Shown here one piece after another: positions 1 to 64,000 of a DNA stretch of 64,000 nucleotides (its first letter is position 1; each line of letters starts with the position of its first letter). The DNA is from Undaria pinnatifida. Lineage: Eukaryota > Sar > Phaeophyceae > Laminariales > Alariaceae. Made by a program: the position numbers and the translations under genes. The notes below the pieces were generated by a model that saw only the letters and a program-made list of their open reading frames with translations, searched no databases and was not told where the DNA came from. The stretch lies in NCBI GenBank assembly GCA_012845835.1, contig JABAKD010000023.1, forward strand, positions 17,414,751-17,478,750, read 5' to 3'.

Positions 1-472
1 CGGCCCTCTGTTAAGAAACCGAGGTTTTAGTTTTAGGCTGAATTTTGTATCTTCATGAGAATTGCAAAATGATGTGGGCAACCCAACACTAACTTCGGTA
101 TAAAAATTACCGAAGTTCTTACTTCTCCGCAACAACCTTGCGTGAGCCCCACTCTAATGAGAGGGAGGCATGCGCGATTTTTTTTATGATGTTTTACCAT
201 GTTCCAAAGCGCCTCCATTTTTTTTTCGCGCTTCGCGCGATTATTTTGATGCCTTACGAAAGTGTCCCCATGTATGGGATCCGTGCCTCTAGATAACGAT
301 CACACACCACATCAGATCCTCAACAGTCAATCACCACAAAGAAGATCAACTGCCGTGTCTTACCAACAACACTACACACTCTCTGGTGCTCCACTTTCCA
401 CAAGGTCCATGACAAGCTTTGAAAAAAATGCACATCACGACACGCTTAGTTTACATTTGGACTAGGGAAATG
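1..472. other. No gene seen
   Basis: Short frames only. AT- and T-rich sequence with a small palindrome-like stretch near 228-240 (cgcgcttcgcgcg). Nothing recognisable. Confidence 0.6.
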
Positions 473-1239
473 GTTTTTGTAACGCAGGCGAATTAGTATA
501 ACTCGCATTGTTTGTCTCCAGGCCCGATTCAGGCCCAACCAACTTGTTTGAACGCCGATCTTGCCGTGGGTCTGTGAGCATGGGTGCAGAAAAGGTTAAA
601 CCGGCGCTCTCCCGCCGCGCGGGCGCGTGCTCGTCGAGGCACGAGCGAAAGCGTCTGGGTGTGGATGAGCCCGTGTATCTTTTCTTGCGGGATGACTATT
701 GATAGACGTGTCTGAGAAAATAAGGACCGTTTTTGACCTCAACATAAAGAAAGACAGATCCCGGTATTATACACCCGGACAGAGCGGATGTCAACAGGAG
801 GAGGCTGGGACGTGGAGGCCGGAAGCAGCCGAGTGTCGGAACGAGCGCTACAGGGCACAAAGGGACATAGAGCAGGGAAAGTTTGAAAGATGACGCCGAG
901 CGCGGCGAGGGTGGAGAGGCTGGCATGCGTCGCGAGGGTAGCACGCACCACCCAGTCTCGATACGGCAAGAAACATTTTGCCTTTACGAACAGAGTGATA
1001 TGATACACCATGGAAAGGGTTCAAGGATATACTTAACATACTTTCGTATTGGCGATGGACAAACGTTTTCGGATATACACGGTGCCTTCGTGGCCAAACT
1101 CGGGCACCATTATATTTCAGTGTTCGCGACGCCCCCAGGACGCCATCGGATTGGCTGGGTGGGTCGGTTCGAGGTCTGTTGATATTATTGTACACACATA
1201 CACATATTGTGTCTTCATGGGGAGGGTGCTCGTGGACTT

Positions 1240-1630
1240 TTTCTTTTTTTCTGTTGTTAAGGAATTAGTAGGGTATCAGTCCGTTTGACCACTTGCAAAA
1301 AGTTAACCAATAGCTTACCCATACTAAGCCATATATATGACACTCTCCCCCCCTGAAACAGCTAGATAGCAGGTCGGCCGGATATATGGGCGGACCTGTC
1401 AATGTCCATGCGGTCTCATTTCCTGGGGATACCGGGGAGAGTATATTTCAAGTTCGGCATGGGGAAAATCGGAAAAAGTTTTCTATTGAGGATGGTGGGA
1501 TTTAAACCAACGACCCAAAAAAAACATGGTATGTCGACGACGCCACTTATTAAGGAATTAGTGGGGTATAAGCCCGTTTGACCACTTGCAAAAGGTTAAC
1601 CAATAGCTTACCCAAACCAAGCCTTACTAC
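1240..1630. mobile_element. Insertion specific to copy A, with 73-bp direct repeats
   Basis: Copy B reads straight across this site (near 30155). The inserted block has near-identical direct repeats at 1257-1333 and 1551-1623, both starting AAGGAATTAGTRGGGTAT. Preceding TGTTAAGG would suit the start of a long terminal repeat, so a small TRIM-like LTR element is possible. A tRNA T-arm-like string (minus strand GGTTTAAATCC near 1507) lies inside. No coding capacity. Confidence 0.4.
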
Positions 1631-1720
1631 ATTGTGCTGTGCTGTACCACTGCTGTACCTGGTACTACGTCCTGCTGTAGTACAGGGTGGCACCGTCGTC
1701 GATCGCCCGCCGTCGCCCGG

Positions 1721-2056
1721 TTGCTCGCTCGCCCGCCGTCGCTCCCTTCCCCGGTCGGTGCCGTTCGATCGCCCGCCGCCGCTGTTGTTATCGTTATTAC
1801 CACGTACCGATACTACAACAACACCAGAGGGGTGTACACATGCATACTACATCATTGAATCGCAATGCATGCACCCCCAGCTCAGCCCGGTCGTTCGCTC
1901 GCCCGCCGTCGCTCCCTTCCCCGGTGCCGTTCGATCGCCCGCCGCCGCTGTTGTTATCATTATTACCACGTACCGATACTACAACAACACCAGAGGGGTG
2001 TACACATGCATACTACATCATTGAATCGCAATGCATGCACCCCCAGCTCAGCTCAA
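1721..2056 (+). repeat. Tandem duplication, two units of about 170 bp
   Basis: Units 1721-1890 and 1891-2056 are nearly identical, from CTCGCCCGCCGTCGCTCC to GCATGCACCCCCAGCTCAGC. The first has an extra 4 bases (tcgg). It lies inside the Helitron-like copy A; copy B has a single diverged unit. Confidence 0.85.
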
Positions 2057-3517
2057 GCCCAGCAATATATAGCTGCCTGCCCTGCGGTGCGGTGTTATGT
2101 CGGGCTGCGCTGTGCTTTCGTTCGAATACACAGCAACACCAGGTATGACGCGAAGTATCAGGTACCATGTACTGTTATGTACGTACGTGTTGTACTAGTG
2201 TTTTTGCTTTCTCCATTCAGTCGATTGCCATCTCTTGGCCCCCATGTATGTACGTTTTCCCCCCCCGGTAAATTACACCCCCCGTACTTACTGCCGAATC
2301 AAACGTGACAACGCCAACAAGCACAGAGACAGCACAGTACACAGCACAGGGCAACTAGCTCTCCACAAACCGCTGCTCTTGTCATTTCCAATTCGCTAGT
2401 CGCACCAAACCATGGGCCTCTCCTTTCTGTCCCCTTTACATAAGTTTTCGCTGTATTCTTCCTTGCGCGAGAGCGGAGTCCTTGTACATTGAACGCAAAA
2501 AAGGGGGGCTACACATGTTGGAGGTTTCTTGTGCCGCGTTTGGTGCTGGGCACCTATACGAAGCGCTTCACGAAGCTATGAGAAGCCCGAACGCGAGCTA
2601 CAGCAGAGGGAACCCAACGCCTTCTTGGTTGCCGCCCGCGGTGCCTGCTGCTTGTGTCAGCGGTGTGCGGATCCATACCACGGTGATACCAGTGTACCAG
2701 GTACGACGTACCCGGCACAGCACAAAGCACAGCATGCCTGGTAGCTACCTGGTAATTGGCTGTTTTTTTCTGGGTTGTGAGACCTCGCCCAGCAAGCTCC
2801 TACATAGTTTAATATAAGACTCCCTGCCGAAGGTACCTCAGAGCACTCAGCTGGAGCACCAGGGCCTGCACATGTTAATATGAGGTGGCGATGATGTTTT
2901 AATTTGGGAGAAAATAATCAAGGTAATGAACGTAGCGGGCGGAGAGGGGATATTTTTCACCTACCCCTTTTGGGAAAAATGGGAAATAACTTGTGGAACT
3001 CTAGTTTCGGGAAGCTCTTGAGTTTTTCGCTCCGTTCCTGGTCGAGATGTCCAGAGGGTTAGCGAACCGCTGATGATGTCCATCTGTACTCACACTATCC
3101 TGTTGGGCTCGGAGAGGCCGACCCTCAACGCCTACCCATGCCACTTTTTGTTCGCGCAATGTCGATAAATCGTTGATGCTGCGAACGCAATGGACGGGTC
3201 AGTGGTGCATGTCGATGAGCTCCCGACACAGATTCCGTCTCACGCCCTTCACCTCTGATGCCGAAACTCGGCCGAGGCCGACGACATGTGCTAGGCTGTC
3301 AAGGCATGCAAAAATTGTCGCGATGCTGCTGCTACCGCCGGAGAACGGGTTTTGAGGGTCAATCGATCAAAGGGTGCCCCTGGTTGTGATTTTTGTGCTT
3401 CACTCAAGTGGGCTTCATAAAATGTGGGCTTCACCAAACTCATTTCCGTTTGAGAGACTCCAGGCTGAAGCCTGGATAATTGCGATCTATCCGTAACCTT
3501 GCACCGGCATCAACAAG

Positions 3518-3645
3518 GTCGGCGCAGAATAACCTATCATGCGGTTTTCCCAAAAAAAGAATTTCGTCAGTCACCCCCAACGTCGGCGCAGCACAACCTA
3601 TCACATGGCTTTCCTGAAAAAGCGCTACGTCAGTCACTCCACTAT
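3518..3645. repeat. 64-bp tandem repeat, two units
   Basis: GTCGGCGCAG recurs at 3518 and 3582, followed by similar text to GTCAGTCAC. A decayed third unit may follow (tatgtaggcgtaac). It lies between the end of the Helitron-like element and the PIPK exon repeats. Confidence 0.7.
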
Positions 3646-3746
3646 GTAGGCGTAACTCCCTCCGCTACCATAAACAAGCACGAGGTAGAACACGATCGAA
3701 TCGACGACAGTAACGGGTATTAAGCAGCTTTCCTACAGTTACGTCC

Positions 3747-3964
3747 GCGACAGGTGCTAGAAAAACCAACCCGCTTCACGTCCGTCGGTCTACAACTGGT
3801 CGGCTTGTCTGCCACACAGTGTTCCGGTCGATGAAGTCGATTAAACGATTCTTCCGCTATAGGTGCCAGACAAAACAAGCCGTTTAACATCTGTCGGTAT
3901 TCAACCGGTCAGCTTGTCTGTCACTCGGTGCTCCGGTCGATGAAGTCGATGAAACGATTCCGAT
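3747..3964 (-). repeat. 109-bp tandem duplication of the PIPK exon end
   Basis: Two units (about 3747-3855 and 3856-3964) share CCGGTCGATGAAGTCGAT at 3824 and 3933. The right unit contains the end of the last PIPK exon; the left is a diverged copy lying in what would be the 3' UTR. The duplication therefore arose across the stop codon and did not change the reading frame of the right copy. Confidence 0.8.
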
Positions 3965-4050
3965 ACTCTTGTGGGGGAACGGCAGAAATGTCGTGTCGGT
4001 TATAAACCACGCCCTTCGCCGCCCTCTCCAGCACTTTCCAGGCGTTATAT
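3921..4050 (-). CDS. PIPK last exon (C-terminal end, with stop)
   Basis: Terminal exon of a phosphatidylinositol phosphate kinase, an enzyme that phosphorylates the inositol ring of membrane phosphoinositides. On the minus strand it follows an acceptor reading cttccacag and runs 130 bases to TGA at 3923-3921. The first base completes an Arg codon split by the intron; 42 residues follow. They contain YNAWKVLERAAKG, the region around the specificity (activation) loop, then ISAVPPQEYRNRFIDFI, which matches the conserved PIPK end (S-x-V-x-P-x-x-Y-x-x-RF-x-x-F). Length and stop position suit the family. The end of this exon is duplicated in tandem just downstream (3747-3964). The phase fits the donor at 42987. 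Transcription is not proven. Confidence 0.82.
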
Positions 4051-4237
4051 CTGTGGAAGTATTCATGGTTCAGCACAAAGAGTTGGTAAAGATGAATACG
4101 GTCGCTTCTTGGCAGTGATCGGCCGTATACTTTGGGATGCTGGATTGATTCGTCATGTAAATTAATGGTCGAAAAAACATGTTTCATACATATATCTATC
4201 GTCTAGATTACAGGGGTGGACGCAGAGCTCGTTGGGT

Positions 4238-4468
4238 TGTTCACCACCACCACCACCAACACCACAACCAACACCACCACCTCCACCAACACCAGCACCA
4301 GCACCAGCATCAGCACCAGCACCACCACTACCACCACCACCACCGCCGCCGCCAGCAGCAGCGCCTGAACCACCCCCACCCCCACGCCCATCCCCCACCG
4401 CAACCGCAACCGCAACCGCAACCGCAACCACAACCGCAACCACAACCACGATCACAACCACGACCACA

Positions 4469-4509
<41 letters not shown>

Positions 4510-4542
4510 AACAACAACAACAACAACAAAAAACATTAACAA

Positions 4543-4595
<53 letters not shown>
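4238..4595 (+). repeat. Compound microsatellite (CAC/CAA/CGA/CAACCG)
   Basis: A run of trinucleotide and hexanucleotide repeats: CCACCA, CAGCAC, CCGCAA, CCACGA, then CAA. It makes long His/Gln, Pro/Ala, Thr, Asn and minus-strand Val/Leu homopolymer frames that should not be read as proteins. It lies next to the acceptor of the last PIPK exon, about 190 bp into the giant intron. Confidence 0.95.
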
Positions 4596-4599
4596 TGTA

Positions 4600-6050
4600 G
4601 TAATCAGCGGCTCAGTACAAACTATTGGCTATCCTTAACAGATTCAACTTGTGGGATTGGGGGCAACTTGATTCTTGAAACAGCAGAAATCCACCGCACA
4701 ACGGCAGCAGTCAGCTGCAACGAGCAAGAAAGCAACACACAACACAAATACCGCACCAATACGACATCTGCTTCCAGGTCGCCGACACAACACCAAGGAA
4801 GCTACCGCACGACACGCCCACCCGCCGACCAAGCCATCCACCCACCAATCAACCTATCCACCACATGCTACAGCAGTATTGCAGCAACCTAATGGTTGGT
4901 TCGTACTCGAACTTCGCCAAGGCAGGCCGGTACAGCGAAGAGATCAAAATATTGTACCAAAGAAAATTACAGCTCTACCTCCCACAGGCACGAATGTAAA
5001 CCCACGTACTAATTGACCCCTGTAAACCCACCCAACCAGCAACCCACCCCGTCCATTCACCAAACACCTCAACCGCCACGTGGTACAGCAGCAAACAGAG
5101 GCGCTTGATCCGTACTCGACTCTTTATCTTGAAAACACATTGGTACGTTGCATCTCCTGCGGAGTACAATAACGTTTTAGCCACCGATTCTCACCCATCA
5201 AACGACCCACCACCCACCCACGAACCGGTACCGGTACCTACAGCTGCATGCTGAAGATTAACATATCTGCGATTATAGCACGCACGACGAAAACAAAGCA
5301 CCCTCGGTGAGGTCTTATGGCGTGGTCACATAAAGTAAGTAGCATACCGTTCGAGAATCCATAAACAATCGACTCACGAATATCAACTTTTCACCTTTTT
5401 ACGTTGGCCCTGGTCTGTTTCGGTTAATTCTTCACCCAAACCAGTATCTGTGGTGTTGTCTCGCTGGAATGTAAGCGCTAGGGTACGTGATATGTCCGTG
5501 GGGGATATGGCAAAGATGTCAAGCTGCCCTTTCGATTGGTGTTTGGTGTCTGTGAGCAACATACACATCCCCGCAAGGTGTACCAGGTATGCCCTTATTA
5601 ATTTCAGAAAACCGACCAGCTTCTGTAAAAAACGAGGAAAAAGTTAAATAGCAGGGTCGTACGCATAATTTGAATAGCACAAGTCCACAACTAATGCTAC
5701 GACAATCAAGCCGTGAGCATATACCAGTCCCGCTAAAAAGAATGCTGCTTGGTTGTCGGACGTGTCTATAGTTACAATAATACACCAACACGAAGCCCGT
5801 GCTTCCGTTGACCTGCAAACGGCGCAAACAGCGGCAGCGTAGACAGCAACCTCAGCGACAGCACGCCTTTCACACCTCTACTGCTCCAATTAGTCTAGGA
5901 CGAAAGCGGGGATATACGTATACAACGCCGTCATAAATACAACTGTTTCCGTGGACGCCGTCTACTACGACCTTCGCTAAGCGCAGCCCTAAAAGAAAAA
6001 ATAAGGCACGCATTATTTTGCGCTTGTGTACGACAAAAAGTAAAATAGAC
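4600..6050. other. No gene seen
   Basis: Short frames without family resemblance on both strands. CCCACCC-type C-rich stretches occur near 5010-5060 and 5205-5240. Nothing else supported. Confidence 0.5.
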
Positions 6051-6053
6051 AAC

Positions 6054-6330
6054 AGCTGTGAGATAGAAAACTTCGTCGAAAATCATTTTTGCAAGCTGTG
6101 TGTGATTCTCCGATCGTGCGTATTACTGGGTGTATGTCCTCATTAAGGATATAGGCCGGCGACTCCCCTTAGAACTAGCTTGTGCCAGGGTCAACAGGGT
6201 GATGTTCATCAATCTGTGCACGGGAAGTATAAAACCCGTTTTTAAGGGGACAAAATCTGACGGCTTACCACCAGTTCAAGATGTATATCTTGTAGTCGTA
6301 TGACCAGTGAGTGGAGAGCGGGGTTTTAAA
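6054..6330 (+). repeat. Interspersed repeat family E, copy 1
   Basis: Aligns with 28203-28485 along its length (GTGAGATMGAAGAYTTCG at the start; TATAAAACCCGTTTTTRAGG in the middle; CGTATGACCAGTG near the end). Both copies run directly into a poly-G tract, beyond which the sequences differ. Non-coding; class unknown. Confidence 0.75.
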
Positions 6331-6332
6331 AC

Positions 6333-6344
6333 GGGGGGGGGGGG
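6333..6344 (+). repeat. Poly-G tract (G12)
   Basis: Homopolymer that joins repeat family E to repeat family B. Similar tracts mark most repeat boundaries between 6.3 and 9.5 kb and between 40.6 and 42.1 kb. Confidence 0.95.
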
Positions 6345-6870
6345 AGGGTACTCGGTTTGTGCATGGCCCTAGGCGTTCGACCATAGACTCTCACATCCAT
6401 ACTACGCCGGGACGGAGCACATCGGGTTTTCACCAACCAGGCAGACATTACTTGCACCAAGCGCGAAGCGCCTTGAGGCGTTCGACGAGTCGCATAAAGG
6501 GTGAACTACGTCCTTCCAAGAACCGCTCGTAAGACGGACTTCGGCACCTTGTGCCTACTTTCTTGCTTATGGATGACAGCGCCAATAAGTCACTTTGTTT
6601 TCGGGTGTGGCCTTGCCAGAGAGAGCAATGGGTATTACTACGTAACTGCCTCGTGGATGTCTTACCATGTTCTCATATGATGCGATCGTTCCCCTTGTGC
6701 GGAGTTAGGGTTCCCCACCCCGCGCAATATGATCTAACTCAACAACCATCATAGTGACCGCCAAAAAAAAACAAAAAACGGTACCGTGGTTGTTTAGCTC
6801 ACGCAGTGACTGGCATGTATTACAACGTCGTTGCCAACCAACGCCAACCCCAATAGAGACATATAAAACT
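6345..6870 (-). repeat. Poly-G-bounded repeat family B, copy 1
   Basis: Begins after poly-G with TACTCGGTTTGTGCATGG and ends near CGCCAACCCCAATA. Copies lie at 8280-8830, 8900-9320, 41036-41590 and 41657-41800. Its first 100 bases resemble in layout the 3' end of the LINE on the minus strand (poly-C after the last codons, APSR-like peptide), so it may be the tail of a related retrotransposon. Confidence 0.6.
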
Positions 6871-6915
6871 AAATGGAGTTCGATATTTCGGATCTTCAAC
6901 ACAACTTCTATATCG

Positions 6916-6937
6916 CGATTTGCGATTTCGCAAATCG
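6916..6937. repeat. Perfect hairpin
   Basis: CGATTTGCG, loop ATTT, CGCAAATCG: 9-bp perfect stem. A third copy of the arm (attcgcaaatcg) follows at once, so alternative pairings are possible. Confidence 0.9.
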
Positions 6938-7024
6938 CCCGATTCGCAAATCGTCCGATAAAAAACTCAAAATCGCCTTGTTCCCAGAAGCACGTGAGAT
7001 AAAAAACTTAAATGTGCTGATAAT

Positions 7025-7250
7025 CAGTGAGTGCGCTGCTTTCAAAGAAGACGGCAAAGTACTTGGAATCATTGCGCGGATCACCAGTGCATTACTTTAA
7101 AAAAGACGGCAAACTACTTGGAACTAGTGTGCGGATAACCAGTGCGCTACTTTGAAAAGACGGCAAACTACTTGGAAAAAGTGTACGCGATGACGAGAAC
7201 GATATTTCAAACGAAGACCGTAAACTACATGGAATTAGTGTGCGGATTGT
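7025..7250. repeat. 55-60-bp tandem repeat, four units
   Basis: Units start at about 7025, 7085, 7140 and 7195, each with AAGACGGCAAACTACTTGGAA and TGTGCGGAT-like parts, decaying to the right. Short frames through it are by-products. Confidence 0.75.
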
Positions 7251-8000
7251 GTTTATTCAAGCAAAGAAAGGTAGACATCTTAAAAAAGAAGGTGCGCCAA
7301 GACTTGTTCTGCACTCTAGATACGAGTCGCCAACCTTACATACCCTACGAGGTCATCGTCCTGAAGCTCGCCTGAGCTCATGAGCATCGGCTTGGCAGAT
7401 CGCACGTCGCACGAAGCGCCTATGCGTCGCTGGCGGGCTTCGGTATATCGCTACTCGTACGACGTGCGTGTGGTCTACAGAGTCTACAGCAGCAGTGCTT
7501 GTAATTAGATTTCTCAAATCACTTAGGATATTGCCGTGGGTAGAGCCCAGAGAACAGAACCCATGGCATCAGCGACGGCACTGAAATGAAGCGGCTGCCA
7601 AGTGTTGCCTCCTCTCCTCGGTGCGTTCGGCGCGCCAAACGCTACCCGATTGTTGCCGGGTAGGGTGAAGGCCGTGCCGGGTTGGGGCATGGGTTTGAGG
7701 TAACTCCGCCAGAAAGCCACCCAGCCGAAGCACTGAATGTTGTGCTGGTGCCTCTGAATCCGGGCATCCCGGGCACCCACCACCCGCCCCTCCCCGGCCA
7801 CGGGAACACCGACCAGCGGTGTGCATTCAACCCCGTCCCTGCGGCCATCCCTGCTGCTGTTGTCCATGTTGGTGCGGTGCGGATCGGATGACACCGGGCC
7901 TAGGACATGTACGGACCTAGGACATGTACTGCTTGCTGTACGTGTTATCTGAAGCGTGTCCAATTGTGTTTGTCAACAATTCCGGCTCTACTCAATAAAA
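7250..8000. other. Unassigned stretch
   Basis: GC-richer island at 7520-7900 with a 146-codon minus frame (7523-7963) and overlapping frames on both strands. No motif recognised; overlapping open frames on both strands point to composition rather than coding. Confidence 0.4.
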
Positions 8001-8279
8001 AGAACACTACCTATCGCGTTGAGGCAAAGTTTGCCGTGTGCGATTTTTCGCAATTGTTTGTGTTTTGCGGACCACAGGAGCTAAAATAACGTGATTTCCG
8101 GCACGCATATAAAACTCCAGGAGCACACAATTCGGCTCTAACAGACCAAAATCGCGATATTTTTCAAGTTTTATGTGTCTCCAGTATACATACAATGGTT
8201 TACGGCGTCGGTGCCAACCGAAGTCAACTATTATGTATACAAAATAAGGGCGGCGGGGGGCGGGTAAAGGCAAGGGGGA

Positions 8280-8830
8280 GGGGGGGGAGGGGGTGTACTC
8301 GGGTTGTGCATGGCCGTAGCCGTATGACCATGGACCCTTACATCCCTACTATGCCGGGACGGGGCACGTCGGGTTTTCACCAACCAGACAGACATTGCTT
8401 GCACCAAGCGCGAAGCGCCGTGAGGTGTTCGGCGAGTAGCATGAAGGGTGAACTGCATCCTTCCAATAACCGCTCGTAAGACGGACTTCGGTACCTTGTG
8501 CCTACTTTCTTGCTTATGGATGACAGCGCCAGTGAGTTACTTTGTTTTCTGGTGTGGCCACGCCAAAGACAGCAATGGGTATTACTATGTAACTGCCTCG
8601 TGGGTGCTTTACCATATTCACACTACGTGATGCGATCATTCCTCTTGTGCGGAGTTACGGTTCCCCACTCTGCATCATATCATCTAACTCGATAACCATC
8701 ATGGCGACTGCCAAAAAAAGAAAAAAAAAGAAGAAACGGTACCCTCGTTATCTAGTTCACGCCGTGATTGGCATGTTTTACAGCGTCGTTGCCAACCAAC
8801 GCCAACCCCAAATATACGTAATATTTTACA
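8280..8830 (-). repeat. Repeat family B, copy 2
   Basis: Preceded by G-rich sequence (8249-8291). Reads GTACTCGGGTTGTGCATGG through CCATCATGGCGACTGCC to GTTGCCAACCAACGCCAACC. Closest to copies 1 and 4. No intact coding frame. Confidence 0.65.
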
Positions 8831-8899
8831 GCGTCGGTGTCAACCGAGGCCAACAATTATACACACATATTTTAAGGGGCGGGGGTGTGGGGGGGGTGC

Positions 8900-9320
8900 A
8901 CTCAGTTCGTGCATGGCCCTAGGCGTATGACCATAGAACCTCGCATCCCTACTATGCCGTGACGGAACACACCGGGTTTTCATCAACCAGGCAGGCAATA
9001 ATTGTACCAAGCGCGAGGCGCCGTGAGGTGTTCGGCGAGTCGAATAAAGGGTGAACTACATCCTTCCAAGAACCGCTCGTAAGACGGAATTCGGCACCTT
9101 GTGCCTACTTTCTTGCTCATAGATGACAGCGCCAATGAGTCACTTTGTTTTCTGGTGTGGTCATTCCAGAGAGAGCCATGGGTATTACTATGTAACTGCC
9201 TCGTGGGTGCCTTACCATACTTGTATACACACCATGTGATGCGATAATGCCCCTTGCCCCTTAAGCGAAGTTAGGGTTCTCCACCCCGCGCAATATGATC
9301 TAACTCGATTACCCTCGTGA
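8900..9320 (-). repeat. Repeat family B, copy 3
   Basis: Follows a G-rich junction at 8876-8898 and stops at the next poly-G tract near 9325. Same layout as the other copies but lacks the right-hand part. Confidence 0.65.
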
Positions 9321-9324
9321 TGAC

Positions 9325-9537
9325 CGGGGGGGTGGGAGCGGAAGGATGGGGGGGGATTATTGGAATTTGAAGACCATATAAATGAATTGGAGCTACTGCA
9401 AGGATAGCTGGAAAGGTAAAGAGGTGATATCACCCTTCGGGTAGTGTCTTATAACTCTGGCGGGATTTTTTTTTTGATGGGGCGGTGGGGGAGGGAGGGT
9501 ATGCGTGTGCGTGTGCTTGTGTGTGTGTCTGGGGGGG
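9325..9537. repeat. Poly-G-bounded repeat family C, copy 1
   Basis: About 150 bp with GAAGACCATATAAATGAATT and GGTGATATCACC (a palindrome), with G-rich tracts on both sides. It matches 41880-42070, also between G-rich tracts. A TG-rich run and G7 (9531-9537) separate it from the LINE. Confidence 0.7.
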
Positions 9538-9649
9538 TCTTCTTTTGTTTCCTAGCTTAGTCATTAGAACATTTATCACGCATTCCCTTCGAGACGGAGC
9601 ACCGTTCCTACCCCAAATAGTGACACCTCCAACATTTGGGCGCTCATAA

Positions 9650-12600
9650 CTCCTTTTCCATATATTACAAGAAAAATTGTTTGCTCATCTTATCCCCTTC
9701 CTGTTTCGCCGTCTGTAGACGCCATCTATCTCCTGGGATAGCGATCGTTTTCTCGATACCCTCTGGTCTACTAAACCCCTCCATGTCGCATTCATCTGAT
9801 TTCCTTATCTCATCCTTCACATCCCGTTCTTCCTTGCATATTTCACATTCTCCTACTATATGATTCCTACTCTATTGTTGTGCCACACGGGCACACATCT
9901 GCATTCACGTCCTGCTCCTTCTGACTACTGGTATATCCCTTTCTTCTTTCTGGTAGGTCCAGGTTCCCCACCCGAAATCGCAGTTTCAGCATTTTCGCGT
10001 AGCCGTGCAAATACGTTTTCGTTCCAATATCTTCCCTCAACCCCCCGTGTGTCTCTAAGTGATCCTCCTCGGTCACCTTATTTCTTAGCACTAGCCTTTC
10101 CCTCTCTTCTGTTCTTTCTTTTACTTCTGTCCTGCACCCGCCATACTTTATGGACAGTCCCTCTTCTCGGTCTCCCCCTAAATATTTTCATGTTTTCTCG
10201 GCTACGTGTTCCCATCTTATTCCAGCTCATTCCAGCTCGTCGCTTTGTTACTTTCTCCCATACAGCCCTATCAGCTATGGCTGGCATCCTCTTTTCTGGC
10301 ATACCCTTACTTTATATTGCTATTTCAACTTTCTCACGCCTAATTCGTTTTTGGTGGGTACAGTTCTACTTCTGCTGTCAATGCTGTATTACTCGTCGTA
10401 CATGAGCATCCTAGTATATTTTTAGCTGCTGTCATCTGCACTGGTTCCAGTTGTTTTACGAGTTTAGTGTTCGTTTCCCATGCTTCTCCTGCATACTCCA
10501 GCTTTGGTACAACCACATGCATCAGAATACACTTTTCAATCCTAATGTCATGGAGCGAGTCTATTAGGATCGCATCCATCTTGCCTACTTATGCTTCATC
10601 TTTCCTGGTAATTTCGCTACGTGTGCATCCCAAGAGCAGTACTTTGATATATCTACGCCAAGACACGTATACTGGTCCATGATCGGTAAGTCATCGACTC
10701 CCTACTTCCATGTGAAAGCTACCGGATTCACTTTATCTTCGTTTCATACAACTGCTGCGCACTTTTTTTCGTTCGCTGTCACTCCCCATTTCCTGGTGCT
10801 CTCTAGTGCGTTCTCTATCTGTTTCTGCAACCATTCGGGTGTTTCTGATATCCCCGCAATAGCATCCGCAAACATCAACCCCGATAGTTACCTCATCTTG
10901 ACCCCTTGCTTTGCTGCTTCGACTGCTACTGTCATGTCATTAATATATACCTTTAGTAAATTGGGTGATAGCGTACATTCCTGTGCAACTCCTGGTAAAT
11001 TATCAACATACTTGGATATTTCCCCGTCTAGCATCACAGCACTTCTCGTACACTCCGTCATATTTTTCATTGTTCTCCACATATTTCCTTTGATCCCAAT
11101 ATCCCACGTATTTTGCCACAACCCATTCCTCCATGCTGTGTCATACGCCTTCTGTACATCTAGGAAGAAACAGTACGTCGTTGGCCGGCGTCATTCCGAC
11201 CATGAATATTATTACCTAATGTGTACACATTGCCTACGCAGCTACGGTTTGGCCTAAACCCTGCTTGCCCTTCGCTTATGTTTTCGTCCTTCTCCAACAT
11301 TGTTCCCATTCTATCTTTCAAAATCTTACAGAGTGTTTGGCCTACGGTGCTTACTAGCGCTATCCCTCGATACTTCCCCGGGTCAGCCTTGTCTCCTTGA
11401 AGATTCCTACTGCTCCTTCCCTCCACCGCTTAGGCGCGTACTCGCTTTTTCCATATCCAATTCTACAACACAACCATCATCGTAAGCATACCTTCTCCCC
11501 CGTACTTCATGATATGATCTTATGGCTTTCTATTCCTAAGTTTAGCTACACACTTCTTTACTTCCTATCTTGTAAACTATCTCTGTAACCCATCTGAATC
11601 ACGACATTCCCTTTCTGATACGCCGACGTTCGCCTCTGCCCACGCGTTGATTTCCTTGTCGAATTCTGCGTCGAACGTTTCGTTTGCTGTGGGCGTTCCT
11701 AGCTTGCGGTAATGCTCGTTAAGTATGTAATGCTCGACAAGTACTTCCCTGTTCCCCTTTGAAATACTAACCATTCTACAGTTATGTGCTGTTAATGTAA
11801 TTATTCCCATGCCTACCTCGCCTGCTTTGTTGGCCGAGTATCCCTTTTATCCCTGCCCACATCTGCTTCATCTAGCCATCAAAGTCTTCGTTTGTTTTAT
11901 GAATAATAATGTATTTCTATATCCCGTCTCCTCTACCATATATAGTTTACTTTCTTTCTAGCTGTAGCATACTCCTCTCATCCTGCCGTAGTTATACTCG
12001 ATGTATCCCTTGCGTGCGCCTCTCTCCGTGCTCTCATGGCCTCTTTTAATCCTTCGTCCAACCATTTTACCGCTCTGTTCTATATTTTCAACTTCCCTAT
12101 TGCTTTGTTGTGTTCTTGACCAATTTCTCCCATCCTTCTATAATTCTGGCCCCTGCAATATCTCGTTCCGTATAGTTCTCTGCTGTACCTATGCTTTCAA
12201 ACAGCTCGGAAACACGGTCTGCATTCTTGGCAATTTCTTTTTGGAGCTCTTGCTGTTTTTCTTCGACTTGTAGTGTATCTGTTCTCCATCTGTGCAATTT
12301 CCTATCGCGTCTATTCTTCATAATTCTCGTCTGTTGAATCTCTGTCCATATTAGGCCGTGGTCTGTACTCCCGACGCCCGCTGCACATACGTGTATTTCC
12401 GTTTCCTTATTCTTTCTATTTTCTAACATTATGAAGTCAAGAACGGAGTTTTACCCCATGGGTATGCACTGTCCAGTCTTGTCTGGCCCTGCCTTTTTAA
12501 CTCTATCGGTCAACGTCTTCATCTCGCTGTTCTTGAAGAATTCCGACATCTCTGCCCCATTCTTATTCTTTGTTACTTCCCTGTATTGTCCAATGTTTTA

Positions 12601-12700
12601 ATTTGGGTCGCATGCCTTCCCAATTCTTGAACCACAATTTCCAGCGAATACTATTCTCCTTGCCGTTTATATGTTTGTACATGTACTGCTATCTCCCCGA
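9650..12700 (-). pseudogene. LINE ORF2 remnant (endonuclease, reverse transcriptase), copy 1
   Basis: Pieces in several frames on the minus strand. STDHGLIWTEI (about 12360) is the end of an APE-type endonuclease. KYRGIALVSTVGQTLCKIL and EGQAGFRPNRSC (11250-11370) are the first RT blocks. GVAQECTLSPN (about 10985) is the block before the active site. The active-site block reads GLMFADAIAGI near 10870-10895, so the second Asp of FADD is lost. KLEYAGEAWET (about 10490) is the region after RT. The copy cannot make a working enzyme. Confidence 0.85.
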
Positions 12701-13262
12701 ACTACTCTTGTAACTCTGTCACCGTACTCTTTGACTCTGGGGGTATGTAGATGTTTCCTAAGCAAAAATATTTCGCGCCCCTATCCCTTGGTACCCTTCA
12801 CCATATGACTTCGTCAAATGTTGTGTCTCCGATCTCCTCAATTATGTCACACAAGCATTCTTTGACTAGGAACGTACTCCCACCGCCCCCCTATTGTTGC
12901 TATCCTGTCCCTCTCTCTTCTTCCCTGTCCATGCGTATTCTCCAACTTTGCATCCTATTTCCTCTCCCTCTTTCTCCCACGACTCTTGAATTCCCTCTAT
13001 ATCTGGAACCCTACTCCCCCCGCCCCCCTATTCTTGACATCTTGTCTCTTTTTCTTTTCCCCTATCCATGCGTCCCCTCTAACTTTGCATCCTACTTTCC
13101 CTCTCTCTTTCTCCCACGACTATTGAATTCCCACTATATCTAGGTCGCGATTACTTGTTCGATTATTTCTAGCCTTTTTACGCTCTGCCGGGGCGAATCC
13201 ACATACGTTATATGATCCTGTTCTCAGCTTATTTTTCGCTTTACTCTCCACTCTACTCTTAT

Positions 13263-13682
13263 CTAATATTCCTTCTGCATATTTACTACCCCTATTCTCT
13301 CTATTTTGAAGAGAGTCTTTCCGCTTCTGTTTCTGGCTTTGTATATGTCTGTTTGTTCTGCACCACCACTGTTCTCCCCCATATCCTTTGGGCCTTTTAC
13401 TATCTCCTGCCTCCCCTTGTCTCCGTTCACTAAAGGACTGCGGCTTAGTTTCGCTAGTCCATTAGCTATACATACTCTCCATCCTAGTCTTCTAACCCAT
13501 GCCGACACTTTTTCTGTCTCTATCCTCTGCCACTCCGTGCTCACTTTCGGCGTTTGCGTGGCTCTGAAATGCTCTTCCTCCCTTTCTACTGTTCCTACTG
13601 CAAAGCGGTACAGTCCCACTTCGTTGCACTTCTTCTTGAACTCTATTCTCGTCATGTCGCTCGGGACTCCCAATATCAGCAC
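13263..13682 (-). pseudogene. LINE upstream frame (ORF1-like or ORF2 N-terminus), copy 1
   Basis: A 139-codon open frame upstream of the endonuclease region; shared in pieces with copy 2 (34681-35089), for example KVSAWVRRLGWRV against KVAAWVRRLGWRV. Lys/Glu/Arg-rich as in nucleic-acid-binding ORF1 proteins, but no domain is recognised. Confidence 0.5.
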
Positions 13683-13692
13683 TACAAGTGAT

Positions 13693-14640
13693 TACCCTTC
13701 CAATATTTCCTTTCCCACCCACCCTTTCTCACCGTCTCTATCTACCTTGTTTTTTCGATTGTTGGTAGTGGGAAATGTTCAAGTTACTGGGACTGCCCAA
13801 TACTAGTGCCTGTTGAGGGTCTGGTGTCTGTCAGTTCTTTGGCCGGCGCACCACACTAGATTGTGTCTCCAACGCGAGCTCGTAGCCTGGAGCCAAGTTC
13901 AACACCTATAACACAAGTACCTCGCATTTGTGTCAGGCGATCTGCATGCTAATCTTCCTGGCGTCCCACGATCGTATCATCTATCTTCTTGCCCGTTTGC
14001 TGTACTGGTTACTTCCTCCAGGGAGGTCATATTTACCATGCAAGGTTCAAGGACGGCTTGCGTAACACAAAGTCTTACTCACATATCGGGATGCCCCGTA
14101 CGTCGCTTTCTCCATCGTACGTACGTTTTACCATGGGTAGCTACCCCACTAATACTCCCGAGTATACCTTCGCTGTCGAAAGCTTCGCCAACGATTCCCC
14201 TACATTTTGTACCGGCTTCTATCCTTCAAGATACCAAGATATCTACGTGCCGCTTTGTGCTCTTGCTCTTTGGCCATGTGGTCGGTCATTGCCAACGTGT
14301 TTGTTTCATGAGTAAAGTAAGTGTGACTTTATAGCCATGCATCATCCACCCCTCCCCTTCATTCGGCGCATGGCATGTGCAATGTGCACCTAGTGTCCGG
14401 GATTTTAGGATGATGTCTGGCCAGATTTCCACCGCCTAATGGAAATCGGTAATGTTTTCCCGGTATCTCACCACGAGCCCCAACCTTTATGCAAATTGGA
14501 CATGTCAGGGTGACCATGCTGTAGCTATGTGTGTGCACGTAGGGTGGTCCGCCGTCTTGCCTGGTTTTGGTCTATGTTTCGCGCTTTCTACACTACAGCA
14601 TATTGCGATATATGAGAAAATATATACTAGGTATCTATAC
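13693..14640 (-). repeat. LINE 5' region, copy 1
   Basis: Shared with 36413-37385 in copy 2 and free of convincing frames. It is probably the 5' untranslated region of the LINE. In copy 2 a Helentron-like element sits at its boundary with the coding part. Confidence 0.6.
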
Positions 14641-15030
14641 GAACTATGTATTTATTTTATTTTATGCCTAATTCTTTTTTTTTCTTTTGGTGGCATGATT
14701 TCAAAAAACAGTTAGTCGAGTAATGCGTTTTGGTGAGGTAAAAAAAAGGGTTTCATGTCTATATCCGGTTGAGTTTTGGTATGGGGAAACAAAAAAAATA
14801 CTCTTTCAGTCATTTTATGTCTTAATCTGGTTTGTATTGTGGGATGGGGAAATAACTGGTTAGTTCAGAGATTCCATGTCTATTTCTGTTTTTGTGTTTT
14901 GGGATGGTACACAAAAAATACTGCTCAGCCGAGTTATTTGATGCGAGTTATTTGATGTCTATAGTACATAGGGTATGGATGTGTTTCGGGATGGTGAAAA
15001 AAAAAAAACGTTTAGACCGATGTTAATGGA
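14640..15030. repeat. 65-bp satellite, block 1
   Basis: About six decayed units of the form TGGTTAGTTGAGTTATTTCA-TGTCTAAATCTGGTTTGTG-TTTTGGTATGGGAAAA. It adjoins the 5' side of LINE copy 1, as block 4 does for copy 2. Confidence 0.75.
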
Positions 15031-15620
15031 AAGCCGATAGTTTGGCCCAAAAAGTGTTCAACTTTTTTGGGGGGTTATTTGCTGAAAGATTCCGGGTAAC
15101 GTCGCTATGGGTAAACAACGATTCGTACTTCTTTTTCCGGCTCTTTTTTCGGTCATGCGGCCCTATGAGTCAATTTGTCAATTTATCATCAAGCCTTGAT
15201 CAACATTGTCCACCAAGTACGATTGACCTTCGATCTCGAGCATAGACAACCCATGGCCACTCCTCTTCGTTCCGGACAAGGTCACATGAGTGTAGGTGAC
15301 AGCGCTGAATAGTTCATCTCGATCCATGTCCTAGGACGTGAGAGGTTGCTTGTGTTGTCCAATGATCTTCCGTCAAATCCCCTCATAATTCTGTTTTTTC
15401 CCGTCGGGAAACGATAGAAAGTTTTGTCTCAGTTTTCTGCACATCAGTCGCCAAATGTGTTTTTCACGGAAGATTGGTCGGCGCCCGCCACAAATCACTG
15501 GCCGTAGAGTGAGCACTGTACACCAAGGGGGGTTCGGAGCCCCTAACGAGCGCCGCGTTCAGAGTACACGACGCTATCGTTGATTTCGTCGAGCGAAGTG
15601 TGTGGATAACACGAAATCAC
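15030..15620. other. No gene seen
   Basis: Unique-looking sequence between satellite block 1 and the hAT insertion. The last 8 bases (15613-15620, GAAATCAC) are the left target duplication of the hAT element. Confidence 0.5.
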
Positions 15621-15639
15621 CTGGGTTTTTCACGGGTCG

Positions 15640-15910
15640 GGTCAAATCTCTCCGGTCGGGTCGGGTCGGGTCGGGTCGGGTCAGCTGACCCGACCCGACC
15701 CGCGTGATTTTCGAGACGTCTTGACCCAACCCGACCCGACCCGCGAGATTTTCGAGACGTTTTGACCCGACCTGACCCGACCCGCGAGATTTTCGAGACG
15801 TCTTGACCCGACCCGACCCGACCCGCGAGATTTTGAAATCGTCCTGACCCGACCCGACCCGACCCGCGACAATCCGGGGGACCCGCGAGATTCGGGTCGT
15901 CTGGCGGGTC
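15640..15910 (-). repeat. hAT subterminal array (GGGTC/GACCC), left of element 1
   Basis: About five units of 50-55 bp: GACCCGACCCGACCCG, then CGAGATTTTCGAGACGT. In hAT elements repeated subterminal motifs are usually where transposase binds; that role here is inferred. Confidence 0.85.
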
Positions 15911-16200
15911 ACGTTAGCTTGACCGGTGACATTTCTCACGGGTCAAAGTCAAACATTCACGGGTCAAAGCATGTATACCTCGGTCGGTTGGTTGGTTCTT
16001 GGTCCCTCGTACTTTTCCCAGTATGCCGTCTTCTCTGCGTTTTTTACCGGCATTGTTTGCAGCTGATGATTATGTCATGTGGTGTGCGCTCGAGAAATAG
16101 GAAAGAAACCGCAACCCACATGCATGGACATGCCCGTACCGCTAGACCACCGGGTCGACCCGACGAGTGACCAGACGAGCGAGCTAGTCATAAGTTATAA

Positions 16201-16655
16201 GTGCAATCTCCGGTCCCGGCAAGCAGCCTAGCTGAGCCGCCTCCGGCAGCAAGGCCACAACTAGGGCGGTGGATCTGTCAGCAGGGGCTGCGATCCGCGA
16301 GGATGCGTTGTCTGCTGCCGGTGCTTGCTGCTGCTGCTGCTTCGACAACGGCTGCTCTTCTTGCTTTTTTACGTTGGGTCACGTTTCGTGCTGGTATGAT
16401 AATTCTCGAGCTAGCTACTACTACTGCTGTATCTATCTTCTATCTGTGCAGTCTCCAGCCCCGGCAAGCAGCCTAGCTGAGACGCCTCCGGCAGCAAGCC
16501 CACAACTGGGGCGGTGGGTCTGTCAGCAGGGGCTGCGATCGGCGAGAATCCGGGGTCTGCTGCTGGTGCTTGCTGCTGCCAGTGCTGCTGCTTCGACGAC
16601 GACTGCCCTTCCTTGCCTTTTTACGTTTGGTCACATTTCGTACTGGTATGGCCGT
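16201..16655 (+). repeat. 245-bp tandem duplication inside hAT element 1
   Basis: Units begin at 16201 and 16446 (GTGCARTCTCCRGYCCCGGC). The second is shorter. The segment is missing from hAT element 2, so it is cargo specific to element 1. Gln/Ala/Cys-rich frames here come from CTG repeats. Confidence 0.8.
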
Positions 16656-16959
16656 AAAATTAATACTGTTGTTACGGCTTCAGTAGGTACGGGATTCGCG
16701 TCACACTGCTGTATGCCTTGGTACGAGTACCTAGGGGTACTGCCTGGTGATTGTTCTGCACGCTGTGATGACATATGATCAGAGCATCGGCACGAGGGAG
16801 GCAGGAAGCGGAAACGTTTGTATTTTATTGGCGGACCCGCGGGCCCGACCCGCGGGGCGCCTGCACGGCATCAATGTGGCTCTCAGCTGTAAGTTTGAAA
16901 AAGGCGGATCCGCCGGCCAGATCCGCGGGTTTGACCCGCGGGTCAGCCTAAAACAACTC

Positions 16960-17310
16960 ACGGGTCATTATGGCTTGACCCGCGAAGTGACCCGTATCTC
17001 GCGGGTCGTGACCCGACCCGACCCGCGAGATTTTGAAAACCTCTTGGCCCGACCCAACCCGACCCGCGAGGTTTTGAAAACCGCTTGATCCGACCCGACC
17101 CGACCCGCGAGATTTTGAAGCTTCTTGACCCGAACCGACCCGACCCGCGAGATTTTGAAAACCTTTTGACCCGACCCGACCCGACCCGACCCGACCCGAC
17201 CCGACCCGACCCGTGAGATTTTAAAACGTAATGACCCGACCCGACCCGACCCGCGAGATTTTGAAACCCCCTTGACCCGACCCGCGGGTTGGGTCATGAC
17301 CCGTGAAAAG
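16960..17310 (-). repeat. hAT subterminal array, right of element 1
   Basis: Six to seven units of GACCCGACCCG plus CGCGAGATTTTGAAAA spacers, in the same direction as the left array, ending at the terminal repeat. One unit holds eight GACCC pentamers in a row (about 17170-17212). Confidence 0.85.
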
Positions 17311-17504
17311 CCCTGGAAATCACGCCGCGTCTAACCCAAGATCTGCTTGAGAATTTCAAGATCGCCGCGAAAAATATTTTTTTTCCGGAAAGTTGGAAAG
17401 TTCCCAAAACAGATCCACAAAATCGGGCCCATAGGCGACCGTTCAGACAAAGGTTGGCTGGGATCTTCGGCAATTTTAAACTTTTGGCCTTCCATTGTTA
17501 CCGG

Positions 17505-17680
17505 TCTTAGCTGAGTTATTCCATGTCCAAATCTGGTTGGTATTTTGGTGGGTAATAAAAACTGGTTGATCAGTTGTGTCATGTTTATTTAAGTTTAGTG
17601 TTTTTGGATCGTGAAAGGAAACTGGTTAGTTTAGAGTATTCTCGTGCCTAGATCTGGTTTGTGTGTTTTTTCTAGAAAAT
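17505..17680. repeat. 65-bp satellite, block 2
   Basis: Two to three decayed units (for example AGTTATTCCATGTCCAAATC and TAGATCTGGTTTGTGTGTTT). Confidence 0.65.
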
Positions 17681-18072
17681 ACAATAAAAATACATATACA
17701 TATAGACTACATATACATTTTTCCCCTTCGGATTTGTAACGTGAAATCTCGAGGGCGTCGCAAGGCAAAAAGGGAGTCACAAGTAACGCACGTAACATGT
17801 TATTCGTGAAACGAAGAACTAGTCGTGTCACACCCATATACTACACACACAATGGAACGATCGAGTGAGCGAGCGGGCGGACGATGGGCGACCGAACGGC
17901 TTGTAACTGACCGCGCGTCATCATGTCGTATAAACACCACAACAGGCAAACACATACATACACGCTACACACACGTACACATACGCACGCACTCCAAACG
18001 GCCCTTAATGCCGTCCTCGTTCCTGGGGCAAGAGCAACCTTTCCTCGTGGGCGGGAATATAAGTACCGATTG
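17680..18072. other. No gene seen
   Basis: Includes ACAC-rich sequence near 17825-17990. Nothing recognised. Confidence 0.5.
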
Positions 18073-19168
18073 GTAGGCGTGTTGTGTTTCAAGCGGTTAT
18101 TATGTTTAAGTTCAATCCCGGTCTCCTCCAGCAGCACCCCGAGATTTATTTTATGAAAACACCAGGCGCCCCAGCCACCCTCTCTCGGTCAATGCCGGCC
18201 AAGTCGCGACGGAAATTGGCAGCCCCGACCCCTCGAAGTCAAGGAGACCCGGCCCCCGTCGCGCGTTCACTAGGCGCACACGGTTCCAGGCAGCTATTAC
18301 GATGCCCGAGGAAGCCAACCAAACGTTGCGGATCTGTTCACAGTTTCTTGCTGGGCGAAATTATAGGGGACGTTGACCATTGGATATGATTATTTTACTG
18401 TTGCTTATCTTCCCGGCCGACACGGCATACCAAACGAGAGGACAGGGCCCATTTCGGCGCACGACACACCCCTGCCTGCACCCTGCTCGCCGCCGCGAGC
18501 GATATGGCGCTCGGCACATCTGTACCGCTGCTGCTGTGTATTGCCCCAGCTGCTGCTGTTGTGCTGCGGCTACCGCTGCTGCTACTGCTACAACTGCTGA
18601 GAGGGTGTGAGGTACACGTGTTGTGTCTAAGCGGTTATTATATTGAAGTCTAATCCCGTCTCCTCCAGCAGCACCCCGAGATTTTTTGTTTTCATGGAGG
18701 CAGAAGGCGCCCTACCCCCAGCCACCCTCTCTCGGCCGATGCCGGCCAAGTCGCGACGGAAATCGGCAGCCCCGACCCCTCGAAGTCAAGGAGACCCGGC
18801 CCCCGTCGCGCGTTCACCAGGCGCACACGGTTCCAGGCAGCTATTACGGTGCCCGAGGAAGCCAACCAAACGTTGCGGATCTGTTCACAGTTTCTTGCTG
18901 GGCTAAATTATAGGGGACGTTGACCATTAGATATGAGTATTGTATTGTTTCTTATATTCCCGGCCGACACGGCACACCAAGCGAGAGAACAGGGCCCATT
19001 TCGGCGCACAACACACCCCTGTCTGCACCCTGCTCGTCGCCGCGAGCGATATGGCGCTCGGCACATGTGTACCGCTGCTGGTGTGTATTGCTCCAGCTGC
19101 TGCTATTGTGCTGCGGCTACTGCTGCGGCTACTGCTGCTCCTGCTACATCTGCAGAGAGGGTGTGATA
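18073..19168 (+). repeat. Large tandem duplication, two units of about 540-555 bp
   Basis: Units 18073-18612 and 18613-19168 align end to end (TTGTGTYTMAGCGGTTATTA ... GAGAGGGTGTGA) with few substitutions, so the duplication is fairly recent. Each has a short frame with SSSTPRF and AKSRRK (18084-18389; 18643-18906). Indels shift the N-terminal part between units, and no family is recognised, so coding is not supported. Confidence 0.9.
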
Positions 19169-19169
19169 A

Positions 19170-19555
19170 AAACAGAGCAGGCGATACGCGGCTGGGCGAT
19201 TACCAAATGTGCGAGGTTAGAGGGCCATTGTGTTACAAATAAAACAAAAAAGAACAACAAATTGTAAAAGTTTATCAAAATTTGTAAAACAATTTGGGGT
19301 GTTCCAAGCGACCTGCTCGTCTCAGGGAGGCGGAAAGCAATCCCTTGCCAAGTAGAGCCAGCTCAGCGACATTTAATGCGCCGAGCACCGCAACGGAGCT
19401 CGGCCGAGATTCAGACATGCTCCATCATGTACCCATGGCAGCCTTCCTTGCCCCGCAGCCGAAATTGCGAGAAGAAAGCCTCGGCCGCTGAAGAGCAGCG
19501 AGCCAAAAAAAAACGAACATCATATTTTACACATTTATTTTGCAGAGTAGTAGCT
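19170..19555. other. No gene seen
   Basis: Unique-looking sequence, no motif recognised. Confidence 0.5.
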
Positions 19556-19740
19556 GATTTTGTCACCTATATGTACATACCAGGTATCTGTTTTGCGCTT
19601 TGGTATGGGAAAAAAAAGGTGGCATAGTCTATTTCATGTCTTCATCTGTTTGTGTTTTCTTCGTGAAAAATAACAGCATACCTGGTATGTACTTTCGTGT
19701 CTAGATATTTTTGTTCCATTTGCATGGTATCTAATCTCCA
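19555..19740. repeat. 65-bp satellite, block 3
   Basis: Two to three decayed units (CTGTTTTGCGCTTTGGTATG; TTTCATGTCTTCATCTGTTT). Confidence 0.6.
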
Positions 19741-19824
19741 CTTTCTGTGCTACCTGAGCGGGGAGGGTGGGGGGGGACATGAAGAAAGAGGGCCGAGAAA
19801 GAGCAATTAATCAATCAAGCAAAA

Positions 19825-20270
19825 AAGAGTACACACGTACATACCGGTACCTGGTACTTGGCATGACACCTGGTACTGTATGTACCAAACAAAACACAGC
19901 GCAGCACGGCGCATCACGACACCGCAGTGCAGGCAACGCGCCATGCGGCACCGCACGGCACTCCGCTGCGCTGCTGAGCTGTAGCTGAGCTGAGCTGGGA
20001 GTGCAATCTTTGTGAATAAACAATGTAATACGTACAAACCTACCGATGTACCGGTATCTGGTACCGGGGGTATGATACTTCGAATGATACCTCGCATATA
20101 CGAAATAGTACGTACAGCACTGCACGACGCACGGCATAGCACTGCACAGTACTGCACCGCACGGCAGGGCACGGCACAGCACTGCGCTGCGTTGATGAGC
20201 TAGCGCTGTGCTGCGTTGCCAGGCTGAGCTGAGCTGACGAGCCGAGCTGAGCTCAGCTGAAACCTGGTAC
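19825..20270. repeat. GGTACC / CRGCAC repeat units 1 and 2
   Basis: Each unit joins a GGTACCTGGTAC-like part to runs of GCACGGCAC, CAGCAC and GAGCTGAGCTG. Related text lies on the other strand inside the Helitron-like copies (2050-2180 and 30520-30670). The pentamer and hexamer runs give Cys/Ala/Val/Leu-rich frames with no meaning. Confidence 0.7.
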
Positions 20271-20640
20271 GACCGGTCGCCCCGGTGGCGTATCAGGTTA
20301 TCCTCGAGCCTGTATAAGTCAGTTTCGTGAGTTCCAGCCCCGCTGAGTGCAAACTCGTATAAATTCGTTGGGACTTTTTCTTGTGCACAAATTGACTTGC
20401 GGAAAGCGCGAGAGCGTGAGTTAGAAAACCTCGATGAAAAATCGACGAGCAGGGGGATTGCTAAACCCTATGCGCGATAAAAATTGAAGTCAAGAACCGA
20501 GGGGAAGGGACGACACCTGTGACCACGGCTTGTCCAGAAGCTGGGAAGTAAAAGTTTGAGAAAAAAGAAAAATGACATACTTCTACCTAACTTCCAAAAA
20601 AGAAAAGAAAAGATAAAGGGATAAAAAAAAATGGGGGCGG
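20270..20640. other. No gene seen
   Basis: A-rich toward the right, ending in a short G9 tract (20641-20649). Nothing recognised. Confidence 0.5.
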
Positions 20641-20659
20641 GGGGGGGGGATCGAGTTGA

Positions 20660-21010
20660 CAGAAACTGTTTTGAAGTAAAACTGGTATTGCATGTAAGAC
20701 AGAAGCACAGCGCAGCACGGCACAGCACAGCACCGGACGGCAGAGCAGAGCACCGCACCGAACCGCACGGCGTTGCGCTGCGCTGCTGAGCTGTAGCTGA
20801 GCTTGGAGTACATTTGGTTGTGATTCAACAATGTAGTACGTGAAAAACCTGATGCACCGGTACCTGGTATGATACTTGGAGTTATACCTGCCATGTACCA
20901 AAGAGTAACCGCACGCACCACGGCACAGCACGGCGCAGCACCGCACCGGAGGGCAGGGCAAGGCAGAGCAGGGCATCGCGCGGCACTGCACGGCCCTGCG
21001 CTCCAGAGTT
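20660..21010. repeat. GGTACC / CRGCAC repeat units 3 and 4
   Basis: Same layout as units 1 and 2: a CRGCAC run, GCTGAGCTGTAGCTGAGC, then GGTACCTGGTATGATACTTG. Confidence 0.7.
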
Positions 21011-21032
21011 GTAGCTAAGCAGTGGCAACAGT

Positions 21033-21180
21033 AGTATTAGTACTATTAGTATTATAGTATTAGTATTAGTATTAGTATTAGTATTAGTATTAGTATTAGT
21101 ATTAGTATTAGTATTAGTATTAGTATTAGTATGAGTATTAGTATTGGTACGAAGTATTAGTATCACTATTAGTGTTAGTT
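21033..21180 (+). repeat. (TATTAG)n microsatellite
   Basis: About 20 hexamers of TATTAG with a few changes toward the right, then related ACTAC/CTACCAC runs to 21260. Confidence 0.97.
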
Positions 21181-21259
21181 AGTGTTTAGTAATAGTGCTA
21201 ATACTACAGTAGTCCTAGTACTGGTGCCACTGCACCTACCACCTACCACCTACCACTAG

Positions 21260-22150
21260 TGTAGGACGTCTAGAGGCAATCAGCAGAAGGGTCCACTACG
21301 TGGGTGTAGAATCAGCGGGCCTTATTTAGTCCAAACGTTGCCACTCTGTCCTGTAATATAGCAAACTATTCCAACCGCCTTCGTATTAATTATATAGCTT
21401 TGAGTATGTCAGTTTCTATCTGTCGAGACAGAGACCTACAGTTCCTTCAACTTTTGCTAGAATACCAACAAAAACACCACAAAAATAGCAATCCCCCGCG
21501 AGCCCTCCTCGTCTCTCATACCCAACACACGTGTACTTTGTCTCCTCGGCAGAGTGATGTCCATGTCCTCTTCGCCTTCTCACTTCTTTGCACTCTCCTA
21601 GGTCAATGATATATATTTTCCTGTTCACACTTGCTGATAATGTTGTTTACCCGCCTCTTCCTTCCTTCTCAACCTCCCTGCCTCATTTTCCTTTCCTGTG
21701 CTTTCTCCTGTACGTATCACAGCTTCCGCCTAGGTTCACATCCGAACTTGTAAGGGCTCTTGCACGACCCACCTTCCGAATCCCAATTGGAGGATGTGGT
21801 TGTCAACAAAATCACTTGTTTAGTTTATTTTGAGCTTAGAAGGTATACGCTTGTCCTTCCACAGGCTCACAGACTGTCCATCTCGTGCAGCCTAGTGTGC
21901 TCTGGTGCTCGAACGGCCAAAACGGAGCAGGTGTTGTACCACCGAACGTGAGTCCTTGGCAACAGCAATAAGCATTGACATATTAGATAACTAGTAATAC
22001 TATATTCGTACTCCTTCCGGTATTAAAGCGGAGAAAAAACAAAATAAACCACCTACCATACATATAATGGATAGAGCAGTATAGTGGAAGCTACAAGTAA
22101 TAGATTTATAAAATAGATATGATGTTAGATCTAGCTCAAAATTTCCCACC
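21260..22150. other. No gene seen
   Basis: CT-rich stretch at 21480-21760 with 60-80-codon frames on both strands. No family recognised. Confidence 0.45.
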
Positions 22151-22157
22151 GGAAGTA

Positions 22158-22545
22158 AAAAATACCAACACCAACCATTTTAGTTGAAAAACAACAAAAC
22201 ATACATGTATAACGCTTCCATTAAAAAACTCACCCACATAGTATATTACAAGTGCCAACAACGCAGCTTGCAAAGATGAGTATTGACCCGAAATTCGTCG
22301 AACTCACGGCTAACGCCCTTGAAGTATTTTCTAAAATACCACCACCAACCATCATAGTGGAGAAAAACAAAATATGTAGTATATATATATATCTGTTTTT
22401 TTTCAACAAAAGAATATGACCCCTCCCATTAAGAAGAAACTCGCCCACATAGTATATTACAAGTACCAACAACGCAGCTTGCAACGATGAGTATTGACCC
22501 GAAATTCGTCGAATTCACGGCTGACGTCCTTGACATATTTTTATA
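22158..22545 (+). repeat. About 200-bp tandem repeat, two units
   Basis: Units share AAAATACCAMCACCAACCAT, CTCRCCCACATAGTATATTA and ATGAGTATTGACCCGAAATT. The last stretch opens a small frame in both (MSIDPKFVE), but the differences between units all change the amino acid and the frames end differently. Confidence 0.8.
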
Positions 22546-22689
22546 AAACATTCGTACTGCTACTATTAATACTAGCACTACTATTATTACTTCTATTAAT
22601 ACTACCGCTACAGCAGTATAATCTACCAATTACTGCTACTTATAGGTCGCAAGCCAGGGGCATTTCAGTCTCCAGTGCGCAGGTCTAAC

Positions 22690-22800
22690 ATGCCGGCCAA
22701 TCAACGATCAGCGGGTGGGAGAAGGGTTTCCACACCGTGCGGGGCCCTATCGATCCGGGGGATCGCCGTTCTTGTCCGGGTATTGTTGGAATAGATGGTA
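22690..22800 (+). repeat. Partial unit of the 220-bp satellite
   Basis: CAATCAACGATCAGCGGGTG ... TTTCCACACCGTGCGGGGCC matches the core of the array at 23700-25165, about 900 bp away. Confidence 0.7.
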
Positions 22801-23690
22801 CACCTGCGTTGCTCTGCCCACAAAAACACAAAAAATTGGGGCTAAACCATCCCAAAATACAGATCTGGAACCACATCTACCACTGCAATATTTGCGCACG
22901 ATATCCCGCAGTTCTGCCATAACTCCGGCGTCAAGCTGATCTTCAAACTCACCGCCCTGCGATGGGGTATTAGGTGCTCTTACTACAATGAGGCAAAGCG
23001 GCAGCAGTTTTGGCGACCTGTAAGCCCCGACAGAGTGTCGCTTAAGTTTTAAAATGTGGTTCCAGGTCGCAGGATTTTTTATTTCTCATACTGTGGCCAA
23101 GTTATGCACTGTAGCGATAATCAGTGCCAGTACGTGTTTACGTGCGATTTTTCAAAAAAAAAAACTGTGATCTAGCGCTACCACAATACAACGCAGTTTT
23201 TTTATCCTGATTTTGTTGTTTTTTGAGGCGAGCGTCTCCAGCGATTGCGGCGTCGGTGACATGAACCAAAATCTCTCCACCCTGGGATACCTTTCCTTCC
23301 TGTACACACGAGCACACGGCGAATCTTGGGCGATTTCATTAACATCCACCTCGACAGTGACGGTGAAAAATGCGTAAACTGGCGGCGCGACTGCTGGGAG
23401 CATACGTAGCAACTGCGCAAACGATACACTACATGGCCGCGGCGCACCGGATTTCTCCAGTTGTAACGAGACAAAGGCGACACCATCTACAGATCAGACT
23501 ATATCATTACATAATGGGGTTCCTGCGGACGTGGTGTGTCATTTGAAGGCATCAGTGGGGAGCACGGCGCCGGTGAAAAGGCACAGAACGCTCAATGACC
23601 CAATGCGGCGTTGTTTCGACAAAACTCTGGTTTGAATATTATTTAACGTTCTGGGTTGTATCTCATTTTTCGTTTTGTGGGTAATTAATA
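22800..23690. other. No gene seen
   Basis: Unique-looking stretch between a lone satellite unit and the main array; short frames only. Confidence 0.5.
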
Positions 23691-23704
23691 TATCACAGGT
23701 GAGT

Positions 23705-25165
23705 AGATGTACGAAGGATTTTAATCCGGGGATGATAGTTTATCGTGCCCGGGTGCGGTGGAACCTCGACTTTGTCCAGAAGGGAAACTCTCGCAGAGCG
23801 CTGGCTGCATACGTCCAAGCCAATCAGCAATCAGCGGATGGCAGTGGAGTTTCCACATCATGTGGGGCGGCATCGACGCGGGGTATCACCGCTTTCATCC
23901 TTGGGTCGTTGGAGTTGACGATACATGGAGGGGTTTATGATTCGGGGATGGGATCTTATCGTCCCTGGGTTCGGCGGGATCTCGACGTTGTTGCCAAAAG
24001 CAAGTCTCGCAGCGCGTCGGCTTTATGAGCCCCAGCCAATCAGCCATCAACAGATGGGGGTGGGGGTTCCACATCGTGCGGGGTGATATTGACCGGGGCG
24101 ATCACTGTTTTTTCCCCGGGTTGTTGGAGTTGTAGATGTATGAAAGGTTTTCTCACCCGTGGATAAGACCTTACCCTTCCCGGCTGCACCGCATCTCAAC
24201 ATAGCCGTGAGGGGCAACACTTGCAGCGCGATGGCTCTATGAGCCCCAGTCAATCAGCAATCAGTGGAGCGGGGTGGGGCTCCCACACCGAGCGAGGAGG
24301 TATCGGCCGGAGGCATCACTTGCTTAATCCCCGAATTGCTGTTGGAGCGTTGCATCTGAATATGTATGGAAGGATTCATGATCCGGGGATGCGATCATAT
24401 CCTCCCCGGACGCAACAGGGCATCGACGTTGGCCCAAGGGCAACTGTCGCGGCGCGCTCGCTCCATGAGCTCCGGCCAATCAGCCATCAGCCAATGGGTG
24501 GGGATGGCGTTTCCACACCGCGTGCTGGGCGGTATCGACCCGAGGTATCACTTTTTTTGTCCCGGGTTGTTCAATTTGCAGATGTATGAAGTATTTCTAC
24601 CCGGGGATGGCACCCTATTCTCCCCGGGTGATGCGGGACCTCGACGTCGTCCGAACGGGCAACTCCCACCACGCGCTGGCTCTATATGCCCCATCCAATT
24701 AGCAATCAGTGGATAGGGTTGGGGGTTCCACACCGTGCGGGGCGGTATCGACCCGAGATATATCTTTTTTCGTCCCCGGGTTTTTGGAGATGTATATGTA
24801 TGGAAATATTTTTGACCAGGGGACGGGGCCGTATCCTCGCCGGATGCGGCGAACCTCGACGTTGTCCTGAGGGGTAACTCTCGCAGGGCAATAGCTCTAT
24901 GAGCCCTAGCCAATCAGCAAATCAGAGAATGTGGGTGGCCGTGGGGGGGAGGGGGGGGGGCTACCCATTTCGTGGGGGGAGGTATCAAACCGGAGAGTCA
25001 CTGTTTTCGTCCCCGGTTAGTTGGATTTCTAGATATATGGAAGAATTTCTGATCTGGGATGGGACCGCCTCCTCCCCGGAAGCGGCGGCACCTTGACGTC
25101 GTCCCGAAGGGCTCCATGAGCCCGAGCCAATCAGCGACTAGCCGATGGGTGTAGGGTTTCCACAT
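23705..25165 (+). repeat. 213-238-bp satellite array, about seven units
   Basis: Units start near 23707, 23920, 24136, 24361, 24581, 24795 and 25033 at a GATGTATGRAAGG-like mark. Each holds CCCGGGTTGTTGGA, a CCTCGACGTYGT part and AGCCAATCAGCAATCAG, so each has a CCAAT-type box. Divergence between units is moderate. Long minus-strand frames through it are repeat products. Confidence 0.88.
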
Positions 25166-25174
25166 TGCTGGGCG

Positions 25175-25470
25175 TTTGCTTTTGTCCTGTTTGTGTTCGA
25201 GCCTCAATGCGTGTTCTATTGTGTACAATTTTTTTTTTTCGGCTGCTTCCTTTTTTTTATTCTATGCTTAGCAGGTTCCGGCCCACAGTGAACATATTGT
25301 TATTAATGCATGTTACACTGGGTACTTACTGCCTGCTGTGTGTCCTACTGATGGTGCTGCCGCTGCTGTGCAAGCATGCTGTTTGTTGCCTTTGAATTTA
25401 CACGCACATAAGAGTTGCGCGGCATTGCTGCTGCTGTTGCCGTATCTGAGGATGCTTCCATTTTCATCGA
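25175..25470 (+). repeat. Long satellite S1, unit before family G
   Basis: S1 unit of 250-330 bp: TTTGTGTTCGAGCCTCRATG, a T-rich part, GTACCGGGTACCGGCCCAAAG, GCTGCCGCTGCTGCAGCATG, GAATTTACACGCACATAAGA, GGCGTTGCTGCTGCTGTTAC. Main arrays follow at 26290-27980 and 59215-62860. Confidence 0.8.
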
Positions 25471-25554
25471 ATTTTGCTAGTTCACGCTCGTCTCGCGCGT
25501 CTTGCCGCTCATCAATTTTCACGCAAGAAGAAAACCCTACGAGCACGACGAGTA

Positions 25555-25615
25555 TGTACGCGGTGAGAATTGAACCTACGACTTTGTCGTTACTAGGGGC
25601 GAGGTTCACCTACTA
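25555..25615 (-). pseudogene. tRNA-like fragment (possible SINE head)
   Basis: On the minus strand GTCGTAGGTTCAATTCTCACC has the layout of a tRNA T arm with its B box, preceded by CCTAGTAACGACAAAGTCG in anticodon-arm position. The acceptor stem cannot be closed and one T-stem pair is mismatched, so it is not a working tRNA gene. Confidence 0.35.
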
Positions 25616-25699
25616 TAAATAGTACTACCATCGCGGACGTCGACTAAACAAAAAAACTTCTTTCCGTAGAGAAAAAATACCCATATAGTAGGGTACTTC

Positions 25700-25965
25700 A
25701 TAAATGCAAGTACAAATATGTGGGCGCTTGCACCAGAGCGGCCGAAGACTCCGATTTAGACCAGGTTTTGATCCGTCTTCGGGATAACTCGTGCTGAAGT
25801 CCACCTCTCACTGCGCTGTTTCCTGCACGTGCCTCAGCTTGCTCGCCCCTCTCACCCCCGCCGGGGGGTGGTCTCGGCTGTGCTCGCATCGTGTCGTGGT
25901 GCAAAATCGCGATTTTACAAAAATCCATTCCGAAATGTCAAGTTTACGTGCCGGGGCACTAACGA
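25700..25965 (+). repeat. Interspersed repeat family G, copy 1
   Basis: About 265 bp also found at 60108-60380 and 62870-63135: GAGCGGCCGAAGRCTCCGAT, GACCAGGTTTTG, GCTGARGTCCACCTCTC, TCCGAAATGTCAAG. Each copy follows S1 satellite units, so it may be a higher-order part of S1. Confidence 0.8.
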
Positions 25966-26285
25966 GGACAGCCGACAGGGACAGCTCACGCTATCGCTAT
26001 AATGGGAACCGAAGGACACGCCAGCTAGCGCTGGCTTGCGAAGGCAATTGAGTGAAATCGACACACGACGTGTATGAAAATACGTGGAAGTGTGGTGAGC
26101 TTAGCTTTATTTTTCCCCATCCGTCGGAGGATTAAAAACAAAAAAAGTATAAAAACACTAAATTCCACTTTGAACACAAACCACTGACAGCAGTGGTAGG
26201 AGTTAGGCAGTTAGGCGCGCACTGTTTGTATTTACCAGTCGAGAGTTCAAGGACTACCGTGAAAAGTTAATTGTTATTTAAAAAA
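25965..26285. other. No gene seen
   Basis: Ends with GTTTGTATTTACCAGTCGAG (26225), a mark that also precedes S1 units at 59220, 60435 and 60680. Confidence 0.5.
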
Positions 26286-26289
26286 AAAA

Positions 26290-27980
26290 AAAAAATCTCC
26301 TGTTTGTGTTTGAGCCTCAAATGTGCGTGCTGTTATGTACTCTTTTTTTACTTATGGGTTGCTTCCCTTTTGTTATTATATACTTACCGGGCACCGGCCC
26401 AAAGCGAACATTATTATTTATGCATAATAGACTGGGTACTGATTGCTGCTTGTCGTACTAATGGTGCCGCCGCTGATGTGAAGCATGCTGTTTGTTGTCG
26501 TTGAATTTACACGGACATAAGAGTTGTGCGGCGTTGCTGCTGCTGTTAGTTACTGTATCTGTGTATGCTGCACTTCTATGGCCTGCCGTTTGTCGTCGGA
26601 CTGCTGCTGCTTGTTCTTTTTTCTCGGGGTGTGTGTTTTTTTTATTCCCGTCTATGTTCGAGATCGGATGTGTATTCATTCTGATATTTTATTTTTTGTT
26701 TACTTTTGGGTTTTGCTTGCCTTTTTTTGTTGTATCCGTACCGGATACCGGCCTAAGGTGAACCAATTATTAGTTATGCGTATTACGCTGAGTACTGCTT
26801 GCTGTTTGTCGTGCTGCTGGTGCTGCCGCCACTGCAGCATGCTATTGTTGAATTTACACTCACATAAGAGGGTCATCGTACGGTAGGGGTTGCCCTTTTT
26901 CATGGTTCAACGTTTCTAACCAGTTAAGCCCCTCAACTGTGGAAGTTAGCTTGAAAAATGTTCAAGCATATTTTGTTTTAGGGTTCGGGCATAGAAGTGT
27001 TGGTCAGGTCGCACGAACGAATGGTCTTCCAAATATGGTTTTCCGGTGACATACTGTGCTTCCTCATGCTAGGACCTCATAAACTTCTGCTGAACCTCTA
27101 CCGTGGTATGACCCAAGAATTTTGCGGCGTTGAAGCTGCTGTTACTGTATCCATGTATACTGTACTCCTACGGCTTGTCGTTGGTCGTTAGACTGCCGCC
27201 GCTGCTGCTTGCTCTGTGTGTGTGTTTTTTTTTCTCTGGCTTATGTCCGAGCCTCGATGTGTATCCGGTATTTTATTACTCTTCTTCGTTTATTTTTGTT
27301 TTGCTTCCCATTTTTTGTTGTATACGTACCGGGTACCGACCCAAGGTGGGCATATTATTTGTGAATATTACACTGGATATAGCTTGCTGTTTATCGTACT
27401 GATGATGCTGCTGCTGCTGAAGCATGCTGTTTGTTGTTGAATTCACAAGCACATAAGAAGAGTTGTACGGCGTTGCTGCTGTTGTTACTGTATCTTGTAT
27501 GTAAGCTGTACTTATACGGCTTGCTGTTTGTCGTTGGACTGTCGCTGCTGCTGCTTGGTCTTATTTATTATTTTTAGTGCGTGTATGCGCGTTTGTTTTC
27601 TCCCGTTTGTATTCGAGTCACGATGTGTATCCAATATTATGTTACTCTTTTCTTTTCTTTTTAGTTGCTTCCTGTTTTTAAGTATAGTCCACTTGCAGTG
27701 CGTAGTTTGGGTTCGAGTCTCGGGGTGTTCATTGTCGGATTCTCTTTTACTGATTGTTTTATTTCCCCCTCATTTTTTTTTCATCTTAGTGCACCGGCTG
27801 AAGGCAGAGTTACAATATTATCGTATTATGCTGGAAATGCTGCCTGATGGTGTCCAACTGTCACAGCTGCCGCTCCTGCTGTTGTTGAAATTTCACGTGC
27901 ATAAAATGAGAGTTGTGCGGGGGCTGCTGCTGTTATTCGTCATCGTGTGCCGGATGGCGCAACGAATTAGTTCTTGTGGT
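26290..27980 (+). repeat. Long satellite S1, block 1
   Basis: About five to six units of the S1 pattern; GAATTTACAC plus CATAAGAG recurs at about 26506, 26850, 27437 and 27890. Spacing is uneven because of indels and a foreign piece near 26890-27110. Polymer tracts of T and CTG shift the frames, so the many Cys/Leu/Val-rich frames are not proteins. Confidence 0.82.
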
Positions 27981-28044
27981 TTAACGCACCTGATTCCAGT
28001 GCCTTTTCTCTTTACTCAAACACGATGTGTTTTCAATGTACCCC

Positions 28045-28195
28045 TTGGCAGCGCTGTCATATGCACAGCCTCGATTTATCTATAATCCTATAGTCATAAT
28101 ACATGTCATGCATTCTCGACGGTTATGGTCATGCGCGGAGTTAAGGCGGGCGGCAGCCCGCCGCGGCGAAGCCCCCCTGGTGTATTACAATATAC
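28045..28195 (+). repeat. Interspersed repeat family D, copy 1
   Basis: Matches 62040-62185: TGCACAGCCTCGATTT, GCATGCGCGGAG, GGCAGCCCGCCGCGGC. Both follow S1 units. Confidence 0.8.
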
Positions 28196-28202
28196 GTTCC
28201 AG

Positions 28203-28485
28203 CCGTGAGATCGAAGATTTCGTCAAAACACCTCTTTGCAAGCTGTGTGTGATATTGCGATGGCGCGTATTACTGTGTGTGTCTGTGTCCTCAATAAAGA
28301 ATATAGGTCGGCTACTCCCCTTGGAATTACCTCCTACCAAAGTCGACAGGGTGATGTTCACCACACTATTCACCGACTATAAAACCCGTTTTTGAGGGGG
28401 ACGAAATGTGACGGCTGTGGAAGGAATGCATCAGGTTATCACGTATGTCCTGTAAGTCGTATGACCAGTGATGGGAGGGCGGTGT
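28203..28485 (+). repeat. Interspersed repeat family E, copy 2
   Basis: Partner of 6054-6330. Ends in the G-rich junction at 28490-28543, beyond which LINE copy 2 begins. Confidence 0.75.
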
Positions 28486-29391
28486 TTTCAGGGCGGGGGG
28501 GGGAAGGGGGGGGCGGGAGGGCGGGGGGGCGAAACGGGGGGGGCATTTGTTGCTTGCCTTAGCCCTTTCACCAATGACCACGCATCTCGTTCGAGACGGA
28601 GCGCCGTTCCTACTCCTAGTAGAGACACTTCCAACATTTGGGCGCTCATTACGTTTCTTCCATACACTACATAGAAACTGTTTGCTTATCCTATCCCCGT
28701 CCTCTTTCGCCGTCTGCGGCCACGATCTACCTCCTACGACAGCCGATCGTTTTCTCGCTACTCCCTAGTTTATCAAACTCTCCCATGTCACTTACGTCTA
28801 ATTTCCTCGTCCCCTCCTCTAACGCATTCCGTTCCTCCTTGTATATTTCACATTCTCCTACTATGTGAGTCCTTTTTCTATTGCTGTGCCAATCGGGCAC
28901 ATATCTGTAGCCACATCGTCCTCCCGACTACTGGTATATCTCTTCTTTGTGGTAGATCCAGGTTCCCTACATGAAATCGAAGTTCGAGATTTTTCGTGTA
29001 GTCCATTGGGCCGTGCAGATACGTTTTCATTTTAATGTCTTCCCCCAACCCCCGTATATATAAGTGCTTCTCCTCTTTCACCTCATGTCTTAGCGCTTGC
29101 CTGTCCCTTTTTTATATTATTTCTTTTACTTCTGTCTTGTGCCCGTCAAGCTTCTCTATAGGCAGTACTTCTGCTTGGTCCCCCCCTAACCCCTTCCATA
29201 TTTTCTCGACTACGTTCTCCCATCTTATTCCAGCTCGCCCTTTTGGTATTTTCTCCTACACAGCCCTGTCAACTCTGGCTGGCATTCTCTGTTCTGGCAT
29301 ATTATTTACTTTACATTGCCATTTAAACTTTCTCACGTCTCTATTTGTTTTAAGTGGGTACATTCCTAGTTCTGCTCTTAATACCGTAGTT

Positions 29392-31985
29392 GTTTTAGTA
29401 ACGCAAGCGAATGAGTATCATTCGCGTTGCTTGTCTCCAGGCCCGATTTAGGCCCGCCTATTTTTTAACGCGGATCTCGGCGTGGGTTCGTGTGCTTGGG
29501 TGCAGACAAGGGTAAACCGACGCTCTCCCGCCGCGCGGGCGCGTGCTCGTCGAGGCACGAGCGAAAGCGTTTGGGTGTGGGTGAGACAGTACCTGGTGTC
29601 TTTTCTTGCGGGATAACTAGACGTGTCCGAGAAAATAAGGACCGTTTTGACTTCAACATAAGGACAGATCTCGGCATTACACCTCCGGACAGAGCGGATG
29701 TCAACAGGATGAGGCTGGGAGGTGGACGCCAGAGGCAGCTGAGTGTCGGAACGAGCGCCACAGGGCACGGCTTGCATCTCTCCGCGCGGGCGACGGGGCT
29801 CAAAGGGACATGGAGCGGGGAAAGCTTGGAAGATGACGCCGAGCGCGGCGTGGGTGGCGAGGGTGGCATGCGTAGCGAGGGTAGCACGCACTACCCAGTC
29901 TCTATACAGGAAGAAACATTTACGAACAGAGGTTTACACCATGGGCACGGTCCAAAGATATATAACATTCTTATTGGCGATGGACAAACTTTTTCGGGTA
30001 TAGACGGTGCCTTTGTGGCCGAAATCGGTTACCATTCTATTTCAGTGTTCGCCACGCACCCAGGACGCTATCTGCTTGGCTGGGTGGATCGGTTCGAGCT
30101 CTGTTACTATTATTGTACACACATACACAAATTGTGGGTTCATGGGGAGGGTGCTGGTGGACTTGGTTTATGTTGTATGCTGTGCTGTACTAGGTGCCAT
30201 GTCCTGCTGTAGTACAGGGTGGCACCGTCTTATTATGCTCGCCCGCCGTTGATGGATCGCTCGCTCGCTCGCCCACCCGCCGTCGCTCGCCCCCCCGTCG
30301 GCGCTCGCTCGCCCACCGCCGCCACCGTCGGGAGGCCTTTGGCCGCCCTCATCACTCGCCCGCCGTCGCTCGCTCGCTCGCCGTCGTTCGATCGCCCGCC
30401 GCCGCTGTTGTCATGATTATTACCGCGTGCCGATATGATACTTCTACAACACCAGAGGTGTTTACACATGCATGCTACAGTACATCGATCGTAAATCGCA
30501 ATGCATGCACCCCCAGCTAAGCTCAAGCCCAGCAAAAATATATAGCTGCCTTCGTGCTGCGCTGCGGTGAGGTGCCGTGTCGTGCTGCGCTTTCGTTCGA
30601 ACATACAGCAGCACCAGGTATGATGCGAAGTATCAGGTACCAGGTACCGTTATGTACGTACGTACGTGTTGTGTATACTCGTTTTTTGTTTTCTTCATTC
30701 AGTTGATTGTCATCTCTTGGTTCCCGTGTATGTTTCACCCCCCGTAAAATACACCCAAACTGCCGATCAGAACGTGACATCGCCAACAAGCACACAGCAC
30801 ATTGTATAGCACAGGGCAACTAGCTCTGCACAAGCAGCTGCCCTTGGCATTATCAATTCGCTAGACCCAACAATCCATGGGCCTCTTCTTTCTGTCTCCT
30901 TTACATCTGTTTCAGTTGCATTCTTCCTTGCGCGAGAGCGGAGCCCTTGCACATTGACTGCAAAAAAAGGGCTACACATACATGCTGTTGGAGGTTTCTT
31001 GTATCGCGTTTTGTGCTGCACCGCTAGCGCTACACGAAGCTATGCGACGCGAGCTACAGCAGGGGACCCGACGCCTTCTTGGTTGCCGCCCGCAGTGCCT
31101 GCTGCTTGTGTCGTCGGTGTGCGCACCCATACCACGGTGATACCAGTGTACCAGTTACGACGTACCCGGTACAGCACACGGCACAGAACACAACCAATAG
31201 TCTGTCTGATAGCTACCTGACAATTGGCTGTTAATCCCTGACTTGGAATACCTCGCACGGCGAGCTCATCAATTCAAATAAGACCCCCTGCCGAAGGTAT
31301 CTCAGAGCACTCAGCTGCAGCACCAGGGCCTGCGGCTGTTGTTACGCCAAGGAGCTCACCAGCGCGTTGCGGCTGTTGTTACGTTCATGCGTCTTATTCG
31401 AGCTACCACAGCAGTGATTGGTCGAATATAATTTTTTGAGGGGTTGTTTTGAAACTGCCCCTTTGGGAAAAACTGAAATAATTTCTGGAACTCCCGCTTC
31501 AAGCAGTTTTTAGCACCGCTTCTGGTCGAGCTGTCTACAGGGGTGGAAAGGGCTGGCGAACCGCTGATAATATCCATATGTGCTCACACTGTCCAGTTGG
31601 GCACGGAAAGGCCGACCCTCAAAGCCTACCCATGTCAATTTTTGTTCGCGCCATGTCGAGATATCGTTGATGCTGCAAACGCAATGGACGGATCAGTGGT
31701 GCATGTGGTGCAGCACCTGGGTGGGGGCGTGTCGGTGAGCTCTCGACACAGATTTCGTCTCACACCCCCCACCTCTGATGCTGAAAGTCGGCCGAGGCCG
31801 ACGACATGCGCTAGGCTGTCGAGGCATGCAAAATTTGTCGCAATGCTGCTGCTGTCGCCGGAGAACGGGTTTTTGGGGTCAATCGATCAAGGGGTACTCC
31901 TGGTTATATTTTTTGTGCTTCATTAAAAGCGGACTTCACCAAATCATTTCCGTTTGGGAGACTCCAAGCTGAAGCCTGGAGAATT
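29392..31985 (+). mobile_element. Helitron-like non-autonomous element, copy B (inside LINE copy 2)
   Basis: Comparing LINE copies 1 and 2 shows exactly what was inserted: copy 1 reads GCTGTATTACTCG where copy 2 reads CCGTAGTT, then 2594 bp, then ACTCG. There is no target duplication, and the junction fits insertion at TT. The left end has GCGAATGA-gta-TCATTCGC, a perfect 8-bp stem; the right end has CTCCAAGC-tgaa-GCCTGGAG (one mismatch). CCAGGC blocks near both ends are partly inverted copies. No protein is supported, including the 240-codon frame at 29490-30212. Confidence 0.55.
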
Positions 31986-32181
31986 ACTCGTCTTACTTGA
32001 GCATCCTACTATGTTTTAAGCTGTTGTCATCTGCAGTTTCCAGTTGTTTAACGAAATTCGCGATCCCTTCCCATGCATCTCCTGCCTACTCTAACTTTGG
32101 TACAATCACTTTTATCAGAATACACATTTTAGTACTAGTGTCAAGTTGCGGGTCTGTTAGGATCGAATCCATCTTGCCTAC

Positions 32182-32721
32182 TTACGCTTTACCCTTTCTT
32201 ATTACTTTCGCTATGTGTGCATCCCAAGAGCAGTCCTTTGAGATCTCTACGCCAAGGTACATATATTGGTCTACGATCGGAAATTCATCTTCTCCCCACT
32301 GCCATTTGAAATAAACCCGATTCGACTTCTCTTCGTTACATACAACTACTGCGTAGTTTTTCACGTTCGCTGTCACTCTCCACTTCCTAGTGTACTCTAG
32401 TGTTATCTCAACCTGATTCTGCAATCCTTCGGGTGTTTCTGGTATCCCCACGAATTTATCCGCGAACGGCAATCCCGACACCGTATCTTTCCCCAACGTG
32501 ACTCCTTGCTTTGCTGCTTCAAGTGCTACTATCATGTCATCAATATGTACCTTAAATAGATAGGGTGATAGTGTATATCGCTGTGCAACTCCTTGTAAAG
32601 TATCAACATATTCGGATTTTTCCCCGTCCAGCATCACAGCACTCCTCGCACATTCCGTCACTTTTTTCATCTTGCTCCACATCTCTCCTCTGATCCCAAT
32701 CTCCCACATGTTTTTCCACAA
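32182..32721 (-). pseudogene. LINE reverse transcriptase fragment, copy 2
   Basis: A 179-codon frame with the catalytic half of RT: GVAQRYTLSPYLFKVHIDDM (residues 44-63), GLPFADKFVGI (83-93) and KWRVTANVKNYAVVVCNE (113-130), then QYMYLGVEISKDCSWDAHI (152-170). The active-site FADD is FADK (residues 86-89), losing one of the two metal-binding Asp residues. Copy 1 has FADA at the same site. Confidence 0.9.
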
Positions 32722-33845
32722 CCCATTCCTCCATACTGTGTCATAGGCCTTCTGTACATCTTGGGAGAAACAGTACGTCGTTAGCCCGGCGTCTTTCCTA
32801 CCTTAAATAGTATAACCTAATGTGTACACATGATCTACGCAACTACGGTTTGACCCAAATCCTGCTTGCCCTTCGAATATGTTTCGTTCTTCTCCAACAT
32901 TGTTCCCATTCTATCATTCAAAACCTTACAGAATGTTTTGGTGACATTGTTCCCATTCTATCATTCAAAACCTTACAGAATGTTTTGCCTGCGGTGCTTA
33001 GTAGCGTTATCCCTCCGTTGCTCCCCGGGCCAGCCTTATCTCCTTTCTCGACAAAAGTTTACCACTACTCCTTCTCTCCACCTCTTACGCGCATACTCGT
33101 TCTTCCATATCTAATTATACAACATAACCATCACGGTAAGCAAACCTTCTCCCCCGTACTTCATAAAATAATTCACTATTTCATCTGCCCTTGCTTCCTG
33201 TCCATTATTCAGTTTAGCTACACACTTCTTTACTTCTTCTCTTGTGAACTCTTTCTGTAACCCGTCTGAACCACGGTCCTCCCTTTCTGATGCACCTACG
33301 TTCGCCTCTGCCCACGCGTTGATTTCCTTGTCGAATTCTGCGTCGAACGTTTCGTTGGCTGTGGACGTTCAAAGCTTACGGTAATGTTCTACGAGTACTT
33401 GGCTCTTTCCCTTCGAGCTACAGCCATTTTACCGTTCTGTGCTCTTAGTGCAGCTATTCCCGAGTCTGCCTCGCCTGCTTGTTGACCCAGTATTCCTTTT
33501 ATTCCTACCTACATCTGTTTCATCCCACCATCTACGTCTTCGTTTGTTTTAAGAATGGCGTCTTTCCACAACCCCTTCTTCTCTACCACCTCTTTTACGT
33601 TCTTTCTAGCTGTAGCATACTCCTCCTATCCTGCCGTAGTTGTATTCGATGTATATCTTGCGCACGCCTCTCTACTTACTCTTATGGCCTCTTTTACTTC
33701 CTCATCCCACCATTTTACTGCTCTGTTGCATATTGTCAACGTCTTCCCTATTACTTTACTTGCTCTGTTCTGACCAATTGCTCCCATCCTTCTATAATGC
33801 TGTCTCCTGCACTATATCGTTCCGTATCGTTCTCTGTTGTACCTA

Positions 33846-34082
33846 TTATTTCCAACAGCTCGGAAAAACGCTCTGCGATCTTGGGAATCTCTTCTTGGAA
33901 CTCTCGTTGTTTTTTTTTACTTCTAGCTCATCGATTCTCCATCTGTACAGTTTCCTACCACGTCTATTCTTGATAACTCTCGTCGTTTGACTCTCTGTCC
34001 ATATTAGACAGTGGTCAGTACTTCCTATGTCCGCAGCGCATACATGTATTACCGTTTCCTTACAGTTTCCATTCTCTATCAC
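33846..34082 (-). pseudogene. LINE endonuclease tail, copy 2
   Basis: Contains GSTDHCLIWTE, the S/T-D-H block that ends APE-type endonucleases, then a basic linker (KNRRGRKLYRWR). It matches copy 1 at 12097-12429. Confidence 0.75.
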
Positions 34083-35160
34083 TATGAAGTCAAGAACGTA
34101 TATATCTCCCTTTTGTATGCACTGTCTAGTCCCATTCTGGCCCTGCCTTCTTCACTCTATCGTTCAATGTCTTCGTCTCGTTGCTCTTAAGGATTTCCAA
34201 CATCTCTGCCCCATTTTCATAACTTGTTACTTCCCAACATTGTCCTATGTTGTCGTTTGGGTTACTTGCCTTCCCGATCCTTGGGCATGTAGGTGCTTCC
34301 TAAGAAAAATATGTTCTTCCCCTCTTCCTTGGTACCCTTATCTATATGCTTTCGTCTTATTTGGTGTCTTCGATCACCTCTATTATGTCACGCAAGAATG
34401 CTTTTACTAGGGGTCCCACTCCCCCTGCCCCCCTATTCTTGCTATCCTGCCCCTTTTTTTCCACTATCCATGCGTAATCTCCAACTTTGCATCCTATCCC
34501 CCCCCCCCCCTGTTTATCTCATGACTATTGAACTACCACTATATCTAGGTCGTGATTACTTACTTGTTCGACTATTTCTAGCCTTTTGCGCTCTTCCGCG
34601 GCGAATCCACAAACGTTTCATGATCCTACTCACAGCTCCTTTTTCGCTTGGACATGCACTCTATTTTTGTCTATGGTACCTTATCCATCTTTACTACTCC
34701 TATCCTCTCTACTGTGAACTGTCTCTCCGCTTCTGTTTCTGGCTTTGTATATGTCTGTTTGTTCTGCACCACCACTGTTCTCCTCCATATCCTTTGGGCC
34801 ATTCACTATCTCCTGCCTCCCCTTGTCTCCGTTCACTCCAGGACTGCGGCTTAGTTTCGCTATTCCATTAGCTATACGTACTCTCCATCCTAGTCTTCTA
34901 ACCCATGCCGCCACTTTTTCTGTCTCCATCTTCTGTCACTCCGTGCTCGCTTTCGGCGTTTGCGTGGCTCTGAAATGCTCTCCCTCCCTTTCTACTGTTC
35001 CTATTGCAAAGCAGTACAGTCCTACATCGTTGCACTTCTTCTTGAACTCTATTCCCGTCATGTCGCTCGGGACTCCAAAATATCAGCACTATTAGTTATT
35101 CGAGCGAAGCGAGTTTCTAATCTACAACTGGGCCTCGCAATATAGACTCCCATGAAAAAA

Positions 35161-35376
35161 AAATAGTTTGCACGAGCGGGTCTTCGTCTAAACTTGATTT
35201 TAGTGTGGGATCATTTGATTTTAGACTGCAGGTGTAGGCAGACCACCACGGAGCAACAAAACACACAAAATAGTTTGCACGTGCGTGTCTTCGACTGAAC
35301 TTGATTTCAGTGTGGGATCATTTGATTTTAGACTGCAGGTGTAGGCAGACCACCACGGAGCAACAAAACACACACA
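35161..35376 (+). repeat. 107-bp tandem duplication in the Helentron-like element
   Basis: AAATAGTTTGCACG starts both units (35161 and 35268); both run to CCACGGAGCAACAAAACACA with few changes. Confidence 0.88.
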
Positions 35377-35662
35377 GCAGACCACACGGGCAAAAACAGC
35401 AGCACACACCGCTCGCACAGCCGGCACACAGCGCTCACACAGCGAGCAGCACACAGACAACGGGTGCAGCGGGCAACAATAGTGGCCAGCGGAGAGCGGG
35501 CATGGAGAGTGTGTGCCCGCTAGGGGTGTGTCCGCTGAGTGTATCTACTGCTGTCTCGTGGTGAGAGTAGATCATCATGGAGAGACGTCCGTTGGGGGCG
35601 ATTGACTCAAACTCGGTCCGTGCGCCAACGCCAGAAGGGCGACAGCAGACACGGCGGAGGGG

Positions 35663-36254
35663 CTTGAGAGGGACCTCTACCTAGCTAAGGGAGCCAAGGA
35701 CATGCTCACGAAGAACCTGTACCAACAAGTTGGACTCGTGAACGGCATTCGAGGCCAAGTCGTCGAGTTGGTGTTTGCAGACGACGCGCCCCCGCCGAAC
35801 CTCCCCCTTTACGTTGTCGTCAAGTTCAGAGGGTACTCAGGGGGGGGATGGTCGTCTCAGAAAAGATATAAAAAGATATAGAGGGTAAGTGCCGATTTCT
35901 CCCGTAGACACTACTTGGCAGGACGGGGGAACGCAGGTCAGGACGCAACTGCCGTTGAGGCTCTGCTGGGCCATCACTACGCACAAATCACAGGGGCAGA
36001 CGTTAGAGAAGGCCGTCATAGACTTGGGGCCGAAGGAGGCCTGCACGGGGCTTACTTTCGTCTGGCTCAGTGGGGCTAAAAGACTAGCGGACCTTATGGT
36101 AGAGCCAATGGGTTTCGACAGGATAGGCAAGCTTGGAAACTCCGACACCATGAAGGCTAAATTGCGGGAAGAGGTTAGGCTGTTGGACTTAGCACAAAGC
36201 ACGCGGGGTAGGTACATAGGCATGGGCGTCTTCAACGCCGTCGCGGCCAACTAA
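35663..36254 (+). pseudogene. PIF1-type DNA helicase, C-terminal remnant
   Basis: Two frames together give the last third of a PIF1-family helicase. Frame 1 (35663-35877): LYLAKGAKDMLTKNLYQQVG and NGIRGQVVELV with PPNLPLYVVVKF. Frame 2 (35889-36254): VPISPVDTTW, RLCWAITTHKSQGQTLEKAV and CTGLTFVWLSGAKRLADLMV. THKSQGQT is the conserved helicase motif near the end of the family. A frame change and stops near 35875-35888 break it, and the N-terminal Walker motifs are missing. It may be the helicase of the element or a captured host PIF1 gene; AWAITTHKSQG is closer to cellular PIF1. Confidence 0.85.
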
Positions 36255-36374
36255 TGACCACATCAATTGCAATACAACAAACGTCACATCGGCTCTATTC
36301 CACCTGTGGTGCCCCTCGCAACTACACGAACCAATGGCCCGTGGACGCACACGTCTGACGACAGTTACATCTAT

Positions 36375-36402
36375 TAGCTGTCGCTCGTTTTAGCGACAGC
36401 TA
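36375..36402 (+). terminator. 3' hairpin of the Helentron-like element
   Basis: TAGCTGTCGCT, loop CGTTTT, AGCGACAGCTA: 11-bp perfect stem, ten bases before the element end. In Helitron-group elements this hairpin marks the end of rolling-circle transfer. It is a transposition terminator, not a transcription terminator. Confidence 0.85.
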
Positions 36403-36412
36403 TTGCATCTTT

Positions 36413-37385
36413 TACCCTTCCAATCTTTCCTTTCCCACCCACCCTTCCTCACCGTCTCTCCCTCGATCTCTTCCGAGCATATCTCCAGCTTGTCTTTAGT
36501 ATTGTTGGTGGTGGGAAATGTTCAAGTTACTGGGACTTCCCAATCCTAGTGCCTGTTGAGGGTCTGGTGTCTTTCAGTTATTTTGCCGGCGCACCACACT
36601 AAATAGTGTCCCCAACGCGAGCTCGCAGCCTGGAGCCAAGTTCAACACCTATAACACAAGTACCACACGTTTGTGTCAGGCGATCTGCATGGTAACCTTC
36701 CTGGCGTCCCACGATCGTATCATCTGTATTCTTGCCCCTCTGCTGTACTGGTTACTTTCCTCCAGGGAGGTCATATTTACCATGCAAGGTTCAAGGACGG
36801 CTTGCATAACACAAAGTTGTACTCACATCGGGATGCCCCGTACGTCGCTTCCTCCATCGTATGTACGTTTCACCATGAGTAGCTACCGCACTAATGCTCC
36901 CGAGTAGACCTTCGCTGTCGAAAGCTTGGCCAACAATTCCCCTACACTTTGTACCGGCTTCTATGCTTCAATATATCAATATATCTACGTACCGCTTGGT
37001 GCTCCTTATCTTTGGTCATGTGGTTGGCCATTGGCAATAGGGTTTGTTCAATGAGTGCAGTAGGTCTGACTTTATTGGCATGCATCATCCACCCCTCCCC
37101 TTCAATCGGCACATGGCATGTGCACGGAGTGTCGGGGATTTTAGGATGATGTCAGGCCAGATTTCCACCGCTCAATGGAAATCGGTAATGTTTTCCGGTT
37201 ATCTCACCACGAGACCCACCCTTCATGTGTATATAACAGGTCGGCATGGCCTTGCTGTATGTATGTGAGTGCATGTAGGGTGGTCCGCCGTCATGCCCGG
37301 TTTTGGTCTATATTTAATTATTTCTCTACTTGCAGTATGTTGCGACATAGGAGAAAATATACACCAGGTATCTATGCGAACTATT
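36413..37385 (-). repeat. LINE 5' region, copy 2
   Basis: Aligns with 13693-14640 in copy 1. No conserved frame; probably 5' untranslated region. Confidence 0.65.
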
Positions 37386-37695
37386 AATATGTATTTGTTT
37401 AATTTTATGTCTAAATCTGTTTTTTGCTTTGGTATGGTAAAATTGATTAGCCGAGTTCTTTTAGTTTATATATCGTTTATGTTTTGGTATGGGAAAAAAA
37501 GGGTGGTTGAGTTATTTTATGTCTATAGACTATCCGGTTGGGTTGTGGTATGTGGGAAAAAAAAATGGGTCATTGAGTCACTTCACGTCTAAATCTGGTT
37601 CGAATATTGGTATCGAAGAAACAAACTGGTTAGTTGAGTTATTTCATGACTAGTCTTTATACGGCTTGTGGCTTGTTATGGGAAAAAAATACATA
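37385..37695. repeat. 65-bp satellite, block 4
   Basis: About five units, joined to the 5' side of LINE copy 2 as block 1 is to copy 1. The shared arrangement suggests that the satellite is part of the LINE's 5' end or a preferred neighbour. Confidence 0.75.
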
Positions 37696-37729
37696 GTCCG
37701 AGAAGGAGCGGTTGCTTGGTGTGATGTCA

Positions 37730-37872
37730 CAGCGTGTTGATGGCTCGCTTTGGCGAGAAGCAGTTATCGAGAGACGTATGTAAGTCGGTGGGAGCAAGAT
37801 CACAGCCTGTTGGTGGCTCGTTTTGGCGAGACGGCAATTATCGGGAGACGTGTGTTGGTGGAAGCAAGGCTT
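37730..37872 (+). repeat. 72-bp tandem repeat, two units
   Basis: GTTGRTGGCTCGYTTTGGCG recurs at 37736 and 37808, each followed by CGRGAGACGTRTGT. Confidence 0.78.
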
Positions 37873-39240
37873 CATCTGCTTTGTTGCTGTGTGTTTCGTT
37901 TTCTGAAATATCTAGCTTCGTTTCAGTAGTGTGTACTTGGGCGATGATGATGGTATGTATGGGCACCACTCCTACTGCACTGCTGTCGTGGGAAACAGCA
38001 CGTGCGTGTAAGCTGATATTCCGCCCATGTACATTCAGCTCAACCGGTGTCCAGAGCGCAGAAGATAGCACCATGCGGTCGATGCTCCTTTTATACTCCT
38101 GCAGTATAGGGTCATTCAAGACCCAACGTGGTTGCTATCTCCGACGTTCGTTGGATGGCTTCATCCGCTTTGTTGCAAGCCACTGGCTTGCCAGGGCTGC
38201 TGGCTGTCGTGCTCTTTCTTTTTCCATCTGGACTTCCTGTTTCCCTCTGTGTTTCCATTTGTTTTTTGCTTCTTATCGTCTTTCTTATTTTTCATATTTT
38301 CCCTTTTTTCTGCGAATAGTCTGGTGTGCTGGGTTGCACCCTTTTCTTTCCTTCGTGTTTAATGCGGTTCATTTGTGGTCATTTCATGCGTCTCATCTAT
38401 TATCTTGGCACTTCTCTTTCTCTTTCTCCCTTCCTATCATAGATGTAACTCAGATCCAGGGTCACTAAAAAGGCTCTTCGGTTCTTCTCCCCCGTCCGCA
38501 TACTACGGTATGCGCCTTCGTTTTGTATCGCTCGAAGACTTCAGCCCTTTCATCCCTCGTCGACTCGCATATAATTGCGCCTTCATTCCATGGCCGAATG
38601 AATCACCATGCACTTGCAACATGTATCTCTGTCTCGCAGTTTGTGACGACAGACTTCGTCTCTCTAATAGACATCGGTACGGACACTGGTTGTGCTGGAG
38701 TTATGCAGATGATTGGAAATATCAGTTTCCTGTGAAGAGCACACACAGCACTCGCATCATACTGCTGCAAAGTGGATTGCACATACTGAAAGAGTAGACG
38801 TCATGTTCTTGTACTATACGACAGGGCCATATACTGGTACGATATATTGCAAGCACCAGCACTAAAAAAGTAGTAGAGGCAGGAGGTGTCTGTGGAGTGG
38901 ATACCCCGATACAAGTGCGTCAAGGCTTTAAGAGCATCAAATCCGCATGCCCCGCCTGCACTACAAGCTATATACTCCCCACTACAAAGGCAATGTGTAC
39001 CCGACGTATTATGCCGCTTGTTTTGGCTCCTCTCGACTCGGGTTACCCACTGAATTCACGACGTCAGCAGTGATATGTACGCATGTTAGAGAGGGAACTC
39101 GTACTACTGTAGTGCCGAGAGTGGATGGCCTATACCGAAACGTACTCACCTGTGCCATGCGGAGTGTGAGTGAGGTGCACAAGCGAGTCGGGTCGCGTTT
39201 CCTAGCCCCGCCAAGGTCGCAGAATGGAGGAGGATACCGA
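37872..39240. other. Unassigned stretch
   Basis: Holds a 244-codon plus frame (37734-38468, starting in the tandem repeat) and a 93-codon minus frame (37838-38119). T-rich near 38200-38430. No motif recognised and no frame is favoured. Confidence 0.35.
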
Positions 39241-39244
39241 GATT

Positions 39245-39700
39245 ATCAATTCCGCTAACGGCGTCATGGTGGCAACACGCAGCCGAAGAAGACGAGCAGA
39301 AGTCTAAATGGAGGAAACATACGCAGGTTAGTAGCAGACACCCACAGCAGTCGCAAGAGAAGAGCAGCGACAGCAGTGAGGCAGCACACGCGCAAAATCC
39401 GAGCAAAACGCGACGAGGAGGAGGTGTCTCCCACGTGGGACAGGCGCGGTGTGAGGTTGAAGGGGTGTTGTACCGAAGAGCGTTTTTTGGTTCGTGGTTT
39501 AAATGTTTGGAGTTTCTTTCGAGGAGGAGGCGTTTTTCAGGAGGGGATTTCTTTATGTAGCCCAAGTCACAAAATAATGGAGATATGTTCGCGTATAGCG
39601 TCGCCGAAGACCGTCAGAAGTCTATGGCGACCAGATAATTGCAGACACCCACAGCAGTCGCAAGAGAGGAGCAGCGACAGAAGCGAGGTGTAGTCAAGAG
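39245..39700 (+). repeat. Direct repeat pair, about 290 bp apart
   Basis: CAGACACCCACAGCAGTCGC plus AAGAGARGAGCAGCGACAG at 39342 and 39643; the flanks (AGAAGTCTA) also match. Confidence 0.75.
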
Positions 39701-39749
39701 AAGGAGACCTACAACCCCTCAACAGCAGCAGCAGTGGTAGTGTTAGGTT

Positions 39750-39990
39750 GGCACGGCAGCCGAACAGTGCTTGGATGCAAATAGTAGTGTCGGGGGGGGG
39801 CGAGGCGCCCCCCCCCCAAACGCCCCCCCCCCCCGGGCCCTAGTCAGGGTGCGTTGCAAAATGATCCACCAGTATTACGTTGGCACGACAGCTGAACAGT
39901 GCTTCCATGCAATTAGCAGTGTCGGGGGAGGGGCGTCCCCCCCCCGGGTCCTCGTCAGTGTGCGTTGGAAGCGTCCAGACAGTACAAGTT
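39750..39990 (+). repeat. 132-bp tandem repeat with G-run/C-run hairpins
   Basis: GGCACGRCAGCYGAACAGTGC at 39750 and 39882. Each unit holds TCGGGGG followed a few bases later by a C run and CCCGGG, so each can fold back (G8-cgaggcg-C10 in the first). Confidence 0.85.
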
Positions 39991-40029
39991 GGAAGCCTCC
40001 CCCGCAGCGTGCGTTGGAAATATAAGCAG

Positions 40030-40570
40030 TGGATTTGTAACAAAAATGGTTTATTGAGTCAGTTCGTGCCTAAATTTGTTTTGTATTTTAGTATTGGAAA
40101 TAAAAAATGATTTGGTCAGTTGTTCCATGTCTATTTCTGTTTGTGTTCTGGTATGGTAAAATAACTGGTTAGTGGAGTAGTTTCATGGTCTGGTTTTTGT
40201 TTCGGTATGGTGAATATATATATAGCTGAGTTATTCCATGTCTAAACCTGGTTGGTATCTTGGTATGGGGAAAAATAATGTTACTTCAGTTGTTTTATAT
40301 ATTGTGGCGTGTTGTGGGAAACACAACGGTTTATTGAGTCATTTTCTGTCTGAATCTGGATTGTGTTGGGTTATGGAAAAATTAAAAGAATGGTTAGTTC
40401 AGTTGTTCCATGCCTATATCTATTTTGTGCTTTGGGATGGTAAAAAACTGGTTAGTGGAGTTATTTCATGTCAAGAAATCGGTTGGCTGAGTTGTTCCAT
40501 GTCTAAATCTGGTTGGTATTCTGGTACGGGAAAATAAACCTGTTAGTCCAGTTGTTTCATGACTATGTTT
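40030..40570. repeat. 65-bp satellite, block 5
   Basis: Largest block, about eight units (ACTGGTTAGTGGAGTTATTT, TCCATGTCTAAATCTGG, TTGGTATTCTGGTACGGG). It lies beyond the 3' end of LINE fragment 3. Confidence 0.82.
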
Positions 40571-40667
40571 TGTGTTGTCTGTACAATGCATGTCTAGCGC
40601 CTGGTGGCTTGATTTACAGCACCGTTGCCATTCAACGCCAACCCATTAATGTCTAGCGTGTAGGGGG

Positions 40668-41004
40668 CGCACTCATTTGTTGCTTGCCTTAGTCCTTTAT
40701 CTAACATCCCTTTCATAACGGAGCACCGTTCCTACTCCCAATGGAGACACCTCCAACATTTGGGCGCTCACTACGTATCTTCCACATACTACATAGAAAC
40801 GGTTTGCTTATCCTATCCCCGTCCTGTTTCGCCGTCTGAGGCCACCATCTATCTCCTAGAATAGCGAACATTTTCTCGCTAATCCCTAGTCTACTAAACT
40901 CTTCCATGTCACATATGTCTAATTTCCTCATCTCCTCTAACGCATCCCGTTCCTCCTTGTATATTTCATGTTTTCCTACTGTGTGAGTCCTACTCTATTG
41001 TAGC
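40668..41004 (-). mobile_element. LINE copy 3 (3' end only)
   Basis: Last ~330 bp of the LINE on the minus strand, with a frame reading DICDMEEFSRLGISEKMF and FAILGDRWWPQTAKQDGD, then NVGGVSIGSRNGAP. Its inner end stops at the G29 run at 41007-41035; its 3' end is followed by C5 on the minus strand. Confidence 0.85.
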
Positions 41005-41006
41005 GC

Positions 41007-41035
41007 GGGGGGGGGGGGGGGGGGGGGGGGGGGGG
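41007..41035 (+). repeat. Poly-G run of 29
   Basis: Uninterrupted G29 between LINE copy 3 and repeat family B copy 4. Such a run can form G-quadruplexes and is often miscounted in sequencing. Confidence 0.95.
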
Positions 41036-41590
41036 TACTCAGTTTGTGCATGGCCGCAGTCGTATAGACATAGACCCTCGCATCCCTACTGTGCCGGGAC
41101 GGAGCACGTCGGGTTTTCACCAACCAGGAAGACATTGTTTGCACCAAGCGTGAAGCGCCGTGAGGTGTTCGGCGAGTCGCATGAAGGGTGAACTGCTTCC
41201 TTCCAAGAACGGCTCGTAAGACGGATATCGGCACCTTTTGCCTACTTTCTTGCTCATGGATGACAGCGCCAATGAGTTATACTTTGTTTTCTGGTGTGTC
41301 CACTCCAGAGACAGCAATGATTATTACTAGGTCACTGCCTCGTGGGTGCCTTACCATATTCACACTTCTTGATTCGATAATTCCCCTTGTGCGGAGTTAG
41401 GGTTCTCTACCCTACACATTATGATCTAACTCGATAACCATCATGGTGACCGCCAAAAAAACAAAAAACAAAACACGGTACCCTGGGGGTCTAGCTCACG
41501 CGGTGACTGGCATGTTTACAGTGTCGTTGCCAACCAACGCTAACCCCAATATACATATACTGTTTTACAGTGTCGATGCCAACCGAGGCC
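41036..41590 (-). repeat. Repeat family B, copy 4
   Basis: TACTCAGTTTGTGCATGGCC through CCATCATGGTGACCGCC to ACCGAGGCCAACTATTATAT. The most complete copy. Ends near the next G-rich tract. Confidence 0.7.
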
Positions 41591-41656
41591 AACTATTATA
41601 TAGGTTTCCAAGTGGGGGGGGTCTATTGTAGGGCGGGGCAGGGGGGGGGGGGGGGG

Positions 41657-41800
41657 TGTACTCAGTTTGTCCATGGCCGTAGTCGTATGACTATAGATCC
41701 TCGCATCCCGACTATGCTGGACGGAGCACTTTGGGTTTTCACCAACCAGGCAGACATTTCTTGCACCAAGCGCGAAGCCCCGTAAGGTGTTCGGCCTATT
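41657..41800 (-). repeat. Repeat family B, copy 5 (truncated)
   Basis: Follows a G16 run (41641-41656). Only the first ~140 bp of the family is present, ending at GTAAGGTGTTCGG. Confidence 0.7.
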
Positions 41801-41879
41801 GTAGGAGGGGGCTATTTTCAACAGTTTTAGGTATCATCAGTGTATAGGAGCTTACTGTACGCGTGGTACTAGGTCTAGG

Positions 41880-42070
41880 CGATGGTGGGGGTGGCGAGAA
41901 AGGAGGGGGCGGGGGGGGGGGGAGGTTAATTTGAACTTGAAGACCATACACATGAGTTGGAGTTACCGCATGGATGGCTCGAAAGGTAGAGATTATATCA
42001 CCTGTTGGGTCGTGTTTATTATTTTGCCAGATTTTGATTTCAGGTGGGGCGACGGGGGAGGGGGAGGTTG
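41880..42070. repeat. Poly-G-bounded repeat family C, copy 2
   Basis: GAAGACCATACACATGAGTT and AGATTATATCACC match 9325-9500. Flanked by G12 (41911-41922) and a G-rich tract (42045-42066). Confidence 0.72.
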
Positions 42071-42986
42071 TATATATCGTTTGGGGGGGATGATCACACC
42101 TTTGTCCCCTATGGTCGGAAACACGCCGGTATTTTAAGCGGTAACACAATATATGCGTGTTTTTCTTGTGTTACGGTAATATTAGTTGCAAAGTTGGCGT
42201 CGTATATACTCGGGCACAAGTGTCATGCATATATTCCATACGTAATGCTGTAAAATATTCGGTTAAGACCGACGGCGGCAGCACCAGCCGATACTCCAGG
42301 ACACAACCGGTTAGAGGAAACTCCGGTTATCGTCCGGGATCATAGATCGCATTCAAATTGAAACTGTGGGCATAGTTGTGCTAAACACGTGTTTAGGCCG
42401 GGAGCAATAGACCAAAGACAAACCAAAAATTAGTTTTGCCGTTAGAGACCCCAATAAACTGCGGAGTACCGATTCATATCTCGGATGTTGCTCTCTGCGT
42501 ACAACCTACCTATTCCGTCGGCACTTCTTTGCCGTAAGTATCACCGTGGTTTTGCGCTTCGCTCTTCTCGTTTCCCCTCTGCATTAAGTCAATGCATTTC
42601 AAGCGGGACGAAAGAAGAAAAACAGAACGGGAAACATATACCTATGTGCCGGGGGCACGCCAAAGGGCGACACATGCAAAATGGATACCAGAAAAGCGCC
42701 AAATTCGAGTTCACTGGAAGTGAAGCACACACTATTAAGGTATACAGTCTGTACGACAATCCCGAAATGTGCTAACCCGTGGTACAGTAGTTCGGCACAG
42801 CCCGTTAATTCCTACGGCATCCGGATCCCATGCAGTCTCTAAAAATGCAATGCCGCAGTTATTCGATCCTTCCCGCTAAATATCGCATTGGCGGAACCCC
42901 GTAGAGTCTCGAAAGGTGCAATCCCGTGGGAACAGGTGTCGAAGAATAACCTGGTTATAATAGAAAACGGATCTGCGGGTTCTCAC
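42070..42986. other. PIPK intron, right end; no gene seen
   Basis: Low-repeat sequence leading to the donor at 42986-42985. A 96-codon plus frame (42485-42775) has no recognised motif. Transposons stop about 900 bp short of the exon. Confidence 0.5.
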
Positions 42987-43054
42987 CTTTGCAGAACATC
43001 AATGATTCCCACGTAATAAACCACGCCAGGTTCCCGTCCAGGATAAACACCAAC
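42987..43054 (-). CDS. PIPK internal exon (GIIDVLQ motif)
   Basis: A 68-base exon on the minus strand. It reads VGVYPGREPGVVYYVGIID followed by VLQ and two bases (AG) of a split Arg codon. It carries the PIPK motif G-I-I-D-x-L-Q, whose Asp binds metal in the family. The acceptor is ccctag before GTTGGT and the donor is GTGAGA after CTGCAAAG. It enters in phase 0, matching the MDYSLL exon, and leaves with AG, which pairs with the A that opens the exon at 4050 to make Arg. The V-G-V start continues MDYSLL as in MDYSLLVGIH of known kinases. The family's variable insert is very short here (about 11 residues). Confidence 0.85.
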
Positions 43055-45922
43055 CTAGGGCGCATGTCGCGAAAAAGGAAGGCGGAAGGAAGCGGTGTAT
43101 CAATCTTAGCCTCAGTCAGTGCCTGGAATGGGGATTCACGTGCGTGTGCCTTTTGAATAGTCCACACAAAGCGTAGAACGTTAGTCTAGCAAGGTACCCC
43201 TGGTAAGTTTCGAGCACTTGCAGCAGTTTTGATACCCAAAAAAAGCTCACTCGCTTGACTGGGAAGAGCTTCCGTTGGCCGCTTCCGTGCATATGTCGCA
43301 AGGTCGATTGTCGATTGTACAATCTAGCGGAAACGTATGCTTGCTCCGGTATACCGACGGCCGGGGCTTGTGGGTACTACTCCGCTCATACGTTGCCTAC
43401 TAAGAGCATGATACACTGTTCCGCCCTCGACATGACCACTGTCCCAGTCTAATAGTAGAATCAACTAGAATAACCTGATGTCCATGACGCTCAACCTGCC
43501 CACCTCCTCAAAATACGTGAAGCTGCTTACGGAAAGACATACCACGTGCGGGGTTTCAACATAAGTAGGACCGACCGCGCGCCACTTGACGGCTGACAGC
43601 GCTGAATTAGAAACGCATCTTTAGGGTTTGTCTCTCCATATGATACGCCCATATATCGTGTCCTTGCGCAATCGCGCCCACCAGCGTGCAGCGCCAGCCT
43701 CACATGCGCCGGGGAGGGGTTCGACCCCGCTCACGCCGTCTCGGTCAAGCTCGTGCGAGCGGCGGTAAGCTGAGAAATATAATCCATGTACGGTATTTGC
43801 GCCGAGGTTGCGACGACGTACGGCTTTCAACCACATTCTCTACGTTAGATAATTGTTCTGTATGTGCAGAATAAGAACTTTATTTCCTGTACGTTGCGCT
43901 GTTGGACGTTTAAAAGGCAGTGATGCCCATGATATCGGGTAGTCCGCATGCAAGACAAAAAATGTCCTCTAACGACTATGAGCACACAATCAACGTTTTC
44001 GTAGGCACTTTAGTCCATGATCGCCCCTCCAGCGCAGCGGGAAAATCAATTCCTTCGCTGGCGATTCAACCCACGTGCTGCTGTAGTCGACTAGATTGTG
44101 GCTGTTTTAGGGGCCGACCGGCCAACGTTTGTTTCCAGATATACGTATGTTTTCTATGGATCTTCAGGCGACTTCCGGAAGTTGTGTACTGTAAGTCGAG
44201 CTAATTTTACATCCCCAGCGACTTCAAGTACAAACCACAACCCAACCTTAGCACTGACGCATTTCCTATTAGCGACCTCCACTTGCCGAAATATCTCGAT
44301 CATTGCGGGCGTATACAGAGCTCGGAGGGCGCAGCCTCTTGTACGCAACGCACTACGACGCATTGGACTACATAGTTATTCGCACACCATAAGGCCAATA
44401 TGCCATGCCATGCAAAGGCAGTAGAGAGGGCCAACACTGACGGCAAGGGGAACGAGGGGGGGGGAAGAGGGGGGACAAGCGTGACAACAGTTTTGATACC
44501 GCTATAAACTAGACTCAGAAAATAGTGGCAGATCGTGCACCAACGATCCCGCTCGACTATGATAGTAGATCACAAGGTGTGGTGTTTCTGCGTCGATTTA
44601 CTTCTTCTATTCTACATAATTTCATTTTTCTTTCTCCTGATTGTTTGTTTTAGTATGTTCTCTTTGGTATCCAGAACGTATGACATAGATTTGCTAGCTG
44701 ACACTTTGATTGCTAATCTCCACGTACTTGCGATTATATCCCGGGCTACTAGCTTATGCCCACATTACTCGGACTTTTGTTATAGAAATACCAATCAATA
44801 CGGATACCGGGTGTGCTACATGTATATAAAGAAAAAAAATAATGCGAAACGACACATGCTCACAGGTACGCCTGAAGAATGGCTCAGACTAATAGGACAA
44901 TTTATTTACATAGTCACCTGCCAACGAAATCAAAATCATTATCAATACACAAATCAGAGGCACCTGCGATCTGCGGCCTCCCGTCCGAGTCTCCACGGGC
45001 AAAACACGAAATACGAACGAACCCACAGCCCACGCGGACTTGACGGCTACCGACAGCATCGCCAAGGGTACAGCCAATACCGCCGGGTGTGGCACGCGGG
45101 GACGGTGTACGCCCACCTTCGGAAAAGAAACACGAAGAGGAGATCACGTCATGAAAAGGGTAGGCCGAACGACCTACGGACGGACGGATGGATGAACGGG
45201 GATTGCGACTTGCGCGGGGTATCAATCGGAGGGACGTGAGGGTGCTTAAACGACTTAGTACAATGCATCAGGTTTCCAGGCGGTCGTCTTTCCCAAAATG
45301 TAAGACCAACCACGCCTATCCTTGTCTATCATCGCAGCGGAGGGGATACCATCATGTGCGCATGAACAGGTGTTTTCTGCTTCAGGTTCCATGCATGTCC
45401 GGAAATCGTGTCAAAGCTGAGTGCAAGGGCTGCAACTGAGATGCGCATCATGACCGAATAGATCTGTATCGGAACCGGACATCCCGAAGGAAGACATTTC
45501 ACCGGCAGCGGACCAGCGGGGATTGCCATACTTGTACGCACGGGACTGAAGAAAATACGACGGCACCGTAATCCGACCAGTTTCTGTAAGTAGACTGCCA
45601 ACCACGTTTTACCGTTGCGAAATACGACTCCTCGAGGACCACGTTAGCCCTGACAGCAACAAAGCCACAACTTAACTGGAACATGCCCCTGAAAAGAGCA
45701 AAATTATCGCCAGTAATATAATATATATCGGACCCGCTTCACACGCCCATACAACCAATACAACACGCAGATCATATCGGCTGCGCCAATAATCGCCTAT
45801 AGTCGATTGAATCGATATCGTCCTCGGCAGCCGAACTACAAGCTTCGGCCTTCTGCACGTGCTTGATATACCCTGGGTACGTAAGTTGATCCCGACCGCC
45901 GCAATAAACACCTAGATCTTAC
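43055..45922 (-). other. PIPK intron of 2.87 kb
   Basis: Lies between the MDYSLL and GIIDVLQ exons. It is almost free of the repeat families seen elsewhere. A 234-codon plus frame (44535-45239) has a hydrophobic start (LLLLFYIISFFFLLIVCF) but no recognised domain. A G9 tract occurs near 44457. Confidence 0.6.
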
Positions 45923-46063
45923 CAGCAAGCTGTAGTCCATAACGCCGTGGACTGCGAGGAAATCAGCGTCTGCTGTGACATCCGCTAGCAGCCTCTCCTT
46001 ATAGCCGGCAGCCAAGCGTAGTTTACCATTGGTACTCTCCGCAAGATCCAGATCTTTCATCAC
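45923..46063 (-). CDS. PIPK internal exon (KDLDL to MDYSLL)
   Basis: A 141-base, 47-codon exon on the minus strand. It begins VMKDLDL and ends GVMDYSLL. In PIPKs the KDLD segment leads into the catalytic loop, and the Asp of MDYSLL is catalytic. The acceptor is aatggcag before GTGATG; the donor is GTAAGA directly after CTG (phase 0). The 39 residues between the motifs (AESTNGKLRL, YKERLLADVTADADFLAVHG) have the spacing expected for the helix between them. The frame stays open past the donor, but the extra residues do not resemble the family, which supports splicing. The preceding DLKGS exon was sought up to 64000 and not found. Confidence 0.85.
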
Positions 46064-46065
46064 CT

Positions 46066-47280
46066 GCCATTGTACCCCCAACAAATGAGGTCGACAGTCG
46101 ACACAACAAAATCGAGATATTCGTCATGCAAGATTATTCTCAATTTGTTAACAGCATCGATAATATGAGGCGGATCAAGTTAATGGTACGACACCCATAC
46201 ACTCTTTGGCGTGCTTGCGGATTGGCACTCCAACTATCTGCCAGCGCGTAGGCGTACAAGAGATAGACTGTCTGTAAGAAAACCAAACCGACGTTATAAA
46301 CAACGGTTTCGATACTCAATGTAGGATAGCTCGATGAAAGGTGAAGGTCCCCTCGCGCAGACGAAGAGGAAATATGCCACTCGATGCAACGGGTTTACTT
46401 AGCAGAGAAAAAATAAGTGGCGATGTTTCGTCCAGGCCATGCCCACCACGGAAAGGAGAAAACGCACGAAAAATATTTGTTTAGCAGCTACTCTGCTACA
46501 AATGTTCCACCCGAATGTTGATTGCATACGTTCATTTTTGGATGCAACGTCTGTCGCGTAAAAAGCCACACCTGAGTTCACCAAGAGATGGGGGGGGTTC
46601 TGCCTCATAAAACGCAATTATCATACATGGGGCCTAAACCGGCTCAAGTTCCAGCTTCTATGTTTAGTCGTAAAAAAGAGACAAACACAAATTTCAGCAA
46701 GGACGAATACATCTTATAGTCATCAATAAGCGGTGGCGATTTGAAGGACCAGACGTGCTTCGAAAAGAGAGGAGCCATGGAACCCCTCCAACAAAATAAG
46801 TACTAAAAGTAGTTGTGTTCGTAGCGAAGGAAACGTCTGTCGAAATGTTAACACGCGCGATCGAGGGAGCCACGAGGTCGATCGACCTAGTGACGGCGCG
46901 GCCGACGACACAGGAGCCACCGACGGTTGCCGAAAACATGTCGAAACACGGCATTGAATACGACCCCTGCCGGGACTGTTGCCGCGCGCGCGGTTTCGAG
47001 GCGATGCACCGCCGGCGAACGCCGCTACCGCGAACTGGGCTCATTTCGTCGGATTTTGCGGAGATGCCAGCTGCCGGGGGAGACATTTGTTCATGCGGTT
47101 GTTGGTAGGAGCATTCCGCCTGGATCATTCGTAAGATTCGAGATAGCAACAGCCGTGTATTTGGAAAGAATTCCGGTCAACTCGTTGCGAAGACATGCTA
47201 GTGGTACGGGTTGATACGAGATCTGGAGAGTGCGCCCAACCGGTCTCGGCACTTCGTATTTTAAACTCTTAGAGCAAACG
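46066..47280. other. Unassigned low-repeat stretch upstream of the PIPK exons
   Basis: Expected place for the next 5' PIPK exon, but DLKGS could not be found. GC-rich frames on both strands at 46815-47214 overlap. No call is made. Confidence 0.35.
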
Positions 47281-47289
47281 TATCCGAGC

Positions 47290-47730
47290 CCAGCACGCTG
47301 ACGGACTGTGCTGCTCAGCTGCTGCATGCAGTCTATGATACGAGTGTGTAACCAAGGAGACGAACGAGCCGAGTGCGCTTCTCTCGGTCTCTAGGCCCAA
47401 GCCAGCGCCAGCTGCCGTAGTCTGGCGGCGGAGAAAACCGCCGACCGCCGACTGCTCGTCAGGCGCGATACAACGTCGCTGTGCCCCCATCCAACTCATC
47501 GATCGATGCTGCTGCGCGCTGCGCGGATAACATCTTGGATTTAGAGACATGCCATTTTTCCATTTGAAAACCTGACGAAAGTTGTCGAATCGTGGCTTAA
47601 ACTCTGCTACAAGTAGTCTGTGATACGAGTACGTTTCCACGGAAAGGCTAGAGCCGAGTGCACTTCTCTTGGTCTCTAGGTCCGATCCCGCGCCAACCGA
47701 TTGCAGTCTGGCCACGGAGAGACGTACTGT
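47290..47730 (-). repeat. About 290-bp direct repeat, two diverged units
   Basis: GATACGAGT, GAGCCGAGTGCRCTTCTC, GGTCTCTAGG and GCAGTCTGG-like blocks recur at 47337-47450 and 47620-47720. A 170-codon minus frame (47269-47781) spans both units; its repeats follow the DNA repeats. Confidence 0.65.
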
Positions 47731-47859
47731 AATTGAGTGCCTTCCGTAGAAGGATGGTTTATAGAATCGACGTGAAACCATGTCATGGTTGAGGTGACAT
47801 CACGTTATATTAGATGTCACATTCACGTCAAGGCCATCATAGATGGGCGATTATGTAGG

Positions 47860-48540
47860 TGACGATAATGGGACAAGCAGGACGCCCCTCATCTCCCTAC
47901 CCTGCGCTACCCTGCATTACCCTGCCCATCCTACTTAGCCCAGTTATGTCTATATTTGGTATTCTATGTAGGGAAATAATGCATAAAAGCCTTGAGTCTA
48001 TCCAGCGAGCCATGAGGAGAGACCAACCAAAGACACCGGAACACACAAGGGGCACGCTTCCCAACACCGACCAACCACGCATCCCCCACCCAGAGTACCA
48101 TCACATTTGGCGTCATCAGGCAGTGAACGTGTCGACCTTGAGCTTGCGCGACCTCCTTCCCGGTGCTCTTTTCTCCCCAAGGCAAGCTCTTTTGGCCTTG
48201 CATCGCTTGCATTTTTACTTTTTTTCCGTTTTTTTTTTGCGTGTAGTTTTTGTTTGGTTACGCCTTTTGCCTTTTAACATACTTTCTTCCTCCCAGTAGC
48301 GAGCTTGGTTATCCTTTTGTCTTCTATCCGTTAAACCACGGGCCCTTTCGGGCCTCTGCTTGGGGGCCGACATTTTGAGTCTGCAGCTACCACGGCTTTG
48401 CGGCGGCAGCGTTTCGATGTATTGTCTCCCCGTGCTCTCTATTCGTGGGACACTACTATGACAATCGCAAAAAGTAAGTGCTCCCCTAAATTTTTTTTGG
48501 TCCTATGTATTTATTTCTCCTTACCTCTTCTTTTCTAACT
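47860..48540. other. Unassigned stretch
   Basis: A 146-codon plus frame at 47859-48299 has no recognised motif and ends in a T-rich, membrane-like tail. Nothing else seen. Confidence 0.35.
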
Positions 48541-48541
48541 C

Positions 48542-48629
48542 CGAAAGCATTCCTAGTCTAATTCCATATGGTTCGTGCCCATGTTCGAAAGCATTCCTAG
48601 TCGAATTCCATATGGTTTGTGCCCATGTT
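48542..48629 (+). repeat. 44-bp tandem duplication
   Basis: CGAAAGCATTCCTAGTCKAA then TTCCATATGGTTYGTGCCC, twice with two differences; a recent event. Confidence 0.95.
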
Positions 48630-48812
48630 GGGAGTGCGGTGCTTAAAGGGTTATGTCCCTTAGAATACCCCGGGAGTTTAATACCATCTTGTGGGCAATT
48701 TCGCGGTTGGAACCCTGTGAGCTATTTGCACTCGAGTAATTCGAGTGGCCGGCTCCATTGCACCGTACCTCACTTCTGTAGCATGTCGCCACGGAATAGG
48801 GGTACATGCCTA

Positions 48813-48829
48813 CCCCCCCCCCCCCCCCC
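48813..48829 (+). repeat. Poly-C run of 17
   Basis: Homopolymer in otherwise ordinary sequence; opposite in strand to most G runs of the window. Confidence 0.9.
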
Positions 48830-50900
48830 AGTACGAGTTGCGCATTCCGGGTGAATGCGATAACTTGCCCTTGTTCTCTCCTACTTTTGGTCATACCGTC
48901 GCATTTCTGCTAATAATCTACTATTGACAGTGCGTGACTATAATATTGGTATCCTCGTGCTACAAGAAAGTACGATCGTAGCCATATTACCCTGGCCTAC
49001 TTTTTTCGTTTTTTTAGCCGGACCATGTTTGGGTTTGGTTCCTTCGCATATGTTTACCTGGTACCAGCACGAATTGTGATGTAACCTCTACAGCATTGCC
49101 TCTAACCTATGAGACACTCCACCTTAGTGTGTCTTCGCCCAGAGTACAGCTGATGTACTCGTATAGGCCCACCAGCAGCGGTGCGCGACGCCTAGCTGTA
49201 CTACTGTGTTGACTCGTTCAGCCAGCGGTAGTGCAGGTCGCGACTATTACTAGTATTCATTCTGGTAATCTTCTATCTGGCTTTGATGAAACTTTTGAAA
49301 TAATTCGCCTTGCCTTAATGGAACTTTTGAAGCATCTCGTGTGTGAGATGGACACCGGTAGGTACCATACGACTCTCGCGACCAAACCTACAGCGGTAAT
49401 ACCAAGTACCAAGCGTCCTTGTGGCGTGCTGTTGTTGTTGTCTCAGCTATAACATACGCGCTCTCCTAGATACCAGTACCACCTGGTACCTGTGTTGTTT
49501 TTCCTCATGCACTCTTTTGCTTTATGTACCGTAGCTGCGTATAATATACTGGTATCGAATACGGCACAACACTTGCTTGTCATTAGTGCCTTTTTTGTGT
49601 GGCAGTTTTTGGTCCTATGGTACATAACGATACCATACGTATCTGGTGCCAACACCATCAAAACGTTTTGCGAACTTCGGAACGTTTGTGTGGGTCCCAA
49701 CCAACTCGACCATACACCTGTGGAACCTGCGTACCATGGTTGGAATAATATAGGTGCCGGTGGAGTAATACGAATCAGCGTGCACAGTGGCAAATAAAAA
49801 AAAAGAAAACACCTAGCTGAATATTACAGGGGAATAGGGAAGAACACACCCGTTTTCAAAATCCTGGATCAGCTGTCTCTTATTCTTAAACCATTAGTGT
49901 TTGTGGTGGTAGAGAGCATCTTTTTTTTCGATGCCGACGTTACCATTAATATTGGTGGTTGCTGACTGTTACACTATGATGACATGCTGTGCGCCTTTTG
50001 TCATTTGTGATTTTCCTTTTTTTTCTGTCTTCGGCTGGGCTTTTATGGTTTGACGGCCTTCGTTTTTGCTGTTAGTTGCTTGATGATAATCTTGCGAACA
50101 ACCACGAAACCCCGCCCCCGTTTTCCTGCCACATTGGCACTCGTCTGGCATTGTCTCTGCTATGACGTGCTTCCCTGTGTTCTTTTTTGTTCGTGGCGAA
50201 AAATCAAAATATTACCGCTATGCTGCCCGTGTTGCTATAATATAATGCTGGCGCGCATCTCGTGCAATAATACGATCAATAAAGATCATGCAACAATGAT
50301 CGCCTTGTCGCGAGTATCAACACGCGCTGCACATGTTGCCGACATACTACTCCATTGACAATGATTGTTTTCTTATGGTGCTTTATTCTATTTTGGGTTT
50401 CAACCCCGGAATGCGCGAACGACGGTAGTACACGTCGAGCATCCCACTATATCATATCGGCACTATGATCACGTTTTATAAATCCTCCCCCGGTGCACTG
50501 TTCTATTTGCAAAACCTCTGTGAGTGAAGACTTAACCTGCCACAAGCCTCGACTATCCGCTTAATACCCCACGCGTGCTTGAGCCATTCTTATGAGGCTT
50601 CCGGTTTTTGCTATTATGCACCCCCGATCTGATGCAGCGTTGGAATGACCAAAATTGTGTTAGGTTCATGTTTGGGCAAAAACACTGTTGAGTTAAACAG
50701 CACTCCGAGTGCGTCGCGCTCCGAGTGCCTACCTCACTTTTTCACGAGTATATTACGCGTGTTACACGGAGCCCCCCGGCAATTTTAAAACAGTGCACCC
50801 CCAGAAGTACACCGTCATTTTTAGGTCCGGATTTTTGTTTCGGAAAACCTTAAATATAGCTTAGGTTATCGACTGGTACAAGAGGTACACACGTCCATCA
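48830..50900. other. No gene seen
   Basis: Short frames only. GGTACC-like words near 49060-49490. Nothing recognised. Confidence 0.5.
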
Positions 50901-53900
50901 CCTTCCGGTCTTCTTGGTGACGTTCGAAAATTACTACTGCATCCTATCTCTCTACTCCGGTGCGTGCGATACCAACTTATTTCCTATCCATTCCGGACCA
51001 ACATCGACCCGATCCCCAACCCTCGCGGTAAACCCCGCACCAACCAGGACCCAACCCCTCAAGCCTCACGATGAAGAGTGTGCTTCGCGTTCTTCTCCTG
51101 TTGTAGCCATGGGTGGTACAGTTACGGTGAAGGATCTTGTCATTCTGTTCAATGAAATCGAAATAATGCCCGGAGCGCATTTTTGCGGCCAGAGTCGTTG
51201 ACTGCATTTCCACCGCCGCCACCGACCCCGACCTATTCAGTCAAACCGGATCCCTCGACGTTTGGTACGGCCACCTTACACGCCGAGACTAAGAGGACGG
51301 ATCCCTCTATGAGACGCCCACCTGGTGCGACTGCGATTTTCGTTTAGCGCCTGAGGACAAAAGGTTTATTTTTTTTCCGTGGGGGATCGCAACAGCGCCC
51401 CAAGTACAGCGACGACTACCACAGAGTGTGTCGCCGCAACGGCATCCATTAGGCCAGTGCCGCGGTGGTTACCGCATACTATGCCACCGCGACTACAGCC
51501 CTTTGTGCCCCACGAGCTCGTGTACTCGAGGTTGACCGTTTCTTGCACACACCCCCACCTCCCCCATCTGAGCCACGACTACCGTACCGACCGACACGTT
51601 GCTGCTCACATCCCATCCCCGGCTCCCATAGCCGTCCACCCAATGCGGCCGCGACCATCACCACAACGGCTCAAAATCGCCCACCCATCACTGTGCTTAA
51701 CCCCCTGCGCCCGATCGCCCCTGCTTTTGTTTGCTGGGACTCGCTCACAACTGCATATGGCGCGCCCACGGTCTCGACCGGGCGGCACCCAAAGACACCC
51801 CTGTCTGCGGTATATTATTTTTTGGGTTATTGGCCACGTCGCACCTACCCAACTACGACTCATGTCGGCATCTTTAGACGCTCCGTCTACGGCAATCTCC
51901 CGGTTCGGTCTATTTCCTTGAAATTCCGACCCACTCCCGCCGCTACTACAGTTGTTAAAACAGCCACAGAGCCGCCCACCAATTTACAGCCGCATTGCCC
52001 TACGCGCTTACAGCCCCACCACCCACCACCCGTGAACCCACGGCACAAAAACGCCGCACGCACCCTCTGCAACCAGCCCCCAAGAACGCCGCACGCACTC
52101 CCCCACATCACCTACCGCTCGGGTCAAGACCACCGGTCTTCTCCGACTACCACCCACACAACCATTCTACTCCGACAGCAAAGTCGCCCGACGACGCAGA
52201 CCCCATCCTATCCGTAGTGGCCGCGAGGGCGGTCGCGACCACCCGAATTGTGGCACCCACGACGGCTCCATCTGTCTCACGAACCGCCAAAAGTGGTGGC
52301 TCGCAACGACCACATTTTGCGGTACGGGACACAACCTGCGACGAGCATCATTCTCAACCACCTGGTCACCGAGTACCACTCCGCTTGCTTTCGGGCGTTC
52401 TTCCTGACGCCTGCATCGCGCCGGCAGCACTCTGCCACTGTGGCAACACCGCTACGCCTCTGGTGCGCTCAACCCTTGATTTGGGTATCCTTCAGCATGT
52501 TGGTTTTTACTTTTGGTATTGCGGAAACGTGCGGACCGTAAACCCGGCGCCATCACCCCGCAATAACCCGCGACAACCAGTGCCGCTTGTTATAAATGCC
52601 GTGGCAACTATTTTTTGGGTCGAAAGACGCCACGATCGCCTTTCTACCCCGGGCGACTGCTGCGACAACGACGACAACATCGACAGCAACAGCGTGATCG
52701 GCCGACAGCCACCTTCGGCACGAAACCTTGGACGCTACACGCTTATCAACCGATACAGCACCGCAAGCGCCAGGCCATCTAATTGCGGGGCAAGGGTTCA
52801 GCTTAAACATTGAAAGTACTAGCTTCACCCCCGCCCCCGTCCCCCCAACAATCCACCCCCCTCGCCCAGCCCCATACATGTCCAAGCCTGACTCCCTTGT
52901 TCTAGCGATCGTCTTGGGGTGTGGAAGCGAGGAGGCCAAGACGTCGAGCCCAACCGGGAGGCTCCACTCGACGTCTTCCACCGATGAGCAACGCTACTTG
53001 CCGAATACTACGGCTACCAGCGGTTCCGGACTACAGCACGAAACGTCTTCACTTTCCGGGCCATCGCACCTTGAGCCCGCCTCACCTATTTATTGGCGGC
53101 TCCACCCGCGTTCGTACCACGACGTACGCCCTTTTCAAGTGCCAGCGGTGGGCCCGTGTACGACGGGTTCCCATTCGCTGCCACGGTGTTGACAGCACCA
53201 CTACCCCTGGGCCCATGGTACAGTCTCGTCATGACGACGGAAGACTCGCGATCATAGTTGGCCAGGATATGCCCTGATCCCCCTGCCCCGTCTTCCTCGC
53301 AACCCTCGTGAATTGCGTGGACACGGACCACAGGTACAGCATTTCCTAGCGAGATCTATCGTGCTTATCCAACGCTTGGAGACAGGACCCCCAGGGTATC
53401 ATCGCCCCGCTCCTTTAAACGCCACCCACGGAGACCCTCCCAGAGCTTTGGTGACACAATACCGAGACTCCCTTTGCGATCACGTCGATCCAGCCGGCTC
53501 TCTTCTCTAGATCAGCCAGCTGCACCCCCGCCTTCGCCAGGCGACCGTCCTAGGGATAGCTGCATCTGACCACAGCTTGGCGGCTCACCGCAGCCAGCCT
53601 ACACCGAGCTCCCTTTTTCTTGGATGTTCAACTTTTAGCAGTGCCACCCTTTGGATTTTCTCCAACGGTTTAATCTTTATATCCGTGTGAAGCAGTTTCC
53701 GACATCGCCCAAGACCGACATTTTGAGCGACACCACGACCCCGCAGCTCACCCAGCTTCGACCAAGTATCGGAATCATTCCTACGACCAGCCATGGACAT
53801 TGGTTTCGAGACCGACAAACGCCGGAGCCCCGCCTTTATTACCTACCTGGGACAATGGTTCCGAGGCCAACAATCCCCGGAGAATTTCCCCGTACCACCA

Positions 53901-56089
53901 CCCAACGACCCTCGATACCTACCACCGCCCTACCAGATCGTGGCTCTAGCTTCGGCAACGGTACACCCGAGATTGGCAATCCCATCCATAGGTAGAAGCA
54001 ACAATTGCATTATTCGATTGGCAACCGCCTTGCTCCCCTCACCCGCCGCGTTGCAAACGAGCCATCCTCTTTCGGTCTCGGCATTTCTCACCGAACCCAC
54101 CAACTGCCGACCTCGTTCGGGCACTTTCGAACGCGACAGAACAACTCTGCCGCTCCCCCCCCTCCAACGCGACCGGTTTCCACGGAGCACTTCTGTCCCG
54201 GCCCCCTTCATTCCCGCCGAGGCGCACCTGCCGATTCGCCCTTGCCCTTCTCCACCCCGACGTGTTACCAAAGAGCCGCCTTGCTCCGGACTTCGCCGAT
54301 CCCACCCCAATCACCTCCCACCGCCTGCACACTTCTGGCCACACTTGACCCAACAGAGCCACTGTGCTTGGGTCCCATCTTTCACGCCGAAGGTCACCGC
54401 CTGGTGAAGTTTCCAACGGACCCGAGGATAGCAGCCATCCCCTTCATCTGGTTGGGCTGGCTTCCTCGAACTCGTCACCGATCTCTCCCCGACATCGCCC
54501 ACCATCTGGAGATAGCAGCCGCCCTCCTCCTCACGGTTTGGTTAGTTCTCCTTTCGACAAACGTTGGAGACCCTACTGCCCCCTTTTCACATCTACCCTG
54601 GCCTGAACTATCCCGCCTTTACCAAGCCACCAACGGTACCTCCCGGCCAGCTTTCAGTTTACCCACTAGCGTACCCTGGCCAACGACGACTTTTCTGTCT
54701 CTCCCCAACCACAACAAACCCACGGTTTATCATTCCCGACCCAGCTCTTTAGCTACCCCCCCATTAACCGGATCCAAACCACCAACGACCCTTCAGCCTT
54801 CCTCGACGACACAACTACGGACGACCTTTCCCAACCACGGTTCACCGGCGCTCGCGCGCCAATGCTTCCGTCTACACCGCCTTCCTCGTATCTACCTTTC
54901 GTCGCCACCACGGCGTTCTATTCCCTCTTGGGTCATTTTTTTTCTTGCGGTACGTGTCCTTCTTTTCCACCCATCAACTGATTTTGTTTCCGTTGTCAGT
55001 GAACACCGAACAGTTCCCCTCCAACCCAACGGTCCCGAATCCCCATCCGTCCTTGAAGACACGTCTGCGACACCACCCCTTTTGCCTCGATAACCCTGTA
55101 GGTTTACCACCTGAACCTAGGCATCCCCTACCCGTCCCTGAAGGCACGTCTGTGACGCTACTATCACCACCCCCCCTCCACCCTAGCATTTGTATAGGTT
55201 TACCATCTTAACCTGTGGTTTTGTTCCTTTCTGATTCTGACCTCTCCGAGCCGGGCATCGGCTGGGGTGGGCTCGTTCCCCCGTTCCTCCCAACCCACCA
55301 CCACATCCCGCCGGTCCCATCTTCTGAGTTGGAGTTAATTATTTTTCCGGGAATAAGCGTTTCGAACCGAGCATCGGTTTGTGTGGGCTCGCTCCCTCTC
55401 CTCTCCGCCCCGTCTCTACCATTCCACCGCTCCCCTTTATCCGAGTTTGTTATGTTTTTTCTCGGACTCTTGAACCTCCCGAGCCTGGTACGTATGGGAC
55501 CTTTTTAGCCCGAAGTCGGGCCCTTTCACGGCATCTTCGCTGCCCACGTCGAAATATGTGAGCATCCCATCCCGGGTATCGTTTTGGGTGGGCTACTTCT
55601 CCCTCCCTTGCGACCCACCATCACATCCGCCCCCATTCATCGGCGACGCGCAAACCATGCAGTTCCCATGTTTGGTATTGACTTGGATGGGTTCAAATCC
55701 TCTGCCTCCTGCCCCATGCACCACCACGTTCCGCTGAAGATACTTTCGGCAACTCATACCAAACAAATCATCGGCCCCTTTTCCGCCCCAAAACCTTCAT
55801 CGGGTCTATTTCGACCAACGAAATCGCCTCCGGTTCGCCAGCAGGCTCCGAGAAAAAGGCGCCGCGGACTCTGGCGCTCCTCCTGGATCGGCGTTCAGGC
55901 CGTCTTTCGTTCTCCCCAGCGCCCACCATTGGCGCATCCATTTTAGGCCCTCCTCTTCCTTCGTCGGACCATTGTTTTCCCAGAGCCATCATCGCTCCAC
56001 AGCCGCCGCTGGAAACCGTGGACAGCCCTTCCGACTACGGTTTTTCTTGCCAGTACTTGTGGCTACACGTCGAAGATCATCGAACACCC

Positions 56090-56420
56090 CCGCGGCCGCG
56101 CAAACCCCGCGACCAGAGCTTCGTCGTCACCTGAGCTTCGCGACCTGAGCTCCACCTTCGCCAGAGTTCCACCTTTTCCGATAGCTTCGTCGTCACCCGA
56201 GCTTCGCGACCAGAGATCCACCATTTTCAGAGCTCTATCTTCACCAGAGCTTCGTCGTCACCTGCGCTTCGCGACCGGAGCTCCTCCTGCACCGGAGATT
56301 CGTCGTCAACTCAGCTCCGCGACCAGAGCTCCACCCATATAAGAACTCCACCTTTCGCCTGTGCTTCAATCCTGTCAGCGCTACAAATCTCCACCTTCAC
56401 CAGAGCTTTCTCGTCACCCA
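56090..56420 (+). repeat. 65-70-bp minisatellite
   Basis: AGCTTCGTCGTCACCTGAGC, TTCGCGACCAGAGCTCCACC and variants repeat about five times. Confidence 0.82.
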
Positions 56421-56474
56421 AGTCTCGCGGCCACAGCCCTACGTTTCCCCTGAGCTCCACCTCCATCTTCCGCG

Positions 56475-56790
56475 ACCAGTACATTCGATGCCTTTCCCCT
56501 TCAAGCCATCACCAACAACAAGGCACCCTTTTTTTCTGGCCACTACCACCGGCCCCGGCGCCGTCGCCACCATCTGCTTCGACCATCTGGGAATTATTTC
56601 ACCGACTTCTGCAGCCATGCACCAATGGGCCTGCTGCTTCAAACCGCTACCAGCGGCGAGGCGCCCTCTTCCTGGCCACTACCACCAACTCCGACGTCAT
56701 CGCACCGTCAGCGCCGACCAGCTGGGACCTATTTCGCGGACTCCTGCAGCCACCGCGCCGGTAGGCCTGCTCCTTCGCTCCGCTACTAAC
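56475..56790 (+). repeat. 125-145-bp tandem repeat, two units and part
   Basis: CTGGCCACTACCACC recurs at about 56538 and 56673; each unit also has CGACCAKCTGGGA and CTGCAGCCA. Confidence 0.72.
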
Positions 56791-57024
56791 CGCCCCCGGC
56801 GTCACCACCATCGTCGGCTACTCCGAGCCTTCTCTATCGCAAATTCCAGAAACCACGCCGTCATCCTCGCCGCGTAAAAAGCTAACTCCACCACCACGAG
56901 CACCGCAGGCATCTCCATAGGCCCACTTTGAAGAACTACAAAATCGTCAACGCTTGCGTCTACATGTACGCTGCGGAACACGCACATTTCGCTGCCGCGT
57001 AAGCGATCCGACACCTTCAACCAA

Positions 57025-57225
57025 CCATATTGAGCTACTACAGCCTCGTCTTCTTCCGCCACAGAGCTCCTACCGCATCGTCCGCGAACACCCCGCCCTC
57101 ACTGGTTCGTGCTCGGAGCTCTTCAACGCGTGTACCACCATCTGTCCCCAGCGTTTCTACCACATCTTCCGCGAACACCACGACGTCATCGTCTCGCGAT
57201 CGGAGCGCTGCAGCGCACCCTAGTC
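57025..57225 (+). repeat. About 100-bp tandem repeat, two units
   Basis: TTCCGCGAACACC-like text after TACCRCATC recurs near 57070 and 57160, with GGAGCKCTKCA at both unit ends. Confidence 0.65.
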
Positions 57226-57299
57226 CCTAGTACGACCACCAGCTGCGTTTCATCGGATTTTTTTCCAGACCCTACACCATCCGGTTCCAAGATCAACCT

Positions 57300-57845
57300 A
57301 CGGCGTGTTTACTGAACATCTTCGCGAAGCATCACCTATAGATCGGCGTGTCTACAACGCCACGCGACAGGGATATCTGCAGCCAGGGTATTATCGCGTT
57401 GAGCCGCACTTACCCTTTTGTCTTGTTGCTCCTCCCGCCAATCATGTTTCTTGAGTTCCTTGTTGAGTTTCTTCATGGAATTTGTTTTGTGCGCATTAAC
57501 TTGTTGATTTTCTCTCCCGGGGTTGGTTTTGTTGTTCAGTTAGTTTCAAGGTGCCTCTTCTTTGCCTTGACTTTTCGGGTCGTCCCACTTTTGACCAGCA
57601 CGTATGTCTGCGTGCTTGTGTCGGTGTGCTACCCTGGCCTTCCAGCCACTGATTTAGCTCGCTCCATTTTCGTAACCAGGCCAAAAAATTGTGATGGTTC
57701 CGTCTTCCTGTTCCGACCGGTTTACCCTGCCCCGTTTTCGTAACTTGGCCTCAAACCTGCCGTGTTTTCGTTTCCTCTCGTCGGTTTAGCACACCCTTGT
57801 TTCGCAGCCGCAAAACCACTGTGGATTTTTTTTCGTTGGCATTTC
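57300..57845. other. No gene seen
   Basis: A 131-codon plus frame (57348-57743) is hydrophobic and T-rich with no known motif. CGTTTTCGTAAC occurs twice (57732 region), hinting at another small repeat. Confidence 0.4.
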
Positions 57846-58090
57846 CCCTGCTTTCCGCACTACGTACGAAATAGGTGCCTATTTGGGCGTCATATATGTC
57901 TCCAAACCCGCTGGGGTATGCCCATCTTGGCTCGTCATCTGCTTTTTGCACTACGTACGTCATAGGTGCTTATTGAGGCGTTGTATTCGTTCTCTTACCA
58001 CTGTGGTATACCTGGTATGTGCTCTGGCCCTTCCTCTGTTTTCTGCACTACGCACGCCGTAGGTGCTTATTGAGGCGTGGTGTCCACCTT
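57845..58090 (+). repeat. 98-bp tandem repeat, three units
   Basis: TTTYTGCACTACGYACG and AGGTGCTTATTGAGGCG recur at about 57850, 57947 and 58045. Confidence 0.85.
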
Positions 58091-58620
58091 GTTTGCGCCC
58101 TATCGCCCTGCACAAGTCTCGTCTTCTCGGTTGGACATCCAAGTGCTTTCCCGTATGTTTTCCCCGATTGTTAGTCGCTTAGCTTCCAATAGGAATGGCT
58201 CTATAGTAGGCCACATTTTCAGAGTTTGACGACATCAACGTTTTGCTAGTATTTTCGTGTCCGTCGTTTGTTCACGACCCCCCCCTCCGGGCTTCTTTAT
58301 AGTATCAACCCTCAATACCATGGTAGTTTCGCTTCATCCTCATTAGCCTGAACTTCGCTTGCACGCTGTGCATGCGCCCCGCTAGCATTTTAGAGTTGTA
58401 CGCCATTTGCCCCCCCCCCTCAGTCAGGCTTATGGTACCAGCTCGCGACATCGTAACAGTTTCGTCTCATTCCTTGTAAGCCGAGATATCGTCCGCCCCA
58501 TGTGCGTGTTCTTTCGCAGCATTTCTGGATCTTCCGTTCAGTTAAGACCCCGTTTTCGCCGTTCTCACGGTATAAGTAAGAAAAAATACGTTAGTTTTGT
58601 TTTTTCTATCTTGCTTTTTC
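58090..58620. other. No gene seen
   Basis: CT-rich sequence with decayed repeats (GTTTCGYYTCATYC near 58326 and 58460). Nothing recognised. Confidence 0.5.
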
Positions 58621-58639
58621 TTCCCCTTGCACATTGTGC

Positions 58640-58770
58640 CGGATGGGAACGTAAATCCTCCCACCTCTACAGTGTGTGCATGTTGGGAACGTATTTCCTC
58701 CCGCCTCTGGCTTGCGTGCATTTTCGGAACCTATACCTTCCGCTTTCGCGTCCACGCAATGCGGGTATTA
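58640..58770 (+). repeat. 40-50-bp minisatellite, three units
   Basis: GGGAACGTAWWTCCTCCCRC plus TGTGTGCAT-like text at about 58645, 58686 and 58734. Confidence 0.72.
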
Positions 58771-59215
58771 ATTGTTTTTTTCTTGTTGTTTCTGGACACG
58801 CTTGCTCCCTAGTGGTTATCGCTGTGCGCAGCAAACGACCGACCGTAGTAGCGTTCTCTCCTTTCTTCTGGGAGAATTTGTTCGTGAACGCCTAGTGCGC
58901 GTATTGTATTTGGACTCTACTGTCTTACTACAATTCTACCTGGTAGGTACCAGTATAGTCAGTGTCATCGCCTCGTGACTCCCCAAAGTACCCCCTTAAT
59001 GTCTGACTATCGTTGCGGCTCCAACAACTTTTTAACGTAGTAGTATGCCTTCGGTATTCTTTGCCGCATCCAAAGTATGGCATTTATTCGTTTTTCGGTG
59101 ATCTTCGTGGTCGTCTTGATCTTGCACTTGTGCCCAAGTTGTTATACTTTTCTACAGTACGACGAGTGTTCGCCTTTGTGGTTTTGCTTCCACAGCAGTA
59201 GTAGTATGGCAGTTA
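58770..59215. other. No gene seen
   Basis: T-rich short frames only, then the start of satellite S1. Confidence 0.5.
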
Positions 59216-60105
59216 GACCGTCGTTGTTTGAATTCACCAGTCGCGAGTTTGAGCCTTGCCATCTTCTACTTGTTTTCTTTTGCTTTTTAAGGTGTTGTTT
59301 ATTTCTCTCGTTTCCGTTCGAGTGTCGAGGTTTTTCTTTCCCATGTGCTCCCTAATATTTTATGTTACTCTTTTTGGTTCAAGTTTGGGTTGCTTCCCAT
59401 TTTTTGCTCAATATGTGCAGGGTACCGGCCCAACGTGCACATATGTTAAATCCTCATGGTTTGTATTCACCAGTTGCGGGTTCGAGCCGTCAAAGGCTTG
59501 ACATATCATTGATTTTCGCTTTATTTCTTTAAGTGTTTTTTCCCTCCTGTGTGTGTTTCCGACGCTTTTTTTATACTATTTTTTCCTCATAATTTTTCGT
59601 TACTCTTTTTTTGTTTTGTTTGTGTTGCTTCCCTTTTCTTCGTTCTATATGTGTCGTGTACCGGACTAAATATAACATAGTATCATGTATGCATATATTA
59701 CACTCTAGGTACTGTTTGCTGTTTGTCGTACTGTGCTTGTGCTGCTGCCGCTGCTGCAGCATGCTGCTATTGAATTCAAACGCACATACGAGTTGCGCGT
59801 TTTGCGTTGCTGCTGCTAGCACCTGTTACACTGTGTGTATGCTGTATTATACGTACCACGTACCGGCCCAAAGTGAGAGCGTATTGTTATTATTTACGCA
59901 TATCACACTGAATACTGCTTGATGTTGTCGTATTGCTGGTGCTGCCGCTGCTATGCAGTTTGTGGTTGAATTTACACGCACGTAAGAGTCGTACGGCGTT
60001 GCTGCTGATGTTACTATAATAATATGTGTGCATACTGTACTTCTACGGCTTGCGTTTGTCGTTGGACTGCCGCTGCTGCTGTTTGCTATTGTGTAAATAC
60101 ATGTA
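59215..60105 (+). repeat. Long satellite S1, block 2a
   Basis: Three or more S1 units. GTTTGTATTCACCAGT plus GGGTTCGAGCC (59458-59492) has a tRNA B-box look, so S1 may include a tRNA-derived piece. Units end with the family G repeat at 60108. Confidence 0.82.
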
Positions 60106-60107
60106 TA

Positions 60108-60380
60108 ATACATACAGCTACAAATATGTTGGCGCTTACACGAGAGCGGCCGAAGGCTCCGATTAAGACCAGGCTTCGAGTTGCCTTCAAGACAACTCGA
60201 GCTGAGGTCCACCTCTCGCCGTGCTGTTCCCTGCACGTGCGCCACCTTGATCGACTCTCCCGACCCTACCGGGGTCGGCGTCGGTCGTGCTCGCTTCGGG
60301 TCGTGGTGACTTACGCAAATATCATTTTTTTGCAAATTTTCTGTTCCGAAATGTCAAGCACGGAGTCGTACGTATAAAAA
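60108..60380 (+). repeat. Interspersed repeat family G, copy 2
   Basis: GAGCGGCCGAAGGCTCCGAT through TCCGAAATGTCAAGC; nearest to copy 1. Confidence 0.82.
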
Positions 60381-60419
60381 CATTAAATTACCTTTCTCAA
60401 CAAAAAGGCAGTTACCGCA

Positions 60420-60990
60420 GAAGTAGTGTGGCAAGACCGTCATTGTTTATATTCACCAGTCGCGAGTTTAAGCCTTGTCATTATCGACTTTCGTTTTTTT
60501 TTTTTTTTCTCCGGTTTACGTTTGAGTATCGACGTTCTTTTTTGTTTTATTTGTTTTGCTTTAAAAATTATTTTATTATCTTGTTTATGTTTGGGTTGCT
60601 TCTCTTTTTTTGCTCTATATGTACCACATGATGCGTACCGGCTACCGGCCCAAAGTGGACATATGGTAGATCCAAATTGTTTGTATTCACCAATCGCGGT
60701 TTCGAGCCCTGCCATATCACCTTTTTCGCTTCATTTCTATTGAAGTGATTTTTATCTCCCGTTTGTGTTCTAGTCTCGACGTTTTTTTTTACCTTTTTTT
60801 CCCGTGCAATTTCATGTTACTCTTTTTATTTTATGTTTGGGTTGCTTCCTTTCTATTGTGCTACATGTACCGGGTACTGTCCCACAGTGCACATATTATT
60901 ATGCATGCATATATTAAACTGGGTAATGCTTGCTGTTTGTCGCACTGTGCTGGTGCTGCCACTGCTGCAGCATGCTGTTGTTGAATTAAC
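60420..60990 (+). repeat. Long satellite S1, block 2b
   Basis: Two S1 units up to GTTGTTGAATTAAC, where hAT element 2 interrupts the unit. The unit resumes at 61913 with GAATTTACACGCACATAAGA. Confidence 0.82.
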
Positions 60991-61912
60991 CAGGGTTTTT
61001 AACGGGTCATGACCCGATCCGGGTCGGGTCAGGAGTGTATAAAAATGTCGCGGGTCAGGTCCAGTAGGGTCATTATGTTTTAAAATATCACGTGTCGGGT
61101 CTGGTGGGGTCATTAACTTTTTTTAATCTCGCGGGTCGGGTCGGGGTTGGGTCAAGAGGTTTTTAAATCTCGCAGGTCGGGTCGGGTCGGGTCAAGAGGT
61201 TTGGAAATTTCGCGGGTCGGGTCGGGTTATGATCCGCGAGGTAGGGGTCACTCGTATGTTGAGCCACCACGACCCGTGGGTTGTTTTTCGCTGACTCGCG
61301 GGTCGAACCCGCGGATCGGGCGTGCGGATTCGCCTTCAAACTTGCAGCTGCCGGCCGGAGGGACCTTGTCGTGCCGGTGCTCCGCGGGCCGGACCCGCCG
61401 ATCCGACCAGCTGGTCCGAAAATAATACACAAAACTTGGCGCTTCCTGAACGAAAGCCTCTCTCATTTTCTGCGCGCACACCACGAAATGCCGCAAACAA
61501 TACCAGAAAAATACAGCAGAGAGCACAACATCCTGGGAAACGTACAAGGGACCAAGGATAAACCAACCGACCAACGTATATATATATATCCAAACCTGTT
61601 TCGACCCGTGACTATTCGATTTTGACCCGTGAGATACATCAAGGAAATAGTCGATCCGACCCACATGAAACCCGCACCTCACGGGTCACTTGGAATGTGG
61701 CGGATCGGGTCGGGTCGGTCAGGAGGTTTCGAAATCTCGTGGGTCGGGCCGGGTCGAGTCAGAGGTTTTCAAAATCTCGCGGGTCGGGTCGGGTCGGGTC
61801 GGGTCGGGTCGGGTCAAGGCGTTTCGAAATTTTCGCGGGTCGGGTCGGGTCAGCTGACCCCACTCGATCCCACCAGATTCGTGAGGTTTGACCTGACCCG
61901 TGTTGAGGCCTG
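60991..61912. mobile_element. hAT-type non-autonomous transposon, element 2
   Basis: Left end CAGGGTTTTTAACGGGTCAT is 18 of 20 like the right end of element 1; the right end inverts to CAGGCCTCAACACGGGTCA. Target duplication: GAATTAAC (60983-60990) and GAATTTAC (61913-61920), 7 of 8. GGGTCGGGTC arrays lie inside both ends. The core (61255-61640) is a reverse copy of parts of element 1 (16820-16940 and 15950-16110). No transposase; 922 bp. Confidence 0.9.
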
Positions 61913-62040
61913 GAATTTACACGCACATAAGAGTTGTGCGTTGTGCGGTGTTGCTGCTGATAGCAGCTGTTACACTATATGTGTATGATATGCTGAATGA
62001 TACTTCTACGGCTTGCCGTTTGTCGTTAGGCTGTGCCCCT
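61913..62040 (+). repeat. Long satellite S1, remainder of the unit split by hAT element 2
   Basis: GAATTTACACGCACATAAGA to GCTTGCCGTTTGTCGTTAGG, the normal continuation of an S1 unit. Confidence 0.85.
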
Positions 62041-62185
62041 TGCAAGTGCTGTCGCGTGCACAGCCTCGATTTGCCGATAAACATATACTAATAGTACATG
62101 TAAGGGATCCTCGAAAATTACGGGCATGCGCGGAGCCAAGGCAAGCGGCAGCCCGCCGCGGCAAAGCCCCTCTGTATTCCTTGAA
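62040..62185 (+). repeat. Interspersed repeat family D, copy 2
   Basis: Partner of 28045-28195, in the same position after an S1 unit. Confidence 0.8.
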
Positions 62186-62189
62186 GAAT

Positions 62190-62865
62190 TATGTTACCAT
62201 ACCATTGTTGTTTATGTTTGGGTTGCTTCCTTCCTTTTTTGCTCTATACGTACCGGGTACTGGCCCAAAGTGATGATATTATTACTTATGCATGTGCATA
62301 TTACATTGGGTACAGGTTGCCGTTTGTCGTACTGTGCTGGTGTTGCCACTGTTGCGGTATGCTATTGTTGTTGAATTTACACGGAAATAAGAGTTGTGCG
62401 TTGTGCCGCGTTGCTGCTGCTGTTACTGTATGTGTGTATGCTGTGTGATACTTTTACGGCTTGCCGTTTGTCGTTGGGCTGCCGCTGCTGCTGCTTGCTC
62501 CTTTGTTGGAAGCGTGTGTTGCTTCTCCCGTTTGTGTTCGAGCCTCGATGTGTATCCGATATTCCATTACGCTTTTTTTGCATATTTTTGTTTTGCTTTC
62601 CTTTTTTTTCTACCCGTACCGGGTACCGGCCCAAAGTGAGAGCATATTATTGATATTACTTATGCCTGTTACACTGAATACTGCTTGCTGTTGGTCGTAC
62701 TGCTGGTGCTGCCGCTGCTGCAGCATGCTATTTGTTGTTGAATTGACACGCACATAAGAGTCGTACGGCGTTGCTGCTGGTTTGGCTCTATGTATGCGTA
62801 CTGTACTTCTACGGCTTGAGTTTGTCGTTGGGCTGCCGCTGCTTCTTGCTGTAATTGCAAACACA
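62190..62865 (+). repeat. Long satellite S1, block 2c
   Basis: Two full units; their GTTGTTGAATTTACACGG and GTTGTTGAATTGACACGC give the uninterrupted form of the hAT element 2 target site. Confidence 0.85.
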
Positions 62866-62869
62866 TGTA

Positions 62870-63135
62870 TAACTAATACACGTATAACTATGTAGACTTG
62901 TCGTCTCAGCGATCCAGAGGCCCGATTTGGACCAGGTTTTGTGCGGTCTTCGATATATCACGAGCTGAGGTCCACTTCTCGGCACGCTGTTTCGAGCCTC
63001 ACCTGGCTCGCCCATCCCGACTCTGACGGGGGTAGCCTCGGCCGTTCTCTCTTGGTGTCGTGACAGGTCCTGCAAATCGTGTTTTTGCCCAAACTTCTGT
63101 TGCGTAATGCCAAGTGCGTAGTTGTACGTATAAGA
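62870..63135 (+). repeat. Interspersed repeat family G, copy 3
   Basis: GATTTGGACCAGGTTTTG, GAGCTGAGGTCCACTTCTC, ending near AATGCCAAGTGCG. The most diverged copy. Confidence 0.75.
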
Positions 63136-63169
63136 ACACAAAGTGTTGTCCCAATAGTAATCGTTCAAC

Positions 63170-64000
63170 AGTTGGCCCTGGGAACGAGGTCCATTTTACA
63201 GCTCGTACCAGCAATATGGGTGTCCGGTGATCGCTCTGTAATGAAATGAATCGTTTTTTTCTGGTCAACCATAACCAAGAAAGTTGCCAGCACGAGTCAT
63301 CAAAATATTTCAAAAAGTCAAAGCCTGCAAAATCTCAGCCACGAAATGTTGGAGAAAAAGTACAAGAGTGGGATACTGAACGTCGGCTGAACGCACAACG
63401 AAACTGCTGTAGCTGACAGGTATACATAGCAGAAAGAACAGCAGCAGCTAGCTGGAGATGGAGGGTGCCCTTTCGGCACGGCCTCTCGACGTTGCTGCGG
63501 ATGAGATCTTATACGCGATCTGCCTTGGATGCTTCCTCTTCGCATGTCTTCCATGTTCTCCACCTTGACGTCAATTGGGGGATGCAGAATGTGTTTTTCA
63601 TGGAGATGGGCCAAGCAATACCTCGTAAGCTTGCTTGGTTTAGTTTGGTACAGGCAACTCCCAACGTGTACCGACTCGCCCGACCGCGGGCCCGGTGGTA
63701 TCGGCTCCGAGGACTTCCCCTCGTAGGCTCGGAGTGCGTTTGTCCACAATGCAATAGTTCGTTCGTTATCGCACGGGCAAGTAACATGCCATCGGCCATA
63801 GACCTTCCTGTTCGTATCTCAAGTCTCAAGAGCTCACAAGAAACGTCAATAATGACAATTGAACTCCCTGACAAAATGTATCCAACCATTCTATGTAGGG
63901 TAAAATGCCCAATGCCACGACCACAGCGGTACAGCACCCTCCAAAAGCCCATCTCGGGCTACCAAACCACAAATTGGCTCAGACAGAGTGGCTTTGATAA
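63170..64000. other. Unassigned window end
   Basis: Two overlapping minus frames of 143-147 codons (63318-63749; 63509-63952). One reads LAHLHEKHILH then DVKVENM, which faintly recalls a protein-kinase catalytic loop but has three residues in place of the HRD Arg. No confident call. Confidence 0.3.

What the first reader, a model, noticed from the sequence alone, without database searches (positions are those of the whole stretch)
3921..46063. A kinase gene with a 38.9-kb last intron made of transposons
Three PIPK C-lobe exons lie on one strand in the right order with GT-AG ends. The split Arg codon (AG at 42987, A at 4050) joins GIIDVLQ to YNAWK exactly. The intron 4051-42986 holds two LINEs and a fragment, one hAT, one Helentron-like and one Helitron-like insertion (a second lies just past the 3' end) and several satellites. 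If spliced, it would be an extreme intron for a protist or alga and a good case of a gene surviving heavy invasion.
Basis: partly seen in the sequence, partly recalled or inferred. Interest (0 to 1): 0.85.

Follow-up and report, generated by a model that had tools for sequence, protein, structure and literature searches.

The report
Kelp kinase gene with three giant introns
A lipid-kinase gene of a brown seaweed, coding for only about 475 amino acids, appears to be spread over 234,000 bases because three of its introns have swollen to 39, 74 and 114 kilobases with mobile DNA, in a genome whose introns are usually about one kilobase.

Summary
The three exons and the 38,936-bp last intron are real. 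The direct join of exon 45923-46063 to 42987-43054 is wrong as the main form: orthologues carry about 50 more residues there, and the missing exon lies at 44964-45116. The 5' exons lie beyond the window, same strand, right order, across introns of 73,943 and 114,312 bp. The model has 10 exons, 475 aa and a 233,579-bp span; all introns are GT-AG, phases fit, no internal stop. The product is a PIPK, 59-70% identical to Scytosiphon and Ectocarpus proteins. Controls: 80 kinesin exon pairs never exceed 9.1 kb; the homologous last intron is 2.0 and 1.3 kb in two paralogues. At least 69%, 30% and 32% of the giant-intron DNA examined is repeated, against 0% of two exon clusters. No transcript was available and 70 kb of the longest intron was not read. 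Splicing is inferred, not shown.

The parts
3921..4050 (-). Exon E9, last coding exon (..YNAWKVLERAAKG..IDRSTE stop)
   Evidence: 35 of 43 residues identical to Scytosiphon P0004
4051..42986 (-). Intron E8-E9, 38,936 bp, GT-AG, phase 2; at least 69% repeated DNA
   Evidence: homologous intron 2,033 and 1,347 bp in paralogues (counted)
42987..43054 (-). Exon E8 (VGVYPGREPGVVYYVGIIDVLQ)
   Evidence: 21 of 22 identical to P0004, 22 of 22 to P0005
43055..44963 (-). Intron E7-E8, 1,909 bp
44964..45116 (-).
   Evidence: tblastn E 7e-12 against the Ectocarpus stretch; boundaries
45117..45922 (-). Intron E6-E7, 806 bp
45923..46063 (-). Exon E6 (VMKDLDL..MDYSLL)
46064..64000 (-). Window part of intron E5-E6 (73,943 bp in all, continues to C30:17534756)
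9544..14882 (-). LINE-like element copy 2, about 5.3 kb, weak RVT_1 match at 10891-11190 (E 1.5e-4, below Pfam cut-off)
28546..37652 (-). LINE-like element copy 1, RVT_1 at 32185-32802 (E 4.4e-9), split by two later insertions
29390..31983 (.). Insertion X (about 2.6 kb) in LINE copy 1; hairpin near one end; relative at 473-3481; rolling-circle-like by form only
   Evidence: empty site in copy 2 at 10388
35101..36411 (.). Insertion Y (about 1.3 kb) in LINE copy 1; ORF 35606-35878 (+) with Pif1 2B domain
   Evidence: E 1.2e-8; empty site at 13692-13693

Best explanation
This is an apparently single-copy, intact nuclear gene for a phosphatidylinositol phosphate kinase (PIPK) of a brown alga, most likely a kelp and probably Undaria pinnatifida. 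It has 10 exons (E0-E9) on the minus strand of contig C30, 17418671-17652249. Three of its nine introns have grown to 114,312, 73,943 and 38,936 bp by repeated, nested insertion of mobile elements; the other six are 194-1,909 bp. The spliceosome is expected to remove the giant introns by ordinary GT-AG splicing in single steps, giving a roughly 475-aa kinase. Shown: exons, order, strand, phases, open frame, homology, intron lengths in the assembly, repeat content of the parts read, nested insertions in the last intron. Inferred: transcription through 234 kb, splicing, kinase activity, species name, and that mobile DNA also fills the unread 70 kb.
For: All 10 exons in order on one strand; every junction GT-AG and phase-compatible; the joins agree with those implied by orthologous proteins that cover them. 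475 codons without a stop. Pfam PIP5K 220.6 bits for a 254-aa version lacking E0-E2 and E7; PDB PIP4K/PIP5K sequence matches, best E 1.3e-26. A model of the Scytosiphon orthologue matches PIP4K/PIP5K structures. The Ectocarpus N-terminus has only 2 matches at E<=1 in the 511-Mb genome, both at the expected place. The PF01504 search (22 matches, 119 of 1903 candidates scored) lists other PIPK loci that are different paralogues, and at least two polyglutamine chance matches. Last intron at the homologous position in two paralogues, 2,033 and 1,347 bp. Kinesin control: 48 adjacent exon pairs, median 882 bp, maximum 4,457; 80 ordered pairs, maximum 9,105. Repeats cover at least 69% of the 39-kb intron, 30% of the 74-kb intron and 32% of the 31.8 kb of the 114-kb intron next to E2, and 0% of two exon clusters with short introns. 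No clear host-gene domain in the intron ORFs scanned (135 of 152; 130 of 291) apart from this gene's own exon.
Against: No RNA evidence. The protein of this genome has more private changes than the other brown-algal sequences against the Choristocarpus outgroup: 26 v 12 (P0004), 16 v 9 (P0005), 23 v 14 (P0009), 34 v 19 (P0032) (p 0.034, 0.23, 0.19, 0.053; not independent). This could mean relaxed constraint. 70 kb of the 114-kb intron could not be read, so gaps or a nested gene there are not excluded. E0 rests on weaker similarity (25 of 54 aligned residues against P0009, 27 of 84 against P0032) and its start codon is unsure. The end of E9 and its flank are tandemly duplicated (109-bp unit). 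Strict recursive-splice sites, which help some long introns elsewhere (recalled), are absent from the 144.6 kb scanned.
Confidence: 0.85

Rival explanations
1. The gene has recently died or is dying: transposons have stretched it beyond what the alga can transcribe and splice, and the exons are young relics still in frame.
For: More private changes than in the other brown-algal sequences; no spliced kelp protein recognised among the hits of two searches; partial tandem duplication at the 3' end.
Against: No stop or frameshift in 1,428 nt and all 18 splice sites canonical despite only 59-70% identity to P0004, P0005 and P0009; core residues K223, D355 and D429 kept. The two LINE copies in the last intron are 76-86% alike, with two later insertions in one of them, so that invasion does not look brand new. 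Absence from the protein collection says little: one search scored a capped candidate list and few hits came from named brown algae.
Confidence: 0.1
2. The giant introns are partly an assembly artefact, in which repeat-rich contigs were wrongly joined or expanded.
For: The introns are repeat-rich and no reads were available; 70 kb of the longest one was not read.
Against: No N in any fetched stretch. The Undaria paper's contig and scaffold totals differ by 252,000 bp, so joins there appear to be padded with N (inferred). The exons are same strand and in order, which random misjoins would not give. In public contigs of the same or a very close alga, ORFs of E5 and E6 sit on contigs with different recorded maximum lengths (33,319 and 34,782 bp), which fits a large gap between them.
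Confidence: 0.06
3. The locus is read as two or more transcription units (shorter isoforms, an internal promoter in the 114-kb or 74-kb intron, or trans-splicing), so one 234-kb transcript is never made.
For: E2-E9 alone would encode the whole kinase domain; E0-E1 lie 114 kb away. Ectocarpus models P0005 and P0006 start within E3.
Against: P0009 and P0032 join E0-E1-E2 in one protein, and P0004 runs from within E1 to E9. The late starts of P0005 and P0006 may be prediction artefacts.
Confidence: 0.12
4. Exon E7 is skipped in this alga, so the first reader's three-exon join is the real mature form.
For: E7 is 153 nt, phase 0-0, and its counterpart in P0004 is largely modelled with low confidence. 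Its donor GTGCCT is a weak match to the consensus (recalled). The models P0010 and P0032 end at MDYSLLV or just beyond and so give no support for E7.
Against: Scytosiphon P0004 and Ectocarpus P0005 and P0006 include it; 25-27 of 51 residues are conserved and the frame is open.
Confidence: 0.08

Closest known systems
Brown-algal PIPK orthologues (Scytosiphon promiscuus P0004, Ectocarpus P0005 and P0009, Choristocarpus tenellus P0010; EukProt P0032, organism not named)
   Same: Same domain order; same N-terminal extension (P0009, P0010, P0032); same about-50-residue insertion in the kinase domain (P0004, P0005). Identity 65, 70, 59, 44 and 54% for P0004, P0005, P0009, P0010 and P0032.
   Different: Their intron lengths could not be measured here. 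This gene carries three introns over 38 kb.
PIPK paralogues in the same genome (C23, C28, C35)
   Same: PIPK exons; in C23 and C28 an intron at the homologous place after GIIDxLQ (not found in C35).
   Different: Their PIPK hits span only about 11-17 kb, and the homologous intron is 1.3-2.0 kb.
Transposon-inflated giant introns, e.g. Drosophila Y fertility genes (PMC13370334, PMC12965833; listing and start of abstract only)
   Same: Normal-sized coding sequence in huge repeat-filled introns.
   Different: Those introns reach megabases on a Y chromosome. This one is in a brown alga; sex linkage was not tested.
Known brown-algal introns
   Same: Ectocarpus has dense intronic transposons (PMC12477816, passages).
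   Different: Ectocarpus median 524 bp on autosomes and 765 bp on the sex chromosome; S. japonica mean 1,816 bp (PMC11836290, passages); longest S. japonica lipoxygenase intron 9,722 bp (PMC5712309, passages).

Membership tests
PIPK (Pfam PF01504) | Family profile match above cut-off | tested here: met
   220.6 bits v cut-off 27 for the 254-aa version
PIPK (Pfam PF01504) | Conserved ATP-site Lys, catalytic Asp of MDYSLL and Asp of IID (roles recalled) | tested here: met
   K223, D355, D429 in the alignment to a PIP4K2A chain
PIPK (Pfam PF01504) | PIPK fold | tested here: inconclusive
   Tested on orthologue P0004 only, not on this protein: pLDDT 79, PIP4K/PIP5K structures at E 6e-23 to 1e-19 in the 50 rows shown; much of the E7 counterpart is low confidence
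PIPK (Pfam PF01504) | Lipid kinase activity and substrate choice (PI4P or PI5P) | not testable with these tools
   needs an assay
Spliceosomal GT-AG introns | GT-AG ends and phase continuity at all nine introns | tested here: met
Spliceosomal GT-AG introns | Removal from RNA shown | not testable with these tools
   no RNA data held
Transposon-inflated giant intron | Length far beyond the genome's usual introns | tested here: met
   38.9, 73.9 and 114.3 kb v kinesin control maximum 9.1 kb in 80 pairs; one gene family only, a second control could not be run
Transposon-inflated giant intron | Built of identifiable mobile elements | tested here: met
   LINE-like copies with RT, nested insertions in the last intron, RT ORF in the 74-kb intron; 69% repeated in the 39-kb intron, 30-32% in the examined parts of the others, lower bounds
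Transposon-inflated giant intron | Ancestral shorter intron at the same site | tested here: met
   Only for the last intron: 2,033 and 1,347 bp in paralogues C28 and C23. The other two were not compared
Recursively spliced long intron | Polypyrimidine-CAG|GTRAG ratchet sites on the gene strand (motif recalled) | tested here: not met
   0 sites in 144.6 kb with a strict motif; chance expectation also below 1; 82.6 kb of the longest intron not scanned

The most novel reading that the evidence does not exclude
A working 234-kb brown-algal gene with an intron over 110 kb, possibly among the longest in any alga or stramenopile (not surveyed here). It would show that a splicing machinery used to roughly 1-kb introns can still pair splice sites 114 kb apart without canonical recursive sites. 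Transcribing it would take an hour or more (rate recalled), so intron length could act as a timer for PIPK supply.
Probability: 0.45. Interest if true: 0.75.

Novelty: new member of a known kind. Interest (0 to 1): 0.6.

Why it matters
It gives one concrete gene in which to test how far introns can grow in a lineage that evolved complex multicellularity independently of animals and plants. The last intron exists at 1.3 and 2.0 kb in paralogues of the same genome, so cost, splicing accuracy and constraint can be compared directly. It also runs against a pattern suggested for Ectocarpus (PMC12477816, passages), that longer elements are tolerated only in evolutionarily young genes, because PIPK has relatives across eukaryotes. 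Gene predictors with intron-length limits would break such genes into pieces.

Tried and rejected
Rejected: the exons as dispersed copies of an intact PIPK elsewhere (the other PIPK loci listed are distinct paralogues; one search scored 119 of 1903 candidates). Rejected: E6 joined directly to E8 as the main form. Rejected: extra coding exons hidden between E5 and E6, because the orthologue proteins are covered across that join. Rejected for the stretch scanned: recursive splicing as the helper, on a strict motif. Rfam families in the window: 0 at gathering scores.

Led nowhere: a second intron-length control (PF00063) and copy counts of intron DNA in the whole genome, because the genome search did not answer from then on. 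The 5' UTR and promoter were not sought. Sex-chromosome linkage was not tested. The three-way comparison with close relatives (11 v 6 changes in 118 sites, p 0.33) is too small to decide anything, and there I aligned short pieces by hand, dropping two Scytosiphon residues in E6. The hAT element was not found. Of the intron ORFs that passed the filters, 17 of 152 (39-kb intron) and 161 of 291 (rest) were not scanned.
Full report
WHAT WAS CHECKED. The window is C30:17414751-17478750 of a 511,146,479-base genome in 68 contigs. Joined, the 112 residues match Pfam PIP5K with 105 bits, E 5.8e-30. The intron 4051-42986 is 38,936 bp long. The window holds no N.

THE MISSED EXON. A protein search with the joined residues of the six exons then known (254 aa, the first five of which later proved intronic) found brown-algal orthologues, among them Scytosiphon P0004, Ectocarpus P0005, P0006 and P0009, and Choristocarpus P0010. 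P0004, P0005 and P0006 have about 50 more residues between MDYSLL and VGVYPG. That stretch is encoded at window 44964-45116 minus, tblastn E 7e-12 to Ectocarpus, with AG|GTGGGC..TCGCAG|GT edges, phase 0-0. It looked perfect because both exons begin with VGV.

THE REST OF THE GENE. The N-lobe exons lie outside the window on the same strand: E5 C30:17534757-17534889, E4 17535413-17535540, E3 17536521-17536669 and E2 17536864-17536999. Between E5 and E6 there is one intron of 73,943 bp. The orthologues show no missing residues at that join. A search of the whole genome with the N-terminal 120 residues of P0009 gave only two matches at E<=1, both on C30 minus, 17651995-17652114 and 17651309-17651452. 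They resolve to E0 17651998-17652249 and E1 17651312-17651449, and the join E1-E2 reads EMFTK|VDYTEV, like EMFTKVDCTEI in P0004 and P0009. The intron between them is 114,312 bp. The nine introns, 5' to 3', are 548, 114,312, 194, 980, 523, 73,943, 806, 1,909 and 38,936 bp. The model has 10 exons, 1,428 nt with the stop, 475 aa and a span of 233,579 bp; coding sequence is 0.61% of it. The start codon in E0 is a guess from the open frame.

WHAT THE PROTEIN IS. The 254-aa version without E0-E2 and E7 scores 220.6 bits to PIP5K. The full model's best PDB matches are PIP4K2A chains at 1.3e-26, with PIP5K type I at 1.3e-23 over residues 166-470. K223, D355 and D429 align with the positions that I recall as the ATP-site lysine, catalytic Asp and metal-binding Asp. 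AlphaFold2 on Scytosiphon P0004 (not on this protein) gives pLDDT 79 and matches PIP4K/PIP5K crystal structures. Residues 278-286 and 288-317 of P0004, within the stretch that corresponds to E7, are low confidence. Substrate choice (PI4P or PI5P) cannot be told.

IS THE INTRON SIZE UNUSUAL HERE. From a kinesin search of the same genome (130 matches), 48 exon pairs adjacent in the profile have a median gap of 882 bp and a maximum of 4,457. All 80 ordered pairs have a maximum of 9,105, and 9 matches could not be paired. This is one gene family; a second could not be run. The homologous last intron, after GIIDxLQ, is 2,033 bp in the C28 paralogue and 1,347 bp in the C23 paralogue (counted by hand), with the position shifted by 2 nt. 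In the C35 paralogue it was not found. Literature values, from passages: Ectocarpus median 524 bp on autosomes and 765 bp on the sex chromosome (PMC12477816); S. japonica mean 1,816 bp (PMC11836290); longest S. japonica lipoxygenase intron 9,722 bp (PMC5712309); a long-intron dinoflagellate, mean 4,709 bp (PMC10666404).

WHAT FILLS THE INTRONS. Self-comparison and comparison with other fetched DNA of the genome mark 69% of the 39-kb intron, 30% of the 74-kb intron and 32% of the 31.8 kb of the 114-kb intron next to E2 as repeated. These are lower bounds. The two exon clusters with short introns that were tested (17457737-17460813 and 17534757-17536999) score 0%. In the 39-kb intron, two LINE-like copies at 9544-14882 and 28546-37652 are 76-86% alike in their collinear blocks. 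Reverse-transcriptase ORFs are at 32185-32802 (E 4.4e-9) and, weakly and below Pfam's cut-off, 10891-11190 (E 1.5e-4); one more RVT_1-matching ORF reported was not located. Copy 1 is interrupted at about 29390-31983 (X) and 35101-36411 (Y), and copy 2 keeps both empty sites. Y holds a Pif1 2B domain; X has a hairpin near one end and a relative at 473-3481 past the gene's end. Calling them Helitron-like rests on form and on the Pif1 domain only. In the 74-kb intron, apparently one LINE-like element of at least 10 kb runs from L023:3063 to L024:3087 on the plus strand, with ORFs of 1,210 and 1,018 aa of no Pfam family and an RT ORF (E 1.6e-13). ORFs scanned: 135 of 152 in the 39-kb intron and 130 of 291 in the window beyond 46064 plus L021-L029 and L044. 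No clear host-gene domain appeared apart from this gene's own PIP5K exon; Helitron_like_N (1.6e-4) and a zinc knuckle (1.9e-4) are mobile-element-type matches. Weak single matches (E 0.0017 to 0.008: Sema4F_C, GidB, zf-RING_2, CCER1, Thionin, NCH4) were taken as chance.

DOES IT WORK. For: 18 canonical splice sites, no stop in 475 codons, conserved core residues, no second copy seen. The exons also stay conserved where the flanking introns do not: the close-relative ORFs P0002 and P0003 match 80-81% inside exons E9 and E6 and diverge beyond the exon edges. Against: the protein has more private changes than the other brown-algal sequences relative to Choristocarpus, which I use as outgroup from recall (26 v 12, 16 v 9, 23 v 14, 34 v 19; p 0.034, 0.23, 0.19, 0.053; the four comparisons share one branch and are not independent). 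No transcript was available. Strict recursive-splice motifs are absent from 144.6 kb of intron.

WHICH ORGANISM. The orthologues and the published Undaria pinnatifida assembly (511,280,173 bp in 114 scaffolds, 50.14% GC; PMC7058681, passages) make this most likely that assembly with its shortest scaffolds left out. The tools gave no name, so this stays an inference.

NOVELTY. Enlarged, repeat-filled introns are a known kind (Drosophila Y genes, conifers, grapevine; listings). Eight literature searches, read as listings with passages of seven papers, showed no report of this gene's structure or of a brown-algal intron near 100 kb. Most subscription journals are not in that library. I file it as a new, extreme member of a known kind.

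Noticed in passing
C30:17405974-17408914 and 17412098-17415037 (window about -8776..-5836 and -2652..287): A 2.94-kb inverted repeat, 99.6% identical, just downstream of the gene's 3' end, reaching into the window start; recent by its identity.
   Followed up: no
window 3744-3960: Tandem duplication (109-bp unit, 82%) of the end of exon E9 and its flank, giving a decayed second copy of the RNRFIDFIDRSTE end.
   Followed up: partly
L023:3063-9646 and L024:1-3087 (C30:17501813-17511837): LINE-like element with two overlapping long ORFs (1,210 and 1,018 aa) of no Pfam family before an RT ORF; single in-frame stops separate the three RT-side open frames.
   Followed up: partly
C2:16034374-16037637 and C2:16063521-16066784: Two kinesin loci 29 kb apart with identical scores for three exons each, suggesting a recent tandem segmental duplication.
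   Followed up: no
window 15654-17284 and 61020-61851: Arrays of GACCC/GGGTC-type satellite units on opposite strands in two different introns of the gene.
   Followed up: no
exon E7, window 44964-45116: Encodes a hydrophobic insertion inside the kinase domain (VLAVPLAMLSVAVKSAWAVGSFVF) shared by Scytosiphon and Ectocarpus orthologues; possibly membrane-contacting.
   Followed up: partly
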